A stretch of DNA of 64,000 nt. Source: Terramyces sp. JEL0728. Lineage: Eukaryota; Chytridiomycota; Chytridiomycetes; Rhizophydiales; Terramycetaceae. Made by a program: the position numbers and the translations under genes. The notes below the pieces were generated by a model that saw only the letters and a program-made list of their open reading frames with translations, was not told where the DNA came from and did no database searches. Below are positions 1-64,000 of the stretch, in pieces (within the stretch, counting starts at the first letter, position 1; each line of letters starts with the position of its first letter). The stretch covers positions 124,001-188,000 of the forward strand of contig JADIIU010000013.1 in NCBI GenBank assembly GCA_027603945.1. Direction: 5' to 3'.

Positions 1-2561
1 CCTATGTCATGCAAGTGTCCCACCCAAATCTGTCCATTAATAACTATACCCCATGGTGGATTTTTGATGTTAAGTTCAGGCATATCCGGTTTCAGGGTGA
101 TCAGTGTTTGCTGGATTAAATTTTCCATGTTCCTGGCGTATTCGGCGTAACTTTCATGAAAATCAGCCAGATGATTCGCTTTGAGGCTGTATTTATTAAA
201 ATCGAATCTGATTACAATACTAGCCCCGTGGTTGGATCCCAAAAATAGAAATTGATTTGTGATGTCAGGCCGCATATTAACAATAGTTCCTGGTAAAATC
301 GCAACCAATTTACTCCAACTTGGATTTGAAAAATTACTAATCCTGACCTCTGATTCACCTTCTTCGTTAATTACCGAACACAAAAAGAACCCTTCGTCAA
401 GACCGCAGAATGCTGTATACCACAAATGTTCGCCATTTAGGAGCAAGCCCTTTTGTTTTTTCAAAGATTCTACTGAAAGAGATAGATTGTTTTTAGACAA
501 CAGTAAAGCTTTGGAACTAGATTTTTTCTCCAGGGTGTTTTCCGCATTGTCTTCTGGTTTTACTTCCACTTTTGCTTCTTTGACTTTTTCTGGGATTTTG
601 TATTTCCAAGATTCGACCTTCAACAATGCATGACTAATCTCATAAGAAGTTGTGGAATCAAACACAAATTCTGCCGGGACAAACAAGCTGTGGATGATTC
701 CATTGGAGAGATTAACCACCAGTCTCCTTCCAGTGACTGCCGTCCCTTTCTTACCTCCACTAACAGTTTGGTCCTGTGAATTTATTTGCGTAACGCTCTT
801 CACTGGATTCTCAAAATTCACGAAACCTACAGGCGTGATTGTTACCGAACTTTTCGTAAACGGAAGGCTTATTTTTCCATCCGCATCTTTTTTAAAGTCT
901 AGATTGAAGAGGAAGATTGTTCCATCATCTGAAGCCGTTATCATTAACTTTCCGTCACTGGTAAAATAAATCAGAGTAATCGCCTTTTTGTGGGGTTTGA
1001 GCACAAATTGGACAATGAATCCGCTGGCTACTGTTGATACAATTCTTATTACACCGTCAACAAATCCAAGCGCAACAGTTGAACCCATCGCATCCAGGTT
1101 CTAATTTAAAAACATTTTACAGCTGGGATATACGATATATAACTTCCGCCTTGTGGGTAATGTGCTTTGTTTATCAATGTTCTTGCAATATAGTCATACA
1201 CATGAAGGTTGCCGTCTTTTCCAAAGGTGGACATCTGGTGTTTTAGTGGGCTGGTCCCAACTCCAGCTACTGGTCCAGAATGGAAAGACAGCACTTTTTC
1301 GCTGCTCCTCTTATGCAAATCCAATTTCATCAAATGGCCTTGCTGGTCCTGAATTAAATAATCGTGTGATGAATTCGGGAATCTTATAATAGATTTAATC
1401 TAGATGAACAACCAAATACCTTGACTTCCTTTGCAATAAGTATTTCATCAATAGGCTCCATTTCAAATACTCTGGGTGTAGAAACTGAGCTTCCACCTTC
1501 TCCAGAGCCTGTGGTAACATCTGCGTTATCAATTGTTTCTAAATCCCAAACACGGACAAATCCATCCTCTCCACCCGTGATTACTTCGCCCTCTCCAAGC
1601 AATATGACTTCAATGTGTCCTTGATGGCACGGCTTTTTCCCTTTAATGCCAATTTCACATTTAATCATGCCGCCATCCCAAAGCAACAAGTTTCCAGTCT
1701 CGGTGCTGGACAAGACCTTCCCGTCGGGCAATTGCATAAAAGAAGCAATATCCGATAATTCAGACGCTCCAAATTTACCCAAGTAGCCTTGTAGCTTCAA
1801 ACCTGTAAACGTTGAAGACATTCTCCAGAATTTAATATGGCCCATTCCAGAGGTGGTTAATATTCCATCGTTTTCTTGAGAGAAACTGACTCTGAATACA
1901 TCCTACTTATTAAATTGACAAACCTGAGAGAATGCTTTACTTCTCAGTATGATAGCTTCCTCCTTCCAATTCCAAATCGTGAGCATGTAGTCTGGGTCTG
2001 TTGCTACACTGGCCAGTTTATTTCCTTGGCTGTTGAATGAAATATCTGAATATCCTCTTTCAGCTCCTCCTTTTAATACACGGAAAATTGTCATTGACGG
2101 ATAAGAGTAAATGTAAATGTTTGGTTCGGACTCTGCATTTTCGGCAACAGCAATATATCGTTTGGATGGATGGACGCATATCGCGCCAATAGAGCCGTTA
2201 CTAATACCTTGCGTGTAGTATTGAGTAACTGTTTCCAAATCCAAGAATACCAGGATATTACCAATTGAAGAGACAATGATATTATCTTCAACGAAATGGA
2301 TATTTGAGCGTTTGTGAGACTGGAATCCAAATGAATGGCTAGATTACACAATTATTACATTAATCTGAACATATTCGGGTCAATTCGTTTCAAGTCGACT
2401 TTCTCCTCATACCTCAGTAAGGCTTTCGCGTTCTCTGACTGAAACTCCTTACCGTCGGCTATAGTGTTGTGATTTTCGAGCGTTTCTCCTACGTTGTCGT
2501 CAGCTGGTGTTGGTTCTCTGCTGCTTTCTGCTGAATTTGGGGTTTCTTCATCTTCATTCAT
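1..2561 (-). CDS. CFAP44: CFAP44 (WDR52) axonemal WD40 protein, partial
   Basis: WD40-repeat protein of the ciliary/flagellar axoneme; in the family CFAP44 works with CFAP43 at the tether of inner-arm dynein f. The start is the ATG at 2561 (protein begins MNEDEETPNS); the gene runs off the left edge, so the C-terminal part is missing. Exons read in order after removing a 20-nt intron near 2340, a 21-nt intron near 1900, a 20-nt intron near 1400 and a 20-nt intron near 1100. Diagnostic family segments include GHIKFWRMSSTFTGLKLQG, LPDGKVLSSTETGNLLLWDG, GEVITGGEDGFVRVWDLETI and SFHSGPVAGV. The first intron splits the HSFGF-like segment preceding the first WD repeat. The presence of this gene implies a motile flagellum. 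Identification rests on recall of the conserved CFAP44 repeat region; confidence is high. Confidence 0.9.
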
Positions 2562-2910
2562 TTTTTCGACGCGAGAACAAATTATTAGTCTCAATCCTAG
2601 CGCAATAGCGGGATTAGCAGATCACACGTCTGAGGCCGCCTCAGTGCAATTAAAAAGTTTCAAATTGTTTCATACATGGATATTGACTTTGCTTGTCGAA
2701 AATTATACTCCAACCGAGCCAAGTGGTAATCCGATATCCTAATATCTGCCGTATACCCAAGCCAACTGACCAGTGCAATATCTGTGTGTGTTTTCTTTCT
2801 AGTGGTGTGCCTCTTGGCTCTATGTGAGGCGACCTGTCAAACGCCTCAATCCTTCACGGTTTATTTAATTCCAAATGATGGCCAGTTTCAACTAAAATTA
2901 GATAGAAAAA
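2562..2910. other. Divergent intergenic region CFAP44 / secreted protein
   Basis: About 350 bp between two divergent start codons. No ATG-initiated reading frame of note and no RNA gene was seen. It presumably holds both promoters. An open frame near 2784-2972 has no ATG start and overlaps the following gene in another frame. Confidence 0.4.
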
Positions 2911-3696
2911 ATGGTTTATCCTATTTCTCTTGTTCTCGCTCTTTCCGTGTCTGCAATTCAATTTGGTTATGAAGTTGGAACAGACGCACCTCAAGCTACG
3001 ACTCAACAACCAGCTGCAACGTCAGATTTACCAGTTGCAGTTACAACCACTGTGCCGGCAGTTGTCACCACTACTAATGCACCAATTACTACTGCTGCTG
3101 CCCCAAAGCCAACCCCTACTGATTACCGAAAACCAAATCCTAAACAAGTGATCCATACTCCACAAGCAGCTCCTGCAAACGCTCCAAACAATCAAGACCT
3201 GCCTAAAGTTTCTCCTCAATCTAACCCTGCACCAGTTCCCCAAGATTTTTCTCAATCTAGCCCTCAACCCGTACAGCAGGGACAAAAGCAACAAGCTCAA
3301 AATATGCCAGTATCTCAAAATTACAATCCACAGTCCCCTCAAACCCAAAACTCACCAGTCGCTGCAAACACTTATCAACAGCCATCTAACCAAGACTTGC
3401 CTCAAGTCACTTTACTTTCTGCTATTAAACCAAAGTGCAATCATGGGTACGGTACTGCTCCTTACATGATGCAGTCGTCTGATTTGCCTATTGCAGCTGC
3501 TACTGAAGCTTACGCAGCTCAAGCTACTGATTCTCCAGCTGCTGGATATTCCGCTGATATTCCAACCGTAACCACCATAAAGTACAAATGCGCTCCAAAG
3601 ACAACCGATGCGCCAGTCATCGCTACACCAGCTGGCTACTATGTGCAAACAACTGATGCCCCGGTTATCGCTACACCAACCGGAGGTTACTATTAG
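2911..3696 (+). CDS. Secreted Thr/Pro/Gln-rich repeat protein
   Basis: A 261-aa single-exon protein. The first ~17 residues form a signal peptide (MVYPISLVLALSVSA). The rest is low complexity: a Thr/Ala/Pro mucin-like stretch (about residues 25-80), a Pro/Gln/Asn-rich stretch (about 80-165) carrying recurring DLP tripeptides, and a C-terminal part with short repeats of the type TTDAPVIATPxGxY (two adjacent copies end the protein) plus two Lys-Cys-containing segments (KPKCNHGYG, KYKCAPK). It looks like an O-glycosylated wall or secreted surface protein. An AATAAA lies about 20 bp after the stop. No known domain was recognised. Confidence 0.7.
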   Translation: MVYPISLVLALSVSAIQFGYEVGTDAPQATTQQPAATSDLPVAVTTTVPAVVTTTNAPITTAAAPKPTPTDYRKPNPKQVIHTPQAAPANAPNNQDLPKVSPQSNPAPVPQDFSQSSPQPVQQGQKQQAQNMPVSQNYNPQSPQTQNSPVAANTYQQPSNQDLPQVTLLSAIKPKCNHGYGTAPYMMQSSDLPIAAATEAYAAQATDSPAAGYSADIPTVTTIKYKCAPKTTDAPVIATPAGYYVQTTDAPVIATPTGGYY

Positions 3697-3783
3697 ATTG
3701 TCGTAAATTCAAGTAATAAATAAAATGTGTTTGTAAAGAGTCCTTCGCCTTGATAAATTTCGCGTTTATTTGTTTGCTGCAAG

Positions 3784-4746
3784 ATGTATCTTTGCTGTAG
3801 ATACAATATTCGTCAAAGATGGATTGCGTTCGGGGCTTTGCTGCTACTTGTAGCCTTCGTAGCTACTTTTTCATATGTCAACACTGAACTTGGTAACCAA
3901 AGATATGGTACTCGGAACTAATCTTAGCGGAGCAGATCGTATCAGCTATCGATCCAGATGATCCAAATTTCAATGGGGTTCGTATTTACAATAATGTCAC
4001 TTCATTTTCTCCTGCAACCGTGCAGGTAACAATCGTGTCAAATATCTTGCCTCCAGTGTCAAATGCTAGCCACTACACTTTTGACGTCAATGGGAAATTA
4101 TCGACTATCCAAGGGGATGAAATCTATGCGCAAATCGTTTCTCCCATTCCGATATTCGCGTCAAAGGCAAACTGGTATCCATTCGATACATATGACGCCC
4201 TGGTTGTCGCCAGCTGCAAGGAGGCACAGATCGCATTTGTACTCAATGCAGCAGTAGACGCATGGAGGACTGAATTCAATTTGTTGGACGAAGGTGAGCA
4301 GTTCATGTACTTGCAAATAACCATGACCCGTACATTCGTCACAATCCTTTTCTCAATCTTTGTCAACTTTATGATGTGGATCCTGTCCTTGTCTGCAATT
4401 TACCTTTCAGTGACGTCGTGTACCCGCAAGCGTAAAATCGAGCCACCAATGTACGTCTGGCTAATGTAGGATTGCAGGGATAGCAGCTTTACTCTTTGCC
4501 CTGCCAAACATTCGCAATGTGCAACCCGGGTTGCCCGCCATTGGATGCACTGCTGATATTGCAGGGTAGACCACAGTTAATTGTAGATTTTTCCCATCAA
4601 TGCTTTTGGTCGGGTTTTCAGTCGTGATTTTGATGTGGAATTACATTCTTAATAACCATCATGACAGACCAAAGTCATCCGTCTCAGAGCCGCTGATCAA
4701 AAGTACCCCAAGGACAAGTGTGTTCACAGCAGACAGTGTGGTATAA
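3784..4746 (+). CDS. DUF4436 integral membrane protein
   Basis: About 300 aa after removal of three mini-introns (20 nt near 3900, 19 nt near 4450, 21 nt near 4566); the spliced length closes in frame. One membrane segment near the N-terminus (IAFGALLLLVAFVATFSYV) is followed by an extracellular or lumenal domain containing the WYPFDTYDA motif, then three C-terminal membrane segments. Between these lies LPNIRNVQPGLPAIGC..D, which is typical of the DUF4436 family of bacterial and fungal membrane proteins. The function of the family is unknown. The stop codon is fused to the poly(A) signal (TAATAAA), and the stop of the convergent helicase gene is only 24 bp away. Confidence 0.75.
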
Positions 4747-4770
4747 TAAACAATATTTATTCAAAGATAT

Positions 4771-7700
4771 CTAATCAATATCAATTAAATCATCCAAATC
4801 TACTCCGTCCAAGAGATTTTCAGTGTCAAAATCGTCTGGCAGCGCAGGCGGGTTTTCAGTAGGTATTTCCATTGTGCAATCGAAAAATCTACCTTGAGTC
4901 TGCTCATATTCAACAAAGTCGTCTGCAACTACAAAATCAGCCATGCTACTATCATCTTCATCCACATCGCTGCTACCAGCATAAACTGCCCTTCTTGTTG
5001 GATGAATAATTTGATATAATTCGCCTTTTTTAGTATGATCATTGTAAACCATTTGAGTAGAAAGATCGCTTGTGCTTTGGGGCTTGCGGTAGATTTTATG
5101 AAAATCTTCTGGAGAATTGACTCTAGATTCATACTCGACTTTGTTAGTGATAAATCCAGATAAATTGGTATCCATATCCCGCTCATCTTCATCACTGCTT
5201 ATATCGGCTTGGTCGTTTTCGGATATGCCTGCTTCTTCGTCAAAATACACGGCGGCGTTCAGGTTCTTTTTGGTTTTCTTTCTTGGAGGGTATACGACAG
5301 TTTTGCTGTCCATTACAGGAGTTTTTCTAATTTTTGGAGGTTTCCTCGGCTGCTTTCGCAATTTTAATCGTTCTTGCAATGGTGTAGTTCTAACCAAGTT
5401 TGAATGTTGATTGACAGGATTAGGTGAGTTTAGTTGGTTTGGCGAGCTGGATAAAACGACATTCCGCTTCTTTAGTCCTGCTACTCTGCAGATTGGCGTT
5501 CTTTGTGGGTTAAAATCTGGAGAACTTGATAATATTCTGTTATTTAACACTTTCCGTATTGGGGTTTTATAAAATGCATCTTTGGAGCTTGAGGTTATAA
5601 CATTCACGGTAATACGGTTTTCGTGGGTATCAGTATTATTGTTTACGATGGCATCTATCTCGTCCCAATTTACATCTTCCAAATCATCAAAAAAATTATC
5701 TTGGCTGTTATTTACTGATGCGAGCGACTCTTGCCTACCCACTTGGGTTATTGGGATGGGGATTTTTGGTTCTTCTACAGCGGGTATTTCGACAGCATTC
5801 CAATCAAAATCTTCATCCGTGTACAAATCCTGACTTTCGTTGCCTTCAACTGTACAAAGTTTGTATTCTGGAGTTTGCGGAATGATAACATCCTCATTTT
5901 CAGTCATTGTTTCTTCTTTTATTACTTGTAGCTCAGCGTGCTCACAATCTGCCGTGAAATTACGATCGTTGCAGCTCTTTATATCCGCCTTCATGGGCGT
6001 CTCGTCGGCAAATAAATCATTGAATTCATAGTCTATTACCATATTATTTTTGGGAGTTGCAAGTATTTCTCTTTTCTTTGGCATACTTTGTTCTGCATCT
6101 GAATCATATTGTTTCCCTTGGGGTATTTGCTGTGACCCATACAAGGGACTGCTAGTTAACAGCTTAATTTGCACTTTTTCGAATCCTTGGATTTTCTTTC
6201 GTGGTGTTGGAGACTTTTTGACTGGTGAATCTGAAATAGCTTTCCTTGCAGTTCGGGGGATATATGGTTCGTCCAACTTGTACTCTTCCAGCTGTTGCAT
6301 CAATTCTACAAATTTGTTGCATCTTGCAGAACGGGGAATTAGCTTGAGCGGGAGATATGCAGTTTGCCAATTGGGAAACTTTGACATGTCTGCCTGATCG
6401 TATTCTATGGACATGAAGTTGTTTGTGTAAAAATCGATATCTTGCTCTGTCATTTTAACCTTTTTCTTTTTTGGAGCTGGTTTTGGGGCTATTTCCGGAA
6501 TTACCATTTTAACCTTCTCACATGCTGGCTTTTCAATATTTTTAGGAAATAACTTGGAGGTATCTCCAGAATACATGGAAAGCTTTGATGAATCGAACAT
6601 TGCCTTTTGTACATTTTTATACTTTGTTCTCGCCAACTTTACATCATCCTCTTCCTGTCCTTTGTTTAAAAGTAGGCAGATTTCCCCTCTTCGTTTTCTG
6701 CCCGTTCTGCCAATACGCTGAAGCATCTTTATAGGCGACTTTTTGTTGTCAAAGCAAATAATTAAATCAATTTCTCCGATATCTAAACCTTCTTCGCCAA
6801 TAGAAGTAGCAACGAGCACATTAAATAGTCCACTCTTGAAATCATTAATGATCTGCAGCTGCTCTTTTTGTTTGAGCCCTTTGCCCTTTTTCCCAGTACT
6901 TTGTCCAATAAATATTGCTGGTTTGACTAGCGGCTGGTGTTCTTTTAGAACGCTGCATATTTCTTCAACACTAGTCCTATACGTCGAGAATATCATAATT
7001 CTAGTTTCCATATCTACCGAATTTCCTTTCCGGGTTTCTTCAGTCACATATTCTTTGTGATTTGCAAAATGTTCAAGGACAATATTGACGAGCGACTGGA
7101 TTTTTGGATGTGACACAAAGGTGGGTTTAGCCATTTCCTCCTGCACATTGTTTAATATCTGAATTAACCCTCTGTCTTGAATAAAGTCCTTTTTCATCTT
7201 TGACAGATTTCCATTTTGTTTAGCCTCGACAATAAAATCATTGATGCTGGTATAAAAGGAATATATCCCTTCGTTAAATAAATGTTGAACAAAGCCGCAC
7301 AGGGTGATTGCAAATCCGAAAAGCCCTTCAATCACATTTCCGGTTTGTTTTGGTAATGAGCTTTTGTGTTTTCTCCAGTAATCTCTACTCGCAATTAAGC
7401 CATAAGGAGATGCTTTTTCTGGCGATTCAATTCTGTATGCTTTAAACTGGACTAATTTCTTCAAGACATTCCCCAAGAAAGGGCCAAATCTGGATTACTC
7501 ACAATGTACCTGTCAAACACTTTTTTCATCAAATCGCTCTGTTCCACTACCAATTCCCTTATGTTTTTTGAATGTACAAACGGTGCAACGTCAAAACTTT
7601 CTTCAGTGCGCGATTCAATTTTTTCAATGTTCAAGTGATTGATAACAGTCTGAACTTTTTGTAAATCCGACCCTGGAGTGGCAGATAAAGCTAGAACCCT

Positions 7701-8292
7701 AAACTTGCATTGCTGAATATTTAACTCTTTTACGACCTCTACATATGCGTAGTTTCCTGTTGATCTATGTGCTTCGTCAAACACTGCCAAAACCACCTAT
7801 CGTTAATCTATTCAACAATCATTTTACCTTTTCAGAAGGACAGATGTTTGTTTGCAAGTCATTCCTAAATGTTTCCGGTGTCATAAAAAATATCCTTCTG
7901 GTTTCCCACATCTTTTTCCGTAATTCAACACTAGAATGGCCGGTCAATTCCACTGTATCCTCCTGCGATATCCCTGTAATCTTGAAGCATGCTTCGATCT
8001 GTTGGTTCACCAGTGGTCTAGTTGGAGCCATGAAAACCATTATAGAATTAGGAAACCATCTGTAATAATTGTACATGATAACAGCTGCGATAAACGTCTT
8101 TCCCAATCCAGTAGGCAAGCACACCAGGGTATTTGAAAACAAGGAATTTTTGATGATGTTGTATTGGTAATCTCTCTGCTTGTAATTTATTGGAAATATC
8201 CAAGTCTTTAAATTCTCTGCATCCAGAACATGGGCTGAATCTCCATCTTCCTGAGAGAATAAATCCCTAAACTCCTCCACAACATTGCTCAT
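4771..8292 (-). CDS. FANCM: FANCM/Mph1-type DNA helicase
   Basis: SF2 DEAH helicase that, in the family, remodels stalled replication forks and recombination intermediates in the nucleus. About 1,156 aa. Start chosen at ATG 8292 (MSNVVEEF); the frame also opens upstream but only with TTG. Visible motifs: Walker A LPTGLGKT, motif Ia APTRPLVNQQ, DEAH box FDEAHRSTGNYAY, motif III LSATPG, motif V GLDIGEIDLIICFD and motif VI QRIGRTGRKRRG. The long C-terminal third is acidic and disordered with no recognised ERCC4 nuclease domain, so it resembles fungal Mph1 rather than vertebrate FANCM. Two introns: 31 nt at 7797-7827 and 20 nt at 7490-7509. The ATG lies only 24 bp from the divergent PCD start. 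Confidence 0.93.
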
Positions 8293-8316
8293 TGTCCAGA
8301 TTGACTTTTCCAAAGA

Positions 8317-8700
8317 ATGAAGAGATCAATTTCCACCAAACTCGAAGCTCTTGTTGGCAACCATTGGCAGCTGCAAACTAGCAAGATTTATAAAGAATTC
8401 AAATTTAATGACTTTACAAGTGCATTTGGATTCATGTCTCGTGTTGGTATCCCACGTTAATTTTAGCAATTCAAGCCGAAAAGATGGACCATCATCCAGA
8501 AGTAAGTTTCCAACATTCTTTACTCATTTCTGCTTTCGCACTTGATTTTATTGAGATGCTAACCCTAGTGGTTCAATGTGTATAACCAGGTCAACATTAC
8601 CCTAACAACGCACGACGCTGGTGGTCTTACAGAAAAGGATTATAAATTGGCAAAGAAGATTGACCAGATTGCAAAAGAAACTGGAATAGTCTGGGCATAA
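8317..8700 (+). CDS. PCBD: Pterin-4a-carbinolamine dehydratase (PCD/DCoH)
   Basis: A small enzyme (98 aa) that dehydrates 4a-hydroxytetrahydrobiopterin to regenerate the pterin cofactor. Three exons: a 20-nt intron at 8447-8466 and a conventional 67-nt intron (GTAAGT...GCTAACCCTAG) at 8502-8568. The spliced protein carries the family hallmarks: [19 protein letters not shown] with the catalytic His pair, WFNVYNQV, and [20 protein letters not shown]. It is the clearest demonstration in the window that one gene can hold both an ultra-short and a normal intron. An AATAAA lies about 15 bp after the TAA. Confidence 0.93.
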
Positions 8701-9344
8701 ATTCACGAATAATAAAAAACAATTGGTTTATTTACAGCTGATTACAAACAAAATCCTGAGGTTAATAAAAATCGAATGGCTCGGGAGCAATTATTCGTCA
8801 ATCGAACATTAACCTTGCGGTCCCAGCAGAATCCATCGTGAACTAGACGGTGATACGCTTGAGAACCAAGCATACCGGTGTTTCATTCACAACTTTGGCT
8901 GCCGGCATTCATCGGAGAATGGATATAACTAGTTGTCTTCATCGCCATTATTGAATTTACTTACTGTGAGATTTCAATTTTTTTTTGCAAACAACTGGAA
9001 GCCACTCAAGTTGGATATTTTCCGGACAGGGAGGATATTTGGAGTCTACAATGAGAACTTGATGTATTCTAACGTTATGTCTTTCAATTACTTTTTATTG
9101 AAAGAGTATCTGGTAGAAATTTAATTTTGGAAGAGAGTATCTGCTACTAGAAACTCGTACTAGAAACACTCATTAATCTTCCATACGTTAGGTGCGAGCA
9201 GCTTGATCATTCCGATTCCAAAGTCACGGCAGTTGAGTAGCGTTGGCATCAATGTTGATTGATCCGTTATTGGCATCAACGTTAATCAATCGTATTTTTC
9301 TGTTGCTTCTGAAGGGCGGTATATCTTTTGGAAAACAATCTGCA
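8701..9344. other. Gap with a possible small spliced gene on the minus strand
   Basis: About 640 bp without a gene I can name. At the PCD end, an AAATAAAC on the minus strand (about 8726) mirrors the poly(A) signals of other convergent pairs, and ATG codons at 8948 and 8906-8908 open short minus-strand frames. With one or two introns these could give a peptide of 20-50 aa (for example one starting MPAAKVVNETPV). No splice pattern gives a protein I recognise. From about 8950 to 9340 I see nothing supportable. Confidence 0.25.
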
Positions 9345-12300
9345 ATGGAGGAATTTGAAGCAGCTTGCAAAAAGGCACAGGTAATTTATTACTGAAAAGT
9401 CAATTGATCAAAACGAAAGAAAGGAAGCTGAGCGATATTTAAAGCAAATTCAGAGCCATCAAGATTCATTGGAGCTTTGCAAACATGTACTTTCAAATTC
9501 AGCCGAATCTACAGCACAATTCCACGCTGCAGTTATAATCAAAGAGATAATCACAAGGAACAAGACCGAAGAACGCCAGAAGTGGGTTCATTTCCTCTTG
9601 GGGTTCGTTATAGAGCGTTATGGATCGTATTTTTGAAATTAATCCAGAATATTGCATCATGTTAGAGGAGCAATACTACAAACTATCGCCATTTCTACAA
9701 AATTGGGCTGGTTGGAACAGAATGATCCAGTCAAGCAAGGTAACAGTTTGTAACGTAGATGTGATGAATACGCTCACGAATTTGATGACAAATGAATCGG
9801 TACACGCAAAACGTTTGGGATTAGCATTAATGTTTCAACTATTGAACGAGTTTCCGTGTACCAAAGCAACTTCGCTGGGATTGTCACTAGATTTCCACCA
9901 AAGCTGTCAAGTTTCCTTCCAGAAATCATGGCTGATCCTGTTGTTCCAAATGGTTTTACAGTGTCTTTTCCAAAACATGGTCGGTGAGACAAATCACGAT
10001 TTGGTAAGAGCGGCTCTGGCTTGTGCAGAAAAGATTCTGTGTTGGAATTTTGTTGCGAATGCATCATCTATAGTTAGAAGCAGAGACGAGAACCTGGACA
10101 AGGAAAAGAACCCTTTGAAGTTGCCAGTCGAATGGAGAAATGTGTTGTTGGTTCCAGAATTGCTCTCTCTGTTCTTTCAGGTAATACATGTTAACGCCAG
10201 TTATGCACGGTGTATTTTAATGAGCCTGATATGAGTGCAAAAACAATTACCTGTCTAACTCAACTAGCATCTGTTCATGGACCGATTTTTGACACTCAAG
10301 AAATGCAGCAAGTGTATGTCAACAATTTTTTGGGGGGATTCAAGGGATATTTGAGTAACGTATTGCACAAAATCACAAATCCTCAAAACCAAGTTGATAC
10401 TGCAGACAAAATTTATAGTTTAGCCCAAATATCAAATCATATTTTTAGATTTTCAAGCATCCATATATTAGCAAAGGTTTCAGAATTCCCAGAAATTATG
10501 AAAGGGTTGGGACAAGTTGCGGTTATCTGCCTCGATTTAAAAGCGGGTAATGTAGACGATACGTGGTTTTTGGACGCCGGAGATGATATTCTTCTTATGT
10601 GGGCTGCTTTTGGTAATATTTGTGTAATGTAGTTGAAAAATTCGACACATATTCCCCCGAGGAAATCCTGCAATTGATGGCGGACCCTGCAAAAAACCAG
10701 ATATTGTTTTTACTTTCGGAAATCGCGGCGGAGATTGTCAGCAAATACATCGAAGTCCATGTTATTCATACTGTTTCGGACGAAGAGGACGATGAATCTT
10801 ATGATTTCATGCAAAAAGATGTCGAATTGTACTCTGACCAGTTATTGCATATTTGCGTCCTATCCAGACTTAAAGTAGACCAAGTACTTGCAAAGTTAAT
10901 CAACATTATCAATCAAAAGACGCAGCAATTAACTCTACTATTCCAATCTGGTTCGGGAGACGCATCTGGTGAACTGATGGCAGTGCAGGAACAAATCCAT
11001 TGGGCTGTCCTGATTAGTGGTCATGTATTGGCAGATTCTGCTTTTGGGGAAACACCGCAGATTCCAAATTCTATTTTGAAAGCTTCCAGCAACAGCACAG
11101 TTGAAAACGATCCAGCAGTCAATTTGACGAAATGTATTTTCAACCTACTAAATTATTTAAGTTTCCCTGTGGGGTCTCCGCAGCATGACGCCTGCAGCCC
11201 CTTGCTGCTCGAAACTCTATTCTGGTTCACTGATAGATGGGCCACCACTTACTTGTTTGCTGATATGAATGAATATTCCATCAAGAGGTAATTAATTTTA
11301 ATCTCAGCAAGTCCCTGCACGATTTCTGTGGATTAAACGGTGGAGCGCCAGCTATTTTGGACTTTATCTTAAGCAAGATTGAATTAAACGCAATTATATG
11401 GCATACCGAATTGGACATTGTTAGTCAAATCATTACACTGCTTCAGGGGCTATCCAAGAACAAAGCTACTAGGGACCAAATGCTCGCTAATGGTAGTCAT
11501 TTATTAATTAAGCCAAATTTACCCAAATTGTTCACTATTTCTTGTTGAACATTTCCAGATTGCCATCTACCGTTCATAGTCCGATCGTACAAACAATCGT
11601 GTACACTGCCACACATGCAACCGATGATGCTGTAAAGCACTCTTACTTCAAGAACCTGAGTGATGCCATCGAAGGGTCGTTGAACTCTATTATACAAAGT
11701 CCAGATTTCGGCCAGCACTTTGAAACAACCGTCACTAGAGAAAAGGTTATTGTGGCTCTGGAGCTGTTTGGTGGTTTGGCACTTTCGGTGGACGAAACGA
11801 CGACAGTTCAAATTTTTGAAACTTGTGGGAAGCACTTTTCGTCGTTTGTCAAGCTGCTCGATATCTACAAGTCGCATCCAGACGTTGAACTCTACATTAT
11901 CACAATTTTCAAAGATTTAATCAAGAATCAGAGCTTTGATGCACTACAGCAGCAACATTGCCAATTGCTATATCACGCCGTGTTGGAACTTATTCAAGTC
12001 TACACAAAGAATGAAAGCGGAAGACATCGTGCCCATCAATCGCTCGATGAAGAAGAACTATATGAAGATTTATCTGTGCTGTTAGAATTGTTAGCGGGAT
12101 TGATTGCTTCAGAGTATGAAGGGTTTGGTAACATTGAATTAATCTAGAACGAGAAACAGTCCTGGCTAGAATGCAGAAAAATGAAAGCGATATCGACGTT
12201 TCCAAAGTAGTTTTTGTTGGTGTTAACAACTTGTTGGCTCTGATCACTAAGGAAATGCTGGAATTCCCTCGATTGTGTTTGGACTACATGCACCTTGTTA

Positions 12301-12886
12301 GTTTGTTGGTGGAATACTTCCCAGACAGATTGTCAACTCTACCTGTGTCCCTTCTCAACAGTTTAGTGCAGTCTCTGATTTTTGGGACAACCCTTTCAAT
12401 CGGCCGTATCCCTGGATATTCCCTAAAGGCTATTCAATCTTTAGCTCTTTTTGCATGGTCCGAAAATGGCACCGGTATATGTTTTTAATTCCAGGCCATT
12501 CAGATGTTTCTTACCTACTCCCGGCCCTAGATACTTTACTGAGCGAAACAATGGAAGCGCTGCTGATTAAACCATTAGATACTACCATTTTAGATGATGC
12601 AGCAAACACTGTATTTGCACTGGCTATTGTACGTCCGGCAACCATTCAAGCTTTGTTCAACAATCTTGTAGAGCGCCGCATTAACCATTCCATGGGAGAG
12701 CATATAAACAAACTCATGCAGAGTATCTCTGAAAACCACCAAAAAACATACCAAAAACTTGTTGATGGGACCTTCCAAATTGGATGGGGATCAGCCGGAC
12801 TTGAGCGCTATCCAAGTTTAAATGGTTTCAGAAAACTCTTCATCACTTTCATTTTGGAAAGTAGATCAAGCATATTGGTGATCTAA
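9345..12886 (+). CDS. XPO4: Exportin-4 (importin-beta family)
   Basis: A HEAT-repeat nuclear transport receptor that exports eIF5A, Smad3 and others with RanGTP in animals. About 1,120 aa. Start at ATG 9345 (MEEFEAACKKAQ). Nine introns, all 19-21 nt: 9381-9399, 9627-9647, 9740-9758, 10181-10200, 10613-10632, 11288-11307, 11493-11512, 12128-12147 and 12475-12494; the spliced length is an exact multiple of three. Family-like segments include FHAAVIIKEIITR, VRGAILQTIAISTKLGW, GLSLDFHQSCQ and CAEKILCWNF, which fit exportin-4 better than exportin-7 or RanBP17. The gene converges on the PCM1-like gene with 86 bp between stops; each has its own AATAAA in the gap. Confidence 0.85.
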
Positions 12887-12972
12887 GATGACTGCGATAA
12901 TAAATGCCATAATAAATTCAAAATCAAAAATTTATTGGTGCGCAATTCAATTCGCAGAATTCAAATCAGAAA

Positions 12973-15312
12973 CTACTTTTTTAAACATGCAATACCTCTA
13001 TTCAATACGTCAAGTGGATTTTCATTCAAGAGATCATCCTCAGGAGATTCCCAGTTGAATACCTTGTCGATAAACGTGTTCATATCCTTTACCATTCTAA
13101 GCCAGTTGGCCAATACTTCCTTGCCTGTGTATCCAACCAGTGTAGCGTGGAGCATTGGTCTGTATCGCTCAATCAACTCCAAAGCCGAATCTGAAGTGCT
13201 AGCGCTCTTTCCGTATACCGGGGCAGTTAGTTGAGAGTAAATGATTGAATTTACATGCAGAGTCAGTTCTTTAATAGTTTTTTCGTCAAACGAGGACATT
13301 CGAGGTTGCCCAATGACAACAGAAGCAACATGAGTTTGATTAGATAACTAGGTTAGCAAATATATACATGGACGTGGGACTGCAGAGAATTTTTTGGAGA
13401 TACCGCTGGAGATTGGAAAGAAGTAGAGTCGACTTCGGATTCATCGTCTGAATTTTCTTTGTCATCCACATGCTCCACCAGATCATCCACGAGGAGCTGG
13501 ATTTGTTGTAGCGATGATTCACTATTAGCCAGCAATTTCAATTTCTTGAAAAGAGACAAGATAAAGTGCGGTTTAGTTTCGAAGGCTGCGACGACGCTCG
13601 CTGCATTTCTATATATTTCATCTTTATGTTTTGCGAATAATCTACATTATTAACGTATTACTTTCTCAATCTTGGAGTCTCGGGAGTATTTGTTGTTACA
13701 CTCGCAGCTCTGCTTACTGGATTTGACATATTTTTCTTGTACTCAAACAGCTCACTGAAAACATTTTGTTGTGCAATCGTTGGCGATTTGATTTGGCCTC
13801 CAGTTTCATCCACTGGGATGTAAGTCGAGGTTGAATTTAGCACACTTTCTGATGCCTCTGCCGTATCTGGGAGCGGGGTAGAGTGCGGTGCAGTTGGGAG
13901 GTCTCTATCGATGGTACCTGTGGTTTCGACCGAGCTAGTTGACGTTTTCTTGCAACAGCACTTTTTCTTTGGTGCTGTAGCTTCCTTTGTTACAGGCACT
14001 TTTGGAAGAGGTGGTTTTTGGCTTTGATGTTCGCTCCATGCCTCCTTGGCAGTTGGGGGTTCCACACTAATAATAAATTTGGAAATACGTTTCACGGGGA
14101 ACATCTTGAGCAATATACGACTTTTCATCTTCACTTAATATATTTTGATAGAGTGAAATTTTCGACTTTTTTAAACCAAATATACCTTTATGTCCACCAA
14201 TTCTTGAAGTTGAGATTCTAACTTTCCTAAAACAAGATCAAAATATGATCTCTCTTTTTCAGTTTGAATAAGCTTTTCGGATTCTTTTACCTCATTGATT
14301 TGTTGAGTAATTTGCTGATTTAATAAAGACTTACATCAATAGCAAATTGAATCTTGAGAAAAGTTCCTTCCAAAGACTGTTCTTTAGTGTTTTCTTCAGA
14401 ATCTTGCTCTGCTACTGGTTGAGAATCATGCTCTGCTTCTAGATCTTGGTCTTTAATGTCATCTGGTACTTCAGCTTCTTCCAATTCCAGCGCAGGGTGG
14501 GTAATATCACCAGACTCCTTTACGCTAGCTTCAAATAGCCTGGTGATTAACTGTTCGATTGCGGCGCTGTCGCCATCGCTTTGCTTTGGAACAGTCTCTT
14601 TTTTTAAATCATGCTGCTCTGCTTGGATTTGAATGTCCAGTTGCTGTTCTTCCAAAGATTCCAACTGCTTGGACATTGCGTTGATCAAAGCCAACAATTC
14701 TTGATGCTCGATATCCAATTCATTTTGGTGTGCGTGTTCTTGCTTCAAGTTTTGAAAGTCTTGATACGCACGCTCAGATTCTGCCAACTCTCCTTCTACA
14801 TTATCGCCGGATAATTGCTTCAAACTTTCTTCGATATTATCTTCAGAGACTCTGGACAAGATTTCTTGCTTTTCTTTCATCTTTTGTTTCAGCATCTTTA
14901 GATTTGCCAGCTGATCTTCAAGGTAATTCAACTCGAGAGATTGCTGACGTAACTGGGATAGTTTTTCACGGACTACAGTGTCGTTTAGTAATTGATCGAG
15001 TATGGCATCTTCTTGAATTTCATGTTCAGCAGCAGCCGTTGTAATTGTTCCATCAATATTTTCTTCCTCTTCTATTTGCAATGTAGCCGAACTTTCTGTA
15101 TTGAAAAACTCCAACTTTTGCTTCATACGTAGAGTTTCCTGTTGGATTTGGTTTGCTTGTTCCTGCGTCATCTGGGTGTTTTCCAGCTGCGCAAGCTTTT
15201 CCGCCAACGTTTGAAGCTCTTGCTGCTTCAGATACAAATGTTTCAACTGGGTTTGCACCAAGGTGTCTTGCAGATCTTCTTGTTTGGAAAGGCTGTCCAT
15301 AAGTTTGTCCAT
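12973..15312 (-). CDS. PCM1: PCM1-like centriolar satellite protein
   Basis: About 738 aa. Start at ATG 15312 (MDKLMDSLSKQ); in-frame sequence upstream has only a GTG. The first ~330 residues are Gln/Glu/Leu-rich coiled coil; a disordered middle includes a KKKCCCKK cluster. The C-terminal region contains EIYRNAASVVAAFETKPHFI followed by LFKKLKLL, which matches the IY..A......RPHF...LF..L.LL block of animal PCM1, and a final segment (about 108 aa, with LHATLVGYTGKEVLANWLRM) matching the downstream conserved part of PCM1. Six mini-introns, 20-22 nt, join the exons in frame. In animals PCM1 scaffolds pericentriolar satellites. The family call comes from remembered conserved blocks, so confidence is moderate. 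Confidence 0.65.
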
Positions 15313-15389
15313 GTTGGATAAACTCGCGTTTTTCAAGCACACAAGATATTAGCCACCTGATGTGTAAAAGTCAATGTCAGTAAATATAT

Positions 15390-16907
15390 TCAGAAAAATT
15401 GTAAAATAGCGCCAAAGAGCGATAGCGCTATGGCCCATAAAGCTTCCGTTGCGAATGAATCACTAGAGATTTTTGTGTGCGTGGTGGCGACCTTTGGTGG
15501 AGCTGCAGTTGAAGTTGTAACAGGTGGAGCAGCAGTAATGACATTCGCCGCAGAAAACGCTGCAGACGAACTAGAAGAGGACGATGATCTAGCTGAAGAG
15601 GAAGACGAACTGGCTGAAGAGGAAGACGAGCTAGCAGAAGAGGAAGATGATCTAGATGAAGCCAAAGATGAAGTCAATTTTGACTGAGATACGGAATTTG
15701 CGTTGGCAGCCGAGAATGCAGCGCTGGAAGAAGATGCTGTGATACTGGCTACAACGGATGAAGAAGAGCGCGAAGAAGCTGCTGATGACGACTGTGAAAT
15801 ACTTGCGGCTTTTGACGATGATGCAACAGAAACAGAGTTGCTGATGGATGCTGCTAGTGCACTTGATGCTGATTGCGTAGCAGCCACAGCAGCGGATGAA
15901 GCTTGGGAGAAACTGGCTATTTTGTTTGCAACAAGCTGGAAAATATCTCTTGGCGGTTGGTTTGCCGTTGTTGGTACAATTACACTTCCAGCGGTATATG
16001 GATTTGAATCGCCAATACATTGTGCAACAGTCATTGGACTAAGGTTTGCCCCAACTACGATGTTGACGAGTGAAGGTACCAGATTTACAGTGACTAAATC
16101 CAGGTCAGTGTGTACGGATATACCACCGAGAGTTCCCGACGTTCTAGTATTTACAAAGTTCTGTAGCGCAGTATTGATATTGCCCGAAGGGAATGTAGTT
16201 GCCTTGATCAACAGCTTATAATCTGTAGTATCGTAGTTATACAATACCGCCGTCAATCCCATTGCTTTTAAAATTGCCCGAACTCTATCATCTAGGGTTT
16301 AAGCTTGAATACCTATATCCCCCAAATTTGGTCTAAAGTATTTTGGCCGGACTCCAGTTACTTGGTATACAATCTGGAGTGAAAATTCGATTTCAGAAAC
16401 TATTGCCGCAGTTGACAGCGAAGTCATGCTCAACCCACTCCACCCTTTTACACCAATTTGGTGGCCAGCGTTGTATGCATTTAACAGAATATTTTGATTT
16501 GCATACGCGTAGGAGCCGGTTACAAAGAATGTTCCTTTGATGCCTTTTGAGGAGAGCGTTGACAACAAAGTGGTTGTCGCCGAAGTAGGGCCTACAATTA
16601 GTAGCAACTAACCATCTTCAAAAGTGAATGCCCAATTCTTGTTACTTGTACAGCCAATGATATCCGTTGGTTTGGTGCATCCAGAACAAGAAAACCTACA
16701 AGTGGTATCCGAAGCGGGACAATCAGGCATTCCTCCGTTGTTTGATGGATGGGTTTGAGCATAGTTTGGTACTTGTGATAAATCATAGGATGACACATAA
16801 GATGGTGTTTCTGGTGCCAAAAAGCCAAATATAGGATAGGTGATGGCGGACTTTGCAGAGAGCACCAAACAAAAATGGACAATCATTTTTAACGTTTTCC
16901 TATTCAT
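15390..16907 (-). CDS. Chitin/polysaccharide deacetylase-like wall protein, probably inactive, GPI-anchored
   Basis: 491 aa after two 21-nt introns (near 16600 and 16300). Layout: signal peptide (about residues 1-22), a Cys-rich CSGCTKPTDIIGC segment, a NodB/CE4 domain (about 90-300), a Ser/Ala-rich stalk of more than 100 residues, and a hydrophobic C-terminus (ALWAIALSLFGAILQFF) typical of GPI anchoring. The CE4 fold is recognisable (WAFTFEDG, GTFFVTGSYA, VRPKYFRP, YNYDTTDY). However, motif 1 is FED rather than FDD, both metal-binding histidines of motif 2 are replaced (VKGWSGL where the family has SHTWSH-like sequence), and RPPYG is RPNLG. Catalysis is therefore unlikely; a chitin-binding or structural wall role is inferred. 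Confidence 0.85.
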
Positions 16908-16995
16908 ACCGCTTTTTATATGTGTTTGACCCCATTATCCCTTTGTTTACATTGAGTGCAAAAATCCCTCAAAACAATACTGGCGAATTACTTTA

Positions 16996-17975
16996 TTACA
17001 TAGTTTGAGAAATCTTTGGTTTTTTCCTGGTTTCAAAACAGGCAAGACAGAGCCGCTTGGTAATATCGAAACTGTCAAGGTACCATCGAATGGATTTGTC
17101 AGTTTTGCAGTGATTGCATTTACTCTTTTGTTTTTCTATTACTCTTCGTTTAGAGTAGCAGCTTTTACAAATATGAGCGCCAATATTCTGTCTATCACTG
17201 TACCATTTCGATGTCGTTGGAGATTTGCATTGGTTACACGTTCTATTCAGCACTCCCTTGTTTCCCGTCTGCGCTCTGAAGCATTTTTTGCACATTCTAG
17301 TCCCCTTTGGGCACCAACTTCCTTCGGTGTACAATGTCCCGCATTGCGTGCATAGTTCGTATTGTGAAATAGTTTCGTTTCTAGAAGGGGCAGGATTTGA
17401 AAGTTGAATACGTGCTGGTGTATCAGTTACTTGAATAGGTAGCGATGTATCCACCATTTCTTTCTCGATAGGCTTTTCCAGACTGCGTTTAGGAGAAACC
17501 AGAGGATTATCGAAAACAGAAACAGGACTGTCGAATGATTTTGTAGAGGCACTATCGTAGATTGGCGAGCTATAAGCTTTTGGAGGACTGTTCAGCTTTG
17601 GAGAGGAGCTTTTTTGTGGACTCTCATAAGGCTTTGGCTTCCTACAGTCCTGGCAGTGATAGACACCAGTAAAGTAAGGGTCTGCTTTTAGCTCATCGTC
17701 AATGTAATTGGTGCACTTGTCGCACTTTATAGTTTGTTCAGCTATATCAAACTAATATTACCTTTAACGGGGGATTCGCTTTCTACTATTGGCGGTGGAA
17801 TTGCAGGTAACTGGATACCAAATCTTTTATGCAGCTCCTCCAGCTGCTGTCCTTTCGAGTCGCATTCCATTTGCAAGAGATCAATCTTCTCTGTCAGTTC
17901 ATTAATGGTTTTTAAATGTGATATTTGGGTTTCAAGAGCGGCGTAGTATTTATCTCTAAACGTCTGCTCTGCCAT
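16996..17975 (-). CDS. Multi-finger GATA-like zinc protein
   Basis: 319 aa, start at ATG 17975 (MAEQTFRDKYY). The N-terminal ~60 residues are predicted coiled coil; a 20-nt intron near 17745 follows. There are then four CxxC...CxxC treble-clef fingers of GATA-like spacing: CDKC...CQDC, CTQC...CKKC, CNQC...CKSC and CNHC...CLAC. A Pro/Ser-rich linker with repeated SPxx motifs lies between the first and second. The third and fourth contain W (SKWYSD, IRWYLD) where GATA fingers have LWR. A DNA-binding or protein-binding regulator is the likeliest role, but four consecutive fingers is not a standard GATA-factor layout. No named orthologue was recognised. Confidence 0.65.
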
Positions 17976-18470
17976 TTGATTTCTGTAGAGGGAAAAAACC
18001 TTTTTAAATCGTTTTGGGGCTGGCTCTGGTCCTTACTTTATTAGTCCAGATTGTTTCACAAAACTGCGAATTTAGTCCGACTTCCTTTTACAGTTGTTTC
18101 ATGAGAATGGCTTGTCTGTTCTGCCTGAATTAAAAGTAGCCTGGTTTAATTAAAATCGAGCTTGCATCAGATCATCCGTTTGTTATTCTGCTGTTTTCTC
18201 CTATCTTTCCCCATTCATACCCCAGAGAATTTCCATTTTGGTCCGAGCTTGGGACCCATTTGCACGCAACTCCATTTTTGCCTTTCCAAAACCGCAGGTG
18301 GTTCACAAATCAGATTGGCCGTTATTACTTTCCCAATCATACCTCCAATCACACTTTTAGTTAATTTACACTGCGGGCCCGCTTCCTATTGTCGAGAAGC
18401 CTCAACTCACAAGTATGAAACCATGTACAAAACAGAAACCCAGCCGATAAGCCTATGACTTGTTTATTGC
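17976..18470. other. Gap with possible short minus-strand ORF
   Basis: About 495 bp. On the minus strand an open frame contains KVITANLICEPPAVLERQ and, after a possible 20-nt intron (GTATGAATGGGGAAAGATAG), would end with KFSGEKTAE and a stop. Its start is not resolved (an in-frame ATG gives about 45 aa). I do not recognise it. The plus strand holds only a TTG-started frame. Treat as unproven. Confidence 0.25.
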
Positions 18471-19352
18471 TTAATTCTTCAAGGCCACTTTCAAGCCTGT
18501 TTCCGCTACCTTTTCCTGATAGTACAACTGAACCTGCTCCTCTAGTTCAGCTTCTACTTCGGCACTTTTGGTATATTCCCAGCCTTCATGTCTAGGGCAT
18601 TTCCCTAATTGGCAATACTCTTTAGGCGGATCAACTTCCATGCTTTCTATTTCAGTTGTCGCAGTATCCTCCTTGGTATCTTCATTTTTCTGACTTTTGG
18701 TTATTTCCATTAATGTTCCAGCTTTTCCATTTTGGAGTTCTGTGCCGAGAGAGTCTGGCAGTTCATCCAGATGCTTGAGCGAGCGTACCCAGTCGGTACA
18801 TATCCTTTCGTCGAATCCACATATTTTTTGCTGGAATTCCAATATTAGCTGGTGTTTCCTTTCAATGCATAAATCAATCAGCAGCTGCCTTTTTTCAAGC
18901 AGCCTAATGAACTGCTCTCTTTGTTTTCTAATGTCCACCAATCCTTTTAGACTTTCAATCTTTGTATTTCGACCACTTTTGGACTGTCTTGGTCTCAGCG
19001 ATTTCGTATATTGTTTGATTTCGCTTTTTGCAATAGTCATTTTACATTGAGACGAGCAGTAAATACTTGAAGATCTAGATAATTGGGTACAGTCAGGTTT
19101 GGCGCACTTTGGTTTCCATTGAATTTGGTTTCCCTTTTCTTGGCAAGCACTGCAGAACCATTTGACGATATGAGTGCTGGTATCTTTGGTAATAGAGGCA
19201 CACTTTCCATGGAGCCATTGATCGCACTGCTCGCATTGAATGTAAAACAAAGCTGGATCGTACGGCTCGTTGCAAGAGCAGTAATTCTGCTCCTTCTGAT
19301 TCTTTGTGTCTGTCTCCTCAGTCTTTACAATCTGGTATCCATGTGATTCCAT
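18471..19352 (-). CDS. SPP1: PHD-finger COMPASS subunit, Spp1/CFP1 family
   Basis: 293 aa, no intron, start at ATG 19352 (MESHGYQIVK). A PHD finger near the N-terminus (YCSCNEP...CEQCDQWLHGKC...WFCSAC) reads H3K4me3 in this family. A second Cys cluster (KPKCAKPDCTQ...YCSSQC), a coiled-coil centre (about 120-190) and a C-terminal YCQLGKCPRHEGW complete the Spp1/CFP1 layout; there is no CXXC domain, as in fungal Spp1. The product would be a subunit of the Set1/COMPASS H3K4 methyltransferase. The upstream zinc-finger gene on the same strand ends only 59 bp before this ATG, so the promoter must be very short or lie inside that gene. Confidence 0.85.
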   Translation of the reverse strand: MESHGYQIVKTEETDTKNQKEQNYCSCNEPYDPALFYIQCEQCDQWLHGKCASITKDTSTHIVKWFCSACQEKGNQIQWKPKCAKPDCTQLSRSSSIYCSSQCKMTIAKSEIKQYTKSLRPRQSKSGRNTKIESLKGLVDIRKQREQFIRLLEKRQLLIDLCIERKHQLILEFQQKICGFDERICTDWVRSLKHLDELPDSLGTELQNGKAGTLMEITKSQKNEDTKEDTATTEIESMEVDPPKEYCQLGKCPRHEGWEYTKSAEVEAELEEQVQLYYQEKVAETGLKVALKN

Positions 19353-19411
19353 TTGAAAAAAGATTTTGAAAGTTGGCACCTGAAATCCAAGAGTTAAATT
19401 ATATATTAAAA

Positions 19412-21589
19412 TTATTCAAACAAGCGTAATTGGAAATTAGTGCTTTGCGCTGCTAACCTCCTTTTTTTAACCACAGGTTTTGCGATATTATTCTCATAAT
19501 TTTCCTCATCGTCATCAAACAAGGATCCGTCAGAATCGACTTCTTCTTGTTCTTCCTCCTCTTCCTCTTCTTCTTCGTTGTAACTCTGATTATGTCTCTT
19601 TTTATGAATCGTCAGATCTCTTGAACTCCTACATCTGTATCCACATCCATAATGATCGCAATAAAATAGCTCATTTCCATAGTGCTTCTGTTTATGTGAT
19701 CTTAAAGTACCCGATTGATTACAACGGTAAGTGCATCCGGGGAAATCGCAAGCAAAAGGCTTTTCTCCACTAAAATTAGCAAAAGCCTTACGTGTGGGTA
19801 GTTTTGTGAATCTTTAAGGTGCCAGAGGTAACACAAGCGTATGTGCATCCTTCAAAATCACACACGTAAGGCTTTTCTCCACTAATGTTAGCAATCCTTA
19901 CCTGTGTTTCATTTTGTGAATCTTTAGAGTTCCTGACTGGTTGCATCGATAGTCGCAACCTTCATAGTCACAAATGAATGGTTTTTCGCCGCTAATGTTA
20001 GCCATCCTTACCTGTGTATCATTTTATGGGTCCTTAGGGTGGAGGCTAATCTACATGCATAAGTACATCCTTCGAAATCACATACAAATGGCCTTTCACC
20101 GCTACAATTAAATTCAGATACGTATGAATCATCTTGTGTGTTTTTAGAGAGCTGTACGATTTTGTAACAAATTCACAGTCCTCAAATGTACATTCAAATA
20201 ACTTTTCGCTACTGGCTTCTCTCTTATGTGTCCCATCAGCCGATGCTTGACGCGAATGGCCTGTAGAGTTTGGTTCCGATATGCCCAAGTGCTTCTTTCG
20301 ATGTATCGTCATATCTCGGACGCTTCGGCATCTAAATCCACACCCTTCAAAATCGCACACTTCATTTCCTTCATGCTTTGCTTTGTGCAGCTTTAGCGTG
20401 GTTGCTTTCGGTTAATATAAACTACCTTGATTGCAGGAATAATCACAACCAGGTGAATCACACACATATGGCTTATCTTTATCATCCAAATGGATCATTT
20501 TGTGGATCCTTAGTGTTGTCGCAGATCGACCTTAAATTAATTGATATCTACCTGCATAGTCACACTTTTCATGATCACATTTGTACGGCTTTTCGCCTGT
20601 GTGAATCATTGAATGCGTTTTAAATGGACCTAACATTAATTGCTGAACACCTGCTAAATTTGACGTATAATCACAGCCTTCGACATCACATACAAATTTC
20701 TTTTCGCTAGATGGAGGGCTAGTACCATCTTCAGCTTTGATTGGGGTTTGGCCAACATCAAGATCTTCATATTCATTCATCCCTTCATGTTCTGCCAAGT
20801 GCATTGCAACTTCCTCCGCATTCGAACTATGGAAGGCGCAAATGTCACATTTGTAGTCGCCATTAGAACCATCCAAGTGTATACCTAGAGGTTTCTGTGG
20901 TGTATGCGTTTTTTTATGTGTGTGCAACGCGGAATGATAAGCTGATGCAAAATCACAGCCTGGATATTCGCATTTGAAAGGCTTCTCGCCTGTGTGCTTT
21001 TGTTTATGCACTTTCAACCTTTATAAACTAAAATTTACCTTCCATTTGTCGTTGTTTTGTAGTCGCATTCTGGATAGTCACATGCTAATTGCTCGCCATT
21101 ATGCTTCTTTTTGTGCGTATTCAGCGCAGATGTGGAACGAGCTGCATAATCGCATCCTTCTACATCGCATGCAAATGGTTTCTCTCCAGTATGCTGCAAC
21201 TTGTGTAATTTGAGAGATTGGCTGTATTTGGTTGAAAAATCGCATTCATCGCATTGCAAAACTTTATCTGGTGAATGAGTTGTCAAATGGATATGTAGTT
21301 CATTTGCATTGTTGGCTCTAAAACCGCAGTTAGGGAAATCGCAGGTGATGAGTCCCCTATGTGCAAGTTGATGACTGGCAAGCGAATGCGGCTGCAAACA
21401 AACGAAATAGCATTGGTCGCATCGTAAAACGTTTGGTGAATGCGACTGTAAGTGCACAACTAATAGTTCAGGTGTTGGAAACTCCATTGCACATCCTTCG
21501 AGATCGCACTGGTATAGAAAATGCTGTAGGGGATAATTTGGTCTACCTTGGTAATCGCTGCTGGTGTGAAAACTAGGTTTGATATCCAT
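19412..21589 (-). CDS. Large C2H2 zinc-finger protein with tandem exon modules
   Basis: About 670 aa, start at ATG 21589 (MDIKPSFHTS), stop at 19412. It carries roughly 17 C2H2 fingers, mostly of the C-x4-C-x12-H-x3-H type with TGEKP-like linkers, and an acidic C-terminus (Glu-rich run, then DSDGSLFDDDEEN). Eight introns of 20-22 nt; the total spliced length is a multiple of three. Introns at 20102-20121, 19992-20011, 19882-19901 and about 19770-19791 all interrupt the linker codon before GEKP/GERP in the same phase, separating 90-nt single-finger exons. It is probably a sequence-specific DNA-binding protein; targets are unknown. The boundary of the last intron is uncertain by 1-2 bp. Confidence 0.85.
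19770..20121 (-). repeat. Tandem 110-bp exon-plus-intron zinc-finger units
   Basis: Four intron-separated units with a period of about 110 bp (90-nt finger exon plus 20-nt intron). The introns at 19882-19901 and 19992-20011 differ by one base (GTAAGGATTGCTAACATTAG versus GTAAGGATGGCTAACATTAG). This points to recent unequal duplication that copied exon and intron together. Confidence 0.75.
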
Positions 21590-21893
21590 GCAAAAATGAA
21601 ACTTTTTTTTCTTTCTATTTCTGTTTTGGTTTTGTCATACCTCAAAAAATCTCCACGCTAAAGCAACTTTTGAGAAACGTAGCGAGACCATTACCGAGTC
21701 ATTGGATAACAATATGGATTGCATAAATATAGGCTAAAGTATGCCGCTGTAGAATCACTTTTTCTTTGGACGGGACACGTAATCTTTTAAGTCCAGTAAC
21801 CATAAATGGATAGAGAAAACATTCCATATGGTTGCAAAAGTAAAGGATATTCCAAAGAGCAATCGGTTTCTTTATTTAGCGCAGCAGGAGTCT

Positions 21894-24184
21894 CTAATTG
21901 TGGAGTGGCCGGTGTTCGTACCGTGTTTTATTATCGTGCAGCTCTTGCCATTTCGCCTTGTTTTCCAGGATACTTGAATGAAACTCCTTTACAATTTGGT
22001 GGTCGATGAATTTCGAGAGCAAACTAAAGGCCGGAATGACGACAAAATTATAAAATTCTACCTGCATTCTTGGAATATCTGTCGAGTTTTCACGGTTTGT
22101 CAGCTCTGACGAGAAAGGCATACCCAAGCGCTTTTCCTCGTCCCCTTGCAGGAAAAACTCTTCATACACAGCATCAGCAGTATGTTTTGTGGTTTCCCAA
22201 GGCTTGTACATGGCCGACAGATCTGAACAGGTCATTAGCAAACTTTGTAGCAGATCTTTTTGGGCAGCTTCTGTTTTGTCGAATCTTCCTCCTTCCGCAA
22301 ATATCAACTCCATTTTCTTTTTTCTTTCAAAGTACAGTGACAGATCAGTCGCCAAAATACAGTATTCAACCAACTGAAGGGTTTTTTTGTAGTCCGATTT
22401 AGATAGGTTTGAGAGAATGTTGATATGGTTGCCAGAATTGAGGATTGTCATTGCATGGTTAAAGTGGTGTCTTTCCATCGTCGAAGAAGCATAAAGATGG
22501 GCAAAGGCTGACTGTGCCCTCTGTTGGAAAGTATTGTTCATACCTCTGTGGTCAATATCATGGTTGATACACGCGACAACCATTGCGAATAGCTCCAGTC
22601 GATCAAAATATTGATCCAGCACTCCATTTACGATCAGAACGAATAGCCCATGGGTAACACTAATTGCATGAGTAAAGTTATGGTAAGCCACTGGCCTATA
22701 ATTCTTTCTTACTGTAAGAACATATTCAACCAACTTTCTGTCGGGAATTACATACGCTTTGTCATATTCCAAATTCGCAAAAATTTGATAACCAATAACA
22801 GCCAAGGTATCATCAGTGTCTGCATACACATGGGGGTCAAAACTCCACCTGCTTAGTTTGTAATTTTCAATACGTAGCAGGTTCCTGTTACTCATAAAGT
22901 TTTCAATAACCTCAGGCTTTAATTTGTTGTGAAAGTTCATCATTTCCAAAAGCAATTCCAATCTTTCTCTTTGTATGTTGTTTTCCGAAGCCATGATTGA
23001 CTTGTGCATTGCAAGGCCACAGAACACTGAGAATTCTTCAAACAGCCTTTGATCATAAACAGAAAATGGAAGTATTTCTTTTGTTTGAGGACTGGTTTTG
23101 TTTACAAGATTGACCACTCCCAGAATTTCTCTGTCTGGACCACGAAGGGGAACACACAACAAGCTGCGAGACCGATAATTTGTTTGCTTGTCTACTTCTC
23201 GGTTAAATATTGGGCATTCATAGACATCTGCGTAGTTTGCAGTTATTCCAGAAGTGGCAACAGATCCTGCAATTCCCTTTTTCATTGGGAACGTAACTTT
23301 TTTTGAATTTCCATTGTCAAACCGAGTCGAATACAACTAAAATTATTACTGTTTACCTCCTTCTTGTCTTTGTCCACCAGGAATAAAGAGGCCGAGTCTG
23401 CCCACAGCCGTTTCTTGGCAGTCATTAAAATCGTGTCGATAATTTGATCAATTTCCGTATTAAGACTTAATTCCGAAGCTAAAGAAAAAAGCAATTCAGA
23501 GTGCTCCTTTTCCTTTTGAATAGAGTTTTGTATTTCTATTAACTTTGAGTTTCCCTTTTTCAAATCGGTATTTCGAAATTCGGTTTTCATTAATACACAG
23601 AGAATTGTGATGATATCTTGCATTGCAACTACATCTGTCTTTGTGAATTCGTCCTAAGGTTTAGAAAAGGTTACTTCCGATAAGAATGCGATTGCCCCCA
23701 GAAATTCTTGACTATTGCCAAAGCCTTGATTCGCAATTGGGATACACAGAATTCCATTTGCATTTGACCCGGTGAAATCGTCGTATTTTGCTTTATATAT
23801 TGAAGTTTCTTTGATATTCATCAATTTTTTAGTTTCTCCATCAGACGCTGCAGAGCCAATAATCCCCACTCCAAAAGGAATCCTGAAATTTTCATATCTC
23901 TTTTCCAAATTTAAATTTAGATAGACAAGCTCGTTTTTATCTCGGTCAACCATAAATGCATGACAGCGATCCGCAGAAACCAAACCGACTGCAAAATCAA
24001 CAATGTTCCGGACCAGAGTATGGAAATTGTAATTGGAGTTCATTGCTCGAAGTGTTTCCATAATCAGCTTGTTTGTGTCTCGTTGAGCAATTGGGGGTAC
24101 AAATTTCCTCACCAACTTTGATGCTTTCCATGGGTTATCTGTGATCCACTGTTCAACAGAATCTTGCAACAACTCTGAACTCAT
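21894..24184 (-). CDS. PDE: GAF-GAF cyclic nucleotide phosphodiesterase
   Basis: 749 aa, start ATG 24184 (MSSELLQDSV). Two tandem GAF domains (about residues 40-190 and 220-400) precede a class I PDE catalytic domain (about 420-740). Catalytic landmarks: the signature YHNFTHA, NHDIDHRG metal ligands, ATDLSLYF and the Gln-containing C-terminal segment MQVEFYNFVVIPAF. This layout is that of animal PDE2/5/6/10/11. It hydrolyses cAMP and/or cGMP; specificity cannot be told. In zoosporic fungi cGMP signalling guides swimming spores, so a sensory role is plausible but inferred. Introns: 21 nt near 23655 and 20 nt near 23337, both in the GAF region. Confidence 0.92.
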
Positions 24185-24290
24185 CGCTTTGATGGTAATG
24201 GTAGATTTATTAAAGAAAATTAATGAGGCACAATGCTAAATATTCACATTGTGTCATTATTATGAACACCAAATACAAAAAAGGACTTTA

Positions 24291-25012
24291 TTAGTCTTCA
24301 TCGCTTTCTCCCATGTCAGCAGCAGCAAGCGATCCATTAAAATTCAATAGTAAAGCCGCGGTGGCATCTCCTTTTGCTATCTGGACGGGGGTTTGTCCAT
24401 CCTTGTTTTTCAAAGCGGTTTTGATATCTTGCTGATTCAATAGGAGCTCTACAAGTGCTGGGTGTTCACCCCAAGCTGAAAGATGAAGAGGAGTATCTCC
24501 TAGTTTGTTCTACGTTTAATCGGGAATACTTGAACATTGATCGTGACATTTTTGCTTAAAAGCAGTTTCGCAACATCCAAATGCCCTCCTCTGCACGCCC
24601 AATGCAATGGCGAATTGCCAGCTTTATCAAGACTGTTGGCTGATACACCAGCAGTTAACAGTTCCTGTGCAAAACTGAGATTTCCTCTTTTTGCCGCTTC
24701 GTGTAAGGGATTATCCATCTCTGCTGTATTTTCTCCAACTACATTAATTGAGTATAACCATAATTGCTCGGAACTAGTCCCTGTTTATCTTCGCATTTAC
24801 ACAACCACCAATCCGGGTTATCCTTTGAAACTACACTTGGTTAGCGAAAAATACTATAGAACAGCCCCTTCATCAAAAGTCAATTCATCAGGTCGTTGTG
24901 CAGTATACGGATACAATGCTTTGACTACTTGTACAGTCTGTTTTCCTGGTCTTAAGTAAACAATCATTTTGTACCTTCGTGAAGTTGGAGGTGGTGCGGG
25001 AGATGCAGACAT
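24291..25012 (-). CDS. OSTF1: OSTF1-like SH3-ankyrin protein
   Basis: 212 aa after four introns (24, 19, 20 and 20 nt), nearly the same length as animal osteoclast-stimulating factor 1 (about 214 aa). Start ATG 25012 (MSASPAPPP). SH3 domain about residues 18-72 (VKALYPYTAQRPDELTFDEG, DWWLC, GLVPSNY), then ankyrin repeats (DNPLHEAAKRGNLSF, GNSPLHWACRGGHLDVAKLL, NKLGDTPLHLSA) and an acidic end GESDED, as in OSTF1. It is probably a cytosolic adaptor. The stop codon lies inside TAATAAA. Confidence 0.9.
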
Positions 25013-25238
25013 GAAGTGAAAAAAATGCCAGATAGATCAGATATCAATTTTAGTTAATAAGAGTTGATTATCCTCAGATAGACTCCAGAAACAATGTTTC
25101 TGCTTAATTTCAAACGACGAAAAGTTCGCAAGCAAACAATACAGAAAGGGGATAGATAGTAACTTTTGCTTATTTCTGGAGGAGAGTGATGCTGCAGTTA
25201 TTTTCACTGCAATTTAGCGTTGAAAAATCTTTCATAAA

Positions 25239-25841
25239 ATGAGCAATCTGATCGAGAGAATGAGAGAATTGCTCTGGCTGGACCCTACAATTCCAATTAA
25301 TTTAGCAAAGTTAATCAGACAGGATCAAGCGCACTTGCTTCCAGACGAACTGGATAAACTTTTACCAACTACAAAATTCAATAATATTCAAGTCGAACAA
25401 GTAAAGGAAATAATTCGAAATTTGGAAGATTTAGATAGCATAGAATTCAACGAGATAGAGGAGCATTACAAAGTATTTTTATTATAATTTAGGTGCGTAT
25501 TCTTAACATAGATATCGAATGAAATTTTAGGAGATTATATTGACCCTGAATTTGAAAATACTGATCCCAAATGTATCTGTTTGCTAACGCAGTGTCAAAA
25601 CTAAATCAAAATTTGCATTTACTGCAAGTCAAGTTTGGGGAAGTGGATATCAAAAACTTTGCAGTAAAGAAACCTAATAACGTCAAATTTGCCAAATCTG
25701 CATTCCAAAGACCAGATCCGCTAGTGTTGGTTGATAATAATCCAACGGAGGCATACAGTCTTCTGCTACGGAGATGGGATCAGGTGAAATCTACACCATT
25801 CTGGTTTGAATTATACTAATCCAAGGCAAGTTAAAGAATGA
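25239..25841 (+). CDS. Unknown conserved-looking protein
   Basis: 173 aa in four exons, start ATG 25239 (MSNLIERMRELLWLDP). Introns: a 39-nt composite at 25473-25511, a 20-nt one (GTATCTGTTTGCTAACGCAG) near 25572 and a 22-nt one at 25804-25825; the frame closes exactly and an AATAAA follows 12 bp after the TGA. The protein is Leu/Asp-rich and mostly helical; a notable segment is KFAKSAFQRPDPLVLVDNNP followed by TEAYSLLLRRW. I do not recognise a family. Confidence 0.6.
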
Positions 25842-26035
25842 TACCGCTCTGCAATAAAAATGTACCAAATTTACTATTGAGTATTTCTTCAAATGAGTCG
25901 TCAGCATCGAATATGGGCCAGCTTCGTATCATAGATGGAGTTCCTGGGTTTGCAGTTGCGATTCCGGAATACATGAAAATTAGCTCTGTGATTGCATACT
26001 TGGATTCTCAGCATGTGCAAGTCACGGAATTGTGA
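25838..26035 (+). CDS. Possible small ORF overlapping the preceding stop (ATGA)
   Basis: A 65-aa ATG-started frame whose ATG overlaps the TGA of the upstream gene. It fills the space before the next gene and reads like protein (IDGVPGFAVAIPEYMK), but it contains the upstream gene's AATAAA near its start. It could be chance, a missed exon or a second cistron. Low confidence. Confidence 0.25.
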   Translation: MIPLCNKNVPNLLLSISSNESSASNMGQLRIIDGVPGFAVAIPEYMKISSVIAYLDSQHVQVTEL

Positions 26036-26059
26036 CGCTGAAACTTTAACAAGTTAGAC

Positions 26060-27966
26060 ATGTCTTATGAACAAAAAATCCTGATTCTTTTTGTACATGG
26101 ATTCCTAGGAAGTGAAAGTTCATTTTCAAGTTTCCCGCTGGATTTAGTGCAATCAGTTCGTTCGCTATATGGAATCCCTAACCTGGAAGCTAGAGTATTT
26201 CCATTCTTCCCAACAAAAGGTGATCCCAACAAAGCCATCAACTTTTTATACAACTGGCTGTTAATGAACGCAACCTATCCTGAATATGAAGCTGTCATCA
26301 TCATGGTAATACTTGCTAATTTCAGTGCCATTCCATGGGAGGTTTAATTGCAGCCGACGCTTGGAGAAAGATTCAAAAGTTGCAGTCAAATGATCCTATT
26401 ATACCGGATACTACAAAAGAGTTTCAAATGGCCTCGGCTGAATATCAGATTTCTAAGGAGGAAACCGAGTTGTTGGAACAGAAAGAGGAGGAAAAGATTA
26501 ACCAAGCAAACGAAACGATTAAAGAGCAAGTTAAGGAAAAAGATAATTCTGGTTGGTTTGGTGGATGGTGGTCATCGAAATCAGAAGAGGAAAAATTAGA
26601 ACAAGTTATGGAACCAGTAAAAGTGGATATAAATGCTCCAGAAGCACCTTCCCCGTATCCTAAAGATGTTGAGCTTTTCAATAATGTTCAAACGCAGTTA
26701 AGGAAAGGGATTCGGGACTATGGAAAAGCAAAAATCAACCTTGTAGCGCTGATTTCATTTGATTCTCCATTTTACGGATTAAATTCAAATGTATTTACCT
26801 TTGCCGCTGGAGAACATGCAGCAGATATTATCTCTAGTTATGTCCCTGAATCGCATTCGTCTCAAGTCAACTCTACTTTAAAGTATGGATCTAATTTAGC
26901 ATCAAAGACTTTTGTCTCGAGTATGAATGTAGCATCTCAGCTACCATCATTAGCTTCGTCTGCTATATATAGTGGGGCACAAACAGCCAAATCTATCCCA
27001 TCTGCTTTGTATTCTACTGCAGCCGCAATCCCAGGTGCTGCAAGCACAGTTATCTCTACAAGCACGGAATTACCAAAGACTATTTATTCCAAACTGCCTA
27101 CGAAAGCTGAAGCGGTAGAAGCCACTACTGCAACCGTTGCTGCCATCCCCTCGGCTGTTTCTTACACGGCATCCTTGGTAACATCTGTTCCTGGATCATT
27201 GTCAAGCTTGTGGAGATATGGGAGTAACAGTACGATTGTAGAAGATAAAGATGCAAATGATGATATTAAAAGTGAATTGAAAACTGAATTGAAAACTGAA
27301 GGAGAAAATGAAAAGTCTACCAAAGAAACAGACGAATTCTCCGATAAAGTTGAACTAGATGGTGAAATTATTACCAAAGAAAGTGCAAATATGCAACTTG
27401 CAATTAAAACAAAGATATCAAACGAAGAATTTGAAAGGGCAGAATTGCTCCCAATTGAAGAAGGATATAACTGGACGCCATGGGTTACACTTGGATTAAC
27501 CACTGCGGCAGTGGTTGGCGGTGCCTATTATTCTGGTGGTATTTTAGCTCTTGGAACAATGACTCTGGTAAGGAGAGTAGCATTAGCATACGCAGTGTCT
27601 CACGCCAGCGAAGCAACCCACTATCTTCGCTTCCTATATCCACTATGGGGAGAGAGTCAAGCTGATGCAGACAAACGTATTGAAGATATGAAAAAGAAAG
27701 TAGACGAAGGCACCTTTTTTTTCAAAGCTTATTATATACAAATCTTGCCTGAAAATGAAGATCCCGATGGTCGCATCAAGACATTTGTTAAACCGCCTCC
27801 AACAGCAACAGGTTACTTGTTTCAACCTATCGGCAGTGACACTGATAATGAAATCGCTGCTCATATGCACATGTTTGACCGTCAATCCAACCCTGGAAGC
27901 TACTGGAACACTATTCATCAGGTAGGCAGAGATGTTGCAAATATTGTCAAATTCGTCAGGGAATAA
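26060..27966 (+). CDS. DUF676-type serine lipase/hydrolase
   Basis: 628 aa after one 20-nt intron (GTAATACTTGCTAATTTCAG, near 26305) that sits just before the nucleophile motif; splicing creates CHSMGGLIAADAW. An alpha/beta-hydrolase fold: ILFVHGFLGSESSFSSFP at the N-terminus (oxyanion region), the nucleophile Ser in CHSMGG, and a late His in AAHMHMFDRQSNPGSYW. A Lys/Glu-rich insert and a Ser/Ala-rich segment separate the nucleophile from the rest, and a Gly/Ala-rich hydrophobic segment (TTAAVVGGAYYSGGILALG) is probably membrane-embedded. It resembles fungal DUF676/ROG1-like lipases; the substrate is unknown. The stop is within AATAAA, 8 bp from the stop of the convergent gene. Confidence 0.8.
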
Positions 27967-27974
27967 ATGTATTT

Positions 27975-30900
27975 TTATTTTAAAGAGAATTTTTCAAATA
28001 ATGCCAATGTTTTTGTACAGGTTTTGATTTGATTTTCAACATATTCATCCAATGCTTGTTCAGTCTTTTGTCGATGAAACTGTTTCTAAACTAAAAATTA
28101 CCTTTTCAAAGTACTGGTATTCTACATCTAATGACTCGATTATAAAGTTTAATTTACAGGCTCTGGATTCGACTTTGTCTGTTAACTGGGAAAACAAAAA
28201 GTAAGACTGGTTGAGATTTGCCACCAAGCTTTGGGAGAGCGTTTTGGGGTTGCTCGCCAGTTCAGACATTCTCTCTATATCTGATGAAAGGTGAGTGGAA
28301 TGCTGGAGTAATGATTGGTATTCGTTACATAGCCTTTCAAAATATGTAATACCTTCTCTTGTTCCGGTAATTTCTTGTGCTAGATCGGTAAAATATCTGG
28401 TAATTGAATGCTGGCTTTTGCTCTACGATTAGTTGTGCGTACAGATTCATGAGTAATTTCAGACAACTTGATTAATAAACTTGCCAGTCCAGGTAACTGT
28501 TTACCAAATCCCATCACAGGAAAACTTATAATCATTGAGTAATTTACAAGTTCTTTTGCATACGCTAGAATTAGCAGCACGTACCATACTGAGCAGCCTG
28601 CATTTTGCTAATAAACGAACCGCAATAGCGTTCTTGGACTTGCAACTTCTCCAGCACTTTGCCATTATCGTTCCATTGTTTTTGTATCTGCCCAAGGTTT
28701 TCAACAACAGTGGGCTGGGAGCTGCGGATGGTATCTTCCAAATACTCTACTTTTGAATGAATCCGAGCAAGCACCATATCCCGTTCAATTTCAGACACGT
28801 GAAGGAATTCAAGCACCAATTCATGCGATGAAAACTTTGGATGGCCCAGCAAATACTCTAGGAATATAGAAAGTCTGGCAGAGATCTTTTGCAGCACTCT
28901 AGGTCCTTTGGTTTTGTGTCCTGCTTCAGCGTTCCATTTGGAGTTTGCCGTAAATTCCCTAAACTCGGGGAGACAGGACTCTGGATATTCAATCAACAAC
29001 TGGGAATGGAGAAATGCAAAGTCTTGCAGCGTCCGAGAAACAGTAGTGATATCCCTGGCATTATTTTTCTTTGATAAGCAAGAACTTACAGATGCAGATT
29101 TTAGATCCATGTACAATTCTCCTTCAAAGATTCTAAAGTTAGTAAACGTGAATTGGATATCATTCTTTGTTGGATTATAAAATAGTGCAGCATCTGAAAT
29201 ACATTCCCTGACTGTTTCGTCGAGAGTTGTTTGATCGGGAGTAACATATTTGACATTGACTAGTTTAGGATCTGCTCCATGTTTCAACAATATCTGTACT
29301 ACTTGGAGGTTTCCGACGGATGCCGCATAATGCAATGGCGTGTTGAGAAGGATATCTTTGGAATTAATTGTTTCATTGTAGTCTCTGGGTTCATAGTTTT
29401 CGAAAAAGTATGTTACAATTTCCGTTTGATTTCCACAATAGTGCAAAAAAGATTTGAGTCGATAATCCCGCAAGTGTAAATTGAGTAACTTGGATTTTAA
29501 TAATCCAACTGCAAGATCAGCCATGCTACTTTCGCAATAGTAAGCTAACGGCGATTTGCCATTGTAAGTATTATTAACGGGGAATCCACACTCTAAAAGA
29601 AAAGTTTGGGATTCAATTGTTGTGATCAAATGCAGCAACGGGTATTTCATTGATATCGTTGCTCCATTTTCATAAAAAAGGTTGGCAGCAGGAACCTGAG
29701 AGTTAATTAGCGCAGTTTCCACCGGTAAATATCCTGCTTTATCTGGAATATGAGTTACATTTTGTTTCAAGAGGATTTGTAAACAGTCAACATGAGGAGT
29801 GTTTGCGACAATATGCAGCGGGGTTTCTCCTAGATAGTTTCTACAATATAGTAAACTGTGAAAATTTTGAACAACTGGGTTAGCTTTGTGTTACAGTAGT
29901 TTACAAGATTAGGTCGGCCCACTTCACATACGACTGAAAGTGCGTTATTATAGTCTGCATCACAGCACAATAGCCTATTTTTGTTTTCCAAATTCAAAAT
30001 GTACCGGGATACTTGTTCTACATCGCCATCAATCAAAAGAGACAAGAACTCAGATTGCTGTTTCGATGAATTTTGTAGCGACTCGCCATTCGATTCAATG
30101 TAACCTATAGCAGCTTCAAATGTTGATAAAGAATAACCAATTTGTCCTTGGTCAATAGCCTTTTCAAAACTGAATTTTTTGATATAATCCAAGTTTGACT
30201 CCAGATTCAGTACATTGCTCCGAATAATACAGAGTATAAGCATTGGCAGTAGATCATCACCAGAAATACTTGACGGCTTCAGAGATTTTGGATGAAAACA
30301 CGTCTCATTCAAGATATTCATCATTTTTAAAATGCAATTAATCTTGTCCTGCGGCGCTCGCATTCCCTCAATCTTTTTCAATTCCTGAATAAAGTCAATT
30401 CTACCTCCGAAGCCTTGTTCAAATCGGCATACACAGACAATTCAAAATGTGCTTCTTGGCAATTTTGTAAAATATCGATAAGTAGATAGTCCTTTTGCTT
30501 GTTGACATAGCAAACTTTGAAATAAACTATTTCATATATATTCTCCAGTACAAATCTTGTGAGTATTTTCTTACTTTTCAATCATCATGTATAGCTGATC
30601 CCAAGAAATCCGGTATTTTTGTATAGCGTCCGCTACAACTTGTTCATCCAGTTTACTCAATAACAAGTGACAATCCGCAAGCAATTTTTCAACGTCTTCT
30701 GCGATTTCGCTCAGCTGTAACTCGCTTGCAACATTGTTAAACAAGGTTATCCGCCGTTGAATTTGGCCAATAATATTTCCATCGATCCCTCCTAGCAACA
30801 ATTCAATACTGCATTAATTTGGATTACTTGTTTTCAATCCGTAGTTCGACAATTGGCTGATCAATCGAGTAGAAATGATCCATTTCTAGAATTTCAATTT

Positions 30901-31158
30901 GTACACCATTGTAAACAATAAAGTTGTTTTTGATTGCATATTCGTTGTGGTTCAGTGAAATTAGTTTGGAATTCGCAAGGAAAACAATATGCGATTCAAT
31001 GAAATCTTTGCTCAGCAGCTTTATATCTGGCATTTGCTCCGTCTTGTTAAATATCCACTTACTGGTGATAATACGAACCAGCCGTGATCAAAGTAACATG
31101 CATATTTCGTTCTGCAATTAATTTCCATTTACGTTTTTAACAAGTCTCCGAGATTCAT
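27975..31158 (-). CDS. VRL1: VPS9-ankyrin-PX-BAR protein, Vrl1/VARP-like
   Basis: Roughly 950-1,000 aa. Start chosen at ATG 31158 (MNLGDLLK): a 21-nt intron at 31113-31133 and a 20-nt one near 31040 join it in frame to MPDIKLLSKD. A VPS9 domain (SGDDLLPMLILCIIRSN; YSLSTFEAAIGYIES), which activates Rab5-type GTPases, is followed by ankyrin repeats (NTPLHYAASVGNLQVVQILL), a PX domain (FHSQ-type: LQDFAFLHSQLLIEYPES...LPEF) and a C-terminal SNX-BAR helical region ending FHRQKTEQALDEYVENQIKT. This order matches yeast Vrl1, the VARP-like subunit of the VINE sorting complex. It probably acts in endosomal tubule sorting. The gene starts 18 bp after the COG3 stop. Confidence 0.78.
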
Positions 31159-31176
31159 TCAAAAAAACCAAATATA

Positions 31177-33671
31177 TTAGTTCATTCCAAATTCCAAAAT
31201 TTGGTCAATGATTTCTGATATTTCGACTTCATTCTTTAACGGTATTATCAATTGTAGCTGTTTCACTATCGCAATAAAGTCAATGAAATTGCCAATGATG
31301 GAATTCTAGGTTAGATAAAGCTACCTTGGCGATTCGGATTAATGTGAGTTGGGTATTCTTATCGCCCAAATAGTTCTTTAGGAGTAGAATTTGCGGTAAT
31401 AAGTTGGCTTGTAACGACTTTACAAATGAATCGTGCACGGATTGAACTGCCTCAGGCTTTGTAAAAAGCTGATTCGCTAAAGCGTCCTGTTTTTTGTACG
31501 GTCTACACTCTCCAACAAATGTTATGAGCGGCAGGCACACTATTTGGCTAATTCCCAAAATAAAGTTTTCGCAGGCTTTCTTTAAATCAGAGTCAAGTAG
31601 CTAGATTAATTTAGATTACCTGTCTCACGTCGTCGTTCTGCGTTTTAATAAACGGTAAAGCCAGGTTTCCGTAGCTTTCGAACCGAAGAGGTTGTGCAAA
31701 TACATCCTTGATCGCGTCCAATACATCGACAAATTTAAAAGTGCTCTTGAATCTTGTAAATTTGGCATCATAGTAAGATACATGCTCACGCAGTTGCAGC
31801 ATGTTTTTGATTATAAATAGATGGGCATCGGCAGGAGATTCCTTGTTTGCCAGCATTTCAGATGCTTCAATAATTGTCAGCCTACACGATTCAACCGCAT
31901 CCTGGGCCAAATCATCAAAACTAGCTTCAGGAATCGCACCATGCAACTTGGCTAGCAAATTCATAGTTCTTTGCAGGGTCGGGTACCATTCACCACCACC
32001 AAACGACTTGTCGGCTTCTTGCACTGGCGGTTCTGACTCAAAAGCAGACGAAAGAGATGGGGAAATAGGAGTCTTTTCAGTGGTGATTGGTAGCAGCTCC
32101 GACACACTTGTGATTGGGTTTATAATCGCCGGTTTAGGTACTAAATTAATAATGGTTACATCCTGGGCCTCTCGCCAACAGCAGGATCTCTTGCTCCCTC
32201 GGTTTGAATTGTCTAATTTCAGCCAATATAAATTCTTGCGCTCTGAAAGACAATCTACTCTGTGCTCCTTCCAGTATTGCTTCTACCACATATTGCACAG
32301 AAGAGTTGTTCTTTTTTGCTTCATCTAATGGGTTGGGTTCCAAGTATAACATTAGTGAATTGCAGAGGTCAGAGAGAACATCGATTCGAACCTCTTTTAA
32401 TATCAGTGGTCTTAATTGCTGTGACAGTAACTGCGATATTGAATCAATATAGGTTCAAAATTAGAGAGGGAGTACCTAATAACATCTTCGCCCAATGTAA
32501 ATATCTCTCTGAATAGCTGGTATTCATCACCACACACTCTTAATAGATAAGCGCATCCATTGGTTGCCTTTGTTAAAAACTGGATACAAAGGTCATGAGA
32601 TTGGGATCCTGCATCTGCTTGATGGAATCTGATATGTAATGATATAAAAATGACTTTCTAATATTTGTGAATGAGTTTAAGCAATCTTTCAACAAATAAA
32701 AGTATTCCGGGTGTCCTGCGCATCTCCTTTCAATTTCTGCTATCAAGTGCTTTGTTTTCGAAGCAAAGGTGACAAATTTAGAATAGAATAAAGAGAGCTG
32801 GAGATTAGGCGGAAGTGGTTCGTTTGTAGACTAATGTGAAATAAGAAATACCCGCTGGCTAAGAGTGTCTTTAATCTCGCCTTGAAGTTTCCGAATGGAA
32901 TCAACAAAGTACATTTTGATTAAAGTCAAACTTTTAGTCATACTATTGTTAATACTCAAGCACCATTGCCGATATCTCATCTTGAATAACTCCGAGTCCT
33001 TGTATGTGGGCTAAATGAGCGAAAAGATACATTTAAACTGACGAATTCTAGACACGAATCCAATTTTTGAAGCATGGTGATAAATCCAGGCTCCTTGACG
33101 AGGGTTTCCCCAGGAGTATTCAATACATGTGAAATATGATCAAATTCAGAGAAAAAAGACAGTTTTTGGGTAATAGTTTCTGTAACCGTCACCAGATGTG
33201 CCTGGTTAGAAACGCAATACTTGTTCATCCAGCAATGTCTCGCATGCATTTTGCAATCCCTGAGTCTTGTCCCGCACAAATTCATAATTGTTCTGGAGCG
33301 AGTCCAGCAAATTTAAAGAATGGTCAATCTCTGCTATAACTGTCATCAAATCCTGCTTGTTTTCCTCCACAGTTTCCAGATAATCCCTAGTTAAATCAAT
33401 CGTACTTGAATATATCCTCTTGACCCAATTCCATTTGCTCCTCGATTGAAGAGAACCAACTTAGGAATTGCTGTGTGGTTTCAATCAATAAATCATCCTC
33501 ATTTTTGTCATTGCTTGTGTGATCCTTGGAAGCCTCGATATTTTCAGGTAATTTTTGGACTGCAATTTGTTGGGTGCATAGAGACTGAATGATTGAGATA
33601 CTCTCCTTTTCAGTGTCTGTCAACTGATTTAAATTCTCCCATTCGTTGAATTTTTGGAGATGTAAAGACAT
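31177..33671 (-). CDS. COG3: Conserved oligomeric Golgi complex subunit 3
   Basis: Around 790 aa in several exons. Start ATG 33671 (MSLHLQKFNEW). The N-terminal TQQFLSWFSSIEEQMELGQE matches the Sec34/COG3 domain, and EWYPTLQRTMNLLAKLHGAI, the DDLAQDAV segment, and HLFIIKNMLQLREHVSYYDA match the C-terminal half of animal COG3. It is a lobe A subunit of the COG tether for retrograde vesicles at the Golgi. The last mini-intron is 19 nt (GTAGCTTTATCTAACCTAG). Divergent from CEP76 with about 60 bp between ATGs. Confidence 0.85.
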
Positions 33672-33731
33672 TTCGGTAAAGAAACTGCTTATAATAAATT
33701 GATTTTTCGTCAAAGTTCCAAACAACACGCG

Positions 33732-35659
33732 ATGCAGGTGGACTTGAAAAATGTAGTAGATTCAAAGCTCAGCACAGAAGGTAGCTATTAAATAATTAGA
33801 TCTATCAAAAATAATAGGAAAGGTTACTCTTGGACAGGATTACAACCTGAAAGATGAGGAAGCCGTTAGGTCCATGTTGAACGCTTCAGGGCTAATAGAC
33901 AAACTGTCGTCGCAGATGATAGATTCGTACTTTTTACTGATACAGGATAAAGCAGGAGAATGGGATACACGAGCCTCCAAAACAAATAGAAAATATAATT
34001 AAATCAGCACCGCTAGAAAGGGATCGTTTAAGGAAACACTTGCAAATAACATTAAAGAACGGTCGTGCGATAGTTGGCCTGGATAATATCAATCAAGTAC
34101 TCTTTGTTAATTTAGGATCCAACAAAAACGCTGCAAGTAAATTTCAGCTACGAGGGCAACAGATACAGCAGCAAACTAGTAATGAGCGATATCGAGCCCA
34201 ACTTTAATGAATCGTTCAAATTCCATATCCCCGTACAGATATATTTAATCCAAGCAAATTGACCTCAGCCTGATGATTGAAGAAAAGTCTTTGATCCATA
34301 TAGTTCTAGTTCAAAAGGATATATCCGACTTTATTAAAGTAGTTGGAGTAGCGAATATTCCATTGCAAGCAATTTTCCACTGTGGGAGGCAATCTTCCTT
34401 GGTTCAGCTCAACGATATATCAAATCCAGAGATGATTACGGGAGTTCTTGATATTACTGTAGAACTGCACCCGAAAACAAATTTCTTACCCAAAGAGCAT
34501 ATTGATTATCATTTTGCAAGGCTAGATAAATTGAACGCAGAGATATTCAATAGTTATTTCGTATACGCTAAACAATGGTGGAATGATTACTTGCAAATAC
34601 GCTCTTCTCATGCCACCAGATTAGTAAAGCTATTTGCAACCAACGAACAGGGAAAACGCATTCCTGTTACGCATTTCCTGCAGCCACTACAAAGCAAGTG
34701 GATTCAAACACCTAGCCACGCAGCGAGGTTCGTTTCGTTGATAGACTACCACATAGAAAGAAATATTGGCGATCTAAAGTGACAAAACTCTAATTTAGGG
34801 ATTTGGAAATTTGGCCAAACTTGCATACTTGCTTTGTTTCTAAAAAGGGAGATTTACAAGAACATTGCTTATTGTTATGCAGTCTGCTATTAGGCTTTTA
34901 TCTTGACGCATACCTTACTATGGGAACAGACAAAAACAACACTTCACATTTGTGGGTAACTACAATTGACATTCACGGTACTTGATCATTTACTCAGGCA
35001 ATGTAACATTTTGGGAATCATTGACTGGAATGAGATATGGCCAAAAGGACGTTCATCATTTCAGATCAGTGGGATGCTGCTTTAATAACAAGAGCTATTT
35101 TGCAAACATCCAAATCAAGGATGCGAGTGATCAAATCAGTTTCAATTTTAAAAATAGTTCCCAATGGAAGCTTTTGAACCAAAGTAATCAAAATACTTGC
35201 CAGAAAATCAGTATTTTACCAGCCAAGTTGGATAAAGAAGTGCTGGAAGAAGAAATCCATTCTGAAATTTGTCAGGCTATAGAATATTTCAGACAGGATC
35301 ATCATCTAACCTGTCTGTTTGATGAGAAATTGGAATTATTACTCGGAGAATGCGTCTGGAATTTGGAAAACTCAAAACTATCTAATTTGAACACCACCAT
35401 CTTTGGGGATGACTTTCAAACGGGTATCAAGCAGTATATTCCTGAAGGCCATACGTTCAAAGGGTTTCCTCACTGTTTTAATCATTTGCACGGCCAAAGA
35501 ATTATCAGCGGACTGATGAAAACCAAACAGTGTCGAGATATTATGCTCACCAGAGGAGATATGGTTCGCTTAGCAGTTAAAGTGTCTATTTATAAATATT
35601 GTGAAGGCACCGTTGCATGTTGGGTGATGGTTGGTTCCCGCTCGTTAATATATGCCTGA
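33732..35659 (+). CDS. CEP76: CEP76-like centrosomal protein
   Basis: 602 aa after six introns (three of 19 nt, two of 20, one of 22), start ATG 33732 (MQVDLKNVVDS). A C2-like domain (about residues 90-230) is followed by YFVYAKQWWNDYLQIRSSHA, which is nearly diagnostic for CEP76, then LQEHCLLLCSLLLGFYLDAY, VTFWESLTGMRYG, and the closing GHTFKGFPHCFNHL and RGDMVRLAVKVSIYKY. In animals CEP76 restrains centriole re-duplication. The transglutaminase-like Cys site (KGDCEDH in animals as I recall it) reads K-KGDLQEH here, so any enzymatic activity is lost. Confidence 0.9.
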
Positions 35660-35680
35660 TAATTGAAAAGTTTTCCTTTA

Positions 35681-38600
35681 TTACAACGGAACTCCCCAAG
35701 GTTTCTCTCCAGAGTGTAATTCCGTCTTTGCCGTATCAACAAATTCGTCGATGCAGCTTAATCTTAATCTTTCACTGGTGACAGGACAATCTATTCTGAA
35801 ATGGCCGGATAGACCTTGTTCAGTTCTAATATTAGTAGCAGACTACCTCGCGGCTTTAATTGCTTCACGAAGGGCAAACATGACAGCAGCACCCAAGAAC
35901 AATGGTGGCTCGCCAACAGCTTTGGACGAATGAATAGCTCGGGTGTTGCGCACTCCGTCCATCACCGTCACATTGAAAACGACCGGGATATCCTTGAATG
36001 AAGGAATCTTGTACATGCCAGGACCTCTGGTCAATAAGAAACCAGTAGTTGGCGAATAAAGCGGCTCTTCAATTGTACTCCATCCCATGCCTTGAACAAA
36101 TGCGCCTTCAATTTGGCCAATGTCAATTGCTGGGTTGATTGGCCTTCCAATATCCATAATAACGTCAGCCCTTTGGACAATATGATCACCAGTTAATGTA
36201 TCCAACTCAACTTCAGCGCAGCAAGCACCATAAGTAAAGTAACTAAACATCCTGCCAGTGTTTGTGCTCCAATCATAGGTTAAATCCGGAGTTTTGAAAA
36301 ATCCATTTGCCGACAGGTTGATGCGTTCCATATACGCAGCCTTCACCAGCTGTTCCCAAGAATATTCAGGGTGCTGTTCCTTAACTGGCTTCAGTCGGTT
36401 GATAATTTGGTCACAGGCATTCCTGACCGCCATTCCGTTTATATCTGAGGACACAGATGCAGCAGTAGCGCTAGTGTTTGGCACCAAGTCAGTTCTAGTC
36501 TCTGAAAGAAAGACTTTTTCGACGGGGATGCCAAATTCATGAGCTGCAATTTGAATCATTTTGGTGTGCAAACCTTGGCCAATTTCTACACCTCCATGGG
36601 TAATTCTTACGGACCCGTCAGTATACACATGTACTAATGCTCCTGCTTGGTTCAAAAACCTTGCAGTGAATGCCAAGCCAAACTTTGTAGGCATTAAAGT
36701 AATACCGCGTTTTCTATGCTTGTTATTGCGATTAAATTCCTGTACTTTTTCCTTTCTCCTTTTAAAGTCCGATGATAGTTCCAGTTCCTTCCATGCTCTT
36801 TCAAGATAAACGTTCTCTAATGGCATGCTGAAATGCGTAATCTCTTGATCCGCATATAGATTGATAAACTAATGTTAATATGTATTTACTCTAATTTCCT
36901 CAACCGATTTGCCCAAATATTCCGCTACATGGCAGATATACTGCTCGGCAATCATCATTCCTTGTGGCCCACCGAAACCTCTGAAAGCAGTATTTGATGG
37001 AGTATTTGTTTTGCACAATCTCCCGTGGAGTTTCATATTTGGGATTTTATACGAGTTATCGCAATGTGTCATTCCTCTTTCAAGCACAGCAATAGAGAGA
37101 TCGTACGAATACCCAGCATTTGCGTACAAGTCAAGCTCCAGGGACACTAGCTTGCCTTCGTCGGTGAACCCAACCTTATAGTTTCCCAAGAAAGCGTGAC
37201 GAGTCCCAGAAATTGCCATATCTTCTTCTCGAGAAAGCATGCACCGAACAGGTCTTTCTAATTTTCTAGCAGCAATAGCCAAGCCGCAACTCAAAAAGAC
37301 AGATTTACTTTCTTTTCCGCCAAACCCGCCACCTAATCGTTTTACTCGACAAACCACTCTGTTTGAAGGAATTCCAAGCACATGTGCAACTAAATTTTGG
37401 GTTTCAGTGGGGTTTTGTGTCCCAGCGTACACTTCCATTTCATCATCTTCTTTGCCAGGAACAACCAATGAAGCATGAGTTTCCAAGTAGAAGTGTTCTT
37501 GGGCAGACATGCGGGCCACGCCTTCAACGTGATGAGTTGCAGTTGATAGTGGTCTTTCTGAGGTATTTCCGTTGAATTCCCCAGTGGTGATTTTTCGTTC
37601 AATTGGGAAGAAGGATTTCTTTTCAATAGCTTCTTCGGTAGTTATTACTGCTGGATATTTTTCGTATTCAACTTTCACCAGCTTTGCAGCCGCCCTAGCT
37701 TCAGCTTCAGTATTTGCCAAGATTAAACCAATCATTTGTCCAATGCAATGAACAGTATCTGTGGCAAACAATTCTTCATCGTGAAATACGGAACCAATCA
37801 TATTTGGATCTCCATGAAGATTGGATTTTGGAACGTCTTTATGTGAAATATAGTAGACTCCTGGTAATTTTAAGGCTTCGCTTGGATTCACAGACAGAAT
37901 TTTTCCATGTGCAATAGCGCTCCCCACGATGATTGCATACAATTCGTTGTGAAACTTTGGAATATCGTCAACGTAAACTGCCTCTCCTGTAACTTGTTTT
38001 GTTGCAGACACATGCATTATTGGTTTACCAACAGCCCCAGGTTCAGTGGATACCTGGAAAACTTGAGAACCAGATGATATGTCTCTGTGAATTTCGTGCA
38101 AAGCGGATTTCACATTTGCGGCGATGGATACCATAGGTAGTTCATTACTAACTCGAAGGTAGAATTTGTACAGGAAACTTTGAGCCAGAGTCTTTCTGTA
38201 CTCTATTTGACCGCCAGGAGCCGTCGCAGTTAACGGCAAGTCTTCCAGCAACAGCTTGCATGCTTTTTTGATTTCTGTTTCACTCCATATCTTTCCTTTG
38301 AGGTAAGCGCTAGTTTTATGAGCTTGTAAAGCAAACGGCCCCATACCGCCATACGCAAAGCAAGAGCTTTCTATCACATATGCCCCATTTTGCTCTCTAA
38401 CAGACGCCAAAAACCCGCCATTTACGATAGCAATATCATCATCCCTTCTTTTCGCTGAAATTAACCATGATCGTACCTTGCTTGAATGCAGATGCAAATT
38501 GTAATTCTGTAGTAAATGGCACGAAAACAGAAATCAAAACTTCTGTTTTTTGAAGAGCAATTTTACGATATCCCAAAAAGAATTCTCTAATTGGGATGGT

Positions 38601-39805
38601 CCTCTTTTTACCTTTGCTTGACTCAACAGTCAAAACCGCACCCTAATGATTAACTAAGTAATACGAGTGCGACAAATACCGGATTAAGATCAGATATTGG
38701 ACTAGCAGTACAGATATTTCCTGCTAATGCCGATACATTTCTGACTTGGCGACCAGCAAAGTATTTGGTGTTGTCATATAATGCTTGGAATCCTCTAGTT
38801 TGGTGTGCAGGAAATTTCTCGATTAAATCGAGCAATTGCTTTTGGAAATTGGCGATGGTGGTTAAAGAACCCCACTCAACCCCGGTTTCCTGGATAGCCA
38901 TAGTTTTCAATTCAGCGACATCAGTTGTGCTGATATATACCGGATAGTTTTGGTTTTTAAATCGAACTTCAATCCCGACTTCAGTGTTCCCATTAATAAT
39001 CTTTGCATCTGGAAAAGTGTTCTATTTTAAGCTGAAGAGTACCATGAGAGAAACTAACTCGGCTTTGGTCGAAGGATGAACCCATTTATGCTGGCTGTTT
39101 TGGAAAATGTAAGATCTAGGTGCAGATAAACTAGTGTGATACTCATCCAGTTCGTCGGGATATTTAACTTTGTTGCCAGCAGGTTTTTTCCTCCCGAAAT
39201 CTTCAATATCTGAATGCTACGGTCAAATATAGCATGTACCTCGCAATTATCCTTTTCTTCACAGGTATTGCAATCATTTCCGCAATGGGCAAACTTTTTG
39301 GCACCGTCAAGAATTGGACGGTATCCAGTGCAGCGACAGAGGTTTCCATCAAATGCATCTTCAATATCATGTTTTGTGGGATTTGGGTTATTTCTTAATT
39401 CGGTGTACAGAGACATCACAATACCGGGAGTACAGTATCCACATTGAGATCCATGGGCATTGGCAAGGATTTCCTGCGTGGGATGAAGATTTTTTGTATT
39501 CCCTAATCCTTCGATGGTTACAACATGTTTTTTATGCATTGCACAGGCTGGAGCCAAGCAAGAATTGACAGACAAGTTTCTATGTTAAAATTAGGATACT
39601 CGATCTTTTTTGTCTTGTAATTGTAACTAGAAACAAATACAGTACAGCTGCCGCATCCGCCTTCCGAACATCCAAGCTTTGTTCCTGTGAATCCGTTTCT
39701 CCTGAGCAAGCTAATGAGTGATTCGTTAGGATCTGGATTTGGCTCAACGATTTTAGTGTTATTCACATAGACTTCTAAAGCTGGCTCTGCTATATACCCG
39801 TTCAT
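35681..39805 (-). CDS. XDH: Xanthine dehydrogenase (molybdo-flavoenzyme)
   Basis: Oxidises hypoxanthine to xanthine to urate; about 1,330 aa, the family norm. Start ATG 39805 ([10 protein letters not shown]); upstream in-frame sequence starts only with TTG. Domains in order: 2Fe-2S clusters ([37 protein letters not shown]), FAD-binding CODH-type domain with NALAGNI-like [17 protein letters not shown], then molybdopterin domains ([32 protein letters not shown] with the catalytic Glu region before the C-terminus) and the end [20 protein letters not shown]. The Glu in GGKE favours a purine substrate over an aldehyde oxidase. Several mini-introns, the last 21 nt near 35845. The stop is fused to AATAAA, 21 bp from the CEP76 stop. 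Confidence 0.96.
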
Positions 39806-40116
39806 ATCTTCAATGGTGTTGTAATTAAGGGCTGAGCTGTATTTCAAGAGCTGTATTTCAAGAGCTGCGAAATCTTTTGCAAAAATTGCGGACGCACTTT
39901 AGGTCCCTCAGTTTTCGCGGGGCGTGTGGCTTGTACTACGGAGTTGCCAAAAACGGACCAGTTCTGTCTTTTGAGAACTGGTTAATCTATTCAGTCGACG
40001 GACCAGCCAGCAACGACCGGCTGCTAATTTGGTCTTACTTGACTGAATCCAAAGATGCATGTAGTGTATATTTGTCACTTTAGGCAAAAACAGATTCAAT
40101 CATGTGGTCTTTTCAT
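39806..40116. other. Intergenic region with inverted repeats, possible structured RNA
   Basis: About 310 bp between the XDH start and the next minus-strand stop. A 14-bp direct duplication (AGCTGTATTTCAAG twice) lies at about 39836-39863. Two hairpins follow: arms CCAGTTCT/AGAACTGG at 39958-39965 and 39974-39981, then ATTCAGTC/GACTGAAT at 39989-39996 and 40041-40048 enclosing further complementarity (GACCA/TGGTC at 40001-40005 and 40030-40034). On the minus strand the linker reads AGATTA, which fits an H-box consensus, but no convincing ACA-box partner hairpin of normal size was found. Confidence 0.35.
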
Positions 40117-42763
40117 TTATTCAAGAAACAGAGATTTCACGGCATCAATTTCGTCCAGATGAAATTGGCAATAGTCAATTATGGCTTTGCGGATAGCCCT
40201 CAAATCGGGGTTGCCTAAGGTGTCAACAGAATCCAATTTGAGCTGGAATTTGAGCAAGTAGTCTTCATAAATATACAGCGGTTTGTTGTGCTCTGGGCGA
40301 ATAGAACCTTCGTGAACAGTTATCACACACTGTAAAGTATCGCCATGGTTTTCTTGTACGTAGCCAGCCAAGTCTTTTCGGAGGTGCATCAATTTATCAT
40401 GTGCTCTAAGTGTTGGCACATCAGAGATATCCACAGCCATTCCTATCTTTGGCGACTCTGCTTTCAATTTCAGAATCACCTTGTTGATTTTAAGAATATG
40501 GTTAGTGAACATTGACTGAACAGTCGAGGGGAGATGGCGGTTGCCTGTGTGCTTCAATAACTGATTCAAGGCATCAACCAAGTCTGTCTGCGATATTTCT
40601 TGGTTATCAGAGCCTTCGATTGCAATAACACTCTCAAGGACAGAGAGAGACTGTTGTATTAGCATGCAAAAGTCTACAAGGGTTTTTCTGTAATCCCTTA
40701 CTTCTCCGGAAACGTCCAGCGAATCCAGGGTCATAATTATTTCATTAAGGTCTCGCTCCAAACCTGTCCAAAATGTTGATTTCGTTACCGATCCATTTTT
40801 AACGGGCATTGGTTCATTTAGAATTCGATAGTAATTTGCAAGCAAATGGTGCTTTACTATATATTGGACAGGAGAAAGAATATCATCGTATAAGCTTGTT
40901 GGGAGCTCCACATTTTCAATCTGTCTGAAGATGGAAAAGAATTGATTCTGTTTTAGTATTTTCCGTGACAAGCTTGAATTAATGATGGATTTCAAAACAT
41001 CTTGGTCCAGTGCAGCTTTTAGCGCATCAATGGCTTGAATGTATTCCACGATTGGTATTTCTTCTTCCTCAAGCGAATCTAACCCTGCACAAAGATTGCT
41101 CTCCTCCGCTAGACTTGGATAGGCATATGCGTGGGCATCGTCCTTTGATTCATTCAACAAAGATACTTTTTCCAACTGATTAAACTCTTCAACGTGAATT
41201 GTTTTCAGCTTGTCCATGACGTAAACTTTGAGGATACTAGCATTAGCTTGAGCTACTTTGACAAAGATAATTCCATTACGACCTTTAAGGTAGCGTAACA
41301 CATCATGGGTAAGGAATCAACAACTACATTCCCGATCCGAATATTTTTTGTGGAATTGCAATCCTGGCTTTTTCCTTCATATATGGATATTTTGCAATAA
41401 TTATCTGCTCCTGGGTGAAATGTACACTGGTTCTTTCGAAGATTTGAATTGCTTCCAATAATCGGCGTGAAGAGTTTGTCAAATGTTTTAATCCCATATG
41501 CTTGATTTGTCTTGAATTCCAAAATCTCATCGCCTGGCAACCATGACATAAATTGAGATGCTCCGTGCAACGATTCAGCCCAATCCACGCTCCTTATCTC
41601 CACATTGCTAAATTGGCTGCTTAAAACATTTGTAATTGCACTCAAGTTACTTGTTCCTCCAGCAAGGTAAATGATGCTCAATTCATCCAAATTTAAATTC
41701 GATTTGGCAAAGGTAGACTTGATAAATTCAGCAAATTTCCTACGGTAAGATTAACATACCAAGCAATAGGCCGGATTAGCAGCTCAAACGTTGGCTTGGT
41801 AATCTTAAAGGAACATCCATCAAACTCGATTGAAGCCGGATTGGAGTTGGAAAGTAATATTTTTGCAGCTTCACATTGCTCTACCAGCTTTGCCTCTTTG
41901 CCTGCAGGCACTACAATTCCCTTCAACTTTAACATACTTTGGGCAAATTGAACTAATATTTTGGTGATTTGGAACCCGCCAAAGCTTTCTTTTCCATCCG
42001 CAACAAGTGTTTTGTAGCTGCTGCTGTACTGATAGACAGACATATCTGTAAATTGCGATCCAACAGAAAGCACCACAATATTTGCAGGAGTTGCCGGAAC
42101 GGGTAAAGAGCATACTATTGAATCTGGCTTTGTTATGAATTTGATTTCATTGAATCCGCATTCCCTTGCTGCTTGATAGTAAAATAACTTTTGGTGGTAA
42201 TTAAACACACTTGGAATAATAAACACTGCTCTGGTAGAGCGATTCTTGATGTGCATATCAGCTTCAATCTTCAAATGAGAAATAAGTGAGGTGAATACCG
42301 AGATGCATGATCGATTAACTCTGTTTGCTTCAAAATAGTTTATCCCATTTTGCTTACCTACTGCAATGCCATTCGAATAATATTCATCCGCACATGGATG
42401 CATATCCGAAAACAGGTTGATTCCCCTGACAAAAGGAAACTCGTTACTCCCAATTGATATATCCTTTTTTGAGATATCCAGCGAGTTTTCATATTTCTCT
42501 ATAATTGAAAATGTATTTTGGTGAATAGTTCCAATTGAGATATTCGATGTGCCAATGCTGAATGCAATTGCTGGCGGCTCAAATATTTGAAGAGGGACGT
42601 TGCCAGATCGACCAGTTGTTTGATTAAACCCCGTGGTCCATCCATTCTTGATATCGTCCCTCGAGAGCAATACTTGGTCGCCTCTTCCTACAATGCATCC
42701 ATTACTATGCTGTGGAAGTGGTTGAAATTTTTGCAGAGCTTGTTTGAGGATTCCAGATGTCAT
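40117..42763 (-). CDS. SH3 domain fused to a divergent Hsp70
   Basis: 868 aa, start ATG 42763 (MTSGILKQALQKF). Residues about 8-60 look like a complete SH3 domain: ALQKFQPL, RGDQVLLSRDD, GWTTGFN, GRSGNVPLQIF. The rest is Hsp70-like: phosphate-1 region AFSIGTSNISIGTIHQN, RAVFIIPSVFNYHQKLFYYQ, KFITKPDSIVCSL, phosphate-2 region VVLSVGSQFTDMSVY (missing the usual DLGGGTFD), FGGFQITKILVQF, and IIYLAGGTSNLSAI. The C-terminal ~400 residues are helical with no recognised peptide-binding beta domain motifs. Two 20-nt introns (near 41740 and 41235) restore the frame. ATPase activity is doubtful; an adaptor or co-chaperone role at proline-rich partners is inferred. Confidence 0.75.
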
Positions 42764-42958
42764 TTTACTGTACAGTAAATGCAAACTTTACAGCTTGAAG
42801 AAAACACAAACATGACTCATAAGAATATTCGAGATGGTTGAATTCGAGTTAATTGGACTTTAAGCCAACTGCGAATTGGTGGTTGTGAAATACCAGAATT
42901 GAGCTGGGAAATACCAATCTCATAAGCAACTGATCAACTGTAAATGGTATAATATAAT

Positions 42959-43370
42959 TTAATTGAAATACACATCATCCCTGATGGCCATTGACCTGAA
43001 GATTGCATTTGAAACCTCTAAATCCGGCATCACTGCTGTAACAAATCTACTGGACACCAGATCTACCGCATACGCTGTGCTTTTCGCATTGAGCATCATA
43101 GCTTCTATAGATTCTAATACCACCGCATTATCAAGGGCTTTTTTGAATACCGTCGTCGAATTAAGTGTCCTTAGAAACTTTTTAGCTTCCTTTGGTTTCG
43201 GAGGGATCGCTTGCGTCAGCAACAGTATTTGGTCAATTAACTGTGGTTCTAGTGCAGGTATGGCCGAGAACGTCGTCAGCTGGTTGAGTGAGGATATGTA
43301 TTCCATCGCATGGTTCTTGATTGGGAGTAAATGCTTCAGTTAATTAAATCCTTACCTGCGAAATTGCCAT
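42959..43370 (-). CDS. Small unknown protein
   Basis: 129 aa, start ATG 43370 (MAISQHLLPIKNHAM), one 22-nt intron at 43334-43355. The protein is predicted mostly helical, with no signal peptide, membrane segment or motif that I recognise (PALEPQLIDQILLLTQAIPP; YAVDLVSSRFVTAV). It lies between the SH3-Hsp70 gene and the TBC gene on the same strand. Confidence 0.6.
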
Positions 43371-43658
43371 TTGACAGGACTAGTTTTCTTTTTTCAAATG
43401 AAAAATTCCCTAAAATACCCGTCAGCTGGCTTGGAAGTGTGACTGGCCGCCAAAGCTGACTCTCATTCAGTATTACATACCGATATGTACATAGGAGGCT
43501 GGATGCAGAGAAATCCCAAATGGCAAAGAAATACACTCCTGGTTAGTGGGTGTTTTCACTGTTGCAATTGTTAGAATTGCAAGTGTCATGCGACCCTGGT
43601 AGTTTCAAAGCAATTCGTCATTGAAGCCAAGTAAATATAAATCATTATATTATACAAG
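43371..43658. other. Gap containing an unassigned minus-strand open frame
   Basis: An open minus-strand frame at about 43371-43536 (contains YRYVILNESQLWRPVTLPS) has no ATG start I can connect by GT-AG introns to the ATGs near 43590-43640. It may be leader sequence of the small gene or a missed exon. Not assigned. Confidence 0.3.
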
Positions 43659-45420
43659 TTATATACTTTCAGGCACAAGCAATTGCCTTTTAGTTGGGTA
43701 TAACGATCGCTCGTGATGTTCGTGGATGACAATACCACGATATCTCTGAATCATTTTGTTGTTTACAGAAGTAATGTTGCTTTGTGTTTCTTCAAACGGA
43801 TCCGACGATTCCAGGTTTAGCTTTTGATTTAAATGGAGTTTTTCTTGTGAGCTGGTAAGGCCAAACAGACTTGAAAGTGAGAGCGGGCTCTTGCTTTCTA
43901 CTTTGGTTTGGTTAAAACAAATGTTCATGAAATTCTCGCAGTTGTAGGCTGATTTGGGGAAATCCCGGAGGAGTCGCCATGAATCAGACATGTCAGCGCA
44001 TGCAACCAATTCATCCTTGTGCAAATAAATAATGGAAAAGGCAACTCGGTAGAGTATTTTTTCTCCTTGGTAAAAGAAGCAATCCCATATGCGTAAAACA
44101 GTCTTGGTCAATCTAAAAATACCTCTGCTGGAACCATCTCTACAAAGAGCGTTAGAAACCAAGGCGTTGTAACCATACTGAAAGACGGCCCTTTGAAAGA
44201 CTTTCTAACATACATTTCAATTTCGCCCAAATGCTGAGTTTTTCTCCTTGTTACTTGAGTATCTGTACTATCAAAGGTCTCCATCCATTTTGAAAGTTCA
44301 TCCAGCCCAAAATCTTTTCCATGGTCGTGAAATAGCTTTTCCCAAAGAATTTCTTGTTGGATTTGCGACCCTAATAATTTTACACCGTAAACATCTGGCG
44401 GCAACAATAATTCTATGATTGCAACCAGAATCCAAAAGATTGATTCTTCCAATTCCAATGTCAATTTTTCGTTCTTTTTTTCAAACTGCTCTTGAGTTAC
44501 TGGGTCTTGTGAGACAAACACCAGCAGCAACATTCCAACAATCAGGTTCATTGACTGACAATATCCTATTTTATATGTACATTTCCTAGGGAACTTGCGT
44601 TGCTTGTCTGGATGCGGCCAAGAGTAATATGCGAAAGCAACTAGAATATTTCGTAGTGATGTCAAATATGGATTCATCATATATAAATCTGGCGAGTGGT
44701 CCAAGAAATCTTGGGAATAAAATGCCACATCCAAGGAATCCATACTTGGCACTAGTGAATCTGTGTTTCTGTGTACTTGAAATCGATGATTGTTTGGAAA
44801 CGTTCGGAATAAATCTATGTTAAATTCTCCGATACCTTTGTCGATAATCGCGACGAAATCCAAGATAGGATTATTCAAGTGAGTGTAACATTTTGATTGA
44901 TCCTTTTGTTCCTGGAATGTCAGATGGGTATACAGACCAGGATTTGAAAGACATAAATTGGCGGCTCCAGAGTATCTGAACCACGCTTGAGGCCTCAATG
45001 CATCCGGGATTCCTAGCCGCACGGATTGCTTGACTTTGTTAATCGGCACAAACCTCGTTCATTTTTTTCCGGCAACTTGTCGCCTTTGGTATATTTTGCC
45101 CAATGCCCAGCTCGATTTCTTTTTAAAATATTGTAATCATTGATAAATTCAGTGTACTCTTTCTCGCTGTAGTGGGTGAATTTCAATTCAAACCCAAGTC
45201 GATCACTTATTAGAAATTCTAGTACTATTTTGGGTCCATATTTAGTTTGAATTGCAAGAGTTTTTATGCCCTTGTGGCTGATTTCCAGGGAACTCCACGA
45301 ATTCCTTTTGCCAATCGCCACTATATTGAGAGACCAGCAGATCACCACCGTTTATATAAATGGAATATCATGGAGCAAATTATCAATAATACGATTAATG
45401 AATTTCAGGTTCACCTTCAT
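43659..45420 (-). CDS. TBC-domain Rab GTPase-activating protein
   Basis: 549 aa if the start is ATG 45420 (MKVNLKFIN) joined by a ~72-nt intron to LAIGKRNSWSS; without that intron no ATG precedes the N-terminal domain. N-terminal ~100 residues resemble a PH/GRAM module. The TBC domain has both catalytic fingers: Arg in FNIDLFRTFPNN and Gln in YKIGYCQSMNLIVGML, then PWFLTLFVEMVPAETVLRIW and DCFFYQGEKILYRVA. Two 20-nt introns lie at about 45030 and 44115. It should accelerate GTP hydrolysis on a Rab; the partner cannot be predicted. Confidence 0.82.
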
Positions 45421-45902
45421 TATTAAATTAAAAAAAAAGTCTTTGCCCTGTAAATACACCCCAAGCCCAGGATGATTGATTGAGTTTAATCTCGCATTAG
45501 CAGGCCCCATAAAACCATAATCAAATCCATTTGATTATAATCGAGTTCATTTGATTATAATCGAGTCCATTTGATTATAATCGAGTCCATTTGATTATAA
45601 TCGAGTCAGCATTACTTTTTCAAATGCTGCTTGAGTATTTCTGTAATTGCGGTTACTAAATTTGACGCGTGGAATTATACGTGGATAGGGAGAGCTAGCT
45701 GTATGCAGACTGTCATTGAACATTGCACTGGTGGTGGAGCTCTCGTGAAGATGGGACACTGCCTGCACTACTGCGGCGAGTCAATAAAGAAATTACCAGG
45801 AAAGTTGAATAAAAAGAATTTCATTAATCGCTGTGAGTACAGCTAGGGTTGCTCTCCTGATACTGAGAAATAACGAGTGAAATTTTTTAACTTTTTGCGG
45901 CA
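45421..45902. other. Intergenic region with repeats and a Cys-rich open frame
   Basis: About 480 bp. It contains a 20-bp tandem repeat (listed separately) and, at about 45631-45846 on the plus strand, a 71-aa open frame with eight Cys (CMQTVIEHCTGGGALVKMGH is part of it) but no ATG until residue 25. I cannot connect it to a start; it may be chance or a short secreted-protein exon. Confidence 0.3.
45528..45607 (+). repeat. Four-copy 20-bp minisatellite
   Basis: Four adjacent copies of CATTTGATTATAATCGAGTC (the first ends in T). It sits upstream of both the TBC gene (minus) and the VAMP7-like gene (plus), so it could hold repeated factor sites, or simply be replication slippage. Confidence 0.85.
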
Positions 45903-46588
45903 ATGGGGATTATATATGCTTCGATTTCCAGAGGACCAACAGTGCTAGTTGAACATGCAATAACAACCGGAAATTTTGCTTCTATTGCAACAGCAATCCT
46001 CGAAAAAATACCTCAAGGTGACTCACAAGTATCCTATTCCTATGATCAATACTTTTTCCACATCCTCAAACACAGAGATATTGTATATTTATGCCTAGCA
46101 GAAAGCAATTTCCGTATTTATTTTTAACATAGCTCGCAGGCAAGCGTTTACTTTTCTCCAAAATGTCCAGGAAAGTTTTGTGAGAGAAATTGGCGATAGG
46201 AGTAGAACAGCTTCTGCTTATGGATTAACTGAATTCGGAAACAATCTTGCCCATCTTATGCAATCACATTCTTCTCCAGATAAATTGACAACTGTGAAAC
46301 AAGAGGTTGACCAAGTGCAACAGATTATGCAGCAGAACATTGAACGAGTACTTGAACGAGGCGAACGGTAATTGTTTACTGAAAAGATTTGAAAATATTG
46401 CTAGCAGGACTGAATCTTTGGCTCAAGCATCACAGGCATTTAGAAAAAGGGCGACTACACTAAGAAGAGAGATGTGGTGGAAGAATCAAAAATTAATGAT
46501 CTTGTCTGGCATATCTGGAATAATCGTGCTGTATTTTTTGATTGGATTTGGATGCGGCTTCCCTGGCTTTAGTCAGTGTATTGGCTAA
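45903..46588 (+). CDS. VAMP7: VAMP7-like longin R-SNARE
   Basis: 215 aa (animal VAMP7 is about 220), start ATG 45903. Longin domain about residues 1-115 (MGIIYASISRGPTVLVEHA, IVYLCLAESNF), R-SNARE motif about 120-180 with the central Arg in the IERVLERGERF-type segment, and a C-terminal membrane anchor (LSGISGIIVLYFLIGFGCG). Two 19-nt introns; the second, GTAATTGTTTACTGAAAAG, is almost identical to the first intron of the exportin gene. It mediates fusion at late endosome/vacuole or plasma membrane in the family. Stop within TAATAAA, 18 bp from the convergent arrestin gene's stop. Confidence 0.92.
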
Positions 46589-46606
46589 TAAAGTTATCAC
46601 ATTTTA

Positions 46607-48410
46607 TTAAATCAGTATATCATTCATAGCCTCCGTTAATCGCTGCTGAAGCTCAATGTCAGCTGAATCATCATAAACATCATACAGCGACGGGCTAGTA
46701 GAGAGAGGTTGGTTAAGAACCGGTAAAAGATGAGGGTCTTGGTCGATTGAAGAACTTGGATCTGTAAACGCATGGGCATAACTTGGTGGCGGTGTGTCTG
46801 GTATATCCTGCTGTGTTGTTGGAGTATCAGGTCTAGATAACGGAGCATGTCCCGTTTTTGAAAAGGTTTCATCTTCTAAAGAATCTAAACCAGATGACGA
46901 TTTTCTACTGTCTGTCCCCAGCCCTGAAGATGAATCTAAACTAGAAGATTCAGAAACAGGGTCGATTTTTGGAAATTTGCCCGGCGCTATGGGAGATTGG
47001 TATGGCGGGCTGTCAGAGATATTGCTCTCTGTGTCATCATATTCATTTAGTGTAACTTGGTCCTTAAGGTATTCGTCTTTCTCTTGGTATTCGGGCACCC
47101 AGACTTCCAACCCAATTACTTTGTTGTAATCCAATGTTGGCATTATCTCTACTTCTCTCTCCAGCATGATTTCACATTCTTTCTTCCCGACATCTGCTAA
47201 ATAGCATCCCCCGTCAATTGTGATCCTGTCAGCAAAACGGAGCTCGATGGAAACGCTGATTACATGTCTAACTTGTACAAACGCAGAGCGCGGTCTGATT
47301 TCCTTGCAGATGTGGTCATCGGAGGGAATAACTGGTCTTGCTGTGGTAGGGACAAACCCGCCATAGGAAGGTAGTTGGATGTATGCTTCATGCTCTGCAT
47401 ATATTCCGTCTCCTTTTGGATATACTCTATCTGGGATCGCCAAGCCATCGTATTTCCCAGATTGGCTTATATTTCTAAAGTAATGTTCGTATTGCAGGTT
47501 TGATTCCATACTTGGCGAGTATTCACTGCGATGCCAGCGTATGATTTCTGTTGATCCTCGCACTCTAGTGGGTCTTCCGTGTCCCCAAAGTGGAAAATCC
47601 AAGTCGTCTCGGGCACAACACCGGTCTTCCCCAACTGTATGCACCTCTTTCAACACAAAATTAACACGCAGTATCCTCACCCCTTTTTGTGCGGCTGCAT
47701 TATTTACTAGCATTCGGTAAGCAAATTTGATTTTATCCCCAGGTCCATAAACGCTAGATCCAACTTCGATATCATATTCCAAAGGCGAAGCACCAACGTG
47801 AGACTTCCACCTTCTTTCCTATATGTAAATTACAAAGAACCTCCGGGTGCAATAGCAGGGGTATCAGTCTGGGATCATACACATGGAATGGTGTTAATTT
47901 AACCTCTGTTTTAACTATATTGTTGATCCAGGGAAAGGAAGATGGTTTTGCCAATTCTGCAGAGACAGTGTAATACGTCTTTCCAGTGTATTTACTTAAA
48001 CCAGATCCACCCAGCACAGTTGAAGATGGGGGAAATAGCTACAATTATTGATCATTTACCTGGGAGCATGGTCCAAATCCAGGTGTGATCGGATCATGAT
48101 GAGGGATCGTTAGTACAAAGGGTATATCTAAATATGTCCCTAAAGGCTCCAGTACAAAATCGTCCAATAAGCAAGCTGATTCCAGGAATAATGTTTTTGC
48201 TCTGGAATTTCCATCAAAAGCCGTTAATACATCCGAGAAACGAGTTTCAACAGTCCCGCTGATAGATACAGAAAGCGATTGTATTTCCAAAACAGTTGAA
48301 CTGTGAATTCGCACAATTCCTCTAACTTGACATTCCTCTAAGCCGTAATAACCTTCCAGCAGTGAATCTGTTCCAGGCAATGGTAATATTGTCACCTGTG
48401 GTGTTGACAT
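46607..48410 (-). CDS. Arrestin-domain trafficking adaptor (ART/ARRDC)
   Basis: 586 aa, start ATG 48410 (MSTPQVTILPLPG), introns of 21 nt (near 48040) and 22 nt (near 47825) close the frame. An N-terminal and a C-terminal arrestin fold are visible (GTVETRFSD, YLDIPFVLTIPHHDPITPGF, VYGPGDKIKFAYRML). A disordered tail follows with Ser/Asp clusters and one PPxY motif (DTPPPSYAHA), the docking site for Nedd4/Rsp5 ubiquitin ligases. It probably directs endocytosis of plasma-membrane transporters. The stop overlaps AATAAA. Confidence 0.85.
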
Positions 48411-48486
48411 TAGGATGAAAAGTTTATACAAAAAAATTAGGCTTACATTTGCAACAGTAGAACAGATATCTGAAATATAGCATATA

Positions 48487-49418
48487 TTACATAAAAAGTG
48501 CATAGATATCAACGGAAGGTCTAGATGACTCTGGGAATGTTTCTCTGGGCACAGATTGGAAGGAGTGCACACCAGCACCGGGTAGATTGGCAACCAGTTC
48601 TGGTGAACCAAGAGGCGAATCTGGGGGAGAAATATCTTGATTAAATTCCATTTCCCTAGAATAAGCAGGCTCCACACCAAAATGTCGAATAGGATTTAGC
48701 AGAGAGTCCAAGTTGTTTTTTGCACTTGATCTAATCTCGGAAGGTGACTGCAGAGGTTGGAATCTTTCTGGTATGTATTCAAAAGTATTTCTGGGAGGAT
48801 AGTCCCGGTAACTTGGGTAGTCAGTATCGTATCTGGCGTAATCGTTTCGAGGATAATCCACTCTAGTATCAATCCTAGGAGGGAATTCCGTTCTATTGTC
48901 CATTCTAGGCTTGTCCCTTCTATTGTCCAAACTTGAATGATCGAACCTGGTGTCAATTCTAGGTGGATAGCTGCCTTGCGGTTCTAGCCCACCTCTTTTA
49001 AGCTGCGGGAGTAAATTTGGCATTTTGATTGCGCTCAGTTTCCTCTGTCCGTTCTTTTCAAATTCGTCCATACACAGCTCTGGATTAATAGCTTTGGTTT
49101 GGACATGCTCCATATTCATAAATAACTGGCTCTCCTTGTACTTCTTGTATAAATCCTTGGAAATGTTGAGAAACTTTGCCTTTGTTTCTTCAGTTTCGAT
49201 TGCCCAACAAGCAGCTGCCATTTGAGTAATTTCATGGGATTTGGAGAGGTTGTATTTCTCCCTGATTTTATCTCTCATATATTTCTTGTATCTAAATTAA
49301 TATTTGCTTACATAAAGAAACTGTTCAACGGTGCATTTTTATCCTTATCGCTGGATTTCTTTTTCTTTATTTTATCTGGCATCGCAGAGTCTACTTTTGC
49401 CATTTGTTCAATTGTCAT
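48487..49418 (-). CDS. HMG-box protein
   Basis: 303 aa, start ATG 49418 (MTIEQMAKVDSAM), one 20-nt intron (GTAAGCAAATATTAATTTAG) inside the HMG box near 49297. The spliced box reads NAPLNSFFIYKKYMRDKIRE, then SHEITQMAAACWAIETEETK and KDLYKKYKE, similar to sequence-specific (MATA_HMG-like) boxes. The remainder is disordered with RxDxRxDYPR-type repeats (PPRIDTRFDHS, PPRIDTRVDYP). A transcription factor is likely. In fungi such single-box proteins include mating-type regulators; that role is only a possibility here. Confidence 0.72.
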
Positions 49419-49757
49419 TTAGGGAATCGTTTTATGTTACAAGGGAGAAAAATGGAGACCGAATTGTTTCACATTTTGCGCGGCAAAGGAGATTTGGTCG
49501 TGACAAAAGGTTGGCATCAAAGGTTTCCATCGCTGTCCATGATAGATTCTCTTGTCTATTATCCCAGCCGTTTCTTGAGCACACGCAACTCTAGTTGTTT
49601 GGATTTGGTTTGAATCGCAAATCACCTTCAGATTGCCAGTCTCCTTTGGCAATCCCGAGAATTCAAAAAGTAAATCGGACTATAGAAACAAATATTATAT
49701 TGACGAATCTCGCTATGCATAAATCTTTCATCATAGAGTCGGGCCCTGCATGATGAA
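49419..49757. other. Gap with possible 53-aa plus-strand ORF and a hairpin
   Basis: The plus strand carries an ATG frame at 49452-49613 (starts METELFHILRGKGDLVVTKG) divergent from the HMG gene; it is short and matches nothing I know. An inverted repeat GATTGCCA/TGGCAATC lies at about 49631-49654. Neither is strong enough to call a gene. Confidence 0.25.
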
Positions 49758-50756
49758 TTATTCCAATCTCTTCCTCAGCACAGACTTGTCCACTCTCTTG
49801 TCAGTCAAGAGCAAATCTACTACTTTATAATGGCAATTCCTGCTCGCCCACAATAGCGCATCGTTGTCCATACTGGTTGGGTCAACTCTATCGCATTGCA
49901 AAAGCACTTTGACTGTTTCATGCAACCCGAAAAAACACGCCCTTCGTATGGCATAGTTAAAATCAACTGTTGGATCAACTTTGGGATTCTTCAGCAGTAA
50001 TTCAACTACTTTGTGGTTTCCATATTCGGCGGCAAAACATATCGCTTGATTGTTTGAGTCTGATGGATCTACTCTCGAATCCCGTAGTAACAAATCCACC
50101 ACTTTGGTATGTCCCTTTAAAGATGCAAATCTTATGGCATAGTTGGAATCAGCAGATGGGTCAGTCCGAGGATCAGCTAATAGCAGCTCTACTAAATCAC
50201 CGTATCCTCTATGTGCTGCAATTCTAAGGTCGTAGTTATTTTCTACCGACGGGTCTATATTCATCATATTTAGTAAATAGCTATAGATTTTTGTGTATCC
50301 TGAATAGACAGCTCTTTCTCGAATATCGTCCACTTTGAGCAAATTCAGCCCCGAATGCTCAACTTTCTCTGCTGCATGCTGTCTACAATGTTCCAGAGCT
50401 CCCATAAACATATAGTATACAATGTCCTGATTAAAGGTTAAGGTTGCGTCTACCCATTTCACGAACGCTTGGTATTTAAGCTTTGAAGAGATTGAAATGT
50501 CCTTGGAGGCAAAAATATCCAGTGTCCGCAGGTGTTCATTCATGTACAAGTATTCAAAAGCAGCGTCGTTGAAATATTTCGACTCCAAAAACACCAACCG
50601 TTCTGCATTGTTGTTCAGCTCCAACGACTCTCTAAACGACAGAAAGGTACACACATGCCGTTTGGAATTGAACTTGAAAGCAAATCGCAGCTGCGAATAT
50701 TCTTTGTAATTCAAAAACTTTGCAATTTCATGAATCTCCGAGAATAGCAAAAACAT
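49758..50756 (-). CDS. Ankyrin-repeat protein
   Basis: 332 aa, single exon, start ATG 50756 (MFLLFSEIHEIAKFL). The N-terminal ~150 residues are helical without a recognised domain (an F-box-like IHEIAKFLNYKEY is visible). Five to six ankyrin repeats follow, each with a D-(P/S) motif and a common pattern: YAIRFASLKGHTKVVDLLL, RDSRVDPSDSNNQAICFAAE, YGNHKVVELLLKNPKVDP. This repeat style is common in protist and large-virus ankyrin proteins. Function unknown. Its ATG lies 15 bp after the stop of the PSD2-type gene on the same strand, and it has no intron, unlike its neighbours. Confidence 0.8.
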   Translation of the reverse strand: MFLLFSEIHEIAKFLNYKEYSQLRFAFKFNSKRHVCTFLSFRESLELNNNAERLVFLESKYFNDAAFEYLYMNEHLRTLDIFASKDISISSKLKYQAFVKWVDATLTFNQDIVYYMFMGALEHCRQHAAEKVEHSGLNLLKVDDIRERAVYSGYTKIYSYLLNMMNIDPSVENNYDLRIAAHRGYGDLVELLLADPRTDPSADSNYAIRFASLKGHTKVVDLLLRDSRVDPSDSNNQAICFAAEYGNHKVVELLLKNPKVDPTVDFNYAIRRACFFGLHETVKVLLQCDRVDPTSMDNDALLWASRNCHYKVVDLLLTDKRVDKSVLRKRLE

Positions 50757-50771
50757 GAAAAATATAGGATG

Positions 50772-53464
50772 TTATTTATGTCTTCCCATGGAATTTCCCA
50801 TTTTCACCAAAGTCTCCAAGGAAGTTACAGAATTAGAGACCAAATCATTGTCAAATTCGATTCTGCCTTTTTCAAACAACAACAGGATTGTGGAACCGCC
50901 AAATTTGAAATACCCATGCTCATCCATCCTCTGGACTTGTTGACCCTCGGATGAAGTTAACACAATAGATCCAACCAGCATTGCACCAATACATACAAAT
51001 GCCACCTTTCCATGATGAGTAGAGTTGATCATCGTAATTGTACGGATATTTTCTGTGTATACATCTACAGTGGTTCTAAATTAAATCGCCATTACCGAAC
51101 AGCCATTGGGTTTACTGTAAAGTACGTGCCCTCAATCTTTTTCGTTGGTCCTACGGTTCCATCAACAGGAAAGTGGAATCTGTGATAATCTTGCGGGGCT
51201 AATCTGGAAATAGACATTGACCCATCTGTAAACAAGCTAGCTAGCGCTTCATCCCCAAGCAATGTGCAAAGGTTAAATTTGGACCCTTTTATCCAAAACT
51301 CTTGTGCAGCAGAAACCGTTTGGAAAACATTTGTTCTGGCATCTGCAGGACTAACAACTACATTTGGATCCGCCGAGGCAAGAGTGCGAGCGTCCGGCTT
51401 GAGCTTTCGGTAGAAAAATTCATTGAACGTTTGGAAACTGTCAATTGGATCCAAAACTAGATTAATAATGATTACCCTCGTCTAAATCCAAATCATGGTA
51501 GGCTGCGAACTGCGAAATTTGTGTCTTACTAGCAGGATTGTCAAACTTTGCACCTTGTTTAATTGCTATGTTAGTTAGGAATACTATAATTTCTCAAAAA
51601 TCGCTTGATTGCTTTAGATTCCACAGCCGACTTTGATCCTGCTACTTGGTACAATAATCTAATCCCCAATCTGATGTACGTTGGCATTTTTTCCTTGATC
51701 AATTGCCCAGTCTACATTAACGATTCAATACAGCCCTGTCTTGGTATAATATCTGGCCGGAATTCTTTCCAATCCCTAATCCTCCAAATGTTACATATGA
51801 AAATATTTTAGTAACCCAGCCTAAACTTGCAGCTTGCTGTGTGAGGAATCCACCCATTGCGAGTAAATCTAGCTTTTCCAAATGTCCGTGAGAGCAAAGA
51901 GCAAAGTGAGACACAACATCAAAATCGCCGCGGTGTTCAAACGGCTTCTTACAAATTGGACACTGTTTGATCAGCATCAATCTTTCATTCTCGATTCCAA
52001 GCGGGCTGACATCTTCAGGCAACATGCTACTTGGCTTAATCTTTAATTCAAGTATTTCAAATGCTTCAGAAAACGTCAATTCGTCTTCCGGACTCTTTTT
52101 CAACATTGCAAACATATTGTTAATAGTCCCATCTGAAAAATTGCATTCAATAGAGTCCAACATTGTAACAAAGCTGACCTTGTCAATCTTTTTCTCTCCA
52201 TCAGGTGTATTGTATCCGTAAATTTCCAATAAGGACAGCCAAAAGTTTCTTCTGATTTCTTTGTAAGGAATGTATGAACATTGGATTTTCAATTTTGGGG
52301 GGTTAATTACAATTGCTTTTGTATTCTTGTTAATGAAAGGTTACCTTGACATTCATTTCAATATCTAAAAACATAGGCTCGTAATACGTCGGCCCTTGCG
52401 GGTTCTTGGCAGGTTTATCGCACTTTTCGATAAGTTTACTCAAGTACGAGTTGGATTCACATATTGCATTATTCTTGTGGAATCGTTCATAATCATAAAT
52501 GCACCAAGTAACCGGCCAGTCATTCGCGAGATCATCCTTTTTCAAATGCCTGAGTTAACTTTAATTACAAGTAGATGCTTTGATTCCATTCTGGATTCAA
52601 ATTGTGTCTGATCACTTTGGTTCGATATGTTTTTTTGCCATACGAAACCACTGCAAAGGGATCACAGTTAAAGTTTGTCTTTAGCGAATTCTTTTCATAG
52701 GGCAAATCCTTTGCTCCGATCACTAGGTTATTTTTCCTTTACATTCAATGAGAAGCTAAGTTAGAAATCTAGTACCATTCCAACCAAATCGCTATGCTTC
52801 AAGGAGGCGACTTCTTCTACTGGATGCTTTTCATCTGCCCCCATGCTTAATCCTTCTAACGAAGATTGAAGCGATCCTAATGTTTTGTCTTCAACCTCGT
52901 CAGGATTTGGCACATTAAAGGTATGGTTGAAATACAAATCATCTGCTGGGTCATCGGTAGCAATCAATCTACACTAAAATCAAAATTACTCTGCATTGGA
53001 TGATTTGTTCATGGTGGTCAATATTTGCCTAAACGTTGGAGCCAATCCTTCCAGTATCGAAAATTGCAACTTTATATCGCCGGATACTATTTCCTTTGGA
53101 GTCCGAGCATGTAATGGATACCAATTAGGCTCGCCTTCGAGGACTCCCTGAACAAATAACGATAATATTTCGCCAATTGTAAATTCCAAGTAGCCCAGAA
53201 AGTCTGATTTCAAGAAATCCTTATCCCAGAGCATCAATACCAATTTCCCTGGGTTAATATTCAGACACCTTCCAAACCATTTGAATTAATCTCAAATATA
53301 AACTCCTGGTCCCAAGTTGGGTTTAATGTTTTTGGGATTACTTTGGTTTTGAACCGTTTTCTATCCAATTTCAAGTAAACGTAAGGGTCTGAAAGTCCAT
53401 TTCGATCTTTCGGCAGCAAATCTCGAGCTGAAATAACTTTAATTTTAAGATGGGTTGGTTTCAT
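50772..53464 (-). CDS. PSD2: Phosphatidylserine decarboxylase, C2-containing (PSD2-type)
   Basis: Makes phosphatidylethanolamine from phosphatidylserine. Several exons, start ATG 53464 (MKPTHLKIKVISARD). An N-terminal C2 domain (GLSDPYVYLKLDRKRFKTKV, LNPTWDQEFIFEI), a second C2-like region, EF-hand-like helices (NFWLSLLEIYGYNTPDGEKK), a small CPICKKPF...SHFALCSHGH segment, and the PSD catalytic domain: FNEFFYRKLKPDAR, VSPADAR, DYHRFHFPVDG, and the self-cleavage region KFGGST where the pyruvoyl group forms. This is the architecture of fungal Psd2 (endosome/vacuole/Golgi), not the mitochondrial enzyme. The mini-introns inside were not all resolved. Confidence 0.88.
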
Positions 53465-53754
53465 TTAGGTTTTGAGATGGAGTTTGATTTTGAAATTGGG
53501 GCTGAAATGTGGGAGGCAACACGATAACTTGGCAGCGAACCTCTCAACGACTTGCTGTCAGTTTCACGGCTATTTCAATATATTAATCCACTGGATGAAT
53601 CCTTGGGCATTCATCCAGTCCAAGGATTCATTGTCCAATTTATGGCTTATTAAATAGTAAGAATAGATATGAGCAACTCTATTCAAATGAGACTCGGAAT
53701 GTGAAAATGAAGCAACTTTATTCTTCACGAATAAATTTTTTGTCAATCTGAAAA
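53465..53754. other. Divergent intergenic region with overlapping inverted repeats
   Basis: About 290 bp between PSD2-type and NDUFB8 start codons. At 53591-53631, two perfect inverted repeats overlap: CTGGATGAAT/ATTCATCCAG (53591-53600, 53609-53618) and ATGAATCCTTGG/CCAAGGATTCAT (53595-53606, 53620-53631). They cannot form together. No gene was recognised. Confidence 0.6.
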
Positions 53755-54496
53755 ATGAGAGGAATCGCTCGTTTACTCTCTCGCACTTCAATTAGAAAAA
53801 TGTCCGCAAAAAGAGCTGATCCAGACCCAATATTTCCAGTTGGATTTCAAATATGGGAACAACAACAAACTGGAAAACCAAAAGAATATAAACCTCAAGT
53901 AAACGAAAAGGAAGAGTAATAATTTCCTGACATAGCTTTCTTGTCCATCCTCTTTACACACCGCCAGCAGAAACAAACACTGGATTCGAGTCACCACTTG
54001 ACAAATTACCTAAACCATTACATTTCCCCGAATACGATCAATCTACCCCTCCAGTGCAAAAAATTGGAAAGGATTTCCCCAATGGATGGAGTAACGTGTC
54101 ATTTGGAAATGCGGCAGAGGACCCAATTGGAACATATCCGCGTCTGGAAAAGCAATATGCAATTTTAAAGGACGCACACTCGTACTGGGATCAGCAAGAC
54201 CGCCGTAACTATGGCGAAATTGTTCAGGACAACGATACAATTACAAATATTTGGGGTATCGGTGTAGAAAGAAGCATGGGTGCATATTTGAAAGGATTGG
54301 CTGGGGCAGCCGGATTGCTTGGATTCGTAGCATTTGGGGTATATCTATACTCTCCAGAAAAACATGTTTTATGGGTATTTCCTGATTTATGTAGGCTGAA
54401 AAAGATTTGCCGTTCGATGGACTTCGTTTGGAGCTAGGAGGAGACCCAAAAGACCCGGAAGATAAATTCTTTGCCGCAAACACATATAAGCTTTAA
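53755..54496 (+). CDS. NDUFB8: Mitochondrial complex I subunit NDUFB8
   Basis: 233 aa after two 20-nt introns (GTAATAATTTCCTGACATAG near 53916; GTATTTCCTGATTTATGTAG near 54375), start ATG 53755. The N-terminus MRGIARLLSRTSIRK is a basic mitochondrial presequence. The conserved block IGTYPRLEKQYAILKDAHSY, then WDQQDRRNYGEIVQDND and IWG, and the membrane segment LKGLAGAAGLLGFVAFGVYL match the accessory subunit of NADH:ubiquinone oxidoreductase. The organism therefore keeps complex I. An AATAAA follows 2 bp after the stop. Confidence 0.9.
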
Positions 54497-54517
54497 GAAT
54501 AAATTCATTTTTATTGT

Positions 54518-57500
54518 TCAGCCCTGGAAAGATAACCCATTCCAAATCCAAAACAGGATAGAGTTCACAGTATCGTTAATATGTACATACTCAACGGGAT
54601 CTCTGATTCCTTCTCTGCTGATAGCAAACATTTCGAACCTTGTAGTGTTTTCCGCGGTTCGCAATCTGAGGTATAGCAAATAGTCTTCATTTGCTGGGTT
54701 GAATAGAATCAGATGCTGGGCTCTATCATCTGGCCCATTGAGATATCTTGCAAACTTTTGATGTGCCTGCACCAGGTAAATCAATATACTCTGCCATGGC
54801 AGATTTGAATTGAATAGCTCATTCAAAGTAGAGTCCATACTGCAGACATTGACGATGTTTGGGGATATCTTTTCAAGAAACATCCTGGACCATTCAAGAG
54901 AACTTTGAAAGAACGACTCTTGCCTTAACTGTGCCCAGAGATTGTCTCTTCCATAATCCTTCACGACCTATAGATGAGCTGTATTTACCTTTTCTAGAAG
55001 GTCGTCAATGCGCTTCTTTGACAGGGTGACTATATCCTGCAGGTAATAGCCCGAGCTGATATATTCATGCAACGGGTTGTCATCAAGTTGGGAGGAGGGA
55101 GACGATTCAAACTCCTTGTACGGAAAGCTATTCATCCTATTCACAACCAAAGCAAAGAATTCCAGCTCAACCAGATCGTTTTCTTTCACTTCCCCGGCGT
55201 TGTCGGCTCCACAGATCACCAAGCTGTATGTAAAATCAGAAACTGAATCGCCGCTGTCAGTGTTCAGATTATCGAGCGTTATTCCAAAAGCAACGCACTC
55301 TCCTTTAAACATAATCGACTTGAAACCATAGAGAGATGGGTGTTTCATGATATAGCGGAACAGCTCATTCTTGATCAAATTGCTTCTGTACACTTCATTT
55401 GCGATTCTGTTTCTGCAAAACCTTGCCTTTCTTGGATTGAGGGACACAAAAGTTCTTAAAACCCTGACTAAATCCACAGGAAGATCAATGGTCTGTTCCA
55501 GATTCAAAATATTCCTAATGTAGCGCAAGTGGAAATCATAAGAAACTGGGTTAGCAACTACTTACAAGATACTATGTGTGAATATTTTGTAATGTTGGAA
55601 CATTCAATGAGGAAATCATCATCTTTGCTGTGGACGCTGTCAGTGGTGTTGTAGGCAAAAGTAAGGACATTAACTGTTGCAAAATACGAGTAGAATCCAC
55701 ACTGTACCAAAATAACTCCGCTTGGGAAATATTTTCGCAGGAATAATGACGGGGTTTCCACCAAAGTCTCTGCATTTATTGCAAAGGCTCCGCCAAATTT
55801 TCCTGATTCGTGGGAGGTCATATCCACTCTAGCCTTTTCCATTCCAAGATGTTCTAAATATTCAACATACTGGTCCAGAAATTCAGAAATTAAATCCTTG
55901 AACCATCTTTCTTCAAGCTGTAATTGAGCGTGCGTCAACTTTGGGGTAAGAGCAGAAATGGATTTACCTAATGAGAGAAGATTCACGGAATTAATATTGT
56001 TGGTGTAGGCCAAAGATTCCCATTTTGATAGTAAATCACTCCTGCATTCCGAAAAAAATATTGGCGATGATGAAGAGTGGATAAGCTCCAACGATTGCAG
56101 CACTTCAGACATTTCCTTGAGAGATAGTGGATTCAAGGAGCTTTCATGGCTAATGTCTGACAAACTTTTGGTGATGTGAGCAGATCCTATTGGTCTATTT
56201 CCAAATCTAAAGAATAACTCTAGGAAATCAACAATTTGGGTCTGAAGATGAACTGCGTCGTATCCCCCTATGTGATAAATAAAGTCCAGTTCACGGAACT
56301 TTGCAGCGAATGGCCCACTAATCCTCAGAGCTGCATCCGAAAAGGTAAATAACTGCGGTCCGTATTTTGAAGTTGTAGCGGTAAATTTGGCCAATTGCTT
56401 CCCCGTGTAGCTCTCCTTTCTGGTGATGAATTGCTGATTTATTTTTGCCCAGTTCAATATCTTTAACATTTTTAAAAAGAATTTGTCAGACTCTGATTTT
56501 TTCCAGCTAAAGTTAGTATTGGTTACTTGTATGTGCTCACACTTACAGATTGCTGTTCCAGCGACACTACAAAGAATGTACTGCGTTTCCCATAAATCGG
56601 AAAGTAAGGATAAAATGCATCCGGAAACATAAATATTTCTTCGAAATCTCCATTTTGGAGCTTAGTCAACGAGCCTCGTCTCCCGGTAGATATGGATTCT
56701 TGATCGGCATCTGAAACTGAGTCATTTGATGCATGCCGGGCCAGCTTTATAGTGCTCAACCTCGGACTGCCTGGTGCAATACCGCCAGACCCATCTGATG
56801 CTGCAGATTGTCTTCTGGGGCCTTCATTTCGATCAGGAGGACTGTAAATGTCAACCGCGCCGACAATAACATATCTCTTTTCTGGTATTGGGATTTCTGA
56901 TTTTTCTTTCCCTTCTGATGCCGACATTAGCTGGTCAATTAAAATCAAGCTTCCTTCTGTGTTGTTGAAAAAGTAAGCCTGTAGTTCTTCATCGGAAAGT
57001 GTCCCTCTAATTCCACAAGCTATCGTATCAACAGGTAATTTGGAGGATATTTTAATTGACTGGATAACAGGATTCAATATGGAAGCCCCCTTTTCCAATA
57101 TCTGCGGTAGTGTGGACGTAACTTGTAGAAATTCCTGGGCAGGCTTTCCTTTCAAGCCATTTTTCGATTTGGATTTGTCCACAGGCGGGAGCTCTGGCAA
57201 CCTATTTTTGTTTGGCAGTGTGTGCCATGCAGTTGACCGATAGTAACTTTCAACAGTATAGTCCACCAACGTATGCTGGAAGGTAAGATCAATCTTTTCA
57301 ACTAATGCTTTTAGATTAATTGGGCCCTTTTTCCACAGAGTAACGCCAATTTTGTAGCCTTCCCATTGGCGGGATTCATGTTCATCTAAGGTGTGTTTGG
57401 CATAGAAGGACTTGTTGTCCAAAACTACATCCTTGTTGTTCCATAATGTTAACGGGGCAGCGGAAGGAAATAAAATGGAATTATTTCTGTCAAATGGCGT

Positions 57501-60500
57501 GAGAGTGATTGAAATGATCCCTTCCCCAACTGCAGTTTCTAGTGCGTTCAATCTGCGGGAAGAAACACAATTGTAGATAAACGACATGTCTCCAATATGT
57601 AATTCATTCGAGGTATTCTTTGTTGGTTCATCTATAATGTCTTGGCCAAATTTGGATTTGTAGTAATCTTTGAGTAATGTGCATAAATCATTTCCAGACA
57701 TTTGTTGTAGAAAAAGAAGCATAGCTTGACGGAGCAAGACAATAAACAGGTGGGGATTTTCTAGTTCTTTAACTAGCAGATAGGAGAAATAGTAGGGTTC
57801 GACATTGCAAGGCATGATAAAGTCTAAATCGGCCTTGGTGAGACGAGCTGTGGAATTTCTCGCAAGAAAAGTTCCCAGCACATTTTGGGTTACTGATTCA
57901 ATTTTGTTATCAATGATTTTCAAGAAATCCACACTAATATCGGACGAAGGCTTTTCCAACCCGTATACATACACTGTCAGGTATTTTTCAAAGTCCTTTT
58001 TCGACGTGCCAGCAGATTTAGTATCTAACGAAAGCTTTGACCCTCGGTCCAGCTCTTCGCTGTCAGATGGTTCCAATATCACATAAAAGCTGGAAGAAAA
58101 TGCGAGGACTGATTTTCGGTTGGAAACTGCGAGTCCTTGCATAGAGTTCATGATATTATTTAGCACTTGGACTGGTCTTATTCTCCAGTGAATTGTAAAT
58201 CGTTTCTCAAGCTGTAACGGACAAGCTAGAGAATGCAAAATGTTGTCTCTGGTTGAAGTTTCTTCAGGGAAGAAATCAAGACCATCCCTTGCGTTAATAT
58301 TCACTCACCTTGCCAAGTGGGTCTCGTACAGTTCCTTTAGCAAGTATCTTTGGTTTGCAGATTTTTGGCAGGACTGGATTGATTGATAAACGTTTTGTAA
58401 GATAGACAGTGAAACAGCAGTAGTCTCCAAAGTGAAAAAGTAGATATCAACATAGATTGAGGAAGAGTTGATTAGCAGCCAAAACTTGTTGGTTCCTGGA
58501 ATTAATTTGCGTTACTTGAGTCATTTGTGAGATAAAAGCAGTGCCCAGAGTAGACGATGTGGTTATTGAATATCTGACACTTTACCAGGTCAAGTTCAAA
58601 CAACTCTTTGCATTCAGCATCCAAATAATGCATATCTACTTGAAAGTGCATCGACGAATCATGTGTGACTTTAAAATCTGTTTGGTCTCTAATGGTGAGT
58701 GTGTCCGTTTTGTAATGGCGTCTTTGCAACGAGGAAAATGTGTAGTGTATAACATGCTCATCGAAACTTAGGTGGCTGTTCCGTATGATTTCAGCTAAAA
58801 TGATATCTTGGAATACATGGTAGATAGATTCCTTTAAGCATTGTATAGCTTCTTTTTGAGTATTTGTCAACAGGAATTCGTCGCTTTCGAGTGGTAGATA
58901 GTAAATCTCCAAAATTATTTCTACTTTTTGATCAGATTGGTGGTGCGGAAGATGCACCAAATCTTTAGGGTTTGAGAAATTCAAATCGGACCTTTTTAGG
59001 AATATGCCATCGCTGCAGTTTACTGTGATTTCCTCAGCGGGAGAATGGTATTTTACAGAGAATGAAATCAGCATGGGAGTGTTACTATAGCCCAGCAATT
59101 GCTTCATGTCATCGAGCGTCTTTGATTCATCAATCTTTGGGGCATGGAAGTACGTGTAGATATCCTTTCCACCGTTTACGAATGCAGATGCGTACGCAAA
59201 GTTCTGTTTCAAGATGGCGGCAATCTTTACATTGCCTTCACTAGAGTTAGGAGAGTATACTTGAATAGACCATCCTGGTTACTCCCAAAAGAAGTAATAT
59301 AGTACAAATCTGTGGCTTCCAGCGCTATTTTTTTTGAGATAACTACTGATTGCAATCGATTGTATTCATCTTTTGAGATTTCCTTTGCAAGCAAGAGTTT
59401 CAAGTAGGCGGTTTTGGCAATCGAGTATTCAAAACATCTTGTAAATTCTGATATGACTTCAAGGGCAGAGTATTCTTGAGAATCGGTTGAATCACTGTTT
59501 GTAATGAACTGAAATGTTGCAACCCCAGCATATTCAAATTTTTTAAGTTTGATATCCAGCATCTTTTCGTCAGCATGTCCTTGGAACAGCGTTGTCCCGT
59601 CATTTGCGTTAGGGATTGCAGAGTATGACAGTTTAAAGGTATTGCTTCTGGTATTGAAGAAAAATAAATTTTGGCGGACACACACTACAAAAGCAATAGC
59701 AATACTTGTAAAGTTGATTGAGTCGATATTTGGTAGTGCAACTATAATTACTTTCTCTGTATCATGTATCTTTATGAAAAGTTGAGCTTCGCTGAATTTT
59801 GGAAATGAAATTGGGATTTCATTTAATTGATCTGCAATCTGATCAATAATTGCTTTAGGCGAGGTTTTTGAGGGCCATTGGACCCACTCGCTGCAATTGA
59901 CAGACAAGTATTTGGTAAAATATCCAAGAATGACAGAATTGAAATCAATCGCATCTCTATCCTGCAAATAGATATTTTCCACCAGGCAGATATCTGTGCA
60001 ATACTCTTTCTTTGATAAATCAACGGGCTGAACAGATTCCAAAGTTGGGAGGTTGAAATTAAATGAATTCTTGTCTTTGAGAATACCTTGCAGCTGAGAA
60101 ATACAATCCAGATTTTTGGAGGGATGCAGATTGTATAAATTGTAGGAAAAATACGAATTTTGCATGAGCAATGGCAAATGATAGATAGTTGGCACATAAA
60201 TACAATTTTCGGAATCGGTAAACCGGCTTTGAATGTGAATCATGCTTTTGTTGACTGTGTAGTCAAAAGCAAAAAGCTGCATCAGGAGCGCACAATCGCT
60301 GCTAAATACCTGCTTTGAATAAGTCACAAAATATTCTTTCAGGATCTGTTCGTTTACTTCCCTGTTAGGCTCCACCCACAATTCAGTGGCTAGCAAATAG
60401 TTATCAGGATTCCAAAGAATAATGTACTGAACCGAACAGTACTCATTCTTTGATATTTCAATTTCTTTGTAGAAAGTAACAGTCCCTGGTGTTTCTGCCA

Positions 60501-62905
60501 GTCTAAGGAACCCGTCGTTTGATTTGGAATTGTACAGCAAGATAAATGAGGATTCAAATATTCTGTTGAACGCCAAGACTTTGTGATTTTCGTTATGGTT
60601 TAAATCAGAAAACCACACCCAGCGAATATTTCTTAGAAATGTCCTGGCTGGAGAAACATTTGGGCGGAATAGTTCTGATACAATGTCATCAGTGCCTGGC
60701 TGGGTGATCAGTCCGTCCTCCATCGGCGAGTAACAGATTAATAGTCCATCAGAAGGCTTTATGCTTGGGTATATGGGATACATTGAGACTTGATTTGTAC
60801 GATTGATATGTTGCAGGCTCATCAAGTCCCGTTTGAAATTGTGGATGATTTGCAATTTTTCCTCCATTGTACAGGAAAAGAATTGCAAGACTATAATCAT
60901 CAAGCTTTCAGTTTGCCAACTAATATTCAAAAGGCAGTATCCAGAAGGAGTGTGCGTTTCGTCGTAAACCCACTTGGCGTGTGAATATCTCGTTAAAGTA
61001 ATATCAGCCCACGACAATAAATATCTAGAAAGAAACATTGAAGCAACTTGATATCTAGTTCGGTTTACCTCCGTGTTGGTGAATAGCGACTTTGCAGCTC
61101 TTTCTCCTAAATTTGTGTGAGTGGACGTTGATTTCAAAAGCAAGCAAATCCTGTGCGTGTCCAGAATAAATTGCTTCATCGAGACTGTTTGATTTAAATA
61201 CTGCCAATAGCTTGGTGGGATTTCTGAAGGGTTTTGGATATTAATTTCGGACAAAACCTGTGATTAATTCTTCCGGTACCTGCAAGGTTTCATCAACTTC
61301 GGATATAGCTTTTAATAATGCATGCAGTTGATTTAATTGGAGGTAAATTTCGTCGTTGATTGAATCGCCCTTTATAGTGTCGACGTTATGGATGTTTAAA
61401 AAGAACACTGCAAAGGAATGGTGGGCTATTACGCTAAGTTCAATCTTCATTGGTCTTGAGGTGGGATAGTAATTAATTAGCTTGGATCGGTCCGGTTTAT
61501 CCGCATCCCAAGAGAATTTAACGGTGTACTGCACTCTATAGTTGATTGCTAGTGGTAATTGTAAAGTGATTTTTACATTCTGTTTTTTTAAAGTGCTTTT
61601 AGTACATTTGATCCCAACCACATGGAAACCCTCATTCAGTCGCGCCTGCAGCAATCTCTTTAAACTCACCACTTTAATCTTGTAGCCCCTGTGAAGACAA
61701 AAGATTTCAACAACCGTGGGAGGAATCGAATCCTTTGCCCATGGGTAATTTTCTTCCTCCCTCAGAGTCTCTTGCCTTTCTTCAATATCGGTGTCGATTA
61801 ATTTGGTAGCTTGTGTATCCACTGACCTATGTCAATAGTGAGACTACTTTTCTGCTTCCTCGAATTGGTTCCTGAACTTTTTACTGTCCTTTTCGCTGGT
61901 CAGCCTAAAGTTCCTCATGCTATACAGATTTTGGTAAATATTTGGTTTTGAAGATATTTTTAGCTCTTCTTCAATATACGGAAAAGCTTCCGCATACATA
62001 AGGGATCCCCAAGTACAATCTGATAAGAGACGCAAATATTCTCTGTTGGTAACATGTCCAAGATCCATCATTGGTGAAAACCCACTTGAAGATCCGACTT
62101 GAATTATCCCGAAATTGATATAGTCTCTTGACATTACCCTACAGCATTCTCTGGTTTTCTGCAAGTCTTTTTCAAATGTGATCCCGTCTGTTATATAAAT
62201 CAGTGTGGGCAGGCAATCTGCAGGAAGCAAACCCAGCGTATAAATCCCTAATTCCAGCGTATCCATCTCTGTCTTGCATTTAAAGTCACTTTGTAAATTT
62301 TCATTCTCGTAGTTAATCATTGACGTGTAAATTAATTCCGCAATTTCGAATAGGTTATCAATTGTGATCCGCTGATGATGTAGAAAGACTTTGAATGGTA
62401 GTTTTCCGCCTTCTCCAATCACAGTGAGCACCACCTCTGGTTTCACCACTGTTACACTCCGGGTGCTATAATTTCTAATTTCAAATGGTTGAATCATCCC
62501 TCGCACTACTTTGCAGATTCTTGATTAAAAATATATACGTTTCAAAGGCAACGGAAGATAGCACTTTGTTATCGACCGTGCTCGTCGAGTTGCTGCAATC
62601 TACAATTATCACAAGCCTGTTATTTGTTGCGACAGTTGATATTTGAGTATTCAGAGTCAATTCCAGTTGGGATGATTCATCTGCTTCAATGTTCAAAATT
62701 TTGAAAATGCTGTCGCTGAGATCGTTCATGGAAACGGTCTGGTTCAGGTGAGTGAGGTACCATGATATCAATTGGAATTTATTGAAATTTGTTGGGTCTT
62801 TAATTCCCAAAGTTATTTTCCTGATTTCCACCATAAATTTAGTTGTGAAGAAAAAGAGATAAATCTGAGATATTGTTAATGTACAGTAACTGAATAGGCA
62901 TGCAT
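54518..62905 (-). CDS. SZT2: SZT2-like KICSTOR subunit (giant protein)
   Basis: About 2,700 aa, the largest gene here. Start chosen at ATG 62905 (MHAYSVT), joined by a 20-nt intron at 62865-62884 (GTACATTAACAATATCTCAG) to IYLFFFTTKF; a shorter alternative begins at ATG 62834 (MVEIRKITLG). N-terminal SWYLTHLNQTVS, RLVIIVDCSNS and TLIYITDGITF with FGIIQVGSSSGFSPMMDLGH match the beginning of SZT2; further down WVYDETHTPSGYCLLNISW and DNYLLATELWVEP match its middle, and the C-terminal part (FGGAFAINAETLVETPSLFL) its end. In animals SZT2 scaffolds KICSTOR, which recruits GATOR1 to lysosomes to restrain TORC1 when nutrients are low. Many mini-introns; not all boundaries were traced. Confidence 0.85.
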
Positions 62906-63107
62906 GTCTGAGAGATATTATAACCTCGGCGATCGCAACTATCCACTGCTAATTTTAATATAAAGATACAAGAACCAGGGATAATCCTGACAACAGAAAC
63001 ACCAAGCGTGTTCTCCCAAATTAACAACCGCCTCGTTGCTCTCTGTGTTGCGTAACAGAGCAGGAATAATTAGTCCGAAAAAGTTTGAAATTCAGACAAA
63101 ATCCGGA
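62906..63107. other. Divergent promoter region SZT2 / RTEL1
   Basis: About 200 bp between the two proposed starts. The RTEL1 reading frame stays open upstream of ATG 63108 back to about 63036 but only with a TTG, so an upstream exon is possible. No other feature was seen. Confidence 0.35.
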
Positions 63108-64000
63108 ATGGCCAGAAAGAGAAAGATAGTGGAAATGTGGCCGGATCTGATAAAGAATGAGAGAGAAGTACAACGATTAAAGGAGCTGGAGAACTTTCAC
63201 AAGGATGCATTGCAAAATCAAGTTCACCTTAATATACTTGGCGTTCCTGTTAATTTCCCATTCAGTCCGTATATCTCCCAATTGGAAATAATGACCAAAG
63301 TAAATTTGAAATAACGAGATTATTAAAGCAATCATTAATCATGAAAATGCGATATTGGAGTCACCAACTGGGACAGGTTACCATTAATTCATCCAGGTAA
63401 AACGTTATCGTTACTTGCGTCAACATTGAGCTGGCTAGCTCACGAGAAAAGAATGCAGGCTATTAACGCACCAGTAGCTCTTCCGAATATGAGGGATTAT
63501 TTGCCCAATGAAGAATTATTGGGGAGAACAAGTGGAAGGAACAAAAAAGTTGAAATTGCATATGAAGTTCCGGGGAAAGAAATACCCAAAATATTCATTA
63601 GTTGGTAATAAATCGTTGAAACAAGTCGGACTCAGAAACAAATTGATCAAACAGTGAATGAATTGCGAATTAAAACAACCCTTCGACCGAAAATGGCAAT
63701 TATGGGAAGTAGAGACCACATGGTAAACCATCTTTAATTTGGTGTATAAATCCTGAAGCAATCAAGAGCCCCAACAAGAATGAAGCATGTAGAGATATGC
63801 GAAAAAGCCGCACCTGTGAGTACATGAATCATAAACAGCTCACAGAAAAGTTTGCAAATGCGATTTGGGATATCGAGGTACTTTGGTTTGATGCTAGGAA
63901 CTAGTGCAAGAAGGGAAAAAGAGAAAGCAGTGCCCGTATTATGCTTCTAGATTGTTGGCTGCTAAAGCTGAAGTGGTATTTGCGCCGTATAACTATATTG
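63108..64000 (+). CDS. RTEL1: RTEL1-type Fe-S DNA helicase, partial
   Basis: N-terminal third of an XPD-family helicase that dismantles T-loops, D-loops and G-quadruplexes; runs off the right edge. ILGVPVNFPFSPYISQLEIM opens the helicase core. A 19-nt intron (63300-63318) and a 20-nt intron (63377-63396) follow, the second splitting the Walker A codons ESPTGTG/KTLSLLASTL. Then FISCRTQKQIDQTVNELR, the four Fe-S cysteines (HM-CINPE, ACRDM, RTCEYM, KQCPYYAS), and WDIEELV...EVVFAPYNYI. A 20-nt intron before the first Fe-S Cys (63723-63742) lacks an AG end. About 35 residues before the helicase core (MARKRKIVEMW...) are extra relative to animal RTEL1. Confidence 0.9.

Follow-up and report, generated by a model that had tools for sequence, protein, structure and literature searches.

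Results

Genes and introns of the window

The window, i.e. the whole stretch of 64,000 nucleotides from Terramyces sp. JEL0728 that was analysed, carries 25 gene models with 111 introns called by the trained model. The great majority, 102 introns spread over 23 of the models, are 19-23 nt long: 54 have 20 nt, 20 have 19 nt, 19 have 21 nt, 8 have 22 nt and one has 23 nt. Table 1 lists the genes and their introns. The three 20-mers quoted in a preliminary description of this DNA sit exactly where it had placed them, in exportin-4 (+), in a helicase-like gene (-), which we take to be FANCM-like, and in NDUFB8 (+). The 2710-aa gene is presumably SZT2-like.

Table 1. Genes, gene models and introns in the window (GM, gene model only)
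Feature	Position	Strand	Introns and remarks
Gene model	7-2561	-	30-49, 1101-1120, 1400-1419, 1886-1906, 2339-2358; GM
Gene model	3784-4746	+	3908-3927, 4451-4469, 4566-4586; GM
Helicase-like gene	4771-8292		20-nt intron GTACATTGTGAGTAATCCAG at 7490-7509 (-); GM
31-nt intron	7797-7827	-	Frame inspection
Pterin-4a-carbinolamine dehydratase	8317-8700	+	20-nt 8447-8466; rare 67-nt 8502-8568
Exportin-4	9345-12886	+	9381-9399, 9627-9647, 9740-9758, 10181-10200 (20-nt GTAATACATGTTAACGCCAG, also cut out in the deposited Terramyces sp. JEL0728 protein), 10613-10632, 11288-11307, 11493-11512, 12128-12147, 12475-12494; 9 tiny introns, spliced ORF 1120 aa
Gene model	12973-15312	-	5 tiny introns; GM
Gene model	15390-17975	-	3 tiny introns; GM; probably fuses neighbouring genes
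Gene model	18471-21589	-	7 tiny introns; GM; probably fuses neighbouring genes
GAF/PDEase gene	21894-24184	-	23337-23356, 23654-23674
OSTF1-like SH3/ankyrin gene	24291-25012	-	24510-24529, 24739-24758, 24836-24854
Gene model	25239-25819	+	25473-25492, 25493-25511, 25573-25592; GM
Back-to-back tiny introns	25473-25511	+	20 + 19 nt with zero exon between, or a single 39-nt intron
Gene model	26060-27966	+	26306-26325; GM
Gene model	27975-31158	-	10 tiny introns; GM
Gene model	31177-33671	-	8 tiny introns; GM
Gene model	33732-35659	+	6 tiny introns; GM
Xanthine dehydrogenase (XDH)	35681-39805	-	35826-35846, 36869-36889, 38455-38476, 38643-38664, 39022-39042, 39217-39239, 39580-39599; 7 tiny introns
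Gene model	40117-42763	-	41237-41256, 41740-41759; GM
Gene model	43659-45510	-	44103-44122, 45034-45053; GM
Longin/synaptobrevin gene	45903-46588	+	46114-46132, 46368-46386
Gene model	46607-49418	-	47819-47840, 48039-48059, 49292-49311; GM; probably two fused genes
C2-type phosphatidylserine decarboxylase (PSD2)	50772-53464	-	51076-51095, 51457-51475, 51566-51584, 51712-51731, 52326-52344, 52550-52568, 52723-52742, 52756-52775, 52969-52989, 53249-53268; 10 tiny introns
13-nt exon in PSD2	52743-52755	-	
NDUFB8	53800-54496	+	53916-53935, 54375-54394 (20-nt GTATTTCCTGATTTATGTAG)
2710-aa gene	54518-62834	-	54968-54988, 55546-55565, 56507-56526, 58288-58308, 58496-58515, 59241-59260, 61258-61279, 61827-61847, 62520-62538; 9 tiny introns; GM

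Intron removal and orthologous proteins

Homology showed that the predicted intron removal restores orthologous proteins in three genes, exportin-4, XDH and PSD2. The exportin-4 of the window gave a 100% match to the deposited Terramyces sp. JEL0728 protein, and the last six of its nine introns were cut exactly as in this protein of the same assembly. The deposited protein lacks the first 191 residues, apparently as a result of three missed tiny introns; intron 1 is backed by Globomyces, introns 2 and 3 by Kappamyces and Globomyces. For NDUFB8, the spliced protein yielded an NDUF_B8 match above the cut-off (residues 103-205; 24.2 bits, cut-off 21).

At 14 of the 17 junctions of XDH and PSD2 the spliced proteins were gap-free and collinear with 80% or more of the orthologues compared. 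The other three junctions lie in linkers and were gap-free in less than half of the orthologues (4/18, 6/14 and 2/14). XDH junctions were scored on pairwise alignments; the multiple alignment misled where other rows carry insertions, and three introns that were gap-free in 0/12 there reached 14/17, 4/18 and 17/18 pairwise. Spliced PSD2 has 831 aa, the length of the Boothiomyces sp. JEL0866 protein.

Splice signals and spliceosome components

The tiny introns share a layout of GTA donor, YTAAY branch site and YAG acceptor. Donor position +3 was A in 91%; at +5, T made up 47% and G only 19%. The commonest donor hexamer, GTAATT, started 47 of 367 tiny introns, and donors were weak with a mean of 5.4 of 9 matches to CAG/GTAAGT. 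A branch motif YTAAY or YTGAY was present in 269 of the 367, a looser YTNA in 77, and none was recognisable in 21. Of the 346 introns with a branch-like motif, 315 have the branch A 13-15 nt after the 5' G, and 287 have it 5-6 nt before the 3' G. Upstream of the branch there was only slight T-richness. The donor RTATCCTT of minor (U12-type) introns is not that of the tiny introns, of which 5 of 367 started with GTATCC. AT-AC ends at 19-22 nt gave 23 calls in the flat-prior model described below, which is inside the control range.

U2 snRNA was found with 140 bits and an unchanged branch-recognition GUAGUA. All four core splicing factors searched for were present, namely U1-C (9.3e-13), U2AF65, Slu7 and Prp18. 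Tiny introns also interrupt the models of these splicing genes themselves. U2AF65 rose from 251.7 bits for the best unspliced piece to 334 bits after splicing (cut-off 310.3), and two Slu7 pieces of 139.2 and 104.2 bits became a single full match of 289.2 bits. From yeast work the simple expectation is that Slu7 and Prp18 matter only for longer branch-to-AG distances. Because these distances are short here, a possible loss of both had been expected, wrongly. Taken together, the GT-AG ends with their donor, the branch site complementary to GUAGUA of an intact U2, the core factors searched for and the restored proteins place the introns in the U2-type class and uphold the spliceosomal nature that had been proposed for them.

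Standard U1 snRNA has the 5' end ACUUACCU. U1 snRNA was not found by Rfam at E 1e-3 and E 10, by a two-part pattern or by ATACTTACCTKR, and we draw no conclusion from its absence. Four matches to ATACTTACCTKR were rejected: Rfam searches up to E 5 identified none of them as U1, and our own pattern for an Sm-like site had no match within 220 nt of any. Nor was U6 snRNA found by Rfam search and comparison with human U6 DNA, an absence from which we again conclude nothing; two Rfam matches that scored 27.4 and 26.9 bits, short of the gathering cut-off of 44, were near-identical copies of one stretch and were read as not U6. The missing U1 RNA and the scarcity of G relative to T at +5 are what one would see if the tiny introns were recognised by a specialised spliceosome whose altered U1 pairs with GTAATT. 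We consider this unlikely. G at -1 and G at +5 traded off (P=0.005), as expected if the donors pair with standard U1, and U1-C is present; U6 was likewise not found, so gaps in the assembly or limits of the searches may account for both missing RNAs. Spliceosome changes, which the preliminary description suggested looking for, were seen in none of U2 RNA, U1-C and U2AF65.

Number and length of the tiny introns

A sample of 264 kb from 21 of the 231 contigs, including the window, was annotated by a gene model with learned splice signals, to which introns above 150 nt are invisible. It called 405 introns, 367 of them 18-23 nt long with a mode of 20 nt. Tiny introns were carried by 118 of 153 gene models and occurred in all 21 stretches, the 20 beyond the window having 5-22 per 10 kb; the genome-wide use claimed earlier is borne out by these 21 contigs. 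Every stretch sampled has introns of about 20 nt as its norm. With this narrow length range and the fixed branch-point geometry Terramyces belongs with the ultra-short-intron genomes. Extrapolated from the 367, the whole genome would hold about 21,000 tiny introns.

In addition, the motif GTA..YTAAY-N(1-2)-YAG was counted by length without a gene model. At 19, 20, 21 and 22 nt it occurred 45, 82, 33 and 15 times (total 175), against a background mean of 3.8 per length at 26-80 nt. The reversed sequence gave a total of 20 at 19-22 nt, and substituting any of six other trinucleotides for GTA gave totals of 3-28. The raw motif count peaks at the lengths that the gene model also gave. The statement that most introns have exactly 20 nt was correct for the window, but not for the whole sample, where 169 of 367 do.

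Tiny introns might be merely the commonest class of a mixed population, many ordinary introns of 50-300 nt having been missed. The 150-nt limit of the model, the 35 of 405 calls above 40 nt and raw-motif counts that, though small, exceed the mean at 37, 38 and 43 nt (10, 8 and 9) lend this some support. Yet no length rivals the 19-22 nt peak, the maximum over 23-60 nt being 10; all 26 introns of XDH, PSD2 and exportin-4 are tiny; and 83.5% of the sequence is already within gene models. We regard a mixed population as quite improbable. The nine longer calls in the window bear on it both ways. Two proved to be 19 nt: exportin-4 9381-9399, and a synaptobrevin intron first mis-called as 37 nt, where the 19-nt cut 46368-46386 raised the score from 88.1 to 105.6 bits. 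Two look genuine, the 31-nt intron, judged by its frame and by comparison with human FANCM, and the 67-nt intron, which lies inside a nearly complete Pterin_4a match of the spliced gene (115.8 bits, profile positions 8-91 of 91). The other five are unsupported, and three of these seem to join neighbouring genes.

Stops were present in 85 of 91 called tiny introns of 3n length. This looked like strong selection, but it is confounded by ascertainment and we do not claim it, because the caller has difficulty detecting 3n introns that lack a stop: it passed over 7 of 29 motif-bearing 21-mers in sense genes versus 0 of 132 at 19, 20 and 22 nt. In Paramecium stops are favoured in 3n introns (PMC5014332).

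Controls with false splice pairs

A gene model with a flat length prior, i.e. codon scores alone and no length preference, was run on the 264 kb. For GT-AG it placed 145 of 286 called introns at 19-22 nt, whereas 19 control dinucleotide pairs gave 6-23. This bears on the view that the 20-mers arose as insertions during assembly or sequencing, or are programmed frameshifts. Any one of the 17 XDH and PSD2 introns, if retained, would truncate the protein; in favour of that view, each cut removes a stop or frame break, for which an algorithm gives a reward (17/17 tested). But false splice pairs gave 6-23 against 145, the branch motif stands at a fixed distance even without a gene model, orthologous proteins of other species lack these segments and the depositors' model already cuts six of them, all of which makes insertions or frameshifts very improbable. 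DNA-level excision or ribosomal bypassing, comparable to ciliate internal eliminated sequences, we practically dismiss: short uniform inserts alone would fit it and no support was found, while GT-AG ends with a branch motif matched to U2 snRNA, and the tiny introns in the splicing genes' own models, oppose it. In our judgement the 20-mers are almost certainly real tiny spliceosomal introns. Those of Terramyces sp. JEL0728 are very probably standard U2-type introns of the major spliceosome that have been reduced to an almost fixed format near the minimum.

Discussion

The preliminary description had named a flagellated opisthokont as host, rightly, since Terramyces sp. JEL0728 is a chytrid (Chytridiomycota) and chytrids have flagellated zoospores. 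It further held that no opisthokont with tiny introns as the norm was known. This stands insofar as, among the titles listed in our literature searches, none describes introns of about 20 nt as usual for a fungus or a relative of animals; it falls short in that the depositors' exportin-4 model already splices them. Tiny introns are therefore present in public gene models, as with the six of nine in exportin-4.

Introns of about 20 nt are nearly as small as any known, and the novelty seems to lie in the fungal host, since ciliates, mikrocytids and nucleomorphs are known to have such introns. Chlorarachniophyte nucleomorphs, relict nuclei of algal endosymbionts, have more than 800 introns of 18-21 nt (PMC10245619) and share with Terramyces nearly identical narrow lengths, many introns and a compact genome, but Terramyces has them, some 21,000 by extrapolation, in a chytrid nuclear genome. 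Mikrocytos mackini has uniform ultra-short introns of 16-17 nt with conserved motifs, yet this parasite is a rhizarian whose spliceosome is reduced and whose introns number 224 (PMC10245619). In Stentor and other heterotrich ciliates introns are even shorter, 15-16 nt, with the branch at the 10th of 15 nt and a 5-nt tail (PMC9505925). This fixed position resembles Terramyces, where the branch is mostly the 14th-15th nucleotide, 5-6 nt from the last G, and Stentor too kept core snRNP proteins and the U2 GUAGUA motif; however, only 18% of its genes have introns and it has no strong branch consensus (PMC9505925), unlike Terramyces with its YTAAY and with tiny introns in 118 of 153 gene models. 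Paramecium and Nyctotherus have nuclear genomes with ultra-short introns only, which at about 25 nt are slightly longer than in Terramyces, and are ciliates (PMC5014332). The opisthokont novelty is qualified by Encephalitozoon cuniculi, a microsporidian and fungal relative whose introns, at 22-76 nt, are very short, though this reduced parasite has only 37 introns of wide length range (PMC3629993).

Tiny introns would be spliced by intron definition, with length itself part of the signal. The duplex that U1 forms from exon -3 to +6 would nearly touch that of U2 with the branch; therefore U1 probably departs, or passes the donor on to U6/U5, while U2 engages, and the weak donors (5.4/9 matches; +5G in 19%) would fit easy U1 release. 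The branch-to-AG gap is too small for a pyrimidine tract, so U2AF65 would have to attach upstream of the branch or work in some other way, and the acceptor would be the first AG past the branch. We hold such a sequential handover from U1 to U6/U5 about as probable as its opposite. Counting against this account of shrunken U2-type introns are the retained Slu7 and Prp18, the slightness of the T-richness upstream of the branch, the 21 of 367 introns without a branch motif, the U1 and U6 snRNAs that the searches did not find, the three linker junctions of XDH and PSD2 and the 150-nt limit of the gene model.

In Terramyces the smallest spliceosomal intron class occurs in a fungus and so comes near the best-studied spliceosomes, those of yeasts and animals. 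The host genome is intron-rich and keeps the core factors looked for; it is neither a reduced parasite nor a relict nucleus. The long-standing problem of how U1, U2, branch site and 3' site share 20 nt, and whether length is a signal, thereby becomes testable. Annotation pipelines damage genes here, as seen with the deposited exportin-4 and with the XDH model of Boothiomyces macroporosus, which begins near the place of the first such tiny intron.

Tentatively, the spliceosome may even be length-gated, accepting almost only a 19-22 nt frame with fixed branch and dealing with longer segments mostly as chains of tiny introns by recursive removal or micro-exons. Besides the probable back-to-back pair of Table 1, a TBL1-like gene has two adjoining tiny introns of 21 + 21 nt with a zero-length exon, and PDI has a 4-nt micro-exon, CATG, between two 21-nt introns.

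Introns of about 20 nt stand out against chance

The tiny introns of Terramyces sp. JEL0728 (18-23 nt, GT-AG) follow a rigid 20-nt format with standard signals and, among those tested, standard factors. From the 15.0-Mb assembly of 231 contigs 264 kb were sampled: the window and one 10-kb stretch from each of 20 other contigs. In its first step the gene decoder scored codon usage alone, giving introns of every length between 10 and 150 nt an equal prior. GT-AG decoding with this flat prior gave 286 introns, 145 of them at 19-22 nt, while each of 19 control dinucleotide pairs gave 244-288 'introns' with merely 6-23 at these lengths. A count made without a gene model tallied the string GTA...YTAAY-N(1-2)-YAG by total length. 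There were 45, 82, 33 and 15 matches at 19, 20, 21 and 22 nt (sum 175). Lengths of 26-80 nt averaged 3.8 matches each; the highest single-length count between 23 and 60 nt was 10, at 37 nt. At 19-22 nt the reversed sequence held 20 matches in all, and replacement of GTA by six other trinucleotides left 3-28.

A second step, in which the decoder learned splice signals and lengths, called 405 introns, of which 367 had 18-23 nt (70, 169, 88 and 33 at 19, 20, 21 and 22 nt, respectively). Because it reuses its own learned signals, the proof rests on the flat-prior test and the raw motif count. Tiny introns were present in all 21 stretches, with 102 in the window and 5-22 per 10 kb in the other 20. 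At least one tiny intron occurred in 118 of 153 gene models. Coding sequence carried 1.75 of them per kb, and extrapolation yields about 20,900 for the genome. The three 20-mers quoted as examples in the preliminary description were found in the window exactly where it had placed them.

Positions of genes, quoted 20-mers and unusual splicing arrangements
Feature	Location	Strand	Gene
Exportin-4 gene	window 9345-12886	plus	exportin-4
XDH gene	window 35681-39805	minus	xanthine dehydrogenase
PSD2 gene	window 50772-53464	minus	C2-type phosphatidylserine decarboxylase
Quoted 20-mer	window 10181-10200	plus	
Quoted 20-mer	window 7490-7509	minus	
Quoted 20-mer	window 54375-54394	plus	
4-nt exon CATG flanked by two 21-nt introns	locus L015 8598-8643 (G000 C7)	minus	protein disulfide isomerase, active site
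Two complete 21-nt introns with a zero-length exon between, 42 nt removed	locus L025 5370-5411	minus	TBL1-like
Similar 20+19 nt pair, zero-length exon	window 25473-25511	plus	

Splicing restores conserved proteins

The 7 introns of XDH were judged against 18 orthologues chosen from 120 listed, and the 10 of PSD2 against 14 out of 45 listed. Fourteen of the 17 junctions were gap-free across 16 residues in at least 80% of the chosen orthologues, and the remaining three (39217-39239, 52969-52989 and 52326-52344) fall within variable-length linkers. Retention of any single one of the 17 introns truncated the protein. XDH was 86% identical to the Boothiomyces macroporosus protein and 70% to that of Globomyces; PSD2 was 94% identical to the Boothiomyces sp. 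JEL0866 protein, both having 831 residues.

The preliminary description had claimed that intron removal restores exportin-4, and this was borne out: the depositors' own protein removes six of the nine introns identically, and introns 1-3, missed by the deposited model, are all backed by Globomyces, two of them by Kappamyces as well. The window's exportin-4 was 100% identical to the deposited protein of 929 residues. The N-terminal 191 residues are missing from the deposit, apparently through failure to recognise tiny introns 1-3. Splicing also raised the U2AF65 gene to 334 bits from 251.7 for the best unspliced piece (cut-off 310.3), and merged two pieces of Slu7 into one complete match of 289 bits.

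The XDH model of B. macroporosus begins about where tiny intron 1 falls, with three additional residues at junction 3 and two fewer at junction 6. These discrepancies suggest that tiny introns are probably common to relatives of Terramyces, whose gene models would be mis-annotated.

Intron anatomy and a possible role of length

The donor was GTA in 91%, followed by A/T-rich sequence, with GTAATT as the top variant; G at +5 occurred in just 19%. G at -1 and G at +5 tended to replace each other: of the 71 introns with +5G 23 also had -1G, compared with 152 of the 296 lacking +5G (Fisher P=0.005). Among the 367 tiny introns 269 had YTAAY or YTGAY, 77 a looser YTNA and 21 no branch motif. In the 346 motif-bearing introns the distance from the first G to the branch A was 13-15 nt in 315, and that from the branch A to the last G was 5-6 nt in 287; the split was mainly 13+5 at 19 nt, and 14+5 or 13+6 at 20 nt, 14+6 at 21 nt and 15+6 at 22 nt. 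With only a few nucleotides between branch and AG a pyrimidine tract cannot fit there.

The information in donor and branch/acceptor summed to about 12.9 bits, an upper figure since these signals had served to call the sites; specifying 21,000 sites in 15 Mb requires 9.5 bits. Within spliced coding sequence, decoys scoring at least as high as the median real intron numbered 4 over lengths 19-22 and 67 over the 54 lengths 27-80, about the same frequency per length. Thus, if length played no part in recognition, one would expect false introns to be many times more frequent.

Splicing may proceed by intron definition, with length acting as a gate. Bound to -3 to +6 and around the branch, respectively, U1 and U2 would be nearly in contact, so that the donor would probably be passed early from U1 to U6/U5, and U2AF65 would act without a usable tract between branch and AG.

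Splicing machinery

The preliminary description had proposed a search for spliceosomal changes. U2 snRNA was complete (140 bits) with GUAGUA unaltered, and the genes for U1-C, U2AF65, Slu7 and Prp18 were present; their models, partial for U1-C and Prp18, contain tiny introns themselves. U1 and U6 snRNAs were not found in searches of the Terramyces genome. They may have been lost from the assembly, interrupted, divergent or overlooked by the search, and their absence supports no conclusion. The standard U1 snRNA 5' end is ACUUACCU. Two loci considered as U6, L037 (G000 C199:4823-4928) and L038 (C111:34941-35045), matched weakly at 27 bits and are probably not U6; they are near-identical stretches on separate contigs, perhaps a repeat. 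The 64 kb of the window (1-64000) held neither a tRNA nor a match to any Rfam family at gathering level.

Relation to known ultra-short introns

Ultra-short introns as such are known from nucleomorphs (18-21 nt; PMC10245619), heterotrich ciliates (15-16 nt; PMC10245619, PMC9505925), mikrocytids (16-17 nt; PMC10245619) and, at about 25 nt, Paramecium and Nyctotherus (PMC5014332). Terramyces belongs to the Fungi (Chytridiomycota, Rhizophydiales, Terramycetaceae). In the portion of a 644-genome fungal survey drawn on here, the short introns named are those of Cryptococcus, with a mean of 63 bp, and none lies near 20 nt (PMC8476143). Among the titles listed from the open-licence PMC literature, a scope outside which subscription papers and preprints fall, none concerned such introns in chytrids. 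The occurrence in chytrids thus seems to have gone unremarked so far, although the genome is already public and at least one deposited gene model (exportin-4) splices such introns. The earlier claim of novelty among opisthokonts stands for chytrids within those titles, but is qualified by the sparse introns of 22-76 nt in E. cuniculi (PMC3629993).

Longer introns, a micro-exon and adjoining introns

Longer introns were rare in the window, as seen with a decoder whose upper intron length was 150 nt. Nine calls exceeded 25 nt: two were 19-nt introns in truth, two stand and five were unsupported. The 67-nt intron stands within a nearly complete Pterin_4a match; the 31-nt intron we take to be genuine from inspection and comparison with human FANCM.

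In protein disulfide isomerase a 126-base stretch was parsed in every way that uses either a single GT/GC-AG intron or a pair of them, each 10-80 nt long. Only the parse with the 4-nt exon restored FYAxxCxxC, yielding FYAPWCGHC as in the active site. The spliced TBL1-like protein aligned with TBL1XR1 gap-free at the site of removal. Each back-to-back pair may be spliced recursively or be a single intron, of 42 nt in L025 and of 39 nt in the window. The spacing of consecutive tiny introns, measured 285 times in the 21 stretches plus as many as 19 additional loci of the genome, was 25 nt or less in five cases (24, 13, 4, 0 and 0).
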